NCBI GenBank assembly: GCA_963920765.1
Contig: OY987247.1
Span: 3,720,001-3,784,000, forward strand
Reading direction: 5' to 3'
Origin: Ulota crispa
Lineage: Eukaryota; Streptophyta; Bryopsida; Orthotrichales; Orthotrichaceae
Length of the DNA: 64,000 nucleotides
The position numbers and the translations under genes were made by a program. Within the stretch, counting starts at the first letter, position 1. Each line of letters begins with the position of its first letter. Below the pieces are notes generated by a model. That model was given only the letters and a program-made list of their open reading frames with translations, was not told where the DNA came from and searched no databases. This document shows positions 1-64,000 of the stretch, piece by piece.

Positions 1-1959
1 GAGTGTACAAAAATAATTCACTAGTCAACAGGAAACCTATGAGGTGAGAAACTTATAGACCAGATTCTATGTTTGAAGCCCCCTAATATATAGTGCATGC
101 ATGTGAAAGATTGGTTGAAAATTTGTTTGTAAACGGGATGCGCTAGATTTTAGGTGGTGAAGCTCAAAATCTTTTTGGATAGTGTTCTGAATTGATAATT
201 GGTACTTGACAAACCTCAAAATGCAAAGCACCCGTAATGGTGTTCATTTTGTACTTTCATAGTGAGGTATGCACACCCAAAATCAACATTGAATTTAGAA
301 ACTAATATCATATACCACAATCATGCATTTATGGACTTTGCATGTATAATAGTGGTATGTAATGTTGATTTTGAGTGTACAAACATTATTATCGAGCATG
401 TTTTATCTTAGCGCAAGCTTTCAAGTAGATGTACAAGTTTGTTGGCATGAGAGAAGATCTGGGCTTTGACAAGGTGTTTAGTATGTTTGTGACATCTTTT
501 CCCTTTGTTTGTATTATAGCCAAATAACTGAGTTTATAAAACAAAATATAAGATACTTCAATCTATGTTTTGGGCTTCATTAGGCCCCCCTTTAGTTTTT
601 AGAGGGTTTCCTTGTAATCTTGAGTTCAAATGCTCCCCAATCCAAAGGTCCAATAATTCTCAAAAGAATACAGCAGTGGTTTCTACAAATCAATAACACA
701 TGAAAGTATAAGTAAAATTGGATGAATTAAAACTTGGAACTTGAGACATAATGTGAAACTTTAAGTTCTACCCTTCAACCTCTTGACCAATCATTTTTTT
801 CAGAACTCAATGAAGCTTGGAACATAGTATGGAACTTTATTGAGTCACCATATTAGCTCCGCGACCAATCAGATTTTGTAAAGCTTATTGGGGGGCGTGG
901 GACTTGGTATGAACCACCCTTTTATAGGGGTAATTTAGTACCAGTCAGCACACCCAGCTTGTTCCTAAAGGAGGGTACCATTTAGCTTTGTACATTTCCA
1001 GGGGGGGGCTCATCTGCAAAAATACAGGACAGTATTGAGTGCACACAAGGTTGCCATGAGGAGAGTATAATCATCTGGGCACTTAATTTGGCCCCTAAAC
1101 CAAACTCAAAATCAAAAAGATTCTTCAGGGGGATATTGTCACGGTATGAGTGATTCAATTGCTCCCCTCACAAGTTTGAAATGATGCCATTCTATATCAT
1201 ATTCAAGTGGTTTAGGGTAACTTATTACAAATCACATTCTTCATGACCTCTTTTCACATGACCTGGAGAAATATGGCCCCTATTCACACTAGGTTCACAA
1301 TAGGAGTCAAGGCCATCAAAACTTAAGGATAATTTGATTAAAAATTTTGGGACTTACGAATTCAAGAATAATTCTTGTTAATTTGAGAGTAAAACTTCAA
1401 GCATTCATAAAAATAAGATATAGTTAGGGTCATTTCTCTTGTGTATATAGGGTTTATTTAGGTAATAACTACAAGTTTCTAAAAAAAATTGAACTAAACA
1501 ATACAAGAAAAATTGTTTGCAATAACACGTCCAAATTGACTAAAATGTCTAGATTGACCGAAAAAAAGGTCCAAATTGATAGGAAAGTTTTTGAATCAAG
1601 GTGCTCTAATTAATAAAAAATGTTCAAATTGACACTGCTCCCTTGTAGTTGAAAGAATGCAAGACGCAAAGTAGTATTGCTAAGATTCCAATTCCATCTT
1701 GCCATGTTGACTATAAATTTTTTTTATCTCTTCAATAAAAAAAAGTTTGTTTTTGAATGTAATTTGAGAATGGCTCCATTGCCACACATTGACTTTATAT
1801 TTTTTGATAAATGCAACTCTTGGCCATGAAACCAAATTAGATCATGACATCTTAACATCAAAATGTTATTTAAACTTTTATCCTTCACTTTTTGAATGAA
1901 CGGGTTTGAGGAGTTGTAGAAATTGAATTGATGAGAGGCAAAGTTTAGCACACGGTGAG
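1..1959. other. AT-rich spacer, no gene seen
   Basis: Nothing here supports a gene: the only frame above 60 codons (1724-1963, minus) is low-complexity and has no recognisable motif. The one structured item is the foldback at 271-380, listed separately. A G-run lies near 1002-1009. Confidence 0.6.
271..380. repeat. Small foldback (hairpin) sequence
   Basis: The left arm GCACACCCAAAATCAACATT (271-290) is the inverted complement of 361-380 with about two mismatches. A second inner pair, ATACCAC and GTGGTAT, lies between them. The whole 110 bp can fold on itself, as small MITE remnants do. No target-site duplication is seen and the family is unknown. Confidence 0.6.
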
Positions 1960-2257
1960 GCATTAGAAAAATTGGGAGCCCTCAATAAGGCCTATACAAA
2001 TTTTGTTCCCAATGTGGGAACCAGCACGAACCAGCCCTACTGGTTGCCTAAAATTTTTATTAAAAAATATATATATATATATATAGAAAAAAAATCATAA
2101 ATTTTTATATTTTTTATATATTTTTTAATTAATAAAATGACGTGGCACCAATGGTGCCACATCAGACTGTGCATGTGCAGAGTTTGGTGTAATGTGCCCA
2201 AGGTTTCCATGCTTGGTAACTCAGGGCCTTATTGAGGGCCCAAATTGTTTCTAATGC
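1960..2257. mobile_element. Foldback MITE, CCCTCAATAAGGCC ends
   Basis: The ends are inverted copies of each other for about 36 bp: GCATTAGAAA followed by GGGAGCCCTCAATAAGGCC on the left, and the complement of GGGCCCTCAATAAGGCC on the right. The middle holds a (TA)n run (about 2067-2084) and a perfect inner palindrome, GTGGCACCA-A-TGGTGCCAC, near 2142-2162. There is no coding capacity. The GGGCC-like end recalls PIF/Harbinger MITEs, but no clear target duplication is visible, so the superfamily is open. Confidence 0.65.
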
Positions 2258-2763
2258 TTGAATTTGACTCAACTCCTGATGTCAAAATATCCTTAGCTAT
2301 TAATGAGTTATTGCTTGTAGTATGTTCCTAAATTCCAATCCTGCTAGATTTTCACAAGTTGATTGACCATCATTTTGATACTTGAGATTTATAGTTTCAA
2401 ACTATTGTATAGAATATTTGTAGCACCTTCACTATATACAAGGCAAACAATCATTGTAATCTGGACACATTCTTTTGTCTTTGGTAATTTTTTTGAAAAC
2501 ATACATGATTATTGAAAATTGTAAACTTTCCAAGAGCATGGCAAACTATTGGCATGTGTATGGTGTATTCTAAACTACAAAATTTGGTTAATTTAAAAAT
2601 ATTTACATGGTAACAAGTTTTACAATCAATTTTAGAAGTTAATTTGAATTAGTAATTTCAAAAGTTATTAATTTTTTTTTGTAAATGCATAGCAAATGCA
2701 TTTATAAAGATATATTATACAAGTAAAAGCTCTAAGAGCACAAGTATTGTTGCTTTGCAAATG

Positions 2764-2790
2764 GTGCCCTATGCAAAAAACATAGGGCAC
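2764..2790. repeat. Perfect 10-bp stem hairpin
   Basis: GTGCCCTATG (2764-2773), a 7-nt loop, then CATAGGGCAC (2781-2790). Flanking bases continue an imperfect inverted repeat (TTTGCAAATG and CATTTGCAA-like), and AGAGCA-like ends near 2731 and 2866 suggest a degraded MITE of about 140 bp. Confidence 0.5.
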
Positions 2791-2872
2791 AAAATAGCAC
2801 ATTTGCAACACAACGTTTTTAGGGTATCCTATTGTGGTCTTCCAAGCACTCTTGCTTTAGTGTCTTGTAACT

Positions 2873-4766
2873 CTAGCATAATTGAGTTGGCACCCCTACA
2901 CCTCTAAAGTAAGTTCAAATGTATTGTCCACAAGGTAAAAGTACACTAGACCCCAAACACTTGTGGCAAACAATTTGTGTACAAAAACATGTCAAAAACA
3001 CCAAAACATTGAATAACTTTTGTGGAAAACAACCTTTTGGAAATTTAACTTTTTAGCCATCCTAGAACTAGGTGCAATCATCTAGAACCTTAACACAATT
3101 AAAGAAATACATATTTTCCACAAATATATCCCTTGTCAAAAAAACAACACTAATTTTATAAATATTTACTAAATATGTGATGTAATTAGAAATTTGAATA
3201 CAAATTTGGACAAAAATGCCTTAGATGTTTTTTCTAAAGTGAGGACAATAGAATATGAGTTCTCCAAGTCTAGTATTTTTTACTTTTCCATGATTTGTAA
3301 TCTTGTGAAATTTTAATAATGGTCCACAAAAGTACAAATTTAATAAATTGGATTATTATTTTTAACAAATTCAATCATAATTCTAGGTACTTAACACATA
3401 TAGTATGTAGGAAAACCACAAGAAAGTCTTAAAAAAACCTTTAAACTTTGAGTAATTTCAAATACTGAATCATGTTTATTGCCATTTTTGGTTTGTGAAC
3501 CCCAAAATACAAGGGTTTAGAGTACATCCACCCCATAGTTACATCTTGCCACCCAAAAGATTGATGTGAATAATTAATCAAAAATTAAGAGTAATATGAT
3601 TATGTGCCAGAGGCCTTAAAAGTGGACACTTTTGGGTGCTGTTTTTATGAAGCTTGCCAAGAATTTGCTCATTGACATGTTTTTGGTAGGGCAACGTGCT
3701 ACAAGCACTAAGCAACACTATAGACCATTATAGCCAAATTCGGGGCGTAGTAGTGTGGATGCTCCAAAACTTTGATTTGAAAATCATCATGCAATTGTTT
3801 TTCAAAAATGTACTTTATTATTCATCTTCAAGTTTTTTAGGAGTTGGATTTACCCCTGGTCCTCAAGGAGGGGTTAATGTTGCAGTTGTAGAGAGTACCA
3901 CCATTTTGTTGAGCCCAAGTGTACATGTGTGGCAAGTATGATGCTTTGAACTGCCATTAAATGCACATTCCGAGGCAAATGATTAATCCATATACCGTGA
4001 ATTGAACATCTAGCAACCGAAAAATACGTAGAGTACTCTTTTGTGCAAAGTTATGCCTAAACCAGTTATATTAAACATGGTTTTCATTATGAATTTAAGT
4101 TGCATTAAAAGCTGCAAAATGTGCAAGAATGATTCAAACACAACACTCGCCTAACTGCATCATCTGGACCTGTGAAAAAAAAAGTGGTATAAATTTCACC
4201 TTTGTGAATATGGGCCTAAACCAGTATCCGAGGAGATTGTTGATCTTCCTTGGTAAAAATCTTACAATTCTCAATTTCAACTGGTTGATTTAGTGCATGC
4301 ACCGGATATTGATTACACAATTATACAATCATTAGTTTTTTTTCCAAACATATAGCTGGTTTTTATGAAGTGATTCATATTTCAACCATTTCTTTTGACA
4401 TTTCAGATTTCTAGTTTTCTGTTGTTGTTTTTGGATCTCCCGGCTCATTAGCCTAAACCCTTCCAGTTTCAAGGGGGACGGGCGGGGGTATCCCACTCTT
4501 ACAATGATAGGTTATTTCATTCGAGTGTAAAATAAATTATCAACAAAAAATTAAACAGCTTCAAAATTTCAAATTCCTTTATCCAATTTGCCTTGATTGC
4601 AATTGCTATTCTAGGAACTTGACTATTTTCTAAATTTTATGTAATCATGTAAGTGAGCATGTAAGTCCTTGCACTTAGTGACAAAACCATTTATACTAAA
4701 ATATGTAGGAGGGCAGACAATGTAGATCATTCATACAACAACCCCTCAAGTTTCAATTTACTACTT
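2873..4766. other. AT-rich spacer, nothing recognised
   Basis: No repeat arms, RNA genes or coding motifs were recognised. An 81-codon plus-strand frame at 3696-3941 has no family resemblance that I can see. Confidence 0.5.
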
Positions 4767-5130
4767 GAGGTAGGTAGGCGCACCCATAAGCGTGGAAATA
4801 AGGGTTTTGGAGTAGGTAAAACAATTGACTAACTTTGAAAAAGATATTGTAAGCTAGGAAATGGAAACCAGAAATATTGGTATCAAATTCAAGGTTCCAA
4901 CTGCAAGCCTTTGTTCACAAAGATTTTCCAAAGTCCAAAATCACTGAAATTGTAGGGACCATGTGTAAGAGATGCTAAACACAAGGCTTGTTGGTTCTTA
5001 AATAGTGAGATGGGTACTCAAAACCGTCATGGAGTCACCCACAACCATCACTTTGTCACCCATGAATATCACTTAAGTATCCATATGCACCCTGACTATG
5101 TCAGTGACGCCCATGGGCGCAGCTACCTTA
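4767..5130. mobile_element. CACCCATA-family non-autonomous element, copy 1
   Basis: The left end reads GGTAGGTAGGCGCACCCATA and the right end is its diverged complement (CCCATGGGCGCAGCTACC). The same termini flank elements at 6999, 38246 and 53184. It has no coding capacity. The right end directly abuts the next repeat (5131 onward). Confidence 0.6.
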
Positions 5131-5420
5131 CATAACATTCAGTAGCCTAAAGAGAGGCTGCCTTTCCCTCTCTTTAGGTATTATCCACAAACTTCATCAT
5201 GACACACAAAAAAAAGTTTTTGTTTTTTTGTTTTTTTAAATTTTTTTAAATTTTTTTAACAGGGCTGGCCCCCACATTGATGTATGTGCACTAAACTGAG
5301 CCTCTCTTTCATAGACTCTCTGACAAATTCAGCCAAGTGTCCTCTTAGCTGCGAATGGGTGTGGAATATTCCACACTCTTCAGTTGGAGAGAGGGCATGC
5401 CTGCTGAATGCTACTAAATG
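5131..5420. mobile_element. GTGTGGAATATTCCACAC family element, copy 1
   Basis: A repeat bounded by ACATTCAGTAGC near 5135 and GCTGAATGCTACTAAATG near 5402-5419, which look like diverged inverted ends. It contains the perfect palindrome GTGTGGAATATTCCACAC at about 5360-5377. The same palindrome and its neighbouring 80 bp recur in inverted orientation at 26.5 kb, and the 5146-5186 part recurs inverted at about 34108-34146. The superfamily is unknown. Confidence 0.55.
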
Positions 5421-5495
5421 TTTTGTATACCTAAATCCTCAAGGCATTTGACAAACAGAATGAGCTAAATATAAAGCTTGGATCACAATTAGGGT

Positions 5496-5733
5496 TTAAC
5501 TCCTAAAAATCCCATGGGGTAACAAACAAGTTGCTTAACAATTGGCATTTGCTACCAGCAAGAAGATTTGATTTGGAAATTAAATAGCTCACTATTATTG
5601 CATTGATTTAGATATTCCAACTTTTTTGGTGATTTCAAATGCAAGAAATGTATGAATCCATTCCAAACACAAGAAACATATCTTATACTGTACTAGCCAC
5701 AAAGGCATTTTTACATATTTAGCAGTTGATTAA
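5496..5733. mobile_element. TTAA-flanked element, short (~240 bp) form, degraded
   Basis: Its interior matches the elements at 6343-6589 and, inverted, at 53600-53839: GGCATTTGCTACCAGCAAGAAG, then GATTTGGAAATTAAATAG. TTAA lies at both ends (5496-5499 and 5730-5733). The terminal CCCTAAAGG-like bases have decayed, so this is the oldest-looking of the three short copies. Confidence 0.5.
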
Positions 5734-6342
5734 TACACATTTGCAAAAGAAGATTTACTCAAAAAGATTTCAATAGAACATTGACCCTTCATTTTTTTTG
5801 CGACTAATTTCTAAATAATGTATAAGTTGGGTGCATTGGATTCCTCTTCTTCCTCCAACAAGAACATACAAAATTTCAGCCCCAGTCTATGGGCTCAAAG
5901 GCTAAAAGGCTAAGTAGCAATTGTGGCAGTCCCAACTCCGTGCTACAAGTCTAATTATTTTCTATTTGTCTTGTTCTCTTGGAAAGAACACATTAAGCCA
6001 CTTTGCCATTCGTGCTAGGAAGAAATTGTAAGAGTGGCTTAATTTTTTGGATTTTTTGGTTTTTTTCTCTTTTTTGCAGAAAAGGCCTACTCTTAGAAAT
6101 AGGCCCATTTGTGACAGGCTCTTGTCTGAGACCAGGAGGAGAGGGAAATCAATGAGAGAGAGAGGGGGGCTCCGGGCACCTGCCACAATTAATAGGCCAC
6201 TACTGAACCCACTATAACTGCTTTCACAACGGGTGGAGAGTCTGGAGACTGCAGAGTGCAGAGTGTGCGTGGGCAAGTCAGTCACCCAACTGACAAAATA
6301 AAAAAATTACCCCTACTTTGTATTTGGTCAGATTCATCTCTT
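5734..6342. other. Spacer with purine-rich tract
   Basis: A low-complexity purine/pyrimidine-biased stretch lies at about 6040-6170. The 107-codon minus-strand frame over it (5962-6285) is compositional and not supported as a gene. Confidence 0.45.
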
Positions 6343-6589
6343 TTAACCCTTAAACAACCATAGAGCACACTATATAGACCTCCCTCCGTATAATTGGTAT
6401 TTGTTATTAATAAGAAGTTTTAATTTGGGATATTGAATAGCTCACTAGAATAGCATTGATCTATGTTTCAACTTCTTTGTTGATTGTACATGTAATAAAG
6501 GTGCAAATCTATTCCAAATACAAAAAAAAACACCTCGTATTGTATTGGTCTCAGTGGCAGTGTGGCACACTTAGACACTGAAGGGTTAA
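6343..6589. mobile_element. TTAA-flanked element, short (~240 bp) form
   Basis: The left end is TTAACCCTTAAACAACC and the right end is the complement of TTAACCCTTCAGTGTC. TTAA is exact at both edges (6343-6346, 6586-6589) with no further duplication outside. The interior is homologous to 5496-5733 and inverted 53600-53839. The right end is followed at once by GGTGAA, the start motif of the CACCCATA family. Confidence 0.7.
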
Positions 6590-6998
6590 GGTGAACTTCA
6601 AATGGTTAGGAATTGGAAAACCTACACATATATGATATCATGCTACAAAATTGCTTGTTGTTTCTGGGTTTTATTGTTTAAAAACTAGCATATGGAACTT
6701 CAAAAAGTCCAAACTTGTTCTTTCAAGCATAAGAGCAATCTCAATGGCCGCACAATGTAGGTGCAACAAATTATAAGATGGAGGTGGACAAGGAAACAAG
6801 GGACCCAACGGGAATTATAGTCAACATATTTGATTGAGGTGCATGCCAATCAAAAACCCTCAAGCAATATTTTGTAGCTTGTTGCTGCATTGTCAACTGC
6901 CTAAGTCAACAACACAAATTCCCTATTTGACAAGTATACCATTGGGTCCCTCCTCCCCAAATCCTACACTTGAAACACAAGATCCCAAAATTCCAATG
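6590..6998. other. AT-rich spacer between two TTAA-bounded elements
   Basis: No gene or clear repeat arms are seen. It begins GGTGAACTTC next to the TTAA at 6586, so it may contain the remains of a CACCCATA-family end. Confidence 0.4.
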
Positions 6999-7412
6999 TT
7001 AAGGTGGAAGCACCCATAGCCAACAACACCCCATACCCAACCAATAGGGTGCGTTATTTTCAATCTTAGGAGGGATAGGTGCTTTGGAATGCTTTCTTCT
7101 ATCCTTTTTAAGATTGGAACCACTTAAGTCATGATGCGCGTCCCAAAGTGAAATAGAAAGTAATGAGCAGAAAGTTGTGCGGCTATTATTAGAATTGCAT
7201 GAATCTAGAGGTTGACAATGGGTTCGAAGCACTTTTTGACTCCCAAAATTCATAAGAATTTCAGTTTTGCAAATAAAATTATGAAAAACTTACAATCCCA
7301 ATATTTCTCATATTCTTACACCATTACACGGGAAAAGTATTTGTCGCCTCAAACTCTTTGTAGTTTGTTGCAAAATTGATTAAGTTATTGGGTATGGGTG
7401 CTTCCACCTTAA
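6999..7412. mobile_element. CACCCATA-family non-autonomous element, copy 2
   Basis: This is the clearest copy. Left TTAAGGTGGAAGCACCCATA and right complement TATGGGTGCTTCCACCTTAA are an almost perfect 20-bp inverted repeat, with TTAA at each extreme (6999-7002, 7409-7412). The base run after the right TTAA is CCCTTAAAG, the terminal motif of the other TTAA family. No protein is encoded; the short frames inside are shadows. Confidence 0.75.
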
Positions 7413-7799
7413 CCCTTAAAGAATGTTGCTATATTGTATATGCTTTCTACTGTTGTATACAAATGAGGTAATTGAGTAGCACATGAGTCCCATTGGAGTT
7501 ATAAATTTTAAGCCAAGTCATGAACATATAACAAATCAACTAAGTTTTTTTTGGAAAATTTTGGTATTTATCATAAAGCCTTTTCTTCAAGTACTAAATG
7601 ATCCTCGTATGAATACACTAATACAACCATTGGTAGGTAAAATCGTGTAGGGGTTAGTGATCTTATTCAGCCCTCACGTCTAGCACTCACGTCTAGCACT
7701 CACATACTAATGAGCCATTGAGGGTTCCCTAAGTTTTTACAATCTGAGTAAAAAATCTAAGTCCTTTTCACCTTAGGCCTACAAAATAAAATAAAAACT
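7413..7799. other. Spacer upstream of the LRR gene region
   Basis: It contains a small tandem repeat, CACGTCTAGCACT repeated at about 7675-7702. Otherwise nothing is recognised. Confidence 0.4.
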
Positions 7800-9474
7800 G
7801 GCGTGTGCAGTACTGCAAGCACCTACAGACTGCACCACTGTTACCCTGCAACTCTGCCGAGATCGTCAGAACTTGATCAGGTCAACTAACGGAAACCAAC
7901 AAGGGGGTAAAACAAAAAGAACCAACTTAAAGAAAACTAACCAAAAAAATGAACCTACAAAAACTACAAAAAAGCAGAACCTGGAACTGAGAGGACTGAA
8001 GGGACATAGCTCAGACCCTCATCTCTCTGACGGCGCACTCACTACTTACCACCCTGTCGTGCAACAGCTGTCTGTGGTAACTTAGCCACTCGACATGGCT
8101 GCTGCTGCACCAGCAACGCTCTTGCAAAATCGCAATAACTAAGCTTCAGATCTCCTCCATCTCCTCCTAATGCTCCTCCTGCTCCTCCTCCTCCTCCTCC
8201 TCCAACGCTCACTTGCAAACGGTCTCCTCTCTCATCCCAGAGATCTGAACAAAATCACCACCATAGTGCAGCAATTGTACCGATTCATGCAAATTCTAGC
8301 AACACTCTCTTTGTCTTGGATTAGAAACCATTGATGTTGATGTCGTTTTGATCTCTCAAGCTTTTCAAGCAGATCATCTGAAGTGGATGCGCAAGCAATT
8401 GGACAATTTGGTTACAGTTGTGTTGTAAAGGTACTGTTTTTGCTGTTGTTACTGTTGTTGCTGCAGTTGCTGTTATTGTTGTTGTTGAAGTTGAAGGGTT
8501 TAGTTGAGGGAAGCCGGGATTGTCTTTACCGACTGGACTGCATTGGATGTAGTGCTGGAATTTAGACGTGTTAGAGGCGGGCGATGGTAATAAGAAACCA
8601 GCACTGGAAAAGGTTTAGGATTTGCTTGGGAGAGCACATTGATTGATTACTGGAGGCTTAGTAATGGCTGGGCTGTATGTTTGTGTACAGGTAGTTGTGG
8701 AGAGATATGCAACAGAATCGAGGGAAGGGCAAACTCTTAACTGCAGGACTACATCTCCCAAACTCCCTTCGTTTTTAGCTTAATTCGATCGGCAGCGTTT
8801 TCATCAACTTAGCAAGAGGTATGCTTGTTTGTATGAGTTTAATTGTCTGCTCCGGAGTTGAACCTGCTTGAACCCAACCCTGATTTTTGTTGTCCATGAC
8901 CACGTAACTGTACGAGACGGAGACCTAGAAGATGTGGTCACTTGTACGCAACAATTGTCAAGGAAACTTGTACTGCAAGTAACAGCAGTTGGTCCTTCTT
9001 GAGCGTAATTGATTCTTCGAGATTTCCAGAGGGACAAATGTACTGAGAGAACTCAATCAGTCCTTGACGAACCTTTGTGTTGCACGACACCCAAAAACAA
9101 ACTCTGTCTCGAAATTCGAACGATGCCAGTCATAATCGGCATTGCTAGTTTCATCCTTACAATACTTAAGCATTGCGGTGATGTTGCATTAAATTTTTGC
9201 GCCATAGATGTTCTAATGCTGGGATTTGGCTTGTCTATGGATATATTCGTAAATGTGCAGAGGCGAGCCATGGATTTCTCAGCAAGGCGATTTATAGCTG
9301 GTGGACGTTGGCTACATTGCTTTAGTCTTCAAACTTGAGCAACCCAGCTTTAGCTTCCAAAAGCCAAAGTTTTACGTGCAAGCTTTTGCTCCAATGCCGT
9401 GACAGAGGACTACTTGCACTCGTTAGACTCAACAAATCCTTGAGCTTCGGAAAAAAATTGATAGAAAAAAAACC
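7800..9474 (+). promoter_or_regulatory. Upstream region of the LRR gene, promoter and 5' leader
   Basis: Base composition changes here from AT-rich spacer to mixed, GC-richer DNA that runs into the LRR start codon, so promoter and 5' leader probably lie inside. A CTC/CTT-rich tract at about 8152-8210 resembles pyrimidine-rich tracts of plant core promoters and leaders. A GTTGTT/CTGTTG tract follows at about 8430-8485. Just before the start the sequence is A-rich and ends AACCATGGC, a good plant translation context. No TATA box or start site can be assigned with confidence. A 109-codon plus frame at 9009-9338 has no recognisable domain and may be leader sequence. Confidence 0.4.
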
Positions 9475-11303
9475 ATGGCAAGCAATGTGCAGAGCGTGGT
9501 GATAGGAACGCTCACTGGGTTGTTCTGCTTTTGCTTTTGCTTCGTCGTCGTCGTCCCGGTGGGAGCGCAACTGTTGCACCCGGTGGACATGCTCGCCCTA
9601 CGCGCCATCAAGAGCAACATGCACGATTTACCAGGAGGGACTTTTTTCACAACGTGGATATTCGCACTTCGAATCAATCCGTGCATGACATTCACAGGGA
9701 TCCAATGTGTGAAAATCGGCAGTTTCAACAGAGTCCTCTCTCTCCAACTCGGCATTAATTCATCACCCGGTTTGGGAGGGAGTTTGCCTGCAGCACTTGG
9801 TGACCTGGCATACTTGCAAAGCCTCGTCATCACCCCAGGGGAGATTCAAGGCGCCATTCCTGAAACCCTTGGCAACCTGCAAAACCTTCGAATATTCTCC
9901 GTGAGTTTGAATTCTTTATCTGGCTGGATCCCGGCCTCGTTGGGAGGGTTACCGTTGTTGAGAGAGTTGATAGTATCGGATAATCGACTCTCCGGTCCCG
10001 TTCCTGGATTTCGTCAACAGAGTAGTTCGTCGTTGCTGCACTTGGATGTACGGAATAACGACCTGTCGGGCCCGTTCCCGGAGCTGCCCTCGTCGGTGAC
10101 GTATCTGTCGGTGACGAAGAACCGACTGTTTGGGTCGGTGGTGGTTGGGTTGGAAGGGATGACGGGGTTGTCGTATCTGGATCTTAGTCATAACGAGTTT
10201 TCAGGGAGAGTGCCTAGTTTTGTGTTCGAGTATGGTTTGTCGTTTCTGTTGCTGAATAATAATCAGTTCCGTGGGGCCGTGAGTGTTCCGAGTTATGTTA
10301 CTATTCCTGTTGTGGACTTGAGCCATAACCATCTGCAAGGGATCATCTCGCCTTACTTGGCTGGGACCCAGAGCTTGTTCCTGAACAACAACCTGTTCGT
10401 AGGCACTGTGCCACAGGTCTGTAATCTCCACATTCCATTGCTCATTCTAAGCAAAAAGAATATCATGTTACGTATATTGGAAAAACCGGAGGGACCATTT
10501 TGTTGTACTCCACCTTACTCTTACATACATACAATAATGGAAAAATTTCATGGATACCCTTGAAGACGTCTGCAATATTTTCATGGATACCCCTGATTTT
10601 TCAGAAATTTCACAAATATCCTTAGGACCAAAAAATTTAGGCGTTTGTTTGTTTTGTTGTGCATGCCACTTCCCTTTCGTGCACAAAGAGAGAAAAGGAA
10701 GTGACATGCACACATGCCTAAAAATTTTGATCCAAGGGTGTTTGTGACATTTCTGAAAAAGCAAAGCAGGGGTATCCATGAAATTTTCCTTACTATAATT
10801 GTAAGGCATGTAGCTATAGCTCAAAGTTGTAATTATTTGGAATTCTTAGAGGAAAATTACTGAGACTCTACTATTGTACAAGAAAGTGCACGCTTGTTTT
10901 TCTTTTTGTAATATGCAAAATTGTATATACATACTGACAGAAACAGTGAAAGTCCCAGAATGTATGTACTGTTTTTTTCCCAATTCACCTAATCTGGTGT
11001 TCAAATCTTTGAGAACTTTGCGTGCTGACGAGTGTTTTGTGTGTTGTGGCATGTGCGTGCGTGCAGGATTTTGCAAGTAAAATGCAGGAGGCCTCGATGC
11101 AATCGTTGTACTTGCAGCATAATTATCTCACTAATTCTGGAGCGCTTGGAGACGCATCGTTACCACCGAGTGTGTCGGTTTGTTTGCAGTACAATTGCAT
11201 GGTGCCTCCACGGCAGTCTCTATGTCCAACGAATGTAAACATGCCTGCTTCCCGACCTGAGTACCAGTGCCAGCAAGCCAGCAATGGCTCCCCCGGAGAC
11301 TAA
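9475..11303 (+). CDS. Secreted LRR family protein, two exons (9475-10416, 11067-11303)
   Basis: Exon 1 (314 codons) ends CCACAG before GTCTGT and exon 2 (78 codons) begins after GTGCAG, a phase-0 GT-AG splice giving 392 aa. Residues 1-31 are a hydrophobic signal peptide ending VGA. Residues 34-78 form the N-terminal LRR cap (LHPVDMLALRAIK... with Cys70 and Cys78). About nine to ten LRRs follow (85-337). The C-terminal cap reads VCLQYNCMVPP with Cys353, 358, 367 and 382. There is no membrane segment or kinase, so it is probably exported to the cell wall space. From memory the layout and the motifs DLPG..FF..W, LYLQHN and LCLQYNCMVPP match the Arabidopsis At1g03440/At4g03010-type LRR proteins (about 395 aa). 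Those have no settled biochemical role; a part in wall or defence signalling is only inference. One oddity is that the first cap has two extra residues before Cys70. I see no stops or frame slips, so it looks functional. Confidence 0.9.
10417..11066 (+). other. Intron of the LRR gene (650 bp)
   Basis: Donor CAG/GTCTGT and acceptor GTGCAG/GAT keep the frame (phase 0) and restore the conserved ...TVPQ-DFASK... order. Reading through the donor gives a stop soon after the conserved LRRs end and loses the cysteine cap, which supports splicing. A complete Mutator-like MITE occupies 10539-10790. Confidence 0.85.
10539..10790. mobile_element. Mutator-like MITE in LRR intron
   Basis: The left end GGAAAAATTTCATGGATACC and the right end (complement of GGTATCCATGAAATTTTCC) are an inverted repeat of about 21 bp. 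Flanks TACAATAAT (10530-10538) and TACTATAAT (10791-10799) match at 8 of 9 positions. A 9-bp target duplication is typical of Mutator-like elements. Inner inverted segments (GCATGCCACTTCC and GGAAGTGACATGC) let the transcript fold into a long hairpin. A second, disrupted copy is at 22826-25325. Confidence 0.8.
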
Positions 11304-11311
11304 CCTTCTTC

Positions 11312-11347
11312 CCATTTTGGCCATTTTGGCCATTTCTGCCATTTCTG
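11312..11347. repeat. 9-bp tandem array, four units
   Basis: CCATTTTGG twice, then CCATTTCTG twice, eight bases after the LRR stop codon. The units differ by two adjacent bases, so each pair was probably duplicated separately. Confidence 0.85.
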
Positions 11348-11514
11348 TGTACAGATGAGAAAAAAATTGTGTGCTGAGAACTTTTTGTAGAAACCCAAAA
11401 TATACATATTGCGACAGAGCATACCCAAAAAGAGATTACTACAGAGCTTACCCAGTTCGTCAGTATGTTTAATTTTATGGGCTCGGCAATATCAGCCTTG
11501 CCAGTAAAGGGTAT

Positions 11515-11617
11515 GTGCACACATAGTGTTAAGAGTGGTAGTAGCAAAGGAAAAATTAGGACACATTTTTAGACTACGTTCATATTGTTAATATCCCTCT
11601 TAACACTAAGTGTGAAC
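11515..11617. repeat. Foldback of ~100 bp
   Basis: GTGCACACATAGTGTTAAGA at 11515-11534 is the near-perfect inverted complement of TCTTAACACTAAGTGTGAAC at 11598-11617. It looks like a MITE remnant; no target duplication was identified. Confidence 0.6.
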
Positions 11618-11812
11618 ACGTGGAAATTAGGGTTTTGGAACTCTTTACTAGTTTTGTAACAAGATTAGGGTTTGTGTGCCCGCTTAGGATGACTCACTTT
11701 GGTGTAGATTTGAGTGGTCTGAGAAAACGTGGAGAGAAATAAAAGGTAAAAGCATCTGTGTGTGCTTTGAATGATGTCTCGTAGGGGGGGGGGCTCTTTT
11801 TCTGTTTCCCCG

Positions 11813-11917
11813 TTCGAAAAAGTGTCGGTGTTGTCAGAACCGAGGTGTTTGGTTTTTTCGTTTTTGTCCGCATTCGAAAAGTGTCGGTAACGTGAGAAAC
11901 GAGGTATTTGGATTTTG
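11813..11917. repeat. Tandem duplication, 60-bp period
   Basis: Two copies of about 45 bp start TTCGAAAA(A)GTGTCGGT at 11813 and 11873. Both go on through GAGGTRTTTGG and differ at several positions, so the duplication is not recent. Confidence 0.7.
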
Positions 11918-12375
11918 GCTCCTTCTTCAAAAGTAATGTTGTTGTGAGAAAAGTGAGGAGTGTTCAGAGTATTTTGGCTTGTTGGTTTGCTCTGGAAAAG
12001 CTTTGTCCTAAAGATGTTATGCCATTTTTGTTGCAGGATAAAAATGGATGTTGTGGTTTTGAGTACAAGTAACATTAGATTGCTGTTTTTTTCTGAAACT
12101 CAAGATATAATCATGCACTGCGGATTCTTTTATTACTTTGGAGTAAAAAAAGCAGTTTTGTTGAGCTTGCGGGGCCAACTGGGTCAATACAGTGAACACC
12201 GTGCGTATTGGAAATTTGGAATCTGTGGCATGAGTTCCAAAATAGCTTGTAAATTATTGATGCAATTATTGGTTAGTATTGTTCGTCCGATTGAAGAACT
12301 TTGAATTAGATGCTTGCAAGTACGGTACTGTCACATGCGCACAATAGTTTTCTGAATGACTCCCCCATGTGCTTA

Positions 12376-12677
12376 GAGCATCTCCACCGGTCCGGGCTCT
12401 TTCAAAGTTTTCCATCTATTTTGGCCGTCCCTTTGATCTCCACCCATGCTTTTCCAAAAGTTGGTCTTGCACTCCAACACGTTCCATAAATAGTCAATTA
12501 ACCACTTATCAAGAAAAGTAGAGTATAAAGTCCACTAAATTTAAGCCCAATAAAGATGAATAGTGGTTTGAAGGGCCCTTGCTAAACACGGTAGGACCGA
12601 GCAACGTAATTTTTCTTATTTTTTTGTGGTAGGTCTACCCCACCCTCAGTATATGCAGAATTGCCATTGTGGCAGTC
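12376..12677. mobile_element. GAGCATCTCC-type MITE, truncated copy
   Basis: It starts GAGCATCTCCACCGG after TTA, a terminus common in plant PIF/Harbinger-like MITEs. The sequence runs parallel to the next copy (TTTCAAAGTTTTCCATCT, CACTCCAACACRTYCCATAAA) and then departs before a right end is reached, so the copy has lost its end. Confidence 0.6.
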
Positions 12678-12680
12678 TAA

Positions 12681-12993
12681 GAGCATCTCCACCGGTTGTC
12701 ACTCGCTCAAAGTTTTCCATCTCGTATGGCGAGGCCTGAAGGCTCGCAATCTCCACTCGTGCTCTTTGAAAAGGTGGCCTTACACTCCAACACATCCCAT
12801 AAAGAAGCATTTTACCACTTATCTAGAGAATTAGAGAATAAAACTCACTAAACTTAAAGTGAATAGTGCATGAATAGTGGCTTGGAGAGTGTCTTGCTAG
12901 ATTCGCTAAATAAGAAAATTTGAGAGGATTTTGAGAGGGGCCTGACTACTTTTCATCCACTTTGAGCAAGCCAGAGCCACCGATGGAGATGCT
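12681..12993. mobile_element. GAGCATCTCC-type MITE, complete copy
   Basis: The left GAGCATCTCCACCGGT is matched on the right by the complement of AGCATCTCCATCGG. The element is 313 bp with no coding capacity. TAA precedes it and ATA follows, compatible with a decayed 3-bp TWA-type duplication. It sits in direct orientation behind the truncated copy. A third fragment (right end only) lies at about 17925-18000. Confidence 0.7.
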
Positions 12994-13936
12994 ATAAGAC
13001 AAGATGTAGGCAGATTTGCTGCCATACGTGAAACACTAGTAGTACTGCAAAATTGGCGAATATGAAATTTTTCGTGAAATTAGGTTTCTGGCTTCTTCCT
13101 ATTTTTTGAAGTCGCAAGAGGCGACTACTTTAAATACAAGGTCTGAAATTCCGAAAGTTTAATGGAGTCTCTTTAGAAACAGAAGAAATTCAACTAAAAA
13201 TGCTCATTCATTTTGTACTAATGGAAATCTGTCTTTCAGTACTACTTCGAGACTTTCAAACCTCATGCCTGCAATTACAAGTCAAGTATGTAGCAACTCA
13301 ATTGTTTGAAATTGATTAAACGAATCATTGGCATTTAAAAAGAAAGACCTGCAAAACCCAAAATATTTCAGAGCCTTTCGACAAAACATAAAAGCCAAGC
13401 AATACGTGGGGGCTTGAACCCCACTCTTTCACAGAGTCTGCCCCGCGCAGCAAGTATTCCCACCCACCCCCTGCACAGTCATAAAAAGTCTTCAACTCAA
13501 AATCACATGCATCCCACAATGTCCAATGCTGAGATAGAAACACTAGTGATGCACTGCTATCCTAGCACGTTCCTCCCGCCACTTAACAAAAGCCTCTGCA
13601 TACGGGAAATTTTCGAGGGTATAAAATTGCTGTGAGAACATCCGAATGCAGGTATCTAGATTCCCATGGAGCCTGTTCCTGACCTTGGTTTAGCAATAAG
13701 CCAAAGTTGAGAAGGTTCTCTTGTTCTCAACGCTCCCCAGCACTGCCGTCACCGTGATCTCAGCTACTTTAATATACTTGTTGATCTTGTTATGAAGCAA
13801 GACATTGCAACCTACTCATTGCCAAAGCTTTGTAACCAAGTTGACATTGAATGGTTCTTCCATAGCTTTGGAAGCATTTGCCTTCATGGTCATCTTGAAA
13901 ATCGTAGCTTGAATGTCAAGACAACGGGCGTCCAAA

Positions 13937-14175
13937 TACTAGAAGAAAAACATGCCATAAACGATTGCCACAAATTTTCATGACTGGGTCACAATAACTG
14001 CCTTACAACTACACAAACAACTGCATAACAACTATACAACAATTACATGACTAGATTGTTGTTGTGTAGTTGTTGTGTAGTTGTTGTGTAGTTGTTTGTG
14101 CAGTTGTAAGGTAGTTTTTTGTGACCTAGTCATGAAAATTTGTGACAATTGTTATGGCATGTTTTTCTTCTAATG
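13937..14175. mobile_element. CACTA-like MITE inside the hAT fossil
   Basis: The ends read TACTAGAAGAAAAACATGCC and, on the other strand, CATTAGAAGAAAAACATGCC, one or two changes from the CACTA-type terminus. AAA flanks both sides (13934-13936, 14176-14178), the 3-bp duplication expected of CACTA elements. The inverted arms extend about 75 bp. The centre holds an 11-bp tandem repeat, TGTGTAGTTGT, three times near 14058-14091. Confidence 0.7.
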
Positions 14176-14524
14176 AAAGGAGCCTCCACCTGTGTCAAAT
14201 CACCTTCAGCACATACAACTAAAAGTTAATATAATGAATGTGAACTTCTAAAACCGGTTTAGGGCCTCTATTAAACATCAATAGCTAAAGATCAATAATG
14301 CTCTTGAAAATAAAACAAAAAGTTACTTATGTGAGGTATCACTGGTAGAGATAAACTTGGTTTTAGAAAACCACTCCATCAAGACTTGAAGATGCAAAGG
14401 AAACAACTTTTTGCAATTTGCCTACAACCAATACTAGGGAAAGACAATCCCCAACGCCTCCATGATGTTTGAATGAGGGAAATGTTTCTCAAGTTAAGAA
14501 ATGAGGAGCTCCGCCGCTGTCATG

Positions 14525-15075
14525 ATGTAAATCATGACATGTGGTAAATATGTGTGAAGTTTTATTAAATTGTAGTTTGTGAAGTGCTGTACTCTTTTTC
14601 CTTCATCCACGGTTTTGTCCTTGTTTAGTAAGGTTTTCTCAAATAAGGTTTTGATGAGGCAACAACCACATATGAGTATTAGTGAACTAGAGTCCATTGG
14701 AGTTTACTTTGGTAAAGGGATTCCATGGACCAATAAAAGAGAGTAGCTTTTACCTTAGAGTTATTTTTAATTAAAATAACCCAATGACCAATAGCAAAGA
14801 AGGACTTTTACTTTATGTCTTCTCTCTTTAGTATATAAGTGGAAACCTACTTGGAAAAAGAGGAGATGTTCTTCATAAAATATATTACATACTTCAAGAA
14901 ATGTACTTCATTATATATATTACATACTCCATATCTTACTCTTCTTCTTGTATATATTTGTTTTTTTTTATCTTTTTGCAACTTTGTTTTAGATAGCAAG
15001 ATTATAATTTATGGTATCTTTCCACCCATTGATTTGAGATAGGCTACAGCTAGAATCCCAATGATTTCCCGAGGC
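14525..15075. mobile_element. Copia-like LTR retrotransposon fossil, 3' part
   Basis: It lies between two blocks of hAT coding sequence, so it inserted into the hAT element. About 14580-14665 resembles the tail that precedes the 3' LTR in many plant Copia elements (GGTTTTGTCC, TAAGGTTTT, GAGGCAACAA). The following LTR-like part (about 14680-14960) is homologous to the one at 55543-55777 (CTAGAGTYCATTGGARTTTA, AAAGGGATYCCATGGACCAA). It is an incomplete, broken remnant. The family is tentative. Confidence 0.55.
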
Positions 15076-17159
15076 AAACTCCTCTCTATTCCACATTGCT
15101 GCTGTGCACTGGCCCTTCTCTGCCGTCACGATCTTGAAAGTCAATCCTGCTCACGAGCTCTGGAATCCTTGTCGTAGCATGGATGCGATGTGTAGGATAT
15201 GTGTGCCCCGCCATCCAAAAAGAAAGACTCTCATCTCCATCATTCAAATCTACCATCCATTCCTGGGAAATGGTGTGAGAATGGGTATCCACAATATCCA
15301 TGAAGAGCTGAAAATGAAGAGCTGAAAATGAATAGTACTAAAAGAAGTAGCACTATCACAATACTTCTCATAGATTTCAGCTTGGCAAACTTTAACCGCC
15401 GCTAGGAAATCGGAAACAAACACAGAACCTCTTCGAGCAAATTTTATCAAACTCTGAATGCTCTCCAAAAGGGGCAGCAAACATGGCAAAGCAAGAACTT
15501 GGGTAGATATGTCGCACAATAAAAGGAGGTTCTTTCGAGCAAAACTTTCCTAGTTTGAGTCCTCTAAAAACTTGACAATGAGGGTTTTATATTTAGCCAT
15601 GATTCTCTTCAAGGGCACCAAGAGAGATATCCAGTGGGTTGAAACCTTGTTCAAGATGCGTAGACCCTCCGTCTCCACAACCTTGGCCAATTTGGAGGAC
15701 TCTCAATGCCTTTTTGGGGAGTTCAAGAAATAAGAGTTAAAAACCTTGCACAAGGTCTCCAACTTCCGAACAATTGGCAAGTTTGAAAGAGCCTCAATCG
15801 CGAGAGTTGTTCAATGGGCCATGTTGTGCATAGCGATGGTGTAAGGAGCAGGTTTGGGTTTGGATTTCAGCTCAGTTGTCACGCCTGTCCTAGAACTTAC
15901 CTTGAAATACTACCGTTCCATCTGCCCAAAAAAGACAAGTTTCTCTCCAATTTCTTGAGCGGTTAATCCTCCATGCCAAGCAAGCATACCATAGATGAGC
16001 TCATAAGTGTTGATAGCGTTGGCATCCTCTACAACTTGGCATATAGCGGTCGTCATGGATTGCCTTGCATAATTTGAACAAGTATAAACATGAACACTTA
16101 ACCATTGCTGGTTATCATCTGATGTAACTTCATCAACAGAAAGGGCAAGGAACCTTGCGTTTTTAACTTCAGCTTTCAGCCTCTCAGAGCAAATTGCCGC
16201 CATCACATTCACAAAGTCCCAACCGACACTTTCGCTCCAGTGCTTCTTCGGGAGTTCTGGAACGTTCAACTGCACAAGGAGGTCTTTAGCAACGCTGTAA
16301 TCAGATATAGGGCGGCCGTGCTGTAGAACGTTGAAGACGACCTTCATCTGAATAGTCCTCCTCCTTCGCTCCTTCACCTGCCCCAACCCCTCAACAACCC
16401 CTTGCAACACAGATTCAATCCCTCCCCTGACAAAGAAGAGTCTCTTGTTCTTTATGTGCTGAGTGGAGCCCAAGTAGTAGTGCTCCCCCTTCTTAATCCC
16501 CTTGATATTGTAGAGGGCCTTTCTCCTGCCAGCATGTTTCTAAAGTGAATCTATTTTCGCAGCAAGCAACTTCTGGCGCCCCTCAACTTTGGTACAGATT
16601 TTACAACAAACTTGGTTGAGAGTACCGTTAGATCCAACAACTGGCTCAGCCCACAAAAACTTAGAAGCCCAACTATCCTGGACGTGCCTCTGTAGGTCAT
16701 AATTTTTTTTACGTTTTTTGGCCAGGCCGTGTGACATAGCAGCAGTGGCAGAATCCAAAATGACAGCCTCAGGCTCCCCATAATCAATGCCCTTGCCTTT
16801 AACATTGACAGTAAAACATAGAACAACCTCAGGCTCTCTCAAACTACTACCCTCAATAGCCGTGGACACTCTACTGACTACAACGCAATCAGACTTGGAG
16901 CTGACGGTAACAGCAACTGCCGTTTTAGACGATGACAAGGAAGACGCAAATCTCGCTAAACCAACATCATTGTTTCTGTCACTACTCTCAACACGTCCAC
17001 CGTAAAGGTATTTATGAAGAGGCGCCTGAATCGTGCCAGCAATCTTTGGTGACTTCATCGCAAGAATTGAATGAGAGAATAGGCAAAATCGAAAACAACA
17101 AACACCAACAAGAGTACAGTAGCAAGATGAGTGAAGGTTGAGAGAACTGCTTTTTAAGT

Positions 17160-17905
17160 ACAGCAATGCAATGAACCGCCTCCCCTCTCGTAATACACCT
17201 CCAAAGCAGACTCTAGCCGCCTCCGAGCCACTGGCCCTCTGCCCCTCAACTCAAACCGCCTCCGCAGCTCCGTCCTCGAAAACCTTTGCTGTCAATGCCA
17301 ATCGTAAAGGAAGCCTAGAAACCTAAAATTCCAGCGTACATTGCCCTCAGCACAGCCAATCCCTACTCCGCCAATTTGCAAAAAGCAGCAGATTTCACCA
17401 GATTAGAATTCTCAAAGAATCCACTTGTTGCTGTAACAGCAAATTGCTGCGCGCCTTCACGCCAATTTCAGATTTCCGGCCACATTCCTCACAACTCACA
17501 CTAGCATTAACATGAATCGTAAAGGCGCTTACAAAATTCTTAACTTAGTTCACTTGGCAAGAATCTCGTTGCAACTGAGAACTGCAAGCTGCGGGGAAAT
17601 TGCAAAATCACAAGTACGCAACAAACAACAGCTCCTCTGCAACCCTAAACCCTAGGATGAGCAATAAGTCAGGCTCCCGGAGCACCTGAGGTTGCGCCAC
17701 CTGGCGAGGCGATGGCGAGGGACATCATGAACTGGCGCGAAAGGAAGTTCTGCGCTCGGCGGCGACCCAACCTGTCGGGTTGATCCAACACCTGGGTGGA
17801 ATCCGGTTCTTGCGAAACCAGCCCCAGAAACCAGATTTTTGCCCCGTTATTGATTCGCCAGGGGGTGCATGCGGGCAGATACAGGCGACAATTTGCCCAC
17901 AAAAA
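17160..17905. other. GC-rich island next to the hAT 5' end
   Basis: About 740 bp of clearly GC-richer sequence than its surroundings. A telo-box-like AACCCTAAACCCTA at about 17641-17654 (plus strand) is typical of plant promoters and leaders. It is followed by a short frame starting ATGGCGAGGGAC at about 17711 that ends after 24 codons. This may be the 5' end of the hAT gene with its promoter, or a captured host-gene fragment. I recognise no protein here; frames in both strands are under 80 codons. Confidence 0.4.
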
Positions 17906-17924
17906 TTACACTGGGACCAAGTGT

Positions 17925-18000
17925 CTTGAGAGGGTTTGGAGAGTGGATGCAACATTTTTCATCCACTTTGAGTCTGTTTGAATCATCAGTGGAGATGCAT
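17925..18000. repeat. Right-end fragment of GAGCATCTCC-type MITE
   Basis: GAGAGGGTTTGGAGAGTGGAT, TTTTCATCCACTTTGAG and TCAGTGGAGATGC follow the same order as the right end of the element at 12681-12993. Confidence 0.55.
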
Positions 18001-20916
18001 TTATCAGTCATGTGTTTCAAAACGCTCAAAACTACCATTTCTAAGTATTTAATTCCAAGACCAAGTTTTTTCTATTGTACATAAATCTAACCGCAAGATT
18101 TTTGCATAAGATGCATACAAGAAGGCATGACAGAAAATTGTGAGGTTTGATTGTAACAATTGAGAGATATGAACATTTGAAATTACTATAAAAGTTTTTC
18201 CCAAAATTTTATTTCATGTTGTGGACATTTTTGTGTGAAATGAGTGCTTAAGGGTTTTGTTCAACATGTTGTGAACCATGTTAGGCATATCTCCACAAGT
18301 TTTCATGGATAACAAAGACATGAAGCACACCCTACATGGGCCTTTGTTGCAAGCATGTGCTTGATATTCACACTAAATCAAAGTATTTTGCAAACCAGTT
18401 TCTCAAAAGACATTTTTGAAAATATAAAATCCAAGCTATAGATTGTAAGATTTTGGTTTTCTTAGCAATCAAAAAACATACATTGAAAATCAACCAAATC
18501 CTTAGTAGCTATTGCAATTCAAACGTTGATGTAATTATCCTATACAATAATGTTGTTATCTAGTACACTCTTACTTTGGATGTATTCCAATGAAGGGTCA
18601 CGCCTTTATTGGTTGCCCATGGGAGAAGTTTATGAAAAATGGCATGCCCAACCTACCCCTCTCACCAAAAATCTTCTAAAATTTCCCATAATTTTTGTAT
18701 AATTTGTAAACCCAATCTTTATGAAAATTGTATTTTTGTGTAGTCCTTAAAAACCTTATAACAAAAAAAACTTAAAAAATTGGCCAAACATCCCAATTTT
18801 ATAAGCTTGTCCAAAATCCATTATGTTCCTTGTAGCCACGCTTTAGTCATTTATGGGTTAAGGGCAAAAAGGAGTTCAAAGACAACCATACATACTTTAT
18901 ACAAAAAATCTGATTGGACTTAATTTGAAAGCTAAATCTAGTAAAAGGGTCAACCTGAACCTTGAGTAAAGTCTCACCTTTTTGACGCCAAAACTTACAA
19001 AAAATATTGCCATATAAGCAATTAAGCACCAAGGACATAGTGTGAAGCACCAAGTTCCAACTCTTGGCTTTACACCAATTAGATTCTCAACTTTCAATGG
19101 GACATGGCACGTAGAACATAGTATCAACCACCCTTTAGCGTGAGCTAAGAAAATTACTTTATGCTTTGTTTTTTCATCAGGCACGTGACCAAAAGCCACT
19201 TGCAATTGACTTTGCCATCACGATGTTGGACTTTGGAGAAGGTTCATGACTTCATGCCTAAAAATAGAATCAAATTATCAAGCGTGGTTGTTCCATTTGG
19301 TATCATTGGGTGCTATAGCAATAAAACTCTCAAGCCTTATTGCATAAGATTTGAAACACCCATTCTCCTTTCATTGTGGAGATATCAATTAAAGACCATC
19401 AATTCGATTGGGGGAGGTGCTAGATTTTTTGGACACCTTGTACCTAAAATCTCAACACATACAAATTCATGGTAGAGCAACCACTATAAATTTTCTTCTA
19501 GTAATATTGGCTTTTTTCATTTGGCCTTATCTTGAATGAAGCACTACAAAAATTTGTTATTTTAATTTTATCCTTTTAGTTTTTTTGATGCATGACCTTG
19601 TTTTAAAGCAGGAATGTGCACTTTTCCTTCGTATGGTCGTGCAAAGTGTGACTCCCCTCTTTCCGGCCATTTTAGAGAAGGCAAGGGGAATTTGTTTTGA
19701 AGCATTCATTTTCCGAAGGTGGTGTTGGTTTTTGTATTTGGGAGAAACCCAATGGAGATTTTCTTACGATTGGTGTTTATTTAAAATTAATATCTCATTA
19801 ATTAAAGGAAAATGAGCTTTTCTATTTTTGAACAAAGTATTATTCAAGACTTATTGCTTGTGCATGTTTTACGATTTTAGTACATTGGCATCCAGGACGA
19901 GGAAATCTCTAGGTCTACATGAGCTTATTATAGATGAATTACAGAATTCCTTTTTGAAGACTAAACCACCATATTCATTAATTTGGGAAAAATAGGTGTC
20001 CCACTTTGTACTTCATTTTAAACCCAAAAAGGTATCAGATTTAGTCTGAGCCACTAAGATTTTTTCCCTCACAAATTTCTCCTCTCAGGTGAGGACACGA
20101 GTACAAAAAAAAACATTGAGCTTGGTTTTAGGAGGCCTCTTAAAACTTTTAAATCAACATTGGAAAGTCCCAAAATGTACCATTTTTCCCAAATTAACAG
20201 ATATGATGTTCTAATCAAATGTTGATATAAAACAAGTATACAAGAGTATGACAATGATATCATACTCATGCACTGGATCTGATATTTCACTCACCAGTAT
20301 TAGTTAAAAAAAATTGAAACATATAAATTCAACATTCCTTCTCTATTTGATTTTAGAATGAAAATTATTGATTTCCATAAGATTTTGTTAGCATTGATAT
20401 TCATAATGTTGAGTTCTACTTATAATGGTTTTAAAACATCTTTGTTGTATTTTATCATTGAAGTAATTTTTGAAACATCATTATATGAAATAGAAAAGTT
20501 GGTTTAAAAGTTGAAGTTTTTTTACCTTGTTTAAACTGTAGAATGACTACATAGACTTTCTGAAATATCAATATTGCACAATCGCTAAAAATTTAAAACA
20601 AGAACTTAGTAACATTTGCGTGGACAAAAAGTATAATTTCTATTCGTAAGGGAATTGCTTACATTTGCTAATGGTTCAAAAAATTTATTTTTAATTGTTA
20701 AGAGGCTAAAAACAACAAATTGGAAGAACCATGCTAGATTAGGTTTTTCTATTTGGATTGTGGGTTTTTTTGGAGGCCAATGTGAAAGTAAGAAAGGCAT
20801 TAAAGTATAGAGTAAGGGCCTCATGCAAGGATATTCTCAAGTTTAGGCCACTAGTTATGAGGGTAGAACTAAAGTAACTAGTGGTGCAAACATGAGATAG
20901 TATGTGCATGAGATGC
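18001..20916. other. AT-rich spacer, nothing recognised
   Basis: No repeat family of this window and no known coding motif was recognised. A 102-codon minus frame at 18897-19205 and a 104-codon plus frame at 19161-19475 have no recognised domain, and the stretch could be decayed retroelement sequence. Confidence 0.4.
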
Positions 20917-21849
20917 TTAACCCTAAAGGCTCAAACATTGTTTTTTTGGCAACTTGGCAATTTTGGGAAGCTTACTACACATGGATTTTTCATTTTTTTT
21001 CTTTGAAATTTTCACACATGATGTGCCCAAGGAGTAGTTTTAAGGTCCAATAATTTTTATAGCTTTTGACAGCATGGGTAATAATTTATTGTATGATATG
21101 TAGTTTTCTTTGTTTGTTGGATAGCCTGGGCAGTTCAATTTTTTTTTAAGATTACATTTCAAAAAACAAAAAATTTGAAATTGGTTCTTGAGATCTTTAT
21201 GTACGTGGGGAGCTTTGAATCATTCCATTTTTATCAATGAGATTAAAGTTATGAGGAGTTTTTATTTGTAGGCAATTTTAGATTCTCTACTCTAAAATAA
21301 ACTTTGAAGTCCTTTGTTTTACCCAAATTTCAATAATCTAGAAATAAAATAAACTAGAGGATGTAGATTTTTTATTACAACATCACAAACATTGGGAATG
21401 GAATTTTTCATTTCCAAAATTAAATTCTAAACAACTTAGTGTTTTAAATCATTCTCTACTTCTTTTTACTTACTACTTTTTTCCAATGTATTTTACAATT
21501 TTAAATGATTTGAAACTTTTTGACATGTACCCTACTTAGGTAGAATAAGGAGTCTAGAGAAGCACCATCCACATGGCCTCTTTTCCTTAGGAGTTCACCT
21601 TCTAAAGGGTAGCTGCTCAATTATTCACAAGACCCAAAAAAAAAATTTGAATATTCAAACTGTTATATCTTTCAATCCACAAGGTGGAAAATTCTAAAAA
21701 TCTATCCACATCTTCCAAAACTAGTCTACGACAAGATCCTAGGGCTACATTTGTATATAAACGTTTTTGTTTTTAGATTTGGTGGATGCTCTCAAAATGG
21801 CTATTTTGGAGGTTTTTGGTGAAAACAAAGCTTGGTCTTGTAGGGGTAA
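20917..21849 (+). mobile_element. TTAA-flanked element, long (~0.9 kb) form, copy 1
   Basis: The left end is TTAACCCTAAAGGCTCAAAC. The right end is the complement of TTACCCCTACAAGACCAAG, so TTAA has changed to GTAA there. Subterminal GGCAATTTTGGGAAGCTTAC corresponds to the GGGATTTTGGGCAAGTACCT motif of the other copies. It aligns throughout with 31438-32308 in the same orientation. No transposase is encoded. Confidence 0.7.
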
Positions 21850-21893
21850 ATGCATTCCAAAACCAAACTTTCTCCTTGGTCAACCCCCAATAA

Positions 21894-22823
21894 TTAATCC
21901 CTAAAGGACCATGGCCTTTATTTTGTTAAGAGACACTCAAAACTATCACTTTTATGGCAAAGAGTAAAAACGTTTTAAAATTGGTCTTTTTGCATATCTA
22001 ACCATAGAATCTTGTACTAAACTAGTATAGGAATGTGTTAGACAAAACTCAAGAACTTCAAACGCATAGATTGGAAGATATCTGCATTTAAAAAGCAAGA
22101 AATAGGTTCTTTGCACCTTGCATGACTAGGTTATTTGACTTTGAACTTTTTCAACTTAAATGTTTTGCTCCAAAGAGTTCAGAACTTTATTTTTTGAAGT
22201 GAAGAGTTGAGTTGGGAACCTTGGGAAAAAAATTAGAACAAAAAATACTTAATATGTATCCTTTGAAAAATATTAGGTAGAAGAAGGTATGACATTGAAC
22301 AAAAATTGAAATTGCTAATAACCCTGCAATGGAATTGAATCACAATAATCCCAATGGTGAGATTGTTCTAGAAAGCAACTTCACCCTCTCCAAGATTTTA
22401 AAAAAAAAAAAAAAAAAAAAAACCTTAAGATTGCATTCAAAAATGAAGTTTATAAGATTTTTTTTCAAAAAGATGCTTGAATTGCCCAAAAAACAAGATT
22501 GTCCATCACTTTCTCATAACTAGTCCAAATGGAATGAATCAAAGCTTCAGATGTAGATAAAAATGTAATCTATGAAAAAATATTTGAAAAATATATTTCG
22601 AGTTTTTGTAAAAATATTGCTTCTTAGACTCCCCAAATCTGTGCTTATTTGGGCATAACTTTTGCTCCCTGGCATTGATTAGAATAAAAATTGGATTCCC
22701 CAAAAGCTAATGTGTTTTCCTATCTTCAAAAAGTTTTAAAAAAACAAGACAAAAATTGAGGCCATAGGTACTTGCCCAAAATCCCATTTGTCACCCGTTG
22801 GGACAATGGTCTTTTAGGGTTAA
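21894..22823 (-). mobile_element. TTAA-flanked element, long form, copy 2 (inverted)
   Basis: TTAATCCCTAAAGGACCATG on the left and the complement of TTAACCCTAAAAGACCATTG on the right, with TTAA exact at both extremes. It is inverted relative to copy 1, which ends only 44 bp away. A run of about 23 A residues lies at 22400-22422. It matches 41797-42705 in the same orientation. Confidence 0.75.
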
Positions 22824-24013
22824 CAGGGAAAGTTTCATGGATACCCGTGAAGTTTGCAATAATTTCATAGAAACCCTTGCTTTTTCAAAAAATTCACAAA
22901 AATCCTCGGGGAGATCACTCCCTTGTAATTTATGGTATACACGTGATGTAAGAGGGTATTTGATAGAGGGCTATTTACCTTAATTGTTGTATTTTAGATG
23001 ACCGTATTATTATATGAAAAGCTACAAGAGGCATATTTCTTGCACCTTATTTTTTTTTGTAAATTCTTTGATTTTCTTTTAAAGTGGGGCTACTTTATTT
23101 ATAAAATTTATTTGTTTAGTTATCTTCACTATTTTTTGTAGAAAAATCTTTCTATTACAAACAAGTATATGATGTATATCATAATACCCAATAATAAGCA
23201 TATAAATTGAAGAGTCACTATAATCTTTCAACTCACAAGTGATGTTATTGTGTTTATTTTTCTATATGATTTTTAACATATCTAATTTGAATTTTTACGG
23301 TTATAATTTTAAAGAATTGACTCAAATTATCAAAACATTGGCTTTTTGTTCAAATTTTAGCAAATTCGTAGAACCTCAAAAAAGGCCTTGCCAAGTGACA
23401 AGGGCCTCCCATTGTACCAAGCCGTAACAAGTGGCTTCCTCATGGGGATTTGGTCATCACATTGTGGCATTGCCTAAAATGGAATATCCTAGTTGTGAGC
23501 ACTAACACCCAACAAAGAGACCCACAACCCTAGATTAAATAATTGTAGTGAATATAAATCTTTGTCATCTACCCTCCATTGTTAACTTTCTCCATTGTAC
23601 TATAAAAAATTTGTGCATCTCCTATTTGTTAAGGCTAATTTATTAACAAAAAATTCTACTACCAATTGTTTTTGCACACCCTATTTTATATGTATTACAA
23701 CATATAGTATTTCATGGATCCTATAGTATCCCTACATATTATATAGTTTTTTTGTTTTTTGAATTAAATGAATCCTATCTTTTAACTAACGTAGTTCCTA
23801 AAAAGTCGACTAGTGATCTCTTCGAGCAAAAATCCTTGGACCAAAATTTTAAAGTGTTTTTTTTTAGTTGTGTATGCCACTTTCCATTTTCCTTGTGCAT
23901 ATACGTAACAAGAAAGAAGTAGTGTGCACACAAAGGGAGAAGGAGAGTGGCATGCACGACAAAAAGAACACTTGAAAATTTTGGTTGAAGGGTATCTGAG
24001 AAATTTTTGAAAA

Positions 24014-24431
24014 GAAGATTGATATGTCTACCACACCCTTTCAATTATTCTACCACACTCCCAAGGTAAATTTTAGATTTCTACCATCAAATAGTTGAAT
24101 ATGAGAATTTGGAATTTAGATTTGGACTTTGAGACCTTGATTTTGTCTAGAACCATAAAAAAAAAGGTTCTAATTGAACAACACCCAATGAAAAAACTTA
24201 CCTTTTTTTATAAACAAAAGTGAAAGTATTACTTTTCCCTTGAGATAAGCTTTTTCATTGGGTGTTGTTCAACTACAACCTTTTTTTATGGTCCTAGACA
24301 AAATCAAGGTCTCTAAGTCCAAATCTTCATTCCAAATTCTCAAATTCAACTATTTGATGGTAGAAGTCTAAAATTTACCTTGGGGGTGTGGTAGAATAAC
24401 TAACAGCTTGTGGTAGACATATCAACCCCCT
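24014..24431. mobile_element. ACACCCAATGAAAAAGCTT-type foldback MITE (family A), copy 1
   Basis: The ends carry GATTGATATGTCTACCACACC and its complement. The element is a near-complete inverted repeat meeting at a short AAACAAAAGTGAAAGTA loop. Flanks TTTGAAAA (24006-24013) and TCTGAAAA (24432-24439) match at 7 of 8 bases, an hAT-like 8-bp duplication. It is inserted in the Mutator-like MITE. Confidence 0.75.
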
Positions 24432-24450
24432 TCTGAAAAAGCAGTAGGGG

Positions 24451-25299
24451 CAGTGTTTGGGGAGGTTTTTAAAAAAACTCGGTACATTTTCTACTCTTCT
24501 CTAGTCTACTCGGTTTTTTTTTAATAAAATCGGCCATGGCCTAGACATGTATTTTTTGGTTGGCCAATAACCTTAGTTTTTTTTTTCACTAAGTTGATTT
24601 CCTAAATTGAAGAAATTAGTTTGGTTAAAAACTGAATTTCAATGTATTATATAGGATTTCTTTTTTTTACAAATGCTGCAAACAAATCCATCTTTTGCTT
24701 ACCATGTGCATGGCATAGCAAAGCAAAGTAATGATAAAGACAACAACTTGACTAATAACCCCAATCAATGCAAATTTCTTTATACTTTAAATGAATTTAT
24801 TGTTGACTTCTATTACATAAATATCTTTGGCTGGATTTTAACCAGGTCAAGTCCCACTCTCCCATGGCCACCTACTCATCCACTCACCTTCTCACCCTCT
24901 CATTTACTCATTTACTCACCTACTCACCTACTCACTCACTCACCCACATGGCCACCTCATCCATATTTCTTGTTTTTTTTAAATTTGAACTTTTAGCACC
25001 GTGTAACTGCTCATGAAATCAAAAAACATTTGGTTTTTATTTAGAAGGTCAGAAAATTTCCTTATCATAAAAAAGTTCATAGGTTGATTTCTCATAATTT
25101 CAATTTTCATTCAGCCCATTTCCTCATCTACAAGTGCATGTTTGGCTAAATTTCCCTAAGCCTAAATTATAACTCGGCCGATTTCCTAAAACCAAACTTT
25201 TATGGTCGAAAGTAAATCCAACAACTTTCATTTTATTTTGGCAATTCCCAAAAAACGTTGGCTACCTTGTAACTAAAAGTTGGTTCTCCCCGGACACTG
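24451..25299. mobile_element. hAT-like non-autonomous element, CAGTG ends
   Basis: The left end is CAGTGTTTGGGGAG; the right end is the complement of CAGTGTCCGGGGAG. Flanks AGTAGGGG (24443-24450) and AGCAAGGG (25300-25307) agree at 6 of 8 positions, and the host MITE sequence resumes exactly after it. CAGTG ends plus an 8-bp duplication point to hAT. The interior has degenerate CTCACCTA-type tandem repeats at about 24870-24945 and no transposase. Confidence 0.7.
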
Positions 25300-25324
25300 A
25301 GCAAGGGTATCCATGAAATTTTCC

Positions 25325-25559
25325 CTACACCAAATAGTGCATTTAGGTTGTCCCACACTAAAGCTTGACCATGATTGGATTTCACATGAATTACAACTTG
25401 AATTTTGTTAATTTATTTTTTGGCAGCTTTGTAGTGGTTGCAAGGCCCTTTAAAATTTGTTTTCTTACAATAATTAGTGATGAAAATCATTTATACAGTA
25501 GTAAAAGTGTAAGATATGAGAATTAGTGTGGGTCAACCTAAATGCACTATTTGATGTAG
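25325..25559. mobile_element. CTACA..CACACTA MITE (family C), copy 1
   Basis: The first 36 bp (CTACACCAAATAGTGCATTT then AGGTTGTCCCACACTA) are repeated inverted at the right end with about three changes. Diverged copies occur at 39054-39346 and 54162-54452. No coding capacity; superfamily unassigned. Confidence 0.7.
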
Positions 25560-25605
25560 TTAAAAAGGCCTTCTTTAAATGTGGTCTTGTCAATGACCAT
25601 GGGCA

Positions 25606-26256
25606 TTAACCCCAAAATGCGCAAGGCACCCAATTTGGGTGTTTGCAAAACTTTAAAGACAAATTAAATCTTATCAAATCACTATTTTTGGTATTTTCTT
25701 TTGAACACAAGTTTTTTTTGAAGTCTATTTTTAGTACCAAAAATATGATTTTGAAAATGAATGTTCATGATTTTTCTATTTAAGATTTTGTACAAGGGTG
25801 TCCACTGCAATCTTGAGTTTTCTAGTGTTGGGAGATCTTGAAAATGAGCCTCAAATACACTAGAGCTTGGAGAAAAATCCGCATTAAAAATCCATTTAAA
25901 AAAATATAGGAGTAGATTTTGAAGGCCGTAAATTGGTTGAGATTAAACATGTAATGACCTTAAACCTCATATTTTTTTGATGACCAACTTTTTAGATTTA
26001 ACATGTGAAATGAGGATTAGAAAACTTCAAGTCACTTTTGCAGTTTTAACACCCTCATGTTCAAATGTTATAATCATTCAAACTATAAATGATATTGTTG
26101 TGTTTTCTTTTTCCATGTAATCTCTAACATGTCATGTTTAAATTTGTACAGTTAGAGTTTTAAAAAACTTGATGAGATTTATGAAAAGGTTGGTTGATTG
26201 TTCACTTTCTTGAAAATGCCAAGAAGTTCAAAAAGGCCTTGGGCATTTAGGATTAA
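25606..26256 (+). mobile_element. TTAA-flanked element, medium (651 bp) form, copy 1
   Basis: The left end is TTAACCCCAAAATGCGCAAGG; the right end is the complement of TTAATCCTAAATGCCCAAGG. TTAA is exact at both ends. It is the same length as the copy at 27480-28130, which runs the other way. Confidence 0.7.
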
Positions 26257-26469
26257 AAGTATTAGACCAGTACAAAAAGTAAAGAGAATATCGTTGAGAT
26301 ATTCAATCAAGTGGGTACAAATAAATAGCACCTCACCAGCCTTCAAATTTTGTATTTTAGTTGGTCAAGCGACACGCACCCAATAATGCAAGAGAAATTA
26401 AATAGGAGTGGATAGAATTAAAATCATGTGCACATTCATTCAGAAAGTCTACTAATCTTAGTATTTTCA

Positions 26470-26790
26470 TCCAAATATTGGCTTGCGGAGGACATAACAT
26501 TCAATAGCAATAGTGAGGTGTGCCTTCCTTGCAACAAAATGGTGTGGAATATTCCACACCAATCTTTAACTATGAGGACATTTAACTGAATTTGTTAGAG
26601 TGTTAGTGGCTGAGCCTGCCATGGAACTAAGCTGAGTTTACTACTTCACTGCACACACTGACGCTCAGTGTGGCCGGGTTCTGTGTCAGGTCTCAAACAA
26701 ATAAATGGGCTCCAGCTGACGAGCTGACAGGCTGCTCAATTTCAGGACCTTCATAAGATTGTTGTGCTGGCAGCAATACCAAATTAGGTA
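26470..26790. mobile_element. GTGTGGAATATTCCACAC family element, copy 2
   Basis: It contains GTGTGGAATATTCCACAC at about 26532-26549. The following ~70 bp (GAGGACATTTAACTGAATTTG, TGAGCCTG) are the inverted counterpart of 5280-5360. ACATAACATTCAATAGC near 26484 corresponds to the family end at 5130. The far end is not clear. Confidence 0.5.
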
Positions 26791-27479
26791 AGGTAAGAGG
26801 CTCGAAATGCGACCTTTAAGGGCTGATCTGCTTTTTCATGGCCTTCCCCAGACCAGAAGATTTAAGAGTAATTTTCAGACAAAGAAAAATGGATGTTAAA
26901 TGTAACCCAATAATTTTTTTATTTTTTGAGGCGTTATTGAATTGTTGATGAATTTTCAAATTTTTTTGTAGTAGGTACCTATTTAAGATTCTAGATTTCT
27001 CATAAATCGTCCCCCTGTAATGTATAAAGAGATTGTGTGAATCCAAGATTTGTGATTGGCTCTTGCAATAAAAAACAATTTTTTTTAAGACTAGGGAGGG
27101 TTCATTCAAAAACCACCTCATATTCATTCTTGGGCTACATATGTGACTCGTTAACTGACAGGGTCGCTTTTCGAGTCTCCTACCTTACACTAGTTACCGG
27201 TGCATAATTTCTGTACAGCTTCTGTTGCAAGAATTGTGTCATGGATCTGGGATAATTCACACCAATGAGCGATTGAGCGGGGAGGTCCAAAAAAATAAAT
27301 AGAAACTCAGGTGATTGAAATGTAAAAAAAAACCAGGTTGAAAATTGAAACAGCCAGATTAAAATCAGCTGTTGAAATATTAATTAAAGTATAGTTTTAT
27401 ACGTAATATCTTCTGCATGCAATACAAAGACCGGTTGGAAGTGAAAAATGTAGGCTTTTTATGGCTGAAGCTCAATTCT
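26791..27479. other. Spacer between two inverted 651-bp elements
   Basis: No supported gene. The 103-codon minus frame at 26816-27127 lacks any recognisable domain. Confidence 0.4.
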
Positions 27480-28130
27480 TTAACCCCAAAACAACCCTGA
27501 AACTTCCAGAGCTTCTTGGAATTTGCTCTAATTTGAACCAAAAGCAAACATTTTAATAAGTTGTATCATTTCTTTTAAAGCTGTAACCAAAATCAATTTA
27601 GACATGTTAGAGATCACATTAGAAAAGAAAACATAACAATATCTCTTATGGAGTGAAAGATCATAATGTTTAATCATGAGGGTGTTAAAATTATGAAAGT
27701 GATTTGATGTCTTACAATTTTCTTTTCACATGTCAAATCTAAAAAGCTGGTCACCAAAAAAACATGAGGTTCAAGGGCCTAACATGCATAACTCCAATCA
27801 ATTTATGACTTCTCAAAATCTACTCTACAAATTTTTTAAATGAATTTCTAATGTGATTTTTCCTCAAAGATCTAGTGTATTTGAGGCTCATTCCCAAGAG
27901 CCCTCAACACTACATAAAGTCAAAAATGCAATGGACACCCATGCACAAAATCTTGAATAGAAAAATCATAATCAATCATTTGCAAAATTAAATTGTTGAA
28001 GGTAAAACTAAACTTCAAAAAGAAATTTTCAGAAACATAAACTACTAAAAATAGTAATTTGGTAAGGTTTTATTTTACTTTGAAAATTGGTCAAGGACAC
28101 ATTTTGTCCTCAAGGTCGTTTTGGGGTTAA
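27480..28130 (-). mobile_element. TTAA-flanked element, medium (651 bp) form, copy 2
   Basis: TTAACCCCAAAACAACCCTG on the left and the complement of TTAACCCCAAAACGACCTTG on the right, both with exact TTAA. Inverted relative to copy 1. Shared interior blocks include TTTGAGGCTCATT and AAATCTTGAATAGAAAAATC-like sequence. Confidence 0.75.
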
Positions 28131-30176
28131 AGACCACACACATTTTCTCAAAGTCCACTACAAATAAGGGTGGTGAACTTCAAATGTGCAATTGAACCAA
28201 ATTCGGAACCAATTTGAATAATCCAACCGTACAAATGCCAGGGAGAACACCTCAATTATTGTAAAGTCAAAAGCTTTCAACTAGATATGCACTTGAAGAT
28301 GAAACATTTATAATGATTGAGTTAGTCATCAGTGAAAAATCTGTAGTTTTCATGCTTCTGTGGTTTTGGATGTTACTGCTTCATGTGAGCTTTGCTTGAG
28401 ATGAGCCTTATATTTTTAGAAAGCATGCTTTCCACACCTTTCCAATGAAACTAGTTTCACACTAAATGGATAAAAATAGCAATCATAGGGTGCAGCTAAA
28501 TGGACAAAAAGGGTCAAATATCCCACTTCAATTGCAATTTAAAGATGGTTATATAATTTTTTGATAAATGCCATGGGGAATTTAGTCAATGAAAACAATG
28601 AAGAATTGGCCTTACATATAGGGTGACAAACTTTGGAGATGAAATGACAACACCATTTCAATAGATCTCCAAATACTACAATTATATTGGTACCATAGAG
28701 AGAAACTATATGAACGTATTTCTTAGGGAATTTGAATTTTTTAAGGATTGTTCACTAAATTGAGGTATGAAATCCTTTTTGGATCTTTGAAATATTGTAT
28801 TGTTGCATTGATTCATTTTTTACCAAAAATGGATACCTATTTTGAGACCATGCCATATAAAAATCATTACTTGTTAACTTACATGCCCAATTCCATTGTT
28901 ATTTTTTTGGTTGGATGCAAGATTCTTGTACTCACTTGCATTCTTCAAGACCAATTTCCAAATTGTTGAGCAATTTTACTATATAGGCCAAAAACCACTC
29001 TCTTGGACCAAAACAAGGTTCGGTGGTCTCTAAAGAACTATGATCTCCCTAAACATTGGTTCACATTGTTCTAGGAAATTTATTTTGGATGATTTTTATT
29101 GATAAAATCTCACTTCATTTTCACACTTGTTACTTAAATACCAAAAAGATAATAGGGTGAAAAGATGGATGAAATTTGTCAAATCCCTCTCAAGAAAATC
29201 TTTGTCAAGATATAAATGAAATTCACTTGTATTACATTTTATTTATGAATGTGTACATATGGATGACGTTATCCATGTTTCTTTTACTTCCATGCATTTG
29301 AGTGTGCGTGTTGCTCTGCTAATAAATACGAAATTAACAATATTTTATTGAGTGTCTCAAATACTAAAAAATTGTCAAGACCTAATTGGTCTAAGACTAT
29401 GAACATTGAGATTTAGGGGCACGTCACTTAGGTAGTGGTCCAAATTTGACTTTCAAATCTGTTAAAAGGGTTCAGAAACATTGCTAAATGTGATAAAAGT
29501 ACAATTTTAGAAGCGTAATAGAAATGTTTTTTTGTAGCTACAAAAGCAATGGGTATAAACATTACAATGTGTTTGACCTTATTTGTGAATATGGTTCCAA
29601 ATCTTATAGGATTTTCACAGTCTAATTAGTTGAGAAGAATGACTAATGGAACACATTGTTTTGTTTAGTGTTCCAAGATTTAAAGATGCCTATATTGTAA
29701 CAATTTTTAGAGCTTTTGGTGCCAAAATGACAAAAGTTTGTTCCAAGATTTGAATTTTAAAATAAAAAAGTAAAAAAGCAATGGTTTTTTACATGAACAT
29801 TCAAGCACAACTCTTATTATTATTTTTGCCCCCTTCACAACCTAGCAAAGTTAGGACATGGTGTTTGCACTTGGACTTGTAGATTTGAAAAATGCGATAT
29901 AATGTGAATGGCCACTTCCCTCTTGCACATTTGGGTGAATATGAGATGATGTTCCCTCAATTTCAAAAAATCCTAATTTCTGAATTTTGCCCTATTTCAG
30001 AATTCCTTCATTTCCAAGATTGTGCACAAAACCCAATAATAGAAAGAAAAATAAGTCATTGACTTTTGAAAGTAATACTTCATCTTTAACCCTTAAGGGC
30101 GCATTCAAACTTGAGGGGAAAATATCAAGGTTAAGATTTCAAACATGGATTGTTTCTAGAGGGTGCAATATGCTTT
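28131..30176. other. AT-rich spacer, nothing recognised
   Basis: No arms, RNA or coding motifs were recognised. An isolated TTAACCCTTAAGGGCGC at 30088 looks like a single TTAA-family end without a partner. Confidence 0.4.
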
Positions 30177-30902
30177 TTAAACCCCTAAAGGACCATAGTC
30201 CGTTTGGGGGACTAATGGGATTTCAGGCATGTACATATGGCTAAACTACTTTGCGTGATTTTTTGAAACTTTTATGGAAGATGGGGAATTCAAAGATCTA
30301 CGTGGGAATTTATTTTTTTCTTCAATTTGACATTTATTGAAGAAGTTAAAAATGAATTAATGGAAAAAGGTCCAAACAAGGGAGCCCAAAAAATTCTTAA
30401 AAATTGCATTAAAAATAAATAAAAATTATGAAATAGGTTCTTTAGACTTATATATAGGTGGGTAGCTTTAAATCATTCAATTTCATTAATGAGATGAAAG
30501 TTATGAGAAATTTTTGTTTGTTGGTAGGTATAGTTTCTCTCAAAATCACACCTACTTGCAAACTAAAACCTCTCATAACTTTCATCTCATCAATGAAAAT
30601 TGAATAATTTAAAGCTCCCAACCTATATATAAATCTAAAGAACCTGTTTCATATTTTTTATTTTTTTCAATGCAATTTTTAAGAATTTTTTGGATTGCCT
30701 GATCTAAACTTTTTTCCAAAAAGTTTATTTTTAACTTCTTCAATAAATGTCATAATGAAGAGAAAATAGATGCCCATGTAGATATTTGAATTCCCCATCT
30801 TCCATAAAAGTTTCAAAAAATTGCACAAAGTAGTTTAGCCATAGGTACATGCCCGAAATCCCATTTGTCCCCCAAAAGGGGGCTTGGTCCTTCAGGGGTT
30901 AA
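30177..30902. mobile_element. TTAA-flanked foldback form (726 bp)
   Basis: Nearly the whole element is one inverted repeat with arms of about 340 bp. Both arms read CCCCTRAAGGACCA, then ATGGGATTTCRGGCATGTAC, then AAACTTTTATGGAAGATGGG. They meet near 30535. TTAA bounds it at 30177-30180 and 30899-30902. Each arm matches the left end of the long form (20917, 31438), so it looks like an inverted dimer of that end. Confidence 0.8.
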
Positions 30903-31437
30903 TGCACTTACCAACTCCCCTCTCCTTGCTCTAAGCCTAAACTTTGCCCATGAAAGTGATGTTCTTGAGTTTCAACTCAATCTATGAAATGAAACTTACA
31001 AAGCCTAATATGAGTTCCAATCTGAAAGTTTGAATTTTTTTCAATCTTCATAAATTGTATTGCAATTTGAACTCAACCCCTTAATGTTGAGAAGGGCATT
31101 TTTTGTCCTTTTGCTCTGAAAAAATATTATGTACTTTGGAAAAAAGTTGTTTTTCATTTGTTTTTTTCTAGAAACTGGTCATAAATGCGTAGTCCATCAT
31201 GGAAGGCAAAAAAATTGATCAAATACACTCATGTTTTTAGGTAACTCAAATTGTAAGAAGGCTCACAAACACAGCCTTAGGTCCCATATTGTCTTTCTTG
31301 AAAATTTCATGAGGATAGCAAGTACTATTGACTTTTGCAGTTTTTGAAAACAATATTCTAATGCCCAAGCACTTTCCCCACCAATCAAAATACTGTAAAG
31401 ACTATAGCTGGGCTGGTCGCGGTGACCATCTCAACAT
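30903..31437. other. AT-rich spacer, nothing recognised
   Basis: No supported feature between two TTAA-flanked elements. Confidence 0.4.
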
Positions 31438-32308
31438 TTAACCCCTAAAAGACCAAATCCCCTTTTTTAGCAACATCGCGATTTTGGGCAAGTATTTGTG
31501 ATTGGAGTTTTTCATATTCTAGGCTAAAATTTTAAGCGAATGTGGGAATGAGATTTATCTACCATATGCACTAAATTTCATGACATTTGGAATTATGAGT
31601 AAAAAGGTATGGCCTAATATGTTATTATTTATGTTCGTCGGGCAGCCTAGGCAGATTTCAAAAATCACTATTTTCAAAAACAATTTTTAAAAATCGGTTT
31701 AAGAGATTTATGTGAATGCAAGAAGCTTTGAATCATTATGTTTTTATCAAGGAGATGAAAGTTATGAAGATTTTTTGTTTGCGGGCAGTTATAGATTTCC
31801 TACTCTAAAATAAACTTTGAAGTCCTTTATTTTACTCAATTTTCAACATTTTGGAAAAAAACAAAACCCAAGGATGTAAATTGTTTATTACAACATTATG
31901 ACCATTGGGATTGGCATTTTTCATTTCCATAATTAAACTCTTAACAATTTAGTGTTTTGAATCATTCTCTACTTCTTTTTTCTTACTTATTTTTTCCATA
32001 TGTTATACAACTCCAAAAGATTTGAAACTTTTTTGGCATGTACTTTATTTAGATGGAATAAGAAATTTAGAGAAGTACCACCCATATGTCCTTTTCTCCT
32101 TAAGAATTTCACCTTTTCAAGGGTAGCTGCCCAATTTTTCACAAGACGTTTTTGAATATTCAAACCATTCTATCTTCTAATCCACACAGTGAATTTTTTT
32201 TCCACATCTTCTAAAATTATTCTTCTACAAGATCCTATGGTCACATATGCATGAAAATGTTTTTGCTTCAAATTTGGTTGATGCTTTGCTTGATCCTTTA
32301 GGGGTTAA
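31438..32308 (+). mobile_element. TTAA-flanked element, long form, copy 3
   Basis: TTAACCCCTAAAAGACCAAA on the left and the complement of TTAACCCCTAAAGGATCAAG on the right, with TTAA exact on both edges. It aligns end to end with 20917-21849. Outside the TTAA the flanks (CAACAT and GGGGTT) do not match. Confidence 0.8.
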
Positions 32309-32911
32309 GGGGTTAAGAGTTATAACCAAGGGCTGTTTTATGCTTATAATATGACATAAACATTTGATTATGCCGCAATGGTTCCTACAATTACATACAC
32401 CTATGGTAAAGTTCTCAAGAATTTACAGCTGAGTTTTATATTTGGTATGAATTTTCTTCACCCTTTTATAAAATGCAACAATATCTTCACAAAGCAATCC
32501 AGTTTTTTATGACAACTGGAAAAACACATGATTTCATTTTTGAAAGTTAAAAGTACAAAACATTAAAAAATATTCAGTTACAAAACAAACCATATATACA
32601 TATTTAAGGTTTTGAAGTTTGACCTCATGATCATAGATTGCATTGTTTAAAGATTACAAAGGAATGGGTGATACGTTTCAAAATATAAAAAGTGCCAATC
32701 CACAAAATCACACTGCAATAGTGCCTCTTTAAGATGGACCTTTACAAGAAAAAATGCTTACCTAAGATGAAAGAGTTGACTGTCCCTGGCGGTTGGGGAG
32801 CTACAAAAGATGTGTTTGGTTACAATGAATGCTTTCCTTATACAAGATGAATATGCTGTTTGGATACCTTCATTTTATTGAGGCACCACTGTATTAAGAT
32901 TCCTGAGTCAA

Positions 32912-33908
32912 AAACAAAATTGCTAAATCTACCCCACATTTTGCTAAATACACCACATGCCCCACCGCACACTCCACTTTACACCACAAGCCCCACCCCA
33001 CATCACAGGCCCCACCCCACATCACAGGCCCCACCCCACATCACAGGCCCCACCTCACATCACAGGCCTTGCCCTAGATTTTGAGCTTCTTTTGCAAAAT
33101 CATACATTTCTCATACACAAGAAAATAAAAATATAATAAAACCAATTGATTCCAGTGTCACTCAATTTTTTTCACATTTCATTTGGCTGACTTTCAATTG
33201 CTTCTGGGCTCTTTCCAATTGCCATACATTATTTGGAAGTTCCTTAATTGATATGCACACACTCGGGGTTTGATATATGCACACCCATTGGGGGTAAGTT
33301 TTAGATTTTTATCATCAGAAAGCTAAACTTGAAAACTTTGAATTATTATTTGAACTTAGAGACCATGATTTGGTCTAGAGCCATAAAGGAGGTTACAATT
33401 GAATATCACCCAATGAAAAAGCTTAGTTTTTTAAACAAACAAAAGTAAAAGTAATACTTTCCTCCCTAGTTGAGCTTTTTCATTGGGTTTTATTCAATTG
33501 CAATCTCCTTCATGGCTTTAGACTAAATCAATGTCTCTAAGTTCAAATATAAATTCAAAGTTTTCAAGTTCAGCTTTTTGATGAAAAAAATCTAAAACTT
33601 ACCCCCAATGGGTGTGCATATATCAAACCCCGAGTGTGTGCATATCAATTAAGGAACTTCCAAATAATGTATGGCAATTGGAAAGAGCCCAGAAGCAATT
33701 GAAAGTCAGCCAAATGAAATGTGAAAAAAATTGAGTGACACTGGAATCAATTGGTTTTATTATATTTTTATTTTTTGGTGTATGAGAAATGTATGATTTT
33801 GCAAAAGAAGCTCAAAATCTGGGGTGGGACATGTGGTGTGAAGTGGACTGTGCGGTGGGGCCTGTGGTGGATTTAGCAAAATGTGGGGTGGGTTTAGCAA
33901 TTCTTGTC
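32912..33908. mobile_element. 1-kb near-perfect palindrome (foldback element)
   Basis: Two arms of about 490 bp are inverted copies. At least 200 bp of each (33110-33310 and 33590-33786) differ at only a few positions. The ends read AAATTGCTAAATCTACCCCA and, inverted, GAATTGCTAAACCCACCCCA. The centre (33246-33650) is a family A MITE. The left arm alone has a tandem array, CACATCACAGGCCCCACCCC, about four units near 32995-33070; the right arm has a single unit-like stretch. No coding frame and no clear target duplication. Confidence 0.8.
33246..33650. mobile_element. Family A foldback MITE, copy 2 (palindrome centre)
   Basis: AATTGATATGCACACACTCG at the left and its exact complement at the right. 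It has the family core GAATATCACCCAATGAAAAAGC with inverted partner. It sits symmetrically inside the 1-kb palindrome. Confidence 0.7.
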
Positions 33909-34897
33909 AAAAATATCCAATAAACATTTATTTATTGCAAAAGGACTCTTGTATTTCTGGACAGGAAGCTAGATGACGGTTGCTCTTGGCAGCTCGTCAG
34001 CTAGGTCAACCGGAGGACATGGTTATTTCTAGCCTTAATAAAATCTAGCCCTACAAGCTGTGAAACTCCACCTTTCTTGAATTCAGGGTCTACTTGCATG
34101 GATGAAACCTAAAGAGAGGGAAAGGCAGCCTCTCTTCAGGCTACTAAATTGCACTGCAATCTGATACAATTACTTTATCTTTGTGTCACATGATTAAGTG
34201 TAACCTTAAATGACATTTAATGCCCAAATTTGGTCAAAATTTGTTAGATTTGTATAAAAAATTACATTTGTGATGAATATAAATTTTTATCTTGTTCTTT
34301 AACATTATTAACAATGCATTTAATATTATATGATTCAAAAAATATATATTTTTGATAATAATATTCTATACCTGAAATTAGGTTGTTTGTTTGCTTTGTT
34401 TTATTTTTTCCATTTTCCTTGTTTGATATGCAAAGATCAAAGAAAGTGTGAGGCATCTAGATGCTTTCTTTGTACCATTAGAAAACTCTTTGCAAAGACA
34501 GGTGCAAAGACTTTCTTGCGTGGCTTTTGAACCTACAATGTAAAATCTTTCTTAATTATATTTTTTTATAATAAGGTCAATGAAATTGGCTCTAAAAACA
34601 TCAACAAAATGGTAGACAATCATTTTGGGACAGAGAAAGTATAAAATTCTCTAGAAAATTAGAAATAAAAGTAGCAAAGAAGCACGCGTAATTAATGCAC
34701 TCCTTCATTTCATACAAAGATAATTTTGATATGACAAATTCAAAAGTGGCAATTTTTGAACTCTCAAGATGCTATTTTAAAAGTGTCACTTCAATTGTAA
34801 TTTTAAATATTTCAAAATTATTCAAATGGAGTTAGCATTATGTTATTGTATCTCCATTTTTTTAAAGCTTACAAATATCTACAATGAACATATACAC
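33909..34897. other. Spacer with fragment of the GTGTGGAATATTCCACAC family
   Basis: 34108-34146 (ACCTAAAGAGAGGGAAAGGC then AGCCTCTCTTCAGGCTACT) is the inverted match of 5146-5186. The rest is AT-rich and unassigned. Confidence 0.5.
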
Positions 34898-36640
34898 GGT
34901 GTCTTAATAGAGATATTTCCATCATATAGATACTTGTTATTTATTTATGTTTGTGTTGATTTCAATAAATCAACAGTTGTAGCAAAAAGGGTGGTCATGG
35001 TGAGGACCATGGTTTGGTAATAGCACAGTGGCCATAGATTCCAGTGCGCTGCGCCGTCTTGTCACATGCACAGCTCAGAGGGGTAGGTAGTGAGTTGGCT
35101 GGACCAATTTCCTGCCTCACTAGTTGCCAAGCCGTGAGCCGCCATCATCGCTTGATGAGTCTGATGGAATTCAAACCCGGATCGGCTGGCAGCCAGAGAC
35201 AACCACTTTTTCAGCCAACCAAGTTCACGACTTGGTAACTGAAAACAAGCGTCTGACGCTATTATATGCTTGCAAGGGCACGTGGTCACTTTACAATGAT
35301 GTTTATTTTGTAATTTAATCATTTTCATATGTTTATCTAGATGTTTTGGAAGGCTCATATATTTTGCTTTTGTTTAAATAAAAATACTAAGGGTTTAAAA
35401 GTCAATGAGAAAGGTGTGAAAAAAAAAAATATTCGGCATCTATGGTGGGGTTAGGATAGAGAGGGGTATGGGCTGATGTGTCCCACTTTTCTACATTAGA
35501 TATGGTCATAATCATAGAGGGAGATTCTTTAGTTGTTCAAAGTTAGTGGATGAGTGTTGGTAGGAAGAAGAGAGAAATCTTGAAACTTTAAGGTGAAAGA
35601 ACTTTCTGTGTATATATGATTTTGAATTGAAATTTGGAGGAGTTGTTTCTTGTGTGATTACCTTTTCAAAATGAGTTTGCAAATTTGATTTGGAATTGTG
35701 ATGCAAAAGTTATGAGTGTTTGAATTTTGAAGTTAATAAGCCAAACTATGAAGAAATGCTGAAACTTTGACAAGCCATAATTTATAATTTGTATATCATT
35801 TTGCAACAAAATTTGGAGGGAGTGTTCATCTTAGTCTTAACTTTTTAGAAAGTCCTTAAACTTGAGGTTTGAAATTTGGAGGAAAAAATTATGGAGGTGT
35901 GAAGAATTGGAGGTGGCTGCTCTTTTGTTATGAGAAGGTCAAAACTTTGAAGAGTTACAACTATCAGACAATATAAAATTCCCCTTTCAAAACTTTAGAA
36001 GTGATGTTTTGTTGTCTTAGCTTTTCAAATTGTCTTTAATCATTCTATTTGGAGTCTTATTGAAAAAGTTATAGTGTGCAAAAATTGGGGGTTTGGGTGC
36101 TCTCTAAAAAATTGAGACCCACACTTTGATTGACTAGAACTTTTGGTTAGAGTTTTATTTTGAAGTGAAAATTTTACGGATTGTAGCTAGTAATATCATC
36201 TTTTCAAATTAATATCAAGTTTCTATGAACAATGTATAGAACAAAAGTTATAGAGGTTTACAGAGGTAGTGTTTAGTTTGCAAGGTGGAAGAAGAGCCTC
36301 TACTTTGAATCCGCAAAATTTTTGGACAGTAGTTTAGATTGAGTTGAAATTTGGAATGGTGTTAAAAGATTATAAGAGCTTTTCAAATTGCTAATACGCT
36401 TAGCATTTAAATTTTTGAGCTAGTTGTGGTATTAAATAGAAGGTCGCAGCCTTTCTAGGATTTGTTATTTATGATTTTCCTCATTGTTTTTATTAAAATA
36501 CGAAGACTTGAAGATTGAAGACTAAAGATCCAAAGAGCGAAGATCAAAACCAAAGACAATTTTAGTCGGCAACGCAGAATCGCAGCAAGACACTTTGCGT
36601 GTTCCCAAGGCGCTTCTCTTAGCTCGACAACGGAAATTCT
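34898..36640 (+). mobile_element. ~1.74-kb LTR-like dispersed repeat, copy 1
   Basis: It is collinear with 57159-58905 over its whole length in the same orientation, visibly diverged. Homology starts CGGTGTCTTRATAGAG and stops just after GCAACGCA, GTGTTYCCAAGGCGC and a CGAYARCGGAAA block. TGTC at the start and GACA near the end, each flanked by CGG-like bases, resemble LTR ends. Recurrent AAAGTTATG blocks are also common in long plant LTRs. A GAATTCAAACCCGGATC block near 35167 (minus strand) resembles a tRNA B box. It may be a solo LTR; no internal retroelement genes adjoin it. Confidence 0.5.
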
Positions 36641-38245
36641 ATTTTTTTCTTTCAAAATGCTTGTAGAACTTGCAATGTTCTTCAAGAATTAAATTATGCT
36701 TATTTTAGTGCAAACCTATTTAGAGATTGGGTCATTCCAATAGATAGTAAAATGAAGCTAAATCTTATATAAATCTTACGTTAGATTTTATAATGATGAT
36801 CAATTGACATTGAAAGTATAATCAAGATGACCTATACATAATTAGGCCTTTTCTTTGGAAGACTCTATACTGCCTAAACATCCAAAATGAAGCTCAACAC
36901 TAATCGTTATATAAGTTCTCGCCGGTAAAACACCAATGCTTGTCATTTTTGGCACCCTCTATTGTACAAATAGGTCCTACTACCTTACAAACAACTTATT
37001 CTGTGAGTATGAGAATTTTCCATAATATAAAATACAATTGCTCTTTTCCCTTTCTATAATTAACACTCAATGCATACCTTGTTAGGTTAATCTGTTTGTT
37101 TTGTTTTGTTTTGTTTTGTTTTGTTTGTTTGTTTGTTTGTTTGTTTGTTTTATTAGTTAAATTAAGATTTTCAAAAGTGTGCATCTTCCATTTGCATTCT
37201 TACTACCCTTACTAATCCCTTTACAATGAGGGCTACATGGGCTTTGTTTTGTGACATTTGGAGTTTTGGACATACGATGGGAATGTTATGGAATTTTGAA
37301 GTTTTGAAAAATCATAAACTTATTTTCATTTTATTTTGAATTAGGCAATGGCATAGAATACAGTAGTCTATATGCAATCTGAATGAAACGTACCAAATTC
37401 CATTTTCAAGAAGCTAAATTATTTTTATTCATGGTTTTATTTATCATTCATAGTTCTATATGACACTTGATTTGGAAAGCTTTTGTGCTACATTTTTTAA
37501 AATTCAAATGCATAGATATATAACAAACATCTCTATACACTTCTTCTCTTCAACAAGCATCTCTTAAAAAATCCAAGACTTTTCTTTAAAGATTTTTCAA
37601 TGTTTGGTTGACAATGCCCAAAGTCTATGAAATATAAATTTCTATATTGTGACTACTTTTTGGCAAATAAGTCATTGTTCCATCATGCTCAAATGTACAA
37701 AATTTGTCACAGGAAGAAGGTCAAATAGCTAAAAATACTTACAAAAAATGCTTCCTTGTTGCAAGATGAAAGGAGGCAACCAATTGATTCATGAATAATT
37801 GAAAACAATTCTCTTAAGCATCATACGTGCCAGCCCTTATAGGGCTAGTGGATACTTTGGGAGATAAGAGATGAATGGAAAAAAACACATTGACATTCCC
37901 TATTTTTCCACTCACGTGTTTGAATTTTGTTTCTTAAAAAATATTCTATAATGACTAAAATATCCACATATTGAATCTAGTCTATTCATATAATAAAGTT
38001 TGACCTAGCAGAATTCATTTAGGCCTTGTTATAATATGTTTATTTTTTCCCTTAAATAACATGAAAGAACACTAAAGGTTACATGATCTCTTCATTTGCT
38101 AGCCTTTGAATTTGGCTATTGTGCCGTTTTTTTATTCTTGCAATGGTACTTTCCATTTGTTAAAAAAATTTGAAGTGTGAAAGTTTAATCTAGATCAAAA
38201 TACAATTTGTCCTTTCAAAGCCTAAAACTTGTTTTTCTGCATGAA
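36641..38245. other. AT-rich spacer with simple repeats
   Basis: Apart from the TTTTG/TTTG microsatellite at 37093-37150, nothing is recognised. Confidence 0.4.
37093..37150. repeat. Compound microsatellite (TTTTG)n(TTTG)n
   Basis: About five TTTTG units pass directly into about seven TTTG units. Confidence 0.9.
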
Positions 38246-38568
38246 CTAAGGTAAGAGCACCCATAAGCGTCAATCTAAGGGTTTTGAACATGATTAGTAT
38301 TAATAAACAGCTAACAAATTATATGATTCTATTGGGAACAAAAAAATAATTAGTAACTTGCAAATTTGAATGTATGACTTGGATATTGTGAAAATAAGTT
38401 GTGAATTTTTACAGAGCAAAATGCCATTGTACCCATAACCACTTTCAAGATTTCATGTTCACATGTTGTACATCCTTATCATTACATCTATTTACTTCCA
38501 AAGATTTTCCAAGAATTTAGAGCTAATGGTTATGGAGACAACGTTGTTTATGGGTGCTCCTACCTTAT
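38246..38568. mobile_element. CACCCATA-family non-autonomous element, copy 3
   Basis: CTAAGGTAAGAGCACCCATA on the left; the right end is the complement of TAAGGTAGGAGCACCCATAA. TTAA has decayed to CTAA and TTAT at the edges. No coding capacity. Confidence 0.7.
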
Positions 38569-39053
38569 AGCTAGATAGATTGGCCAAATTTTCCAATCAA
38601 TTTGGACACCAACGTCATGCACTAAGCGTAAATGAAATGGTTGCTATTGAAATCACGTGTTGCACTGAAATAAACAAACTTGTAATTGAAGTTCTAGAAA
38701 AATCTAGTTTCAAGACAAAAAATATTTACAATAGTAGTATTTAGGAAAAAAGAGGTTCGTGCAATGCCACTTCACTAAAGGCTTGAATTAACAAATTAAA
38801 TTGATCTTCATGTAGAAAATATAAATGAGATGATACCAAATTTTCTCACTACCAAGATAGGTGTCAATTTCTTGCAATTTAAGTAACTCACGGACATAGC
38901 AAAATTAATTTCATCACACAAAGATGCATGTATGGTTGAGTTGTACAACTTATGTATAACTAGTATAGAGGCACACGCTTTGCGTGAATAGGACATGTAT
39001 GAGTAACGCAACATTCAATTTTACAAAAAATTGATATCTCACAATTCAATTGG
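38569..39053. other. AT-rich spacer, nothing recognised
   Basis: No supported feature. Confidence 0.4.
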
Positions 39054-39346
39054 TCTACATTGAATATTGCATTCAAGTTGCCTTACCCTCGTAAGTTACC
39101 TCATGACTCATCACTTGGTCACTTGGAAGCCCATGCAACTCACAAAATATTTAGATTTCACATGGTTTTTGTCTTGGAAGCCACTAATTTATCTTTTTTT
39201 CAGTTTCACTATTGTTGATAGACCCTCTAAATATGGTTTATTACAGTAATTTTTGATGAAAATTATTGTAACAATAGTAAATATTTATATATTGCAAAAT
39301 GTCAAGAAATTAGTGTGGGGCAACTTGAACGCAATATTCAATATAG
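39054..39346. mobile_element. Family C MITE, copy 2
   Basis: CTACATTGAATATTGCATTC on the left and, inverted on the right, CTATATTGAATATTGCGTTC. The subterminal AAATTAGTGTGGGGCAAC block matches the copies at 25325 and 54162. Confidence 0.65.
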
Positions 39347-39520
39347 AATCCAATCTTGATGTACTATATAAAAAATCCATATCTCACAAATGGTCTAGAA
39401 TATAATCCACATGCACCATCATCTTGGTCATTTTTTGAGACCAACAATACCAATTGCTTTCATCACAATGCCACTCTTTTAAATTTGCTAGGAGGCGCTT
39501 GGGAGTCTATTGATTTCTAG

Positions 39521-39700
39521 AACATGGTTGGAGGGCGTTTGGTGTTCTATTTGGGGCATCCTTTGTTGTTTCAATTTCCACCAAAAAAATCTACAAAATT
39601 TTGGAAATGAACATGGTTGGAGGACACTTGGTGTTCTATATCTTGGGCATCCTTTATTGCTTCAATTTACAACAAAAAGTTCTAGAAGGTTTCGGAAAAG
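39521..39700. repeat. Tandem duplication, 89-bp period
   Basis: Two units start AACATGGTTGGAGGRCRYTTGG at 39521 and 39610 and stay collinear through GGGCATCCTTTRTTG. Several differences show it is not recent. Confidence 0.75.
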
Positions 39701-40553
39701 GGCGCACTTAGGATAATCCTTCCACTTAGTAATATAAATATATGACATTGTGCATGACAAGGTTGGAAAAACATTGCAATAGCACTAATATAAATACAAA
39801 TGATTCACAACAATGACAATCATCAATATATACAAAACATAAAAAACAACAAGTTCAAACTTCCCATAAATGAACTATGGGATCATGTGCTATTGTGAAA
39901 CAGGCCTAAAGAATCCTCTACAATTAGGACGGCCTCTTGCAAGAGTGCCACCTCAGCCAAGTGGCAGACTATAGGGAATGTTGGGTGCCTGTCTAGTATT
40001 GTCTTCAATGCTGGTATGAGCCAATACATGTGTATCATGCATGCTCGTCATGGGTTGATGAACAAGACGTTTTTTCATTTGTCGAAACCCATGTCTGGCT
40101 TCCTCAACCTCCAAGGCCATGGGAGTCACATCCCAAATTCAACAAAGAGATCAACGAACCTGTTTAATAACAGAATTCATGATAATATGATAAATATACA
40201 AAAGCAAAATAGAAAAAAACAGAGTACACATATTTTAAAAATTTGCATTTTCAACATGAAAATTCAATGACATGAATCAACGACAATGAAAATTGAATTC
40301 ACCTGTAGCTAGCTCTGAATGGATATGAGAGTCAATGGCTCGTTCAGCCTTTTGGGCCCGATTTTGGAAAAGTTGGTGTACTTGACTATTGGTAGGACTT
40401 TCTGGGCCTACGTACTCTCTTGCCAACTTTGTGGCCTCCTCGAGAGATAAGGCCTTTGATCCTCGATCAAGAAATACTTGCTGAAGGCTTGCTCAAGCCG
40501 ACGGAGCAACCCATTTGTTCTGCTTCTTTCGCTGCCACAACACTTATTTTATT

Positions 40554-40753
40554 NNNNNNNNNNNNNNNNNNNNNNNNNNNNNNNNNNNNNNNNNNNNNNN
40601 NNNNNNNNNNNNNNNNNNNNNNNNNNNNNNNNNNNNNNNNNNNNNNNNNNNNNNNNNNNNNNNNNNNNNNNNNNNNNNNNNNNNNNNNNNNNNNNNNNNN
40701 NNNNNNNNNNNNNNNNNNNNNNNNNNNNNNNNNNNNNNNNNNNNNNNNNNNNN
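40554..40753. other. Assembly gap (200 N)
   Basis: Exactly 200 undetermined bases, probably a placeholder length. The right edge cuts into a family A hairpin, so the missing sequence should include that element's left arm. Confidence 0.99.
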
Positions 40754-41062
40754 CAAATTCGGACTTTGAGACCATGATATTGTCTAGGACCATAAAAAAA
40801 GTTGCAATTCAACAACACCCAATGAAAAAGTTCATATTTTTTTACAAACAAAAGTAAAAGTAACACTTTTATTCCTAACCAAACTTTCTCATTGGGTGTT
40901 GTTGAATTGCAATTTTTTTTGTGGTTCTAGACAAAATCATGGTCTCTAAGTCCAAATCTGAATTCCAAATTCCCAAATTTAGATTTTTGATGGTAGAAAT
41001 CTAAAATTTACTCTAGGATGTGGTACAATAATTGAAAGGGCGTGGTACACATATCAATTTCC
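40754..41062. mobile_element. Family A foldback MITE, copy 3 (left part in gap)
   Basis: The core AACAACACCCAATGAAAAAG and its inverted partner CATTGGGTGTTGTTGAATTG are both present. The right end is CACATATCAATTTCC. It lies in an intron-like part of the decayed minus-strand gene. Confidence 0.7.
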
Positions 41063-41107
41063 TATAAATTTATGTAAAGATACACACAAAAAATACAGAG
41101 GTATATG

Positions 41108-41109
<2 letters not shown>

Positions 41110-41169
<60 letters not shown>
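41110..41169. repeat. (TA)n microsatellite
   Basis: About thirty uninterrupted TA units, within an intron-like stretch of the decayed gene. Confidence 0.95.
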
Positions 41170-41172
<3 letters not shown>

Positions 41173-41796
41173 CAAATGTGTAGATGCTTATTGGATGTAG
41201 CACTAATCTATTGATGGATGCACAAACCTTGATCATATTGTCTAAAGCCATACGAAAGTGGATGTATTGGGACAACATCTCTTTATCTAGGTCCATCCAA
41301 TCCCACTTTGCAATTTGCACAGAAACAAAAAAAATTATATTCCAAAAATTCAACATACAAAGGCAAGATATATAAATGCAACCATTCATTACACTTACCG
41401 CATGAATGTTAGCTGTAGGACCACCTTGACCAGCCCCTTGGGCTGTGTGCAAGTTCTTGGCTTCCTTGTGCTTTTGCTCCACTACTTCATTTTTGAGACG
41501 GCCTAAAGTAGATCCAGTAGGCAAAATGCTAGATATGGGGCTGGCATGTGCAGTTTGCACATGGAAATAGGGCGTGAAGTGCTCAAAACACAAAGATGCA
41601 CACCATGCCAAGACCTTTGCCAAATATGGCAACCTGGAAGAGAAATACATACGCACATATAATATTAGTCTTCAATGTGAGTCAAAATGTTTACTTGAAC
41701 CACTAAACATTCAAACATTTGTTACTCACATCTGGCATGGACTAAAATTTAAAGTGATGTAGAACAAATGAGAAAATGTTCATGAGGTCAAAGCTA

Positions 41797-42705
41797 CTAA
41801 CCCCTAAAGGACCAAGCCCTTTGTTTTATCCCAATACTCTCAAAACTACCATTTCTAGAGCAAAGAGTAAAAAAAATTTAAATAATATTTTTTGCAAATC
41901 TTATCATAGGATCTTATACCTAACTAGTATGAAAATGTGTAGAAAGAATTACAAAATTTTTGAGCACAAAGATTGCAAAATATTTACATTTAAAGTGAAA
42001 AAAAAAAGTTCCTTAGCACATTGGAAGACTAGATTATTTGACTTTGAACCTTCCCAACTTGAACTTCTTGCACGATAAGGTTTTTAACTTTAAATCTTTA
42101 TGGTGGAAAATTGAGTAGAGACTCTACAAAAAAAAGGAATTTAATAAAACCTAATTTTCATTCTAAAAAAATTGTTAAGTACAAGTATGTACAAGATAGA
42201 ATGAAAATATAAATTATTGATATCTCTAAGATGGAATTGAAATGCACTAGTCCCAATGGTCATATTGTTCTAGCAAACTAACTAAATCATATAAAACTTC
42301 TGTTTTTTAAATTATTAAAACTTCAGTTTTAAATGGATCCTACAAGTTGTTTTCTCAAGGATATACTCTCATTACACAAAAAACAAAATTGTCCACAATT
42401 TTTTCTTATAACCAATCAAAATAGAATCAAAGCTTTCCATTTGGACTAAAATATAATCTATGAGATTTAAAAGATAATAATTCAAAGTTGTTTAATTATT
42501 TTTTGCCCCCTTCCTTTGTTTTGAGCTTATTTGGACATAAACTTTGTTCTTGGCTACTGATTGAAAAAAAATTATGTTCCTACCAAGAGAATCAAATTCT
42601 CTATCTTCACCAAAAGTCTCAAAAAATTAAGATAAAAATGACAACGTAGGTACTTGCCCAAAATCCCATTGTCCCCCAAAGGGACAACGGTCTTTCAAGG
42701 ATTAA
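41797..42705 (-). mobile_element. TTAA-flanked element, long form, copy 4
   Basis: CTAACCCCTAAAGGACCAAG on the left and the complement of TTAATCCTTGAAAGACCGTT on the right. It follows 21894-22823 in the same orientation. It lies between two exon-like blocks of the decayed gene (42915-42782 and 41633-41399), so it entered an intron. Confidence 0.75.
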
Positions 42706-43716
42706 TAATTGCCTCTAACAAACTACATTTATACATATTGATAATTGAATATTGATTGGCAAGTAGAGTTCATAGCAATACCTCTCTTGCAGTAGTGGCT
42801 CATGTCCTAGAAGTGGGGCATCATACAATTGTCGTAGATTGTCAAATGTCCGATAGGACATCCACAAACTTTGCATTTTTCCAACCTGCTCCGCCGATGG
42901 AGCATCTTGAAAAACCTACAATTTTTTTACAAATTGTTAGAAAGATAATTGAGCTATGCTTTTGTTATAACAAATAAAGTTCTTAACAACAAAATCGAAT
43001 AAGACATCAAATTATAAGCACCAAAAAGATCAAATCCATGTGTCGAAGAATGCGATTAGATATTGTGCCATTTGATTGGCCATAAGCTAAAGTCATGTAC
43101 CCACCATCCTTACAATCAATGTGCTGTACATGAACTTATAGGCTCAATGGTGGTAGCTGCAACATGTGCACATGGGCGTGAATGATTGTTTTGCAAGTTA
43201 TCCTATATAAGTATTAATGGTTCAAACAAATTATGAAGATTCACTAATTTGAATATGAAAACAAATGTAATGAATATGTCATGAATATCACCTGCAAAAT
43301 GTGGTGCAACTGCTGGAATTGGGAAGGCCTATTGGTATCCTGAGGCAAAACCACATCATACTCTTGAACCATACACTCTAGTTTTGCATGAGCTTCACTA
43401 TGGAACGTATAGTAGTGTAGCCCGTGCAGTACACAAGGTTAGACATGCGAGGAGGCGTCACCTAGAAATTTTTTTTTACAAATTTAAATGCATGTCATCA
43501 CAAGAATAATTTGAAAATTATAGAAAAAAAAATGATTAAAAAAAAAAAACCTTTGATCATTTGGTCTGTCCATGTGCTAGTCTTTGATAACCAAAACTAT
43601 GGGATCTACAAGGCCCATAGTAGCAGACACCAAAGGAATGTGAACATCATGAGAAAAATGAGTGTTCATTTCTTGTAAATGAATAGGCCACAAAAAAAAA
43701 AAAATACAATAAGAGC

Positions 43717-44369
43717 TTAACCCCTAAATGGCCAAGGCCTTTTTTGAACTTCTAAGAATTTGCTCTAAACAAAACAAAAAGCTAACATTTTGATAATTTG
43801 TATCAACTATTTTAAAATTGTAACCGTACAAATTCAAACTAAATATGTTAGAAATCATGTAAGAAAAGAAAACACAACAATATCATATATGGATTGAAAG
43901 ATTATAATATTTGATCAAGAGGGTGTTAAAATTGCAAAAATGACTTCAAGTCTTTCCATCATCTTTCCACATATCAAATCTAAAATGTTGATTTCCAAAA
44001 AATATGTAGTTAAAGGACATAACATAAATAACTCCCATCCATTTACAGCTTTTCAAAATCTCTTTTACAATTTTTTAAAATGAATTTCTAGTGTGAATTT
44101 TTCTTCAAGACCTAGTGTGTTTGAGGCTCATTTTCATGGGCTCTCAACACTAAAAAAGTCAAGATTCCAATGGACACCTTTGCAAAAAATCTTGAATAAA
44201 AAATTTACAATTAATAAATTTCAAAATCAGATTTTTGATGCTAAAACAAGACTTCAAAAAGAATAATTTTAAAATAAAAAGTACTAAAAATAACACTTTA
44301 GTTAGGTTTTATTAAACTTCAAAATATTGTCGGCACCAAAATGTGGTGCTTTGAGCATTCATGGGTTGA
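43717..44369 (-). mobile_element. TTAA-flanked element, medium form, copy 3
   Basis: TTAACCCCTAAATGGCCAAG on the left; the right end ends CATGGGTTGA, so TTAA has become TTGA. It is 653 bp and collinear with 27480-28130. It lies between exon-like blocks 44875-44431 and 43671-43551. Confidence 0.7.
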
Positions 44370-46369
44370 AAAGTTAATACATTACAAATGTATAAATAAC
44401 AAAAGATCAATATTTAAAATATTCACTTACCTGTATAAGCAAATCGGACATGTGCCACTATAATCCAATGGATCGAATAGTGTTGTTTGCGTGAAGAGGA
44501 ATCCTGGTTGTGACTTGCGCTGACTTAGGCTTTGTGGTTGAACACCACACGCAAAAATTAGTGCCCAACGTACTAGCCTCTCCTTGAGTCACAATGCTGT
44601 ACGTACACACCAAATTGTGGCACTCTAAAAGTTGAACATAGAGGTGCCAATTGCCAGTATGGATACCATCCTCCATAAAGGCACGCAATTGATCTAGAAG
44701 ATGTCCTCCAGTGGAAAAAGCTTCTAAATTGCCAATATGGGCAACAAGCTCAAAGTCCGTATCTTTGCCTTCAAACTTGGCAATAGAAATACAACTCAGT
44801 AGACCTCAATCATGGAAGAACTCAAGAAATACCTTGCATACTTGTCCAATGCAAGTTCAGTATAAGGATTGATTGCTAAATACATAAATTAAAAAAAAAA
44901 AATCAAATAGATCTTTGAATTTACCTGGCCACCACGTGTCTAATGGCAAAGGGAGTTGATAGAGAGCTTGAAATAAACCATGCCATCAATAGTGTACCAG
45001 ACCAATGTTCATACCACATCACCATGGACGTTGCCCATCAAGATAAGTCCAATAATTGGATCCCAAAAGTAGATCCATCAGTCCTCTCCCAAGCAAAGCC
45101 ATCTCGTACTGCATCCTCATAAAATGTCTGCAATGCATTTTTCTTAGTGAAAAAACACATAATATATGAATATTATGGAATATGAACTATGTATATCAAA
45201 TAGAGAAGATACAACATAGATGATTAATTATGTATTAGCATTCAATATTGTATAAATAGTAGGCACAATTAATTACTACAAGATAGAACATATTTACTTT
45301 CAAGTACTTGCAAATAATTACACTATTCACATGTTTGAAGACTCCAAACTCATCCACGCTCTTAAGCGCGCGCAACGCTTTGTGGGTAAGGCCTGAGTCC
45401 ACCATGAATAAAGCGTATAGCTGCGATGAAAACAACATGCAAATCCGAGCAAGAATGTGATCTTCTACACCCAACTCAATCTTCAGCCAGTAAGTCCAAT
45501 CATGTACAACCTGATCTAATGCAAGGCAATGTGAACGAGTGGAGTTTGTTCCTATAAAACAAATTGCCCCTAGAAGGGCATCATTGTCAATGAGATGGAT
45601 AGGCACTGTCGTAATGGAAGAAGCTGCGTAGAAAAGCCCTAACCAAAATTCATGATGTCAGCAAGAAACAACACCTCCCCTTGGTTGCAACTGCGCTATA
45701 GGCAATCTACGTGTCTAAGCCACCGGCAATAGATCACCATCACGCACTTGATGCCCACAATACAAGCAAAAAAACTCACTGAAGTTGTCCTATGTGTCAC
45801 TCACAGCATCATCAGTCGCTAAGGATCGAGGGTCATGTCCAAAAACTCTATGATCGAGTACAAGTGCCGGAATGGGCTCCTCGCTAGAAATGCTATGAAT
45901 AGGAACATGTGGAGGATGATACTCCACACTACCATGCACTATCTCAAGAATAGGAGCAGTCTCAGATATAGAAGCAATTATTGTCAGATCCTGCGGGTGC
46001 TCTAGAGGGAGGATAGAAATGGAATCTTGTACATATGAAGAGATAGAATGTACATTATGGGCGGAAAGTATAGGGTCTACATCTAAACTCAAACATAAGG
46101 CTATCGTCTTATGATGACAATGACCTCGAGAGCTAGTACGACGGAATGAAGAGGGACTCGCTGTAACAAGTCGTGCAGTAGCACAGAAATTTGGAGACAA
46201 GTTCTCCATCACATGCATAACCAAATCTATACATGCAAACATTTCTAAACTTTGTTAAAATGCAGCACATGCAATGAAGTCAAAGTAATAGATTCATTTT
46301 GAAAAGTTTGCTGCAGTTATTCTATTCAATTAAAAAGGATAAAAAGAAAATAATATAACAATGAATGTA

Positions 46370-46784
46370 GGGAATTGATATGTGCACATCGAGGGGTTGA
46401 TATTTGCACATCCCCATGTGAGGTAAATTATAGATTTCTACCATCAAAGATCTGAATTTGAGAAATTTGAATTCAAATTTGGACTTAGAGACCATGGTTT
46501 ACTCTAGAACCAAAAGAAAAAGTTGCAATTGAACAACACGCAATGAAAAAGCTTATCTTTTTTACAAACAAAAGTAAAAGTAACATTTTTTTCCCTAACT
46601 AAACTTTTTCACTAGGTGTTGTTCAATTGCAACCTTTTTTTATGGTTCTAAAGTAAACCATGGTCTCTAAATCCAAATATGAATTCAAAACTCTCAAATT
46701 TAGCTTTATGATGGTAGGAATCTATAATTTACCTCCCAAAGGGTGTGCAAATATCAACCCGTTGGTGTGCACATATCAATTCCC
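46370..46784. mobile_element. Family A foldback MITE, copy 4 (complete)
   Basis: The ends are GGGAATTGATATGTGCACA and its complement. Flanks TGAATGTA (46362-46369) and TTAATGTA (46785-46792) match at 7 of 8 positions, supporting an hAT-like 8-bp duplication. Its two arms meet at TTTTACAAACAAAAGTAAAA. It is the best-preserved complete copy. Confidence 0.8.
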
Positions 46785-46942
46785 TTAATGTAATACTTAA
46801 ATCTTATGTGAATGATATTCCACTATTGTTGATCATGGAAGTAACAAATAAATATGATTGTAAAAAGACACAATGTGAACACCTAACATTTAATTTCACA
46901 TATTATTTGTTGACTATTACAAAATAGGGGCATTAAATAAAA

Positions 46943-47427
46943 GGTCTTGATACTGCCACCCCTCTTTTTTGATACTGCCACCCCTCTCTTTTACATCATT
47001 GTTCAATTTTTAGTGGTTTTTGGGGATGATTTTTTTAAAACTTAGAATTAAATACGTATCAAACCAAGTGATTTTTTTTTGGTGTTTTTCAAAATGATAA
47101 ACTGCAATCAAAAAAATTGATAAGAAAAGGTAATAGAGTTATGTCTTTTTTTTATCAAATTTTTTGATTGCAATTGAAAAACACCAACAAAAAATCACTT
47201 GGTTTGATACATATTTAATTCTAAGTTAATAAAAATTCATTTCCAAAGACCACTAAAAATTGAACAATGATGTAAAGGAAAGGGGTGGCCATATCAAAAA
47301 GAGGGGTGGCAATATCAAAAAGAAGGGTGGCAGTATCAAAAAGAGGGGTGGCAGTATCAAAAAGAAGGTGGCAGTATCAAAAAGAGGGGTGGCAATATCA
47401 AAAAGAGGGGTGACAATATCAAGACCC
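46943..47427. mobile_element. Foldback element with 21-bp tandem-repeat arms
   Basis: Exact 9-bp flanks TAAATAAAA (46934-46942 and 47428-47436) mark a recent insertion with a Mutator-type duplication length. The left arm has two and the right arm seven units of GAGGGGTGGCARTATCAAAA (right-strand reading). Inside these, a second pair of arms (TTTTTAGTGG, TTAGAATTAAATACGTATCA, TTTGATTGCA) folds to the centre near 47125. No coding capacity. Confidence 0.85.
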
Positions 47428-47436
47428 TAAATAAAA

Positions 47437-50400
47437 GGAGAAGAAGGGGTACCTAGGCCAGTGAGTGAGCTTAAAGGGAGTGAGCTAGTGAGCATGAAAG
47501 TGAGAGAACTTGAAGACTGATGACCCTGAGGACCTACTGACAATCCGAGGACCTAAACCCTTGAAAGTGGGAGCACTAGTAAATAAGTTAGGGATTCATA
47601 CTCAATTACTAGTTTTGGAGTTTTGGAGTTTTGGACTTCTCCGTCTCTGAGATTCAACTCCGTATGCAACGTGAAGTTTTCAGTGAAGAAATGGCAATAG
47701 AGAGGTGATTCATGGAGGTGGCACTTCTTGTTGAAGGTTTTTGCTTAATGGTTCTGACACAACCCTTCATTGCTTACAATTGTTAAGGATTATTTGTTTT
47801 AGAGGCCGGTGCAACCTAATTTAGAGTTGGTTAGGTGGTCGATAGTTTGAGTGCTGCAAGCATTTGACAAGTTTTGGCCGTCCCCTCAGAGTCTCCAACT
47901 TGTACTCTATCTTTCATAGTTGATAGTTCTTTAGATGAAGCTTTTGCTTGGCTACTAGGAGATTTGTAGCAGAATTGCAAGAATGTGAGCTTCAAGCCCA
48001 ATGGCGCTTCCTCTGTGTTTGACCTCAACTCATTGAAGCAAACTTGCTAGTAGCCGTATTATAGCCTTAAGAAGCAGGAGTGGGGGAGCATTGAGAGATC
48101 ACTTGGCAAACCTGGCGCTTTAGTAGATTCCTCCTCAGCAACTATGTAGATCTCGACTTTTGGTGAGAATTAGGGTTTGGTGCTCTGGAATGCGACAATG
48201 TTTTTATACTAGGTTTGTGGTTCTATTTTGTGGCGCTCGTGTGAAATGAAGGAGGCGGTTTTAGTTGTGGTGGTATAATGGATTTTGTTTGATTGGTGTT
48301 GCAACTTTTTTTTGATTGGTGCTCACTAAGTCTAAAACCCTAAAAATCCTTTGCAAGAAGTGATTTATTGGGAACTTTGTCAATTGGAGGGGAATTTCTT
48401 AGTTTCCAGCCACTGTGCTGGAAGTATTCAGGTTTGTATTGAGATGTGGTTGGCTGGCTTTTGGAAGAACTGTTGAAAAAAAGCTGTGGGCTCTCCTATG
48501 ACATAGGCGAGCTACTTTTTGACCAAAATTAGGATTTCATTGGCGCAAGGTCTAAAGGTAAAGTTCCATTTCTGTCATGTTGTTAGTGTCTCTATATTTG
48601 TTCTGCATTGTTGCTACGTTTTTGTTTTCTCCCTAAGAGAATCCATTATATCTAAAGCCAGCAGAGGTTTTGTAGATTCCGTTATTCTCTCTATCTTTAC
48701 TTGTCGTGACTTATTTTGGTATGAAGATTTTTCTAACCTTCACTTGCTATTTGTCTATTGTAGCGGTATGAAGTCGGGGAGATCTCTTTCTTTTGGAGGC
48801 CGGTGCAACCTAGTTTAGAGTTGATTAGGTGGTCAATAGTTTGAGTGCTACGAGAATTTAGCTTTTGTTTCCTTCTCTCAATGCTTTTTGATGCTATTGA
48901 GAGATGCATTATGGCAAACTTTGGTGGCGGTGGATTTGGGTTGCCATTTAGTGTATGCAAGGCAAACTTCTCATTAGACACTTTGGGAAACACTCTAGAG
49001 TTGGGAATTATTTTCAATTGCTTCAAAGCTTGTTTAGCTAGTTGCCTGGCTGGGCTCTTGTTGTAGCCGAAGGCATCCACAAGCAAAGTGTGGACGTGCA
49101 AGTCAGTAGAGCTTTGACGAGCCAGATCTCCATTGCAAAGCAGCCGCAAGCCCCCATCCACAGTGCCCGCTCCCTCAAAATCTCCGTGCAATGCTTCTGC
49201 ATTATCACCAAAACTGGCAATATTTCCCCCACGTTTTGTAGCACCCGTGTTCATAGAAATGCCAAGATTTAGAACCACATTGTGTTGAGGTATGTAGCAA
49301 TGCTCCCTCTATACCTCTAAAAACCTCTAAAAAAGTTTCTTTGCAAATGATCAACTGTGTATTTAGTCTTTGTGCTAGTGAGATGTGAAATAACTTGATT
49401 TGGGGTGGAGTTTTGCTTCTAAGAGTTTGGGCAACCAACAATTGAATTGTAACTTGTAGTATCTTTTCCATTTCTTCAGTTCTTCAATTTAGTGCCGTTT
49501 TTATCCATATTAAGAGAAGCAAACTATTTTCTTGTCATGGTTCTCTTCATTTTTGCTTGAATATTCGGGATTTTCTAGAGTTTGGAGAAGCCAACCATTG
49601 AGACTCAATATCAGAAAATGGTTTGTCAACGGCAACAGTTCTAACCATTCTAGGGTCTCCTCAATTGCGGCAACAAGCTTTGGTTGAAGGTAAGCAATTT
49701 TGACGGATTTAGAAACAGTTATTTGAAATTCAATTTCTTAATGTTGTTTATTAATTGCATAAAAAGAGACAGTAATGTACAATTTGGACATGTGATTGTT
49801 CAAACAAAGTTGTAGCGTGATAGGGAAGTTCAAAGAAAACATGCACAGTTTTTTTTGCTCCACTTAATGTGTTTGAAACCCTTGGCAAGCTTTGAGCTTG
49901 TCATGAGGTTTCTCCCAATGGACAAAGTTTTTTGTGGATGCAATGTCAAGTAGCATATGAGACTTTTTAGCGCTGATATTGAACCAAAAAAAAAAGGGAC
50001 AAATATATGTTTTGCAAGGCTTGTGTTGATAGTAACTTCTCGTATAGACAACTTTGAACAACTTAGCCATGCTACAAATTCTAACAAATCATGAAGTAGA
50101 GTCAACTAAATGATGTTTAGTGAGGTTCAAAATTTAGTTGGTAGTGGTATAGCATTTCTTTTTCATGAAGATGTTGAATGCCTTTGCATGGATTGATGGT
50201 TACAGGATTAGAAGAGGTGTATGAAAGTAAAGAGTATTGTAGAATTTGATTTTCTTTTATTTGTTTGGTTTTTACAGATTGAGGTTAGCAAGAAATGGAA
50301 ATGGTAGCACAAGAAGATGCAAAGTGAAGCTTCTATGTTAGTGTGCGTGTGAGATCTTGGCAATAGGACTTGGTAGCATTTTTGTTAGCAGTATGAGTTC

Positions 50401-51440
50401 TTGTAATTCTTTTTTTCAAAACTGCTTGACAAATATGAGGTTTTTATTATGTACTCAATATTCCAAATACTGATGTTTCTAGCTTAGTAGAATTTGGAAT
50501 GTGGTATGTTCTAGCTTGCAACTGAAGTAATTTTTTTGAAATTTGAAGCAACATGCGTAAAAAAAAAGCTTCCAACACAATTGTAAGTTTGTCATGACTA
50601 TGGGTTTTTGAGAGTGTTTTTTTGCACTATGTTTTAATGATAAAATTAAAGATTTGAACAAAACACAAGGATTGATGTATCCCTTGGAAATGTTGTTTCA
50701 AATGTTTGTCAATGAAAAAAAGAGACAAGAATTATTCTTTTATAAATTAGGACCTCGATTGGATAACATTGTTTGAATAATGAAGCTCTCTCTAGAATTT
50801 ACCTCTCTAAGTTAATGGAATTGTTCAAATTAATGTTGATTACCTAGCTTGCATTCAAACATAATAAATGCAAAAAACCCTCCCAAATTTAATAACCTCT
50901 CTAATATAATTTGATAGATCGGTCTTAGCCTAGTTTATTATAGAGGTTATACTTTAATGGTTCCAAATTTTTGCAATTTTCAGTTGTTCCTTACATTGCA
51001 TTGAAAACGGGCAAAGCTCATAATTCACTTGTGAAGTTTATTTTTGCACTCTAGGGAACATTGAACCACAATGAAATATGAAAAAGAAAAGACTTTTTTT
51101 TGTGTTAGCTGTAGAATGTGCCTAAATAAATAATAAGAACTATATGGCCATTTTTTCTATAAAATTATTGTAATTTTTTTATTCATTTCACAAAGTGATT
51201 CATGTCATTATTTTTTTATGAACTATGTTTATTTTATTCATTCACAAGAATTGTATATGATAACTATATAATGTTTTGTGCCAATGTATTCTTTTTTTTT
51301 GTATTTCCTTGTAGATGGCAACAACTGACATTGTATCTTGTTTGTCCATTACACGACCTTTGTTTGTCACTGTGGCTATATTGAAGGGTATTTAGGGGGC
51401 CCGCCAAATTACCCTAGCTTTTATTACTTCTTTTATTTCT
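47437..51440. other. Spacer of mixed composition, no confirmed gene
   Basis: 47.4-49.3 kb is somewhat GC-richer and holds a direct repeat (47803-47855 and 48797-48850). A 181-codon minus frame at 48733-49278 is open but matches nothing I know, and the same stretch is open in other frames. 49.5-51.4 kb is AT-rich with nothing recognised. Confidence 0.4.
47803..48850. repeat. Pair of ~54-bp direct repeats, 1 kb apart
   Basis: AGGCCGGTGCAACCTARTTT followed by AGAGTTGRTTAGGTGGTC and ATAGTTTGAGTGCT occur at 47803 and 48797 with about four differences. Sequence outside the pair does not align, so these are not long terminal repeats in any obvious sense. Confidence 0.75.
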
Positions 51441-51458
51441 ATTTGTGAGGGTTGTCTA

Positions 51459-52985
51459 GTGCTTTGCACATTGGATAGTACCCATGTCCCTACTATATAC
51501 TATAAGGGGTGTACATATTTTGATTATTCATGCCTTTTATTAGTAAATACATGTATGGAGTATGTAGATGACATGGGAGGTTTGCGGTTGTCATCCCCTT
51601 CATGGGAAGATTTGATGTCCATACCCCTTCCTATTTTATATGGGTGTAATGACGTAGTGGTAGGTATACAAAGGACATACATAGGTGGCAGTTATGACGT
51701 TTATCCCTTGCTACATAGGGGCTTAGGGTATAGTATTTGGTACCTAGGACTGCGTTACTTCTCTGTGTCTTCTCATGTACATCATGTAGATGGCATGCGT
51801 GTTGAGTTTTGGCCCACGTCATACATAGCATATTGTTCTTCAAATGAGAGCATACATATAGCGGAGATATTATGCTGTATGGTTGATTGCCAAGATAGAC
51901 ATTGTGTTTTTGTTTGTTGACGATTTCTCACAGTCGAAGACATTGGACGGGTCAATGTATAGATTCCGGACTTCATTCATTCTAGCACTACCAGACGTAG
52001 AGTTCTGCAACAAGAATTGTTTTATACGACTGACGGTTTCCTTTGTCATCTCCATTGCGTTATCGATAAGCAATCCAAGTGATGGTACATTTGTATATAA
52101 AGAGATAGATGCTTATTTTTTGAAAGTTATGGTGAAAATTTCATTTAGTGTTTTTGATGAGCTTGAGCATTCATACTATGTACAATTGCATTTATATTTT
52201 GTAGACAATAAATTGACATTGTTAAGAATTATCTATTACAGTGGGTAAATTTTTTGGAGCTTTAAATGTATTGATTTTTTTGTTGTTGTCTAGCAGTTGT
52301 GGTTGATTGCTTTTTCACTAGACAATCATATTGTCTATGGTCTGGACGAGTACCCTTGCCAATGGCGTTCTTTTGCGAGTACATGGTTAAGATTATTGCT
52401 ACTTCTACAGTATGGCAAAAATTGTGCATGCGTGGGCATGAGGATGCGATGCTACAACAACTTCGTAGTAGTAGAGCATTTTCGATTCATGGCGTTCTTC
52501 TTTCTTCAACACCTGCACCACAACGACATGTACGTGTCATGGTCTTTTTATCTGCTCTGGCACGGGCAGTCTATGATAGACTGTCTAGTGCATGTCATCC
52601 TTTTATTTTGTTAGACTCTTTGTATATCGATATTTTGTGTGATAGTGATATGTGGTGCATAATCTTTGCCCCTATACTTTAGCATTGTGTTGTTCAGCAT
52701 TGTTCCTAGCACATACGTCTTGAGATCACATGGTATGAACTCCTAAGGCATTCTATTTTCTATGCTTGGACGGATTTTTTGTATAGGTATTTAGCATAGC
52801 CTACTGATGTGTACTCACATCTTGCATTAGTGAGGGTAGATTCCACCATGACCTTCATGTTCTTTGGGACGTCAGAGCGTGCGCCACACCTTCGAGTGGG
52901 ATTCACATGTGACAGATATGTATGGCATCATGCATCGCATCATTACCAGAGCCTTGGTGCTCTGCAGCGGCACTTCACATTGTAG
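51459..52985 (+). pseudogene. Decayed coding sequence of unknown family
   Basis: Long open stretches in AT-rich DNA follow one another on the plus strand. 51459-51917 (153 codons) includes GGLRLSSPSWEDLMSIPLP. 51883-52248 (121 codons) is in another frame. 52299-52985 runs as one frame with only a few TAG stops and includes GRVPLPMAFFCEYMVKI, ALARAVYDRLSSACHPF and TFMFFGTSERAPHLRVGF. A GTAAAT...TCTAG pair at about 52247-52296 could be an intron between the second and third. I recognise no domain. The stops make a functional product unlikely. It could be a host pseudogene or a transposon gene; chance is not excluded for the first part. Confidence 0.35.
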
Positions 52986-53183
52986 ACCTTTTTATGTATA
53001 CATTACATTTATTATTATTATCACTATTATTATTATTACTAGAAGATTTTCTCTACTGCTATACATTCCATTTCACCATATAATTGATTGTGGTTGACTT
53101 TGTTTAGTGATTATTATTTGTTATATTAGTGAATGTGTTTGTTAACTACTTCTTCTTTTGTCCTTAAAAAGTAGGAAAACTAG

Positions 53184-53603
53184 AACGTGAAGGCACCCAT
53201 AACCAATCAAATAAGAAATTCAAGACATGATTTGAGGTAGTTCAAGGCAAAGCAAGCATTCTTAGATGTGAATTGATGAAAATGATGGGGATTGCAAAAA
53301 AATTGGTAATTTTACAACTTGAATAAAAAATACTAAGAATTTTACAAAGCAAAAAATGTGTCAGACCTATAGCCAATGTCTACACTCTTCCAATTTTGAT
53401 CATTGAAAAACTATTTTTCCACTCATTGCTTCCTACTTTCTTGCTCACTTATGTGTCATGAATGTATTGTTTCAAACTTTGGAAAAGGAGAAATACACGA
53501 AGTTCAATGAGAAAATGGGAATTTGTTCCAGCCTTGGTTGGTAAAACAACATTGTATTGATTGTTGAGGGGGTATTGGTTTGTGATAAGTGGCTTTACCT
53601 TAA
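53184..53603. mobile_element. CACCCATA-family non-autonomous element, copy 4
   Basis: Left GTGAAGGCACCCATAACCAA; the right end is the complement of TTAAGGTAAAGCCACTTATC, more diverged. Its right TTAA (53600-53603) is also the left TTAA of the next element. Confidence 0.55.
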
Positions 53604-53839
53604 CCCTTAAAGGACCAAGGAGCCCTTTGCGGCCAATACAATATTTAGTATTTTCTTGTATTTGGAATACATCCACACCTTTACTAAATTTGAGATCAAC
53701 AAAGAAGTCAGAATATAAATCAATGCGGTTCTAGTGAGCTAGTCAAGATCCCAAATTAAAACTTTTTATTGGTAGCAAATGCCTCTTATATGGCAGCGTA
53801 TTTACTATGTAATACATAGAGCGGTCCTTTAAGGGTTAA
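53600..53839 (-). mobile_element. TTAA-flanked element, short form (240 bp)
   Basis: TTAACCCTTAAAGGACCAAG on the left and the complement of TTAACCCTTAAAGGACCGCT on the right: 17 terminal bases are identical and TTAA is exact at both edges. This is the best-preserved set of ends in the window. The interior is the inverse of 6343-6589. Confidence 0.85.
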
Positions 53840-54161
53840 TTTTTGGAAGTCTTTTCTCTTTCCTGTGAACTAGAATAAGATCCAATACCTAGTAACTATC
53901 AATCCCCTTCCATTTTGCCATTCAAAAGAATTTTCCATAATAAGAATATGTGAGGCCCTTATCCTACATGTTGTAATTATGCATGTTCCCATTTCTCTCA
54001 CCAAGTATAACACGCTCCTACATTTTGGTCAACATATCCTTAACATACACCTTGAATTGCCAAGAGATTTGAACTTCACCGGCAAAATCCAACATTTCTC
54101 ACTTTGAATTGGTCTTCTTAAGTACATAAAATTAAAGTTGCATGTAAACTTTATATTACAT

Positions 54162-54452
54162 CTACATTGAATATTGCATTTAGGTTGCATTTCCCTAAAA
54201 TTTTACCTCATGAATCATCACTTGGCCACTTGGAGGCGCATGGAACTCTCTAGATACTTCAATTCACATGGTTCACAACTTTAATGCCCATAATTTATTT
54301 ACTTTACAATGTTGTTGTTGTTGTCAAGCCCTTTAAAAATTGTTCATTGCAATAATTGTTGATGAAAATTATTGTAGCAAAGGTAAATGTTTGTATTGTG
54401 TAAAATGTCAAGAAATTAGTGTGGAGCAACCTAAACTCAATATCCAATGAAG
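54162..54452. mobile_element. Family C MITE, copy 3
   Basis: CTACATTGAATATTGCATTT on the left and the inverted CTTCATTGGATATTGAGTTT on the right. It is closely collinear with 39054-39346 (CCTCATGAMTCATCACTTGG). ACAT flanks both sides, a possible short target duplication. Confidence 0.7.
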
Positions 54453-54661
54453 ACATTGTAAAAAAGTTAGCCAATATTTACTCAACAAACTCAAATTTTG
54501 ATCAATAATATTACCATTTCACTTACTTAATTGCCTACTATTTTCTTTAACCTCTCCACTCATTGCCTATAACACGGAAAGAAACTAGACAATAAATTTA
54601 GGCCTTTTATGCCGAGCTATTAAGGTGTAATAGCAACAGGTATTCTTCAATAAAATCTGGA

Positions 54662-54895
54662 AATTGATAAGTACACACCCAAGGTTTGATATATGCACAC
54701 CATGGCGGGGTAACTTTTGAATATTTACCATCAGTAAGTTGAATTTGAAAAACTTGAATTCAAATTTGATAAAGAGACCTCAATTAAGCCTAGAACCACA
54801 AAGGTGATTACAACTAAACAACACCCACTATAACATCTAATTTTTTTTGATAAACCAGAGTAAAAGTGATACTTTATTCCTAGTTTGGTGGCATT
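54662..54895. mobile_element. Family A MITE, truncated left half
   Basis: It starts AATTGATAAGTACACACCCA, continues through TACCATCAGTAAGTTGAATT and AACAACACCC as in the other family A copies, then stops after the loop region. The right arm is missing. Confidence 0.6.
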
Positions 54896-55439
54896 TGGGC
54901 CTACAATGGGCAAGTTGTTGAAAATCAAAGTTTTTTGTAAATTTAAAATTTTAAAAAATTATTGATTGGCCAAAGACAAGTTTTGTGTAAAAATAGGGTA
55001 GAATACAAGTTAACTAAAATATAATTTGAATGTCCACTTAAAAATAAAGCAAAGTACAAGTGTAACTGAAGTAAAATACAAGTTTAACCACAGGTGGCAT
55101 GAAGGGATGGCATGGAGGGCATAGAAGGTGAAATTTGGGCTAATAGCACAAGGTCACACAAGTCTTTGTTTAAACTACATGTGTTAGAGATCTTATCTTG
55201 ATCCCTAATCCAATTGATCATATTACAAAGCTAGTTGAAACCCCTACTTTACTTGCAGTACTACTACCATGCTTTTAATTAACACATGCTAAACATGCAC
55301 TACAACTATAGTTAGATGTGAACTTTCCTTTAAAAATATGTGGGGTAAATCCCGGTCCTCTTGTTGGCTTTACTTATTTGAAGTCTGCATTGGCATTACC
55401 AATGCTGAGCTTGGCTGATAACTAAGCCTACTTAGTAGC
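54896..55439. other. AT-rich spacer, nothing recognised
   Basis: No supported feature; it may include decayed retroelement sequence leading into the LTR fossil at 55440. Confidence 0.35.
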
Positions 55440-55800
55440 CATAATGAGGCAACAACTGCATATCTTACAAGATTGTGGGAATTATCATATAGGATATTGT
55501 TTAGAATTTGATACAAATATTGCATTGAGCAAGGAGGACTGTTGAGATAAGTATTCTATTAATACGCTCTACACATAGTTAACTAGAGTTCATTGGAATT
55601 TACTTTAGTAAAGGGATCCCATGGACCAATGGTAGAAAAGGACTTTTACTTTCTATCTTTGGTCTTCCCTTGTATATAGTAGGGAAACCCTACTTGGATT
55701 ATTACACTTGTTACTTCTTCTCCTTGCATACTTTGTTATATCTTTTTTGTGTCCTTGTTGTGTTTTCTATTCCCAACACTTTCATTAGAGTCTGTAGCTG
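55440..55800 (+). mobile_element. Copia-like LTR retrotransposon fossil with LTR
   Basis: TGTTGAGATAAG at 55543 and CCCAACA ending at about 55777 give an LTR of about 235 bp with the TGTTG...CAACA ends typical of Copia elements. A purine-rich AAGGAGGAC precedes it like a polypurine tract. TTTCATTAGAGTC follows it, weakly like the initiator-tRNA binding site. The central LTR part matches the fragment inside the hAT fossil at 14680-14960. It is a broken, partial element. Confidence 0.55.
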
Positions 55801-56662
55801 CACGCTCGTAGTACAAGCTGGTTTTGGAGACCGTTGAAGTAATTGACAATCATGGCCTGTATTCAAAACGCCACCGAGGTTATCTTACTTTATAATCTTG
55901 ATGTCTTGTTTATAAGTTTTGATGCTTTGTTGCCTCTTTTAGACCTTGTGAAAGCAATAGCAAGCAATTTAGGATTGAAGACACCTTGTACATCTTTGCT
56001 AACTAAAATATTGGTTTGTTTTGTTTTAGGATGGACACAGGTGAGGCCCTTATCCTCTCGGCATAATTGACAAACGCGAGCTTTGTACTTGCATCAATTC
56101 TCAACCCTCTTTCTCAAAGTCTCATATTTGGTGTTTTTGGAATTGTTTGAGTTTTCTAGGAAACAAAACATATTTGTTCCAAGCTTTGTCAAATGCGTTT
56201 TTTTACAATTGTCGGCACTTCTATCTAGTAGACAAATGCTCTACTACTGTAGGACATTTTGTGTAGATACACATGCATGGCCCGCTTATTATCATTTTTT
56301 GGAAAACAATATTATTTTTTCCGGCAATAGTTGAATGATGATTTGTAAACTACATAACTCTTTGCTAAAATAAGTCTATGCTTATTATTTGTTCACTTTT
56401 TTCACATGCATACATAAAATAGTTCATATAGCGGAACACCATATTCATGCAAGCCTTGAACTACATGAAGTTGTATCGTGCCGATGGCAACACCAGTATC
56501 AACAACACCAGGTACTTGTTTGTTTCAATAAGTATTCTAAGAAGCTCAACAAAACCTTGAGATTATTCCACAGAACTTTTAGAAATAAATTTTAAGAATA
56601 ATTTTTTTAAATAATTTTGTCATATTAGTTGAATAGAGCAAAATCTATTTGTTTTGTTGTAT
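55801..56662. other. Spacer, no confirmed gene
   Basis: Short plus-strand frames (55843-56070, 56083-56334, 56389-56595) show no recognised domain. Confidence 0.35.
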
Positions 56663-56830
56663 GGTATTCAAATTTGATTCAAAAAGCAATAGGGCAATAT
56701 TGGCCCTTAAGTTTTTTGTAATTAATTTTTGGAATCCACAAGCAACAAAATATTAAATTAAAATTAGGATTGGGTATTCAAATTTGATTCTAAAAGCAAT
56801 AGGGCAATATTGAACCTTAAGTTTTTTGTA
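56663..56830. repeat. Direct repeat, 58 bp, 110-bp period
   Basis: GGTATTCAAATTTGATTC, AAAAGCAATAGGGCAATATT and CTTAAGTTTTTTGTA occur at 56663-56720 and 56773-56830 with about three differences, suggesting a fairly young tandem duplication. Confidence 0.85.
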
Positions 56831-57158
56831 TTTTGGAGAGGTAAAAGTTGATGCGGATTGCGGAGTTTGTGCAATCAGATAAAAAGCCACGGTACTACTA
56901 CTTTTAGTTGGATTTAAAACACGTACTAAGCTATTGTGTTAAAAAAGTGGGATCCGAGTCAAATTTTATGGTTCAGTATGTGTGCTATGAGTGAGTAGCG
57001 CAGCTGGTGAATACAGTACTGCAAGAGCTAGGGCAAGGGCCATACCAGAGCCGCGCCGCAAGTGTTCCAGAAGATGCTGCTCCAAAAGTGGTATAGGTCA
57101 AGCATTTGTATACTACCGTGATTGACAAGCTGGGAAGCATGAGGTGTTTAGATTTGGC

Positions 57159-58905
57159 GGTGTCTTGATAGAGATCTCTCTACCATATAGATACTTGTTA
57201 TTTATTTATGTTTGTCTTGATTTCAATAAATCAATAATTGTGGCAAAAAAGGTAGTTGTGGTGAAGACCACGGTTTGGTGACAGCGCAGCGGCCACATAT
57301 TCCAATGCACTGCGCCGTCTTATTACATGCACAGCTCAGGGAAGTAGGTAGCGGGTTAACTGAGTCAATTTTTTATCTCACTAGCTGCCAAGCCGTGAGC
57401 CGCCATCACCACTCGACGAGTCCGATGAGATTCGAACCCGGACCGACGGGTGGCCAGAAACAATTGCTTCTCCAGCCAACCAAATTTACAACTTGACAAC
57501 TGAAGACAAACGTTTGATGATATTATATGCCTGCAAGAGTACGAGGCCATTTTATGGTGGTGTTTATTTTGTAATTTAATCATTTTTATATGTTTATCTA
57601 GATGTTTTGGAAGACTCATACATTTTGCTTTTGTTTGAATAAAAAATACTAAGGATTTAGAAGTGAATAGAAAAGGTGTGAAAGGAAAAAAGATTTTACA
57701 TCTATGGTTGAATTAAAATAGAGAGGGGCATAGACTGATGTGCTCCACTTCCTTACTTTAGATAGGGTTGAAATTAAGGAGGAAAAATTCCTTAGTTGTT
57801 GGAAGTTAGTGTATGAGTGTTGGTATGAAGAAGGAAGAAATTTCAAAACTTTGATGTCAGAGAATTTTTTGTGTATACATGATTTTGAATTAAAATTTGG
57901 AGGAGTTGTTTTTTGTGTGATAAATTTTTCAAAATGAGTTTGCAAATTTGATTTGGAATTGTGATGCAAAAGTTATGAGTGTTTGAATTTTGGAGTCAAT
58001 AAGCAAAATTATGAAGAAAGGCTGAGATTTTGACAAGCCATAGCTTATGATTTGTATATCATTTTGCCAATAAGATTTAAAAGAAGTGTTCATCTTAGTT
58101 TTGGATTTCTAAAAAGTCCTTAAACTTGAGATTTGAAGCTTGGAGGAGAAAGTTATGGAGGTGTGAAGAATTGGAGGTGACTGCTCTTTTGTTATGAAAA
58201 AGCCAAAACTTTGAAGAACTACAACTTTTGAATAGTATAAAATTTTCTTTTCAAAATTTTAGAAGTGATATTTCGTTGTCATAGCTTTCTAAATTGTCTT
58301 TAGATATTTCATTTGAAGTCTTATTGAAGAAGTTATAGTGTGTAGGAGTTGGGGATTTTGGTGCTCTCTAAAAAATTGAGACCTAAAGTTTGATTGATTA
58401 GAATTTTTGAACAAAGTTTTATTTTGAAGTAAAAATTTTACTGATTGTAGCTAGTAGTATTATCTTTTCAAATTGATATTACGTTTCTATAGGTGATGTG
58501 TGGAACAAAAGTTATAGAGGTTTATAGAGGCAATGTTTAGTTTGTAAGGAGGAAGAAGAGCCTATACTTTGAACTCGCATAACTTTTGGACAGTAGCTTA
58601 GATTGAGTTGAAATTTAGAAGGATGTTAGAAGATTAGAAGGGCTTTTTAAAATTTTATTACACTTAGCATTTGAATTTTTGAGCCATTTGTGAAACTAGA
58701 TAGAAGGTTGCAGACTTTCTAGAACTTGTTATTTGTGATTTTCCCTACTGTTTTTATTAAAACATGAAGACTTGAATACATGAAGACTAAAGATCTGAAG
58801 AGTCAAAATCAAGACCGAAGACAATTTTAGTCAGCAACGCACAATTGTAGCAAGACACCCTGCGTGTTTCCAAGGCGCGCTCCTCTCAAATCGATAGCGG
58901 AAAGA
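57159..58905 (+). mobile_element. ~1.74-kb LTR-like dispersed repeat, copy 2
   Basis: It is collinear with 34898-36640. The region about 57340-57490 includes TGAGCCGCCATCA and, on the minus strand, GGTCCGGGTTCGAATCTC, a near-perfect RNA polymerase III B box (GGTTCGANNCC type), better kept here than in copy 1. The end reads AATCGATAGCGGAAA. Likely a solo LTR or LTR fragment; no retroelement genes adjoin it. Confidence 0.5.
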
Positions 58906-60410
58906 TATTTTTTGATATGAAGGAGTTTGTCTAGAAGACAGGGTATTGTATGTTTTTTTTTGTATTTCCAGAGTCAAGTTAGCCATGTCAACAAAGTTGT
59001 TGAATTTTTCCACTCCATAAAAGAGGAGAAATGTAGGCCAGATTTGTAGACTTTTAACACAATTATGAATATGTATGTGAAAGCTAAAGTCAATTGTTGC
59101 GGTTCTCTTCTGGTCATTGGATTTTGGTCTTTATTGTATCATTGGCTTGTTTTGCAGTCTAAAGTAGCACCGGTCTACTCATTCTTCCAATTTTAGATGC
59201 AATTCTTCTCAAATTTCTTCACGTTCTCTATGAATGTAGGGAAATATTAGCGGCTTGTTTTTTTGTTAGCCACTAGAAGTGCGACCTAAACCGGCTTCGA
59301 TTTCAAACCGCAAGCAAAGAAAACCGGTGAGATTTTACTAAAACATCTGAATATAGCAGAGCTCTATACAAATGTAGAAGAATATCCAACACAATGTATG
59401 AGTAAACCGGTTGAATATGGAAAATGCCGGTTTTTTAGCTAGCGAAGTTCCAATAAATTTCTCAGGCAGTGCTCCCCAATGGAAAAAACGTTTTATGGTA
59501 ATTATCGCTTTTTTGCTACACCAAAATTGGTGTGGCTAATTGTTCTATAGTATTTTTTGAAAAAAAGTAAAATATTTAACCAACATTTATACATGGATGT
59601 GGGAATAGGAGCTTGATTTTCAAGGTTCCACTTGATGTCGCTTCACCCTACTAGTGCAATATTCTAATTTCTCACAAAACCATCATAGGATTTAGCTTTG
59701 ATGAAAGGTTGAAAACATCCAAGTTTACATCTGTAAAAAAAAAATAGCCATACTGGCTACTCAACCATTTTTTGGTTAGAAAAAGCTAAGGCCACTTCAT
59801 TCAAAATATTTTCACTGCTCTCCATAGTCCGTTTCAGCCCTAGAGGCAACGTTGCTAGCACCATTTTTCTTTAGGCTTTAAAAAGTCAAAAAGCTACAAA
59901 AATTTAATTTAAGCTTTAAGCCTATACAAAAAATGAAGAAAAAAGAGCATCTTGATGCCAGATGTTTTTCAATGTCCCGACTCTCTAGAAGCCTAATAAG
60001 CATTAGAAAAACAAATATGTTGTTGTTTGTAGCCACTCAATTAGGATCTTAGGCAAAAAACAAAGTAATTTTCACACCGCGTGGAGTCGTATTATTTGAA
60101 AATCAAGCCACCCTTTAGTTTCTTTGAAACAGTATCTCTTTTGTTATAAATCTTTAGGTTTTGTAACCCATGTTTTCAAAAAATTCATTCTTGCAACACC
60201 AATATTTGATTTTAGAAAAATTTGGTCACAATCAACCATCTCAAAACGCAAACACTTGCAGCCTAATTTTGTACTAAAATTTTCTTATGTGGCCATATCT
60301 ACACCACTAAAATTTGCCATATGGCCTGAGAAGCTACTGGTCCAAAACCAAAATAAAAACCCTGGTTGCCAAGTGCCCAGGTGTTGAAGGCAGAGCAGCC
60401 AACCTTCAGC
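58906..60410. other. AT-rich spacer, nothing recognised
   Basis: ACCGG motifs recur near 59290-59440, but no gene or repeat arms are supported. Confidence 0.4.
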
Positions 60411-60414
60411 TAAA

Positions 60415-60590
60415 ATAAACCGGCTCCAAAGGAGGCGGGACTGCTGACGAGGCCCGTCATGCACCCGGGGTTGCGGATCCCTGATGCAGCCTACCACGCC
60501 GCAACGTGCACCATGCAGGAGCCGGTACCACCGAGCTATCTGCCGATTGTCAGACTCTGCAACTCTCAGACACATGTGTATTCTAGAAAT
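60415..60590 (-). repeat. GC-rich tRNA-like (possible SINE) remnant
   Basis: A sharp GC-rich island in AT-rich DNA. On the minus strand it reads GCAGATAGCTCGGTGGTACC, close to a polymerase III A box (TAGCTCRGTGGTAGA). A weak B-box-like GGATCCGCAACCCC follows about 60 nt later. No cloverleaf closes, so it is not an intact tRNA gene. A SINE head is possible, but no tail or target duplication was found. Confidence 0.35.
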
Positions 60591-61259
60591 TCTAACAAAA
60601 TCATTGCACCTCCAAATTGACATCGGATTTTTGATGCTGAACCCTACCTTGACCATGCATGTGGTGCGCAAAAACTAGGGTTCAATTGAATCCGGGCAAA
60701 TCCTACAAACCACGCCTAAGCCTTAGAGCACGAAAAATTTCACACAAAAACATTGGGTCAACCACTGTTTGACCAATATAATCTACTACCTTCAACAGTG
60801 GAATTCTTTTTTTCTGAACCCAATTGCTCCAACTTCAACCCTTCTCCCAATTCCAACGATGAATGTTGCTAGATCTCAACCTAGCCACAACAGCGTGGAT
60901 TGTAACAAGAAAGCCTTCACCGCCCTCCTTCACCCCTTGAAAAACTTTGGGCGCTCAAGGGTTAAGAAATTAATGTGATTTTTAGAATTTGAAATATGTT
61001 TGTGAAAGTTCAATCAAAATATTTTGTTGTTTGTTAACTTATGTTGATCATCACATATGTGTCACTTTATATTAGAATACATGTAATACTAATTCTAAGG
61101 AAAATGTATTCATGAATAGTTCTATGAAGGTTGAGAAACTAAGAATATGACTTACAATATTTTTTAAATGTATATAGTTTAATGAACATATTATTAATTT
61201 CTAAAGGTTGCTAACTATGTTCTTAGTAGAACAGTCTAGAACTCCCATTTCTACTACAA
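60591..61259. other. AT-rich spacer, nothing recognised
   Basis: A lone CGCTCAAGGGTTAA at about 60952-60965 resembles one end of the TTAA-flanked family without a partner. Confidence 0.35.
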
Positions 61260-61870
61260 GTACGAAGTTCAAGAAAAAATAGTCATTTTAGAGACTTGCA
61301 ACATTAGGGTCTTATAGTAAGCTACTTTGAGAAGATGAGAAAAATAGTTTCAAATATTTCCATGGTGTGAATTGCAAGATATGAGCGTTTGAATTGATAA
61401 AAATCCTGAAATTAGCCCAGGGTCACGGTTGTTTGAAAAATTGTTGAACTTGCTGGTGCTTCATTGGATTTGGTCTCTGAAAGGAAAGTTGGTTACATGC
61501 TTGAAAAAATTTCAGATTGTTTTGGTTCATTACAACATAGATTTAGGAAAAAAGTAGTAAGTAGAAAGACAGAGAGAATGATTTAAAATACTAAATAATT
61601 AAGCATATTGTTATGGAATGGAAAAATGCCAATCCCAATGGTTGTGATGTTGAATAATGAATTTACATGGTATGTTTTTTTCCGGAAAGTATCAAAAATT
61701 GAGTTACATAAAGGACTTAAACACTTTATTAGAGTTGAAAATTTGTAACAACCCGCATACTAAAGTTCCTTATATAGTTTTCATTTCATTAATCATGATG
61801 GAATGATTCCAAGCTTTGTAAGTACTATGCATCTAGAAAAACAATTTCAATGTTTTCTTTGAGGAAGTGA
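61260..61870 (-). mobile_element. TTAA-flanked element, long form, partial old copy
   Basis: Its interior follows the inverse of 20917-21849. Examples are AAAGTAGTAAGTAGAAAG then GAGAATGATTTAAAATACTA, CAATCCCAATGGTTGTGATG, AAAGGACTTAAACACTTTAT and GATGGAATGATTCCAAGCTT. The ends could not be found, so it is decayed. Confidence 0.6.
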
Positions 61871-64000
61871 TTTTTGAAGAATTTTTATGAGGTGCCGGCG
61901 GGAGGTGCCTGCTAAGCAATGAAACTTTTACAATATACAGATATTTTTTAACCATGTAATCTAATGTAATGGAAGTAGTTGGGCCTTGAAGAAAAATCTT
62001 GTCTACATGTTGTGTGAAAATTTTGAAGAACAAAATATAGAACCTCAATTTGCAGTGAAGTGCCCTGAAATTATGCAGTAGTAAAATCTTTCAATTAGTT
62101 TTTTTGGGATGCTTTCAAAATCAAGATGTCCCTGGGTGATGGAAAATATTAAATTATGGAAGATCAAATAAAGGGACATGCTCAAATATATTTGAAGATT
62201 TTTTACAAGGTTGTCTTCTGCAACTTATGTGTGGTATGACATGCAATAATGTCTTGACTCTAAAAGTGTACCTCAAAGAATGTATTTTAAAATCCAATTG
62301 GATCTTTTTATAAATAACAAAGATTTTCATTTTATTGCTATTTCATTGTATGCAATATAATTAAAAAAAATTGAAGACGGAAACTATTTGTCATTATTAT
62401 TTCAAATTAGAGGACCTCGATTAGCATTCCTTCATCTTGCTTTGTTTCTAATGTTTACCGTGTTTACAAGAATTCTGAATTATGTAAAGATATGAAAAAT
62501 TCCAAACAAACACATAGAAAGAAACGTGGGCAACTAAAACCCCTTTACAAGACTCCATGCAGCATATAATTTATGATTGAAATAGAAGGTACTTTGCCTA
62601 ATAAGGGTTGAGGACCAAAGGGTCATAAGGAGGGTTGCCAAACAATTGGATACAATAGAGTATAGTTTTGCAAAATATTCAATAAATTGGTTGAGATTGG
62701 CTTTGTATATGAGCATGGGTTGCTAAAATTACTGAAATGAATGTCATTTTGTCTTTATCATTTGAATTAATAGAATTTTATTCCATTTTTTTAATAACTA
62801 AAACTTATTTTGTAACAAACTCCAAATGCCTATAAGAGTCATTCAAGGTTTGTAGATAAATTTATTGCTTTTAAATATATCAAATCAAATTACACTGAAG
62901 TATAAATTTTCTACTCTCACTAGGACTAATGTAAAGTGTAGACATCAATAAAAGTCTAGATTTGTATGTGGAAATTTTTGTCATTGACAGAGCTCAAATT
63001 TTCAATCTCTTATTGGAAAAAAGCATAATACATGGAGAATGTTAGAAGATGTAGATTTGTCAATAAAATTATGTGTAATTTCTGTTTGAACTAGGTTGAC
63101 AATTTCATATTAGACACTATTTTTTCTAAAAAACGTTTTCAAACAAAATTGCTTAGTAAAGTAGCAATTGTGAGTGTCTAACCATTGTAATTATCGTAGA
63201 TATTGTTGGAAAATGCTCCCTTTCAATGTCATGATCATATCATTGTAGAGACATTTAGTTGTAGGAGTATATTCTTAAATAATTTTACACATAGATGCCT
63301 AAAAGATTATTTTTTTCTATGTACAATTTGCAAGGTTAAACCATTTAACTATTAGGGTCATTTTCATAATCAATTCGCTTGAAAGATATTCCCCATTTCT
63401 AATGTTATGAAAATATTTTAAAAAATTGGAGTGTGATGGGTGCAGCATGAACTATGTTCTTGATAAAGTATTTATCTTCCTTGTATGAAAATTTGGTATG
63501 GAGTCTTCAACAAATGCATTGCTCAATCACATACGCCCTTACAGAGCACAAGTTTTGTTGTATGTGTTCAAATAAGAAACATAATTTTATAGAATGGCGA
63601 GATAGATGGTTCTCAAAAAATTCATCATTTTGGAATATTTGTTGTACTAGTTGTTGAATCCTTAGGTTCTCTGCATGTAGTATTGTATTCTTGTTTGCAA
63701 TATAGACTTTTATCTTTGTTATCATCATAATATCAATTATATCTTTTATAGCATGAAGAGTGAAGAAAAACAGAACTAACTTTTGAGACTATTAGATGGA
63801 AGATTGATTGCTCCTCATACCAAGCATCATTTCTTCATGTAGCACCATCAAAATCTGTTCCTAAGAATGTCTAAATGGAGTTGTATATTCACACAAAAAA
63901 ACTTGCATACTTCAATAATTATATATTAGGAAGTACTCCGTAGTATTTAATGGATGAAAAAAGACACCGCAAATAATTGTTATAAGAAATACAAAAAGAA
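61871..64000. other. AT-rich spacer, nothing recognised
   Basis: No repeat arms, RNA genes or coding motifs were recognised to the end of the window. Confidence 0.4.

Follow-up and report, generated by a model that had tools for sequence, protein, structure and literature searches.

Short TTAA-flanked elements in the moss Ulota crispa are very probably piggyBac MITEs that share their ends with transposase-coding elements

Mobile elements of the piggyBac kind are known above all from animals. Like Trichoplusia ni piggyBac and piggyBat, the elements described here have a duplicated TTAA target, ends starting with CCC, a PF13843 transposase with three aspartates and, at some loci and as read by eye, a cysteine pattern behind the catalytic domain. 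They differ from these in having a plant host, in the length of the coding elements, which is 5.0-6.3 kb for the eight that were read over their full length, and in the diversity of the transposases (twelve groups among 18 domains compared, at a 60% identity cut). The animal piggyBac MITEs (mPok of Daphnia, coral MITEs) are, in the accessible parts of their descriptions, likewise short, lack coding sequence and are linked to piggyBac and TTAA; unlike them, the present ones comprise several dissimilar interiors and thousands of ends in a single plant genome.

In the accessible portions of plant surveys, PiggyBac is found among the superfamilies that occur in every group examined, land plants among them (PMC4438587), is listed among plant superfamilies (PMC10794571), is one of seven MITE superfamilies in flowering plants (PMC10004981) and is represented by 1,230 fragments in C-fern (PMC6890710). 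The sequence-only reading of this DNA had called such superfamilies scarcely described in land plants, which is only partly right in view of these records; the listings from our literature search contained no report of piggyBac from a moss. The angiosperm PiggyBac MITEs, compared by assignment alone from the available part of PMC10004981, are assigned to the same superfamily; for the moss elements coding partners and empty sites are documented as well. As a kind, piggyBac is already known, land plants included, and it is such abundance and diversity in a moss that we have not seen in print.

The window, which is the whole 64,000-base stretch analysed, holds about fifteen short, non-coding elements. 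These are very probably piggyBac MITEs, that is, non-coding deleted or rebuilt derivatives of piggyBac which retain the terminal sequences that the transposase recognises, and which would have been moved in trans. Three observations form the basis for this: the TTAA is duplicated, piggyBac genes lie in TTAACCC-ended elements, and coding and short elements have end sequence in common. All twelve related elements noted earlier were recovered, eight of them directly in a window scan by ends with at most three mismatches from TTAACCCYTAAAGGACC (6343, 21894, 27480, 30178, 31438, 41797, 43717 and 53600) and four (5496, 20917, 25606 and the partial 61260) as family members via profile search, which also yielded three more. 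The scan returned further unpaired places too. The elements are listed below, with strands relative to the reference copy of each family (L and C numbers are our handles for loci and contigs).

5496-5707, minus strand: 240-base family, eroded copy, right edge not found (profile match 5520-5707, E 3e-18)
6343-6589, minus strand: 240-base family, 247 bases, both edges TTAA (profile search and edge reading)
About 18018-18861, minus strand: added element, 893-base family, kin of L045/L047, left edge eroded (E 4e-81 to L045; E 5e-23 to the profile of two coding-element ends)
20917-21850, plus strand: 870-940-base family, edges TTAA/TAAA (E 1.5e-105 to 31438; right end E 9e-14 to the profile of two coding-element ends)
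21894-22823, minus strand: 925-base family, both edges TTAA (E 4e-172 to the L008 copy; left end E 4e-17 to the profile of two coding-element ends)
23210-23394, minus strand: added fragment, 650-base family (E 5e-18)
25606-26256, minus strand: 650-base family, first 37 bases matching the 5' end of the L024 coding element at 32/37 (end comparison and profile search)
27480-28130, plus strand: 650-base family, sits in a TTAA within the end of an older element (empty-site alignment)
About 27472-29042 (27472-27479 plus 28127 to about 29042), plus strand: added older element, 917-base family, split by the 27480 insertion that it hosts (about 76% identity to the L026 and L038 copies)
30177-30902, plus strand: 725-base form, almost full-length inverted repeat, two paralogous empty sites (profile search and empty-site alignments)
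31438-32308, plus strand: 870-base form, two paralogous empty sites (profile search and empty-site alignments)
41797-42705, minus strand: 925-base family, edges CTAA/TTAA (left end E 1.4e-12 to the profile of two coding-element ends)
43717-44369, plus strand: 650-base family, edges TTAA/TTGA (profile search and edge reading)
53600-53839, plus strand: 240-base family, two exact 17-base ends (end scan; at least 39 relatives elsewhere, 93-96% identical)
61210-62066, minus strand: 870-940-base family, partial, edges lost (E 4e-41)

The window elements come in forms of 240, 650, 725, 870-935 and 909-930 bases. Against the earlier estimate of about 7.5 kb of such DNA, match clusters from the profile search, with the three added elements, cover 9,821 of the 64,000 bases (gaps of up to 60 bases joined). 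The suggested search for copies in the 275 Mb genome gave 9,236 occurrences of the exact 17-base end (4,623 + 4,613), while the reversed control gave 0. With 53600 as the query, the 240-base form returned 3,562 candidates, and the best 40 scored are spread over nine of the assembly's ten largest contigs. The elements thus show the features of MITEs: they are short and non-coding, have inverted ends, and are dispersed in many copies. By extrapolation, short elements may account for about a tenth of the genome.

In the ten window elements with both edges read (the sequence-only reading had counted eleven with readable ends), 17 of 20 edges are TTAA and the others (CTAA, TTGA, TAAA) are one base off, in agreement with what had been noted. 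Among 38 elements from the window and elsewhere in the genome the figure is 67 of 76, with nine one base off, and is biased upward because many edges were located by seeking TTAA-like starts. Window and coding-element ends read TTAA-CCCY and have the CCY start of piggyBac inverted repeats. Flanks outside the TTAA match over 2, 3, 4 and 5 bases in 3, 2, 1 and 0 of the 38 elements, close to a mispaired-flank control (2.19, 0.59, 0.19 and 0.05 elements), and therefore there is no duplication outside the TTAA, as had been claimed. Two edges were placed off by 1 and 4 bases in the flank test; the edge counts use corrected positions. The slight excess at 3-4 bases depends on one or two elements.

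TTAA is the target duplicated at insertion, since empty sites hold a single copy of it. Neither 30177-30902 nor 31438-32308 is present in the paralogous blocks on C4 and C11; three of these four empty sites (30177 on C4, 31438 on C4 and C11) have one TTAA, and the C11 site at 30177 reads TTAT. At 27480, the alignment shows a single TTAA in three relatives. On the left side of this site only two bases beyond the TTAA align, and 5/8 host bases match. The search for single-TTAA empty sites thus succeeded at three window elements, and two sites outside the window deviate: the empty relatives of the L002 site read CCAA (13/14) or CTAA (1/14), with 13 of 28 listed spanning places retrieved, and those of the L038 site read AAAA and GAAA. 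The gap length at both sites is compatible with a four-base target despite these non-TTAA relatives. No empty site for 6343, 20917, 21894, 25606 or 43717 was found among the best 40 of 3,299 candidates; the paralog of 43717 is filled. The best 40 of 303 candidates gave a filled paralog for 53600 and a left flank only for 41797.

The PF13843 profile has at least 120 matches in the genome (116 of 528 candidates scored; best E 1.3e-73), none of them in the window, where no transposase had been seen before either. Membership in PF13843 was confirmed for three frames. L033 resembles two solved transposases, 6x67 (E 4e-20), which we take to be that of Trichoplusia ni piggyBac, and 9c0f (piggyBat; E 6e-17). 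At 7 of 20 loci the transposase gene is flanked by inverted TTAACCC ends matching at 15-17 of 17 bases, L029 has bracketing TTAACCC ends also by inspection, and the similarity between L039 and L040 begins and stops exactly at such ends. In the end-pair search, chance pairs without TTAACCC reached 13-16/17 too, and the pair of L021 ranked second best.

For the coding elements L023 and L048 the 3' end was found, which agrees with the window end at 16/17 and 15/17 bases; their 5' ends were not found. A profile of these two 3' ends alone matches 18018, 20917 (right end), 21894 and 41797 (E 5e-23 to 1.4e-12) and has no match in the reversed window. Conversely, a profile of six MITE ends, with L048 excluded, finds L048 (1.4e-75) and L023 (3.8e-27). 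The sequence between end and gene in L048 occurs in the same order near C6:12298132-12299438, adjoining another transposase match, and again at C8:2246572-2247851. Neither L048 nor, beyond base 2400, L023 contains the inner half of the MITE. The shared end therefore belongs to the coding element. The L023 3' end was found in at least 39 other places (scored from 1,678 candidates), and 38 of the 39 extend to the last three bases of the element. Apart from the shared end, the stretch up to the gene shows no similarity in L048 and L023. The comparison of 25606 with L024 was the sole one of 18 end comparisons above its shuffles, and 31438 and 30177 have no direct similarity to coding elements beyond the end, the link going via the 940-base family. 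Of the long relatives anticipated earlier, piggyBac genes within TTAACCC-ended elements were found, but none of the coding elements read has both ends identical to window ends.

Larger piggyBac elements elsewhere in the genome would supply the transposase in trans, which would cut at the ends of the short elements; insertion into TTAA would then duplicate it. Movement was probably by cut-and-paste without a footprint.

Kolobok and Sola3 elements also use a TTAA target with duplication, and the sequence-only reading had named Kolobok beside piggyBac. However, the transposase in the like-ended elements is piggyBac both by PF13843, the transposase model searched, and by the solved-structure sequences, and long end sequences are common to piggyBac-coding and window elements, making a Kolobok or Sola3 origin extremely unlikely. 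The high share of TTAA edges and the empty L002 and L038 relatives without TTAA would suit a TTAA that is built into the element without target duplication, or a target of just TA inside T-TA-A. This is exceedingly improbable given one TTAA in six of the seven empty sequences pooled from 30177, 31438 and 27480 (the seventh being TTAT), and a MITE within L033 that interrupts the TTAA of a piggyBac end, uninterrupted in L036 (L025 has TTAG). It is also very unlikely that several unrelated transposases converged on the end and moved different short families. The families are indeed unlike in their interiors and last end bases, and for the 240-base form the analysis turned up no coding partner, but end variants track piggyBac lineages: TTAACCCCTAAATGCCY is in L024/L035 and the 650-base copy of L021, and the GGCCC of L023 and GGATT of L048 are near the GGACC of the 870-940-base families.

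It is somewhat more probable than not that mosses, or this moss lineage, hold an old and diverse piggyBac radiation, with a dozen or more coding groups and many MITE families, which contributed about one tenth or more of the genomic DNA. If so, piggyBac would be a main DNA transposon of a land plant. Whether this superfamily, of which few descriptions exist from land plants, became abundant in one of them by inheritance or by transfer is a testable question. According to PMC5505980, moth piggyBac has been put to use in rice as a tool that leaves no footprint, and in 2017 it was listed as untested in the moss Physcomitrium patens. Native piggyBac ends and transposase relatives in a moss genome bear on the use of such tools there, and the relatives may yield plant-adapted transposases.

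Nineteen transposase domains were read for stops, and 14 contain them. Among the five stop-free ones, two are partial, one is interrupted by an intron-like insert, L033 is missing a catalytic aspartate, and L031 keeps all three aspartates and begins at profile position 30; no full-length intact transposase was found among the domains examined. L046 (C10:8789200-8795500), with 5.6 kb between good ends, was considered as an autonomous copy and rejected, as frames of at least 70 residues contained no transposase by eye. The three aspartates, presumably the T. ni catalytic residues, are all present in 11 of 18 domains (by eye), and the other seven have at least one lost or missing. Past the catalytic domain, CxxC repeats are not clear in L025, L026, L033 and L038, and are visible by eye in L022, L023 and L048.

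All twelve TTAA-edged elements described by the sequence-only reading (12/12) were recovered in the window by a scan with their common 17-base terminal sequence (the end) and a profile search based on fifteen reference copies. The profile search detected three further elements:

About 18018-18861: element
23210-23394: fragment
About 27472-29042: older element, split by element 27480-28130

Clusters of profile matches cover 9,821 of the 64,000 window bases. In the whole genome (274.8 Mb, 157 contigs, among them ten of 16-41 Mb and one of 6.3 Mb; window at C6:3720001-3784000) the exact end is present in 4,623 + 4,613 copies on the two strands, and the end read backwards, used as a control, in none. 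A stretch of 64 kb would thus hold 2.15 exact ends on average; with its two, the window is ordinary by this measure. Should its total content be typical as well, the short elements would occupy approximately 10-15% of the genome, a value extrapolated from one window. The genome is probably that of a moss, judging from its contig sizes and its PsaD protein: behind a 698-residue chain containing three PsaD-like stretches, the best PsaD matches are the Physcomitrium patens chains 8htu_D, 7ksq_D and 6l35_D (297-315 bits), with 9lut_D following closely at 294 bits.

The genome contains at least 120 matches to the piggyBac transposase domain PF13843 (116 of 528 candidates scored), while 14 control genomes, quite possibly prokaryotic, gave none. 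Twenty transposase loci of about 10 kb were taken for reading. At eight loci a PF13843 gene is bracketed by inverted TTAACCC ends, in L021, L022, L024, L025, L026, L039 and L040 by an end-pair scan and in L029 by inspection. Because chance pairs lacking TTAACCC reached 13-16 of 17 in the scan and the L021 pair ranked second, the weight is carried by the motif and by copy comparison: similarity between L039 and L040 (89-93% identical) runs exactly end to end, and that between L021 and L030 begins at exactly 1763. The L033 protein (PF13843 at E 8e-60) is similar to two solved transposases. With identity cut at 60%, eighteen transposase domains fell into twelve groups (62-84% identity inside a group, 30-57% across groups), and by eye 11 of the 18 carry all three Asp. 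Stops were seen in 14 of 19 domains read. Downstream of the transposase frame of locus L023, ACAT is repeated 147 times in perfect copies (5872-6459).

Several short elements share more than the end with coding elements. The last 360-520 bases of coding element L048 (terminus TTAACCCCTAAAGGATT; protein 57% identical to that of L023) share 72-78% identity with copies from the 940-base family of short non-coding elements (MITEs). Four window elements, at 18018, 20917 (right end), 21894 and 41797, are matched by a profile of just two coding ends, L048 and L023 (E 5e-23 to 1.4e-12), and again by profiles built from six or seven copies (E between 9.5e-25 and 7e-5); none of these profiles matched the reversed window. 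The L023 3' end was found again in at least 39 other places (1,678 candidates), 38 of the 39 reaching its last three bases. One of them, L045, is 893 bases long and starts with the exact end; the initial 257 and roughly the final 562 of its bases are shared with L046, a 5.6 kb stretch.

That the L048 and L023 ends are each a whole inserted MITE is unlikely, since the MITE inner half is missing from L048 and from L023 past base 2400. In the stretch that separates the gene from the shared end, the two loci show no resemblance. To see if the end and the gene of L048 go together, a search was made with L048 bases 700-2000: two other places hold the near-end and near-gene parts in the same order, and one (C6:12298132-12299438, on the window's contig) lies at a transposase match. 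Element 25606 agrees with the 5' terminus of L024, a coding element, at 32 of its first 37 bases; the sequence past the 17-base end scores 30, and none of 300 shuffles exceeded 23.

No partner of the 240-base form was identified among the coding elements. The best 40 of its 3,562 candidates (itself and 39 relatives) show 93-96% identity, 36 of the 39 match over all 240 bases, and the scored copies are spread over nine of the ten largest contigs. As these relatives are the best of many candidates, the complete family must be of greater age than they suggest.

Empty sites holding a single TTAA, the expected trace of a TTAA target, were found for three window elements. Element 27480-28130 sits in a TTAA within an older element's end; three relatives of this host are uninterrupted there (CTTTAAAGACC in L026 and L033, CTTTAAGGACC in L038); left of the TTAA just two bases align, and 5 of 8 left-hand host bases match. 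For 30177-30902 and 31438-32308, a joined-flank search gave joint-spanning matches on contigs C4 and C11. In the aligned letters the 31438 site has one TTAA on both, and the 30177 site has TTAA on C4 and TTAT on C11. In a second paralogous block (C6:1.532-1.556 Mb, 91-98% identical over the listed flanks) 30177 and 53600 are filled, judging from coordinates. The 30177 insertion, filled here and empty on C4 and C11, therefore probably dates between the older and younger duplication, unless it was excised from both contigs. The flanks searched are 81-89% identical in the C4 (23.98 Mb) and C11 (3.49 Mb) paralogs, which like the C6 block are partial.

Outside the window, a MITE in L033 occupies a TTAA of a piggyBac 5' end that is uninterrupted in L036 and reads TTAG in L025, and in L036 one TCAA is common to a MITE and a piggyBac end. 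Two sites are counter-evidence: empty relatives of the L002 site read CCAA (13/14) or CTAA (1/14), and those of the L038 site AAAA and GAAA, although at both the gap length still equals one four-base target. Elements of the group lie inside or against each other's ends in three cases (window 27472-29042, L033 721-1637, L036 7147-8115), because ends such as TTAACCCTTTAAGGACC hold a second TTAA, which offers a built-in target for nesting.

The suggestion that such superfamilies are scarcely described in land plants holds only in part. PiggyBac is recorded from land plants in four papers (PMC4438587, PMC10794571, PMC10004981, PMC6890710), and piggyBac is said to have been isolated from plants in the abstract of another (PMC10813416); these records count against novelty. 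No report from a moss was found among the papers listed from the open-licence literature searched, which is weak evidence of absence. A moss paper matching piggyBac terms was rejected, as the matching passage uses 'piggybacking' in another sense (PMC10619864).

Other features of the window are:

9427-10563 (+): leucine-rich-repeat protein frame (LRR_8 and LRRNT_2)
15910-17250 (-): two frames that by eye resemble hAT, without a Pfam match at E 0.01
34897-36613 and 57158-58878: long direct repeat in pieces, with 82-89% identity and a spacing of about 22.26 kb; either a duplication or the ends of a repeat
About 40550-40770: assembly gap, about 200 N in a row
24003-24440, 33291-33605, 40754-41063, 46421-46786 and 54706-54876: dispersed repeat that reaches about 430 bases and is close to being its own inverted repeat; another copy lies at L046 2046-2463
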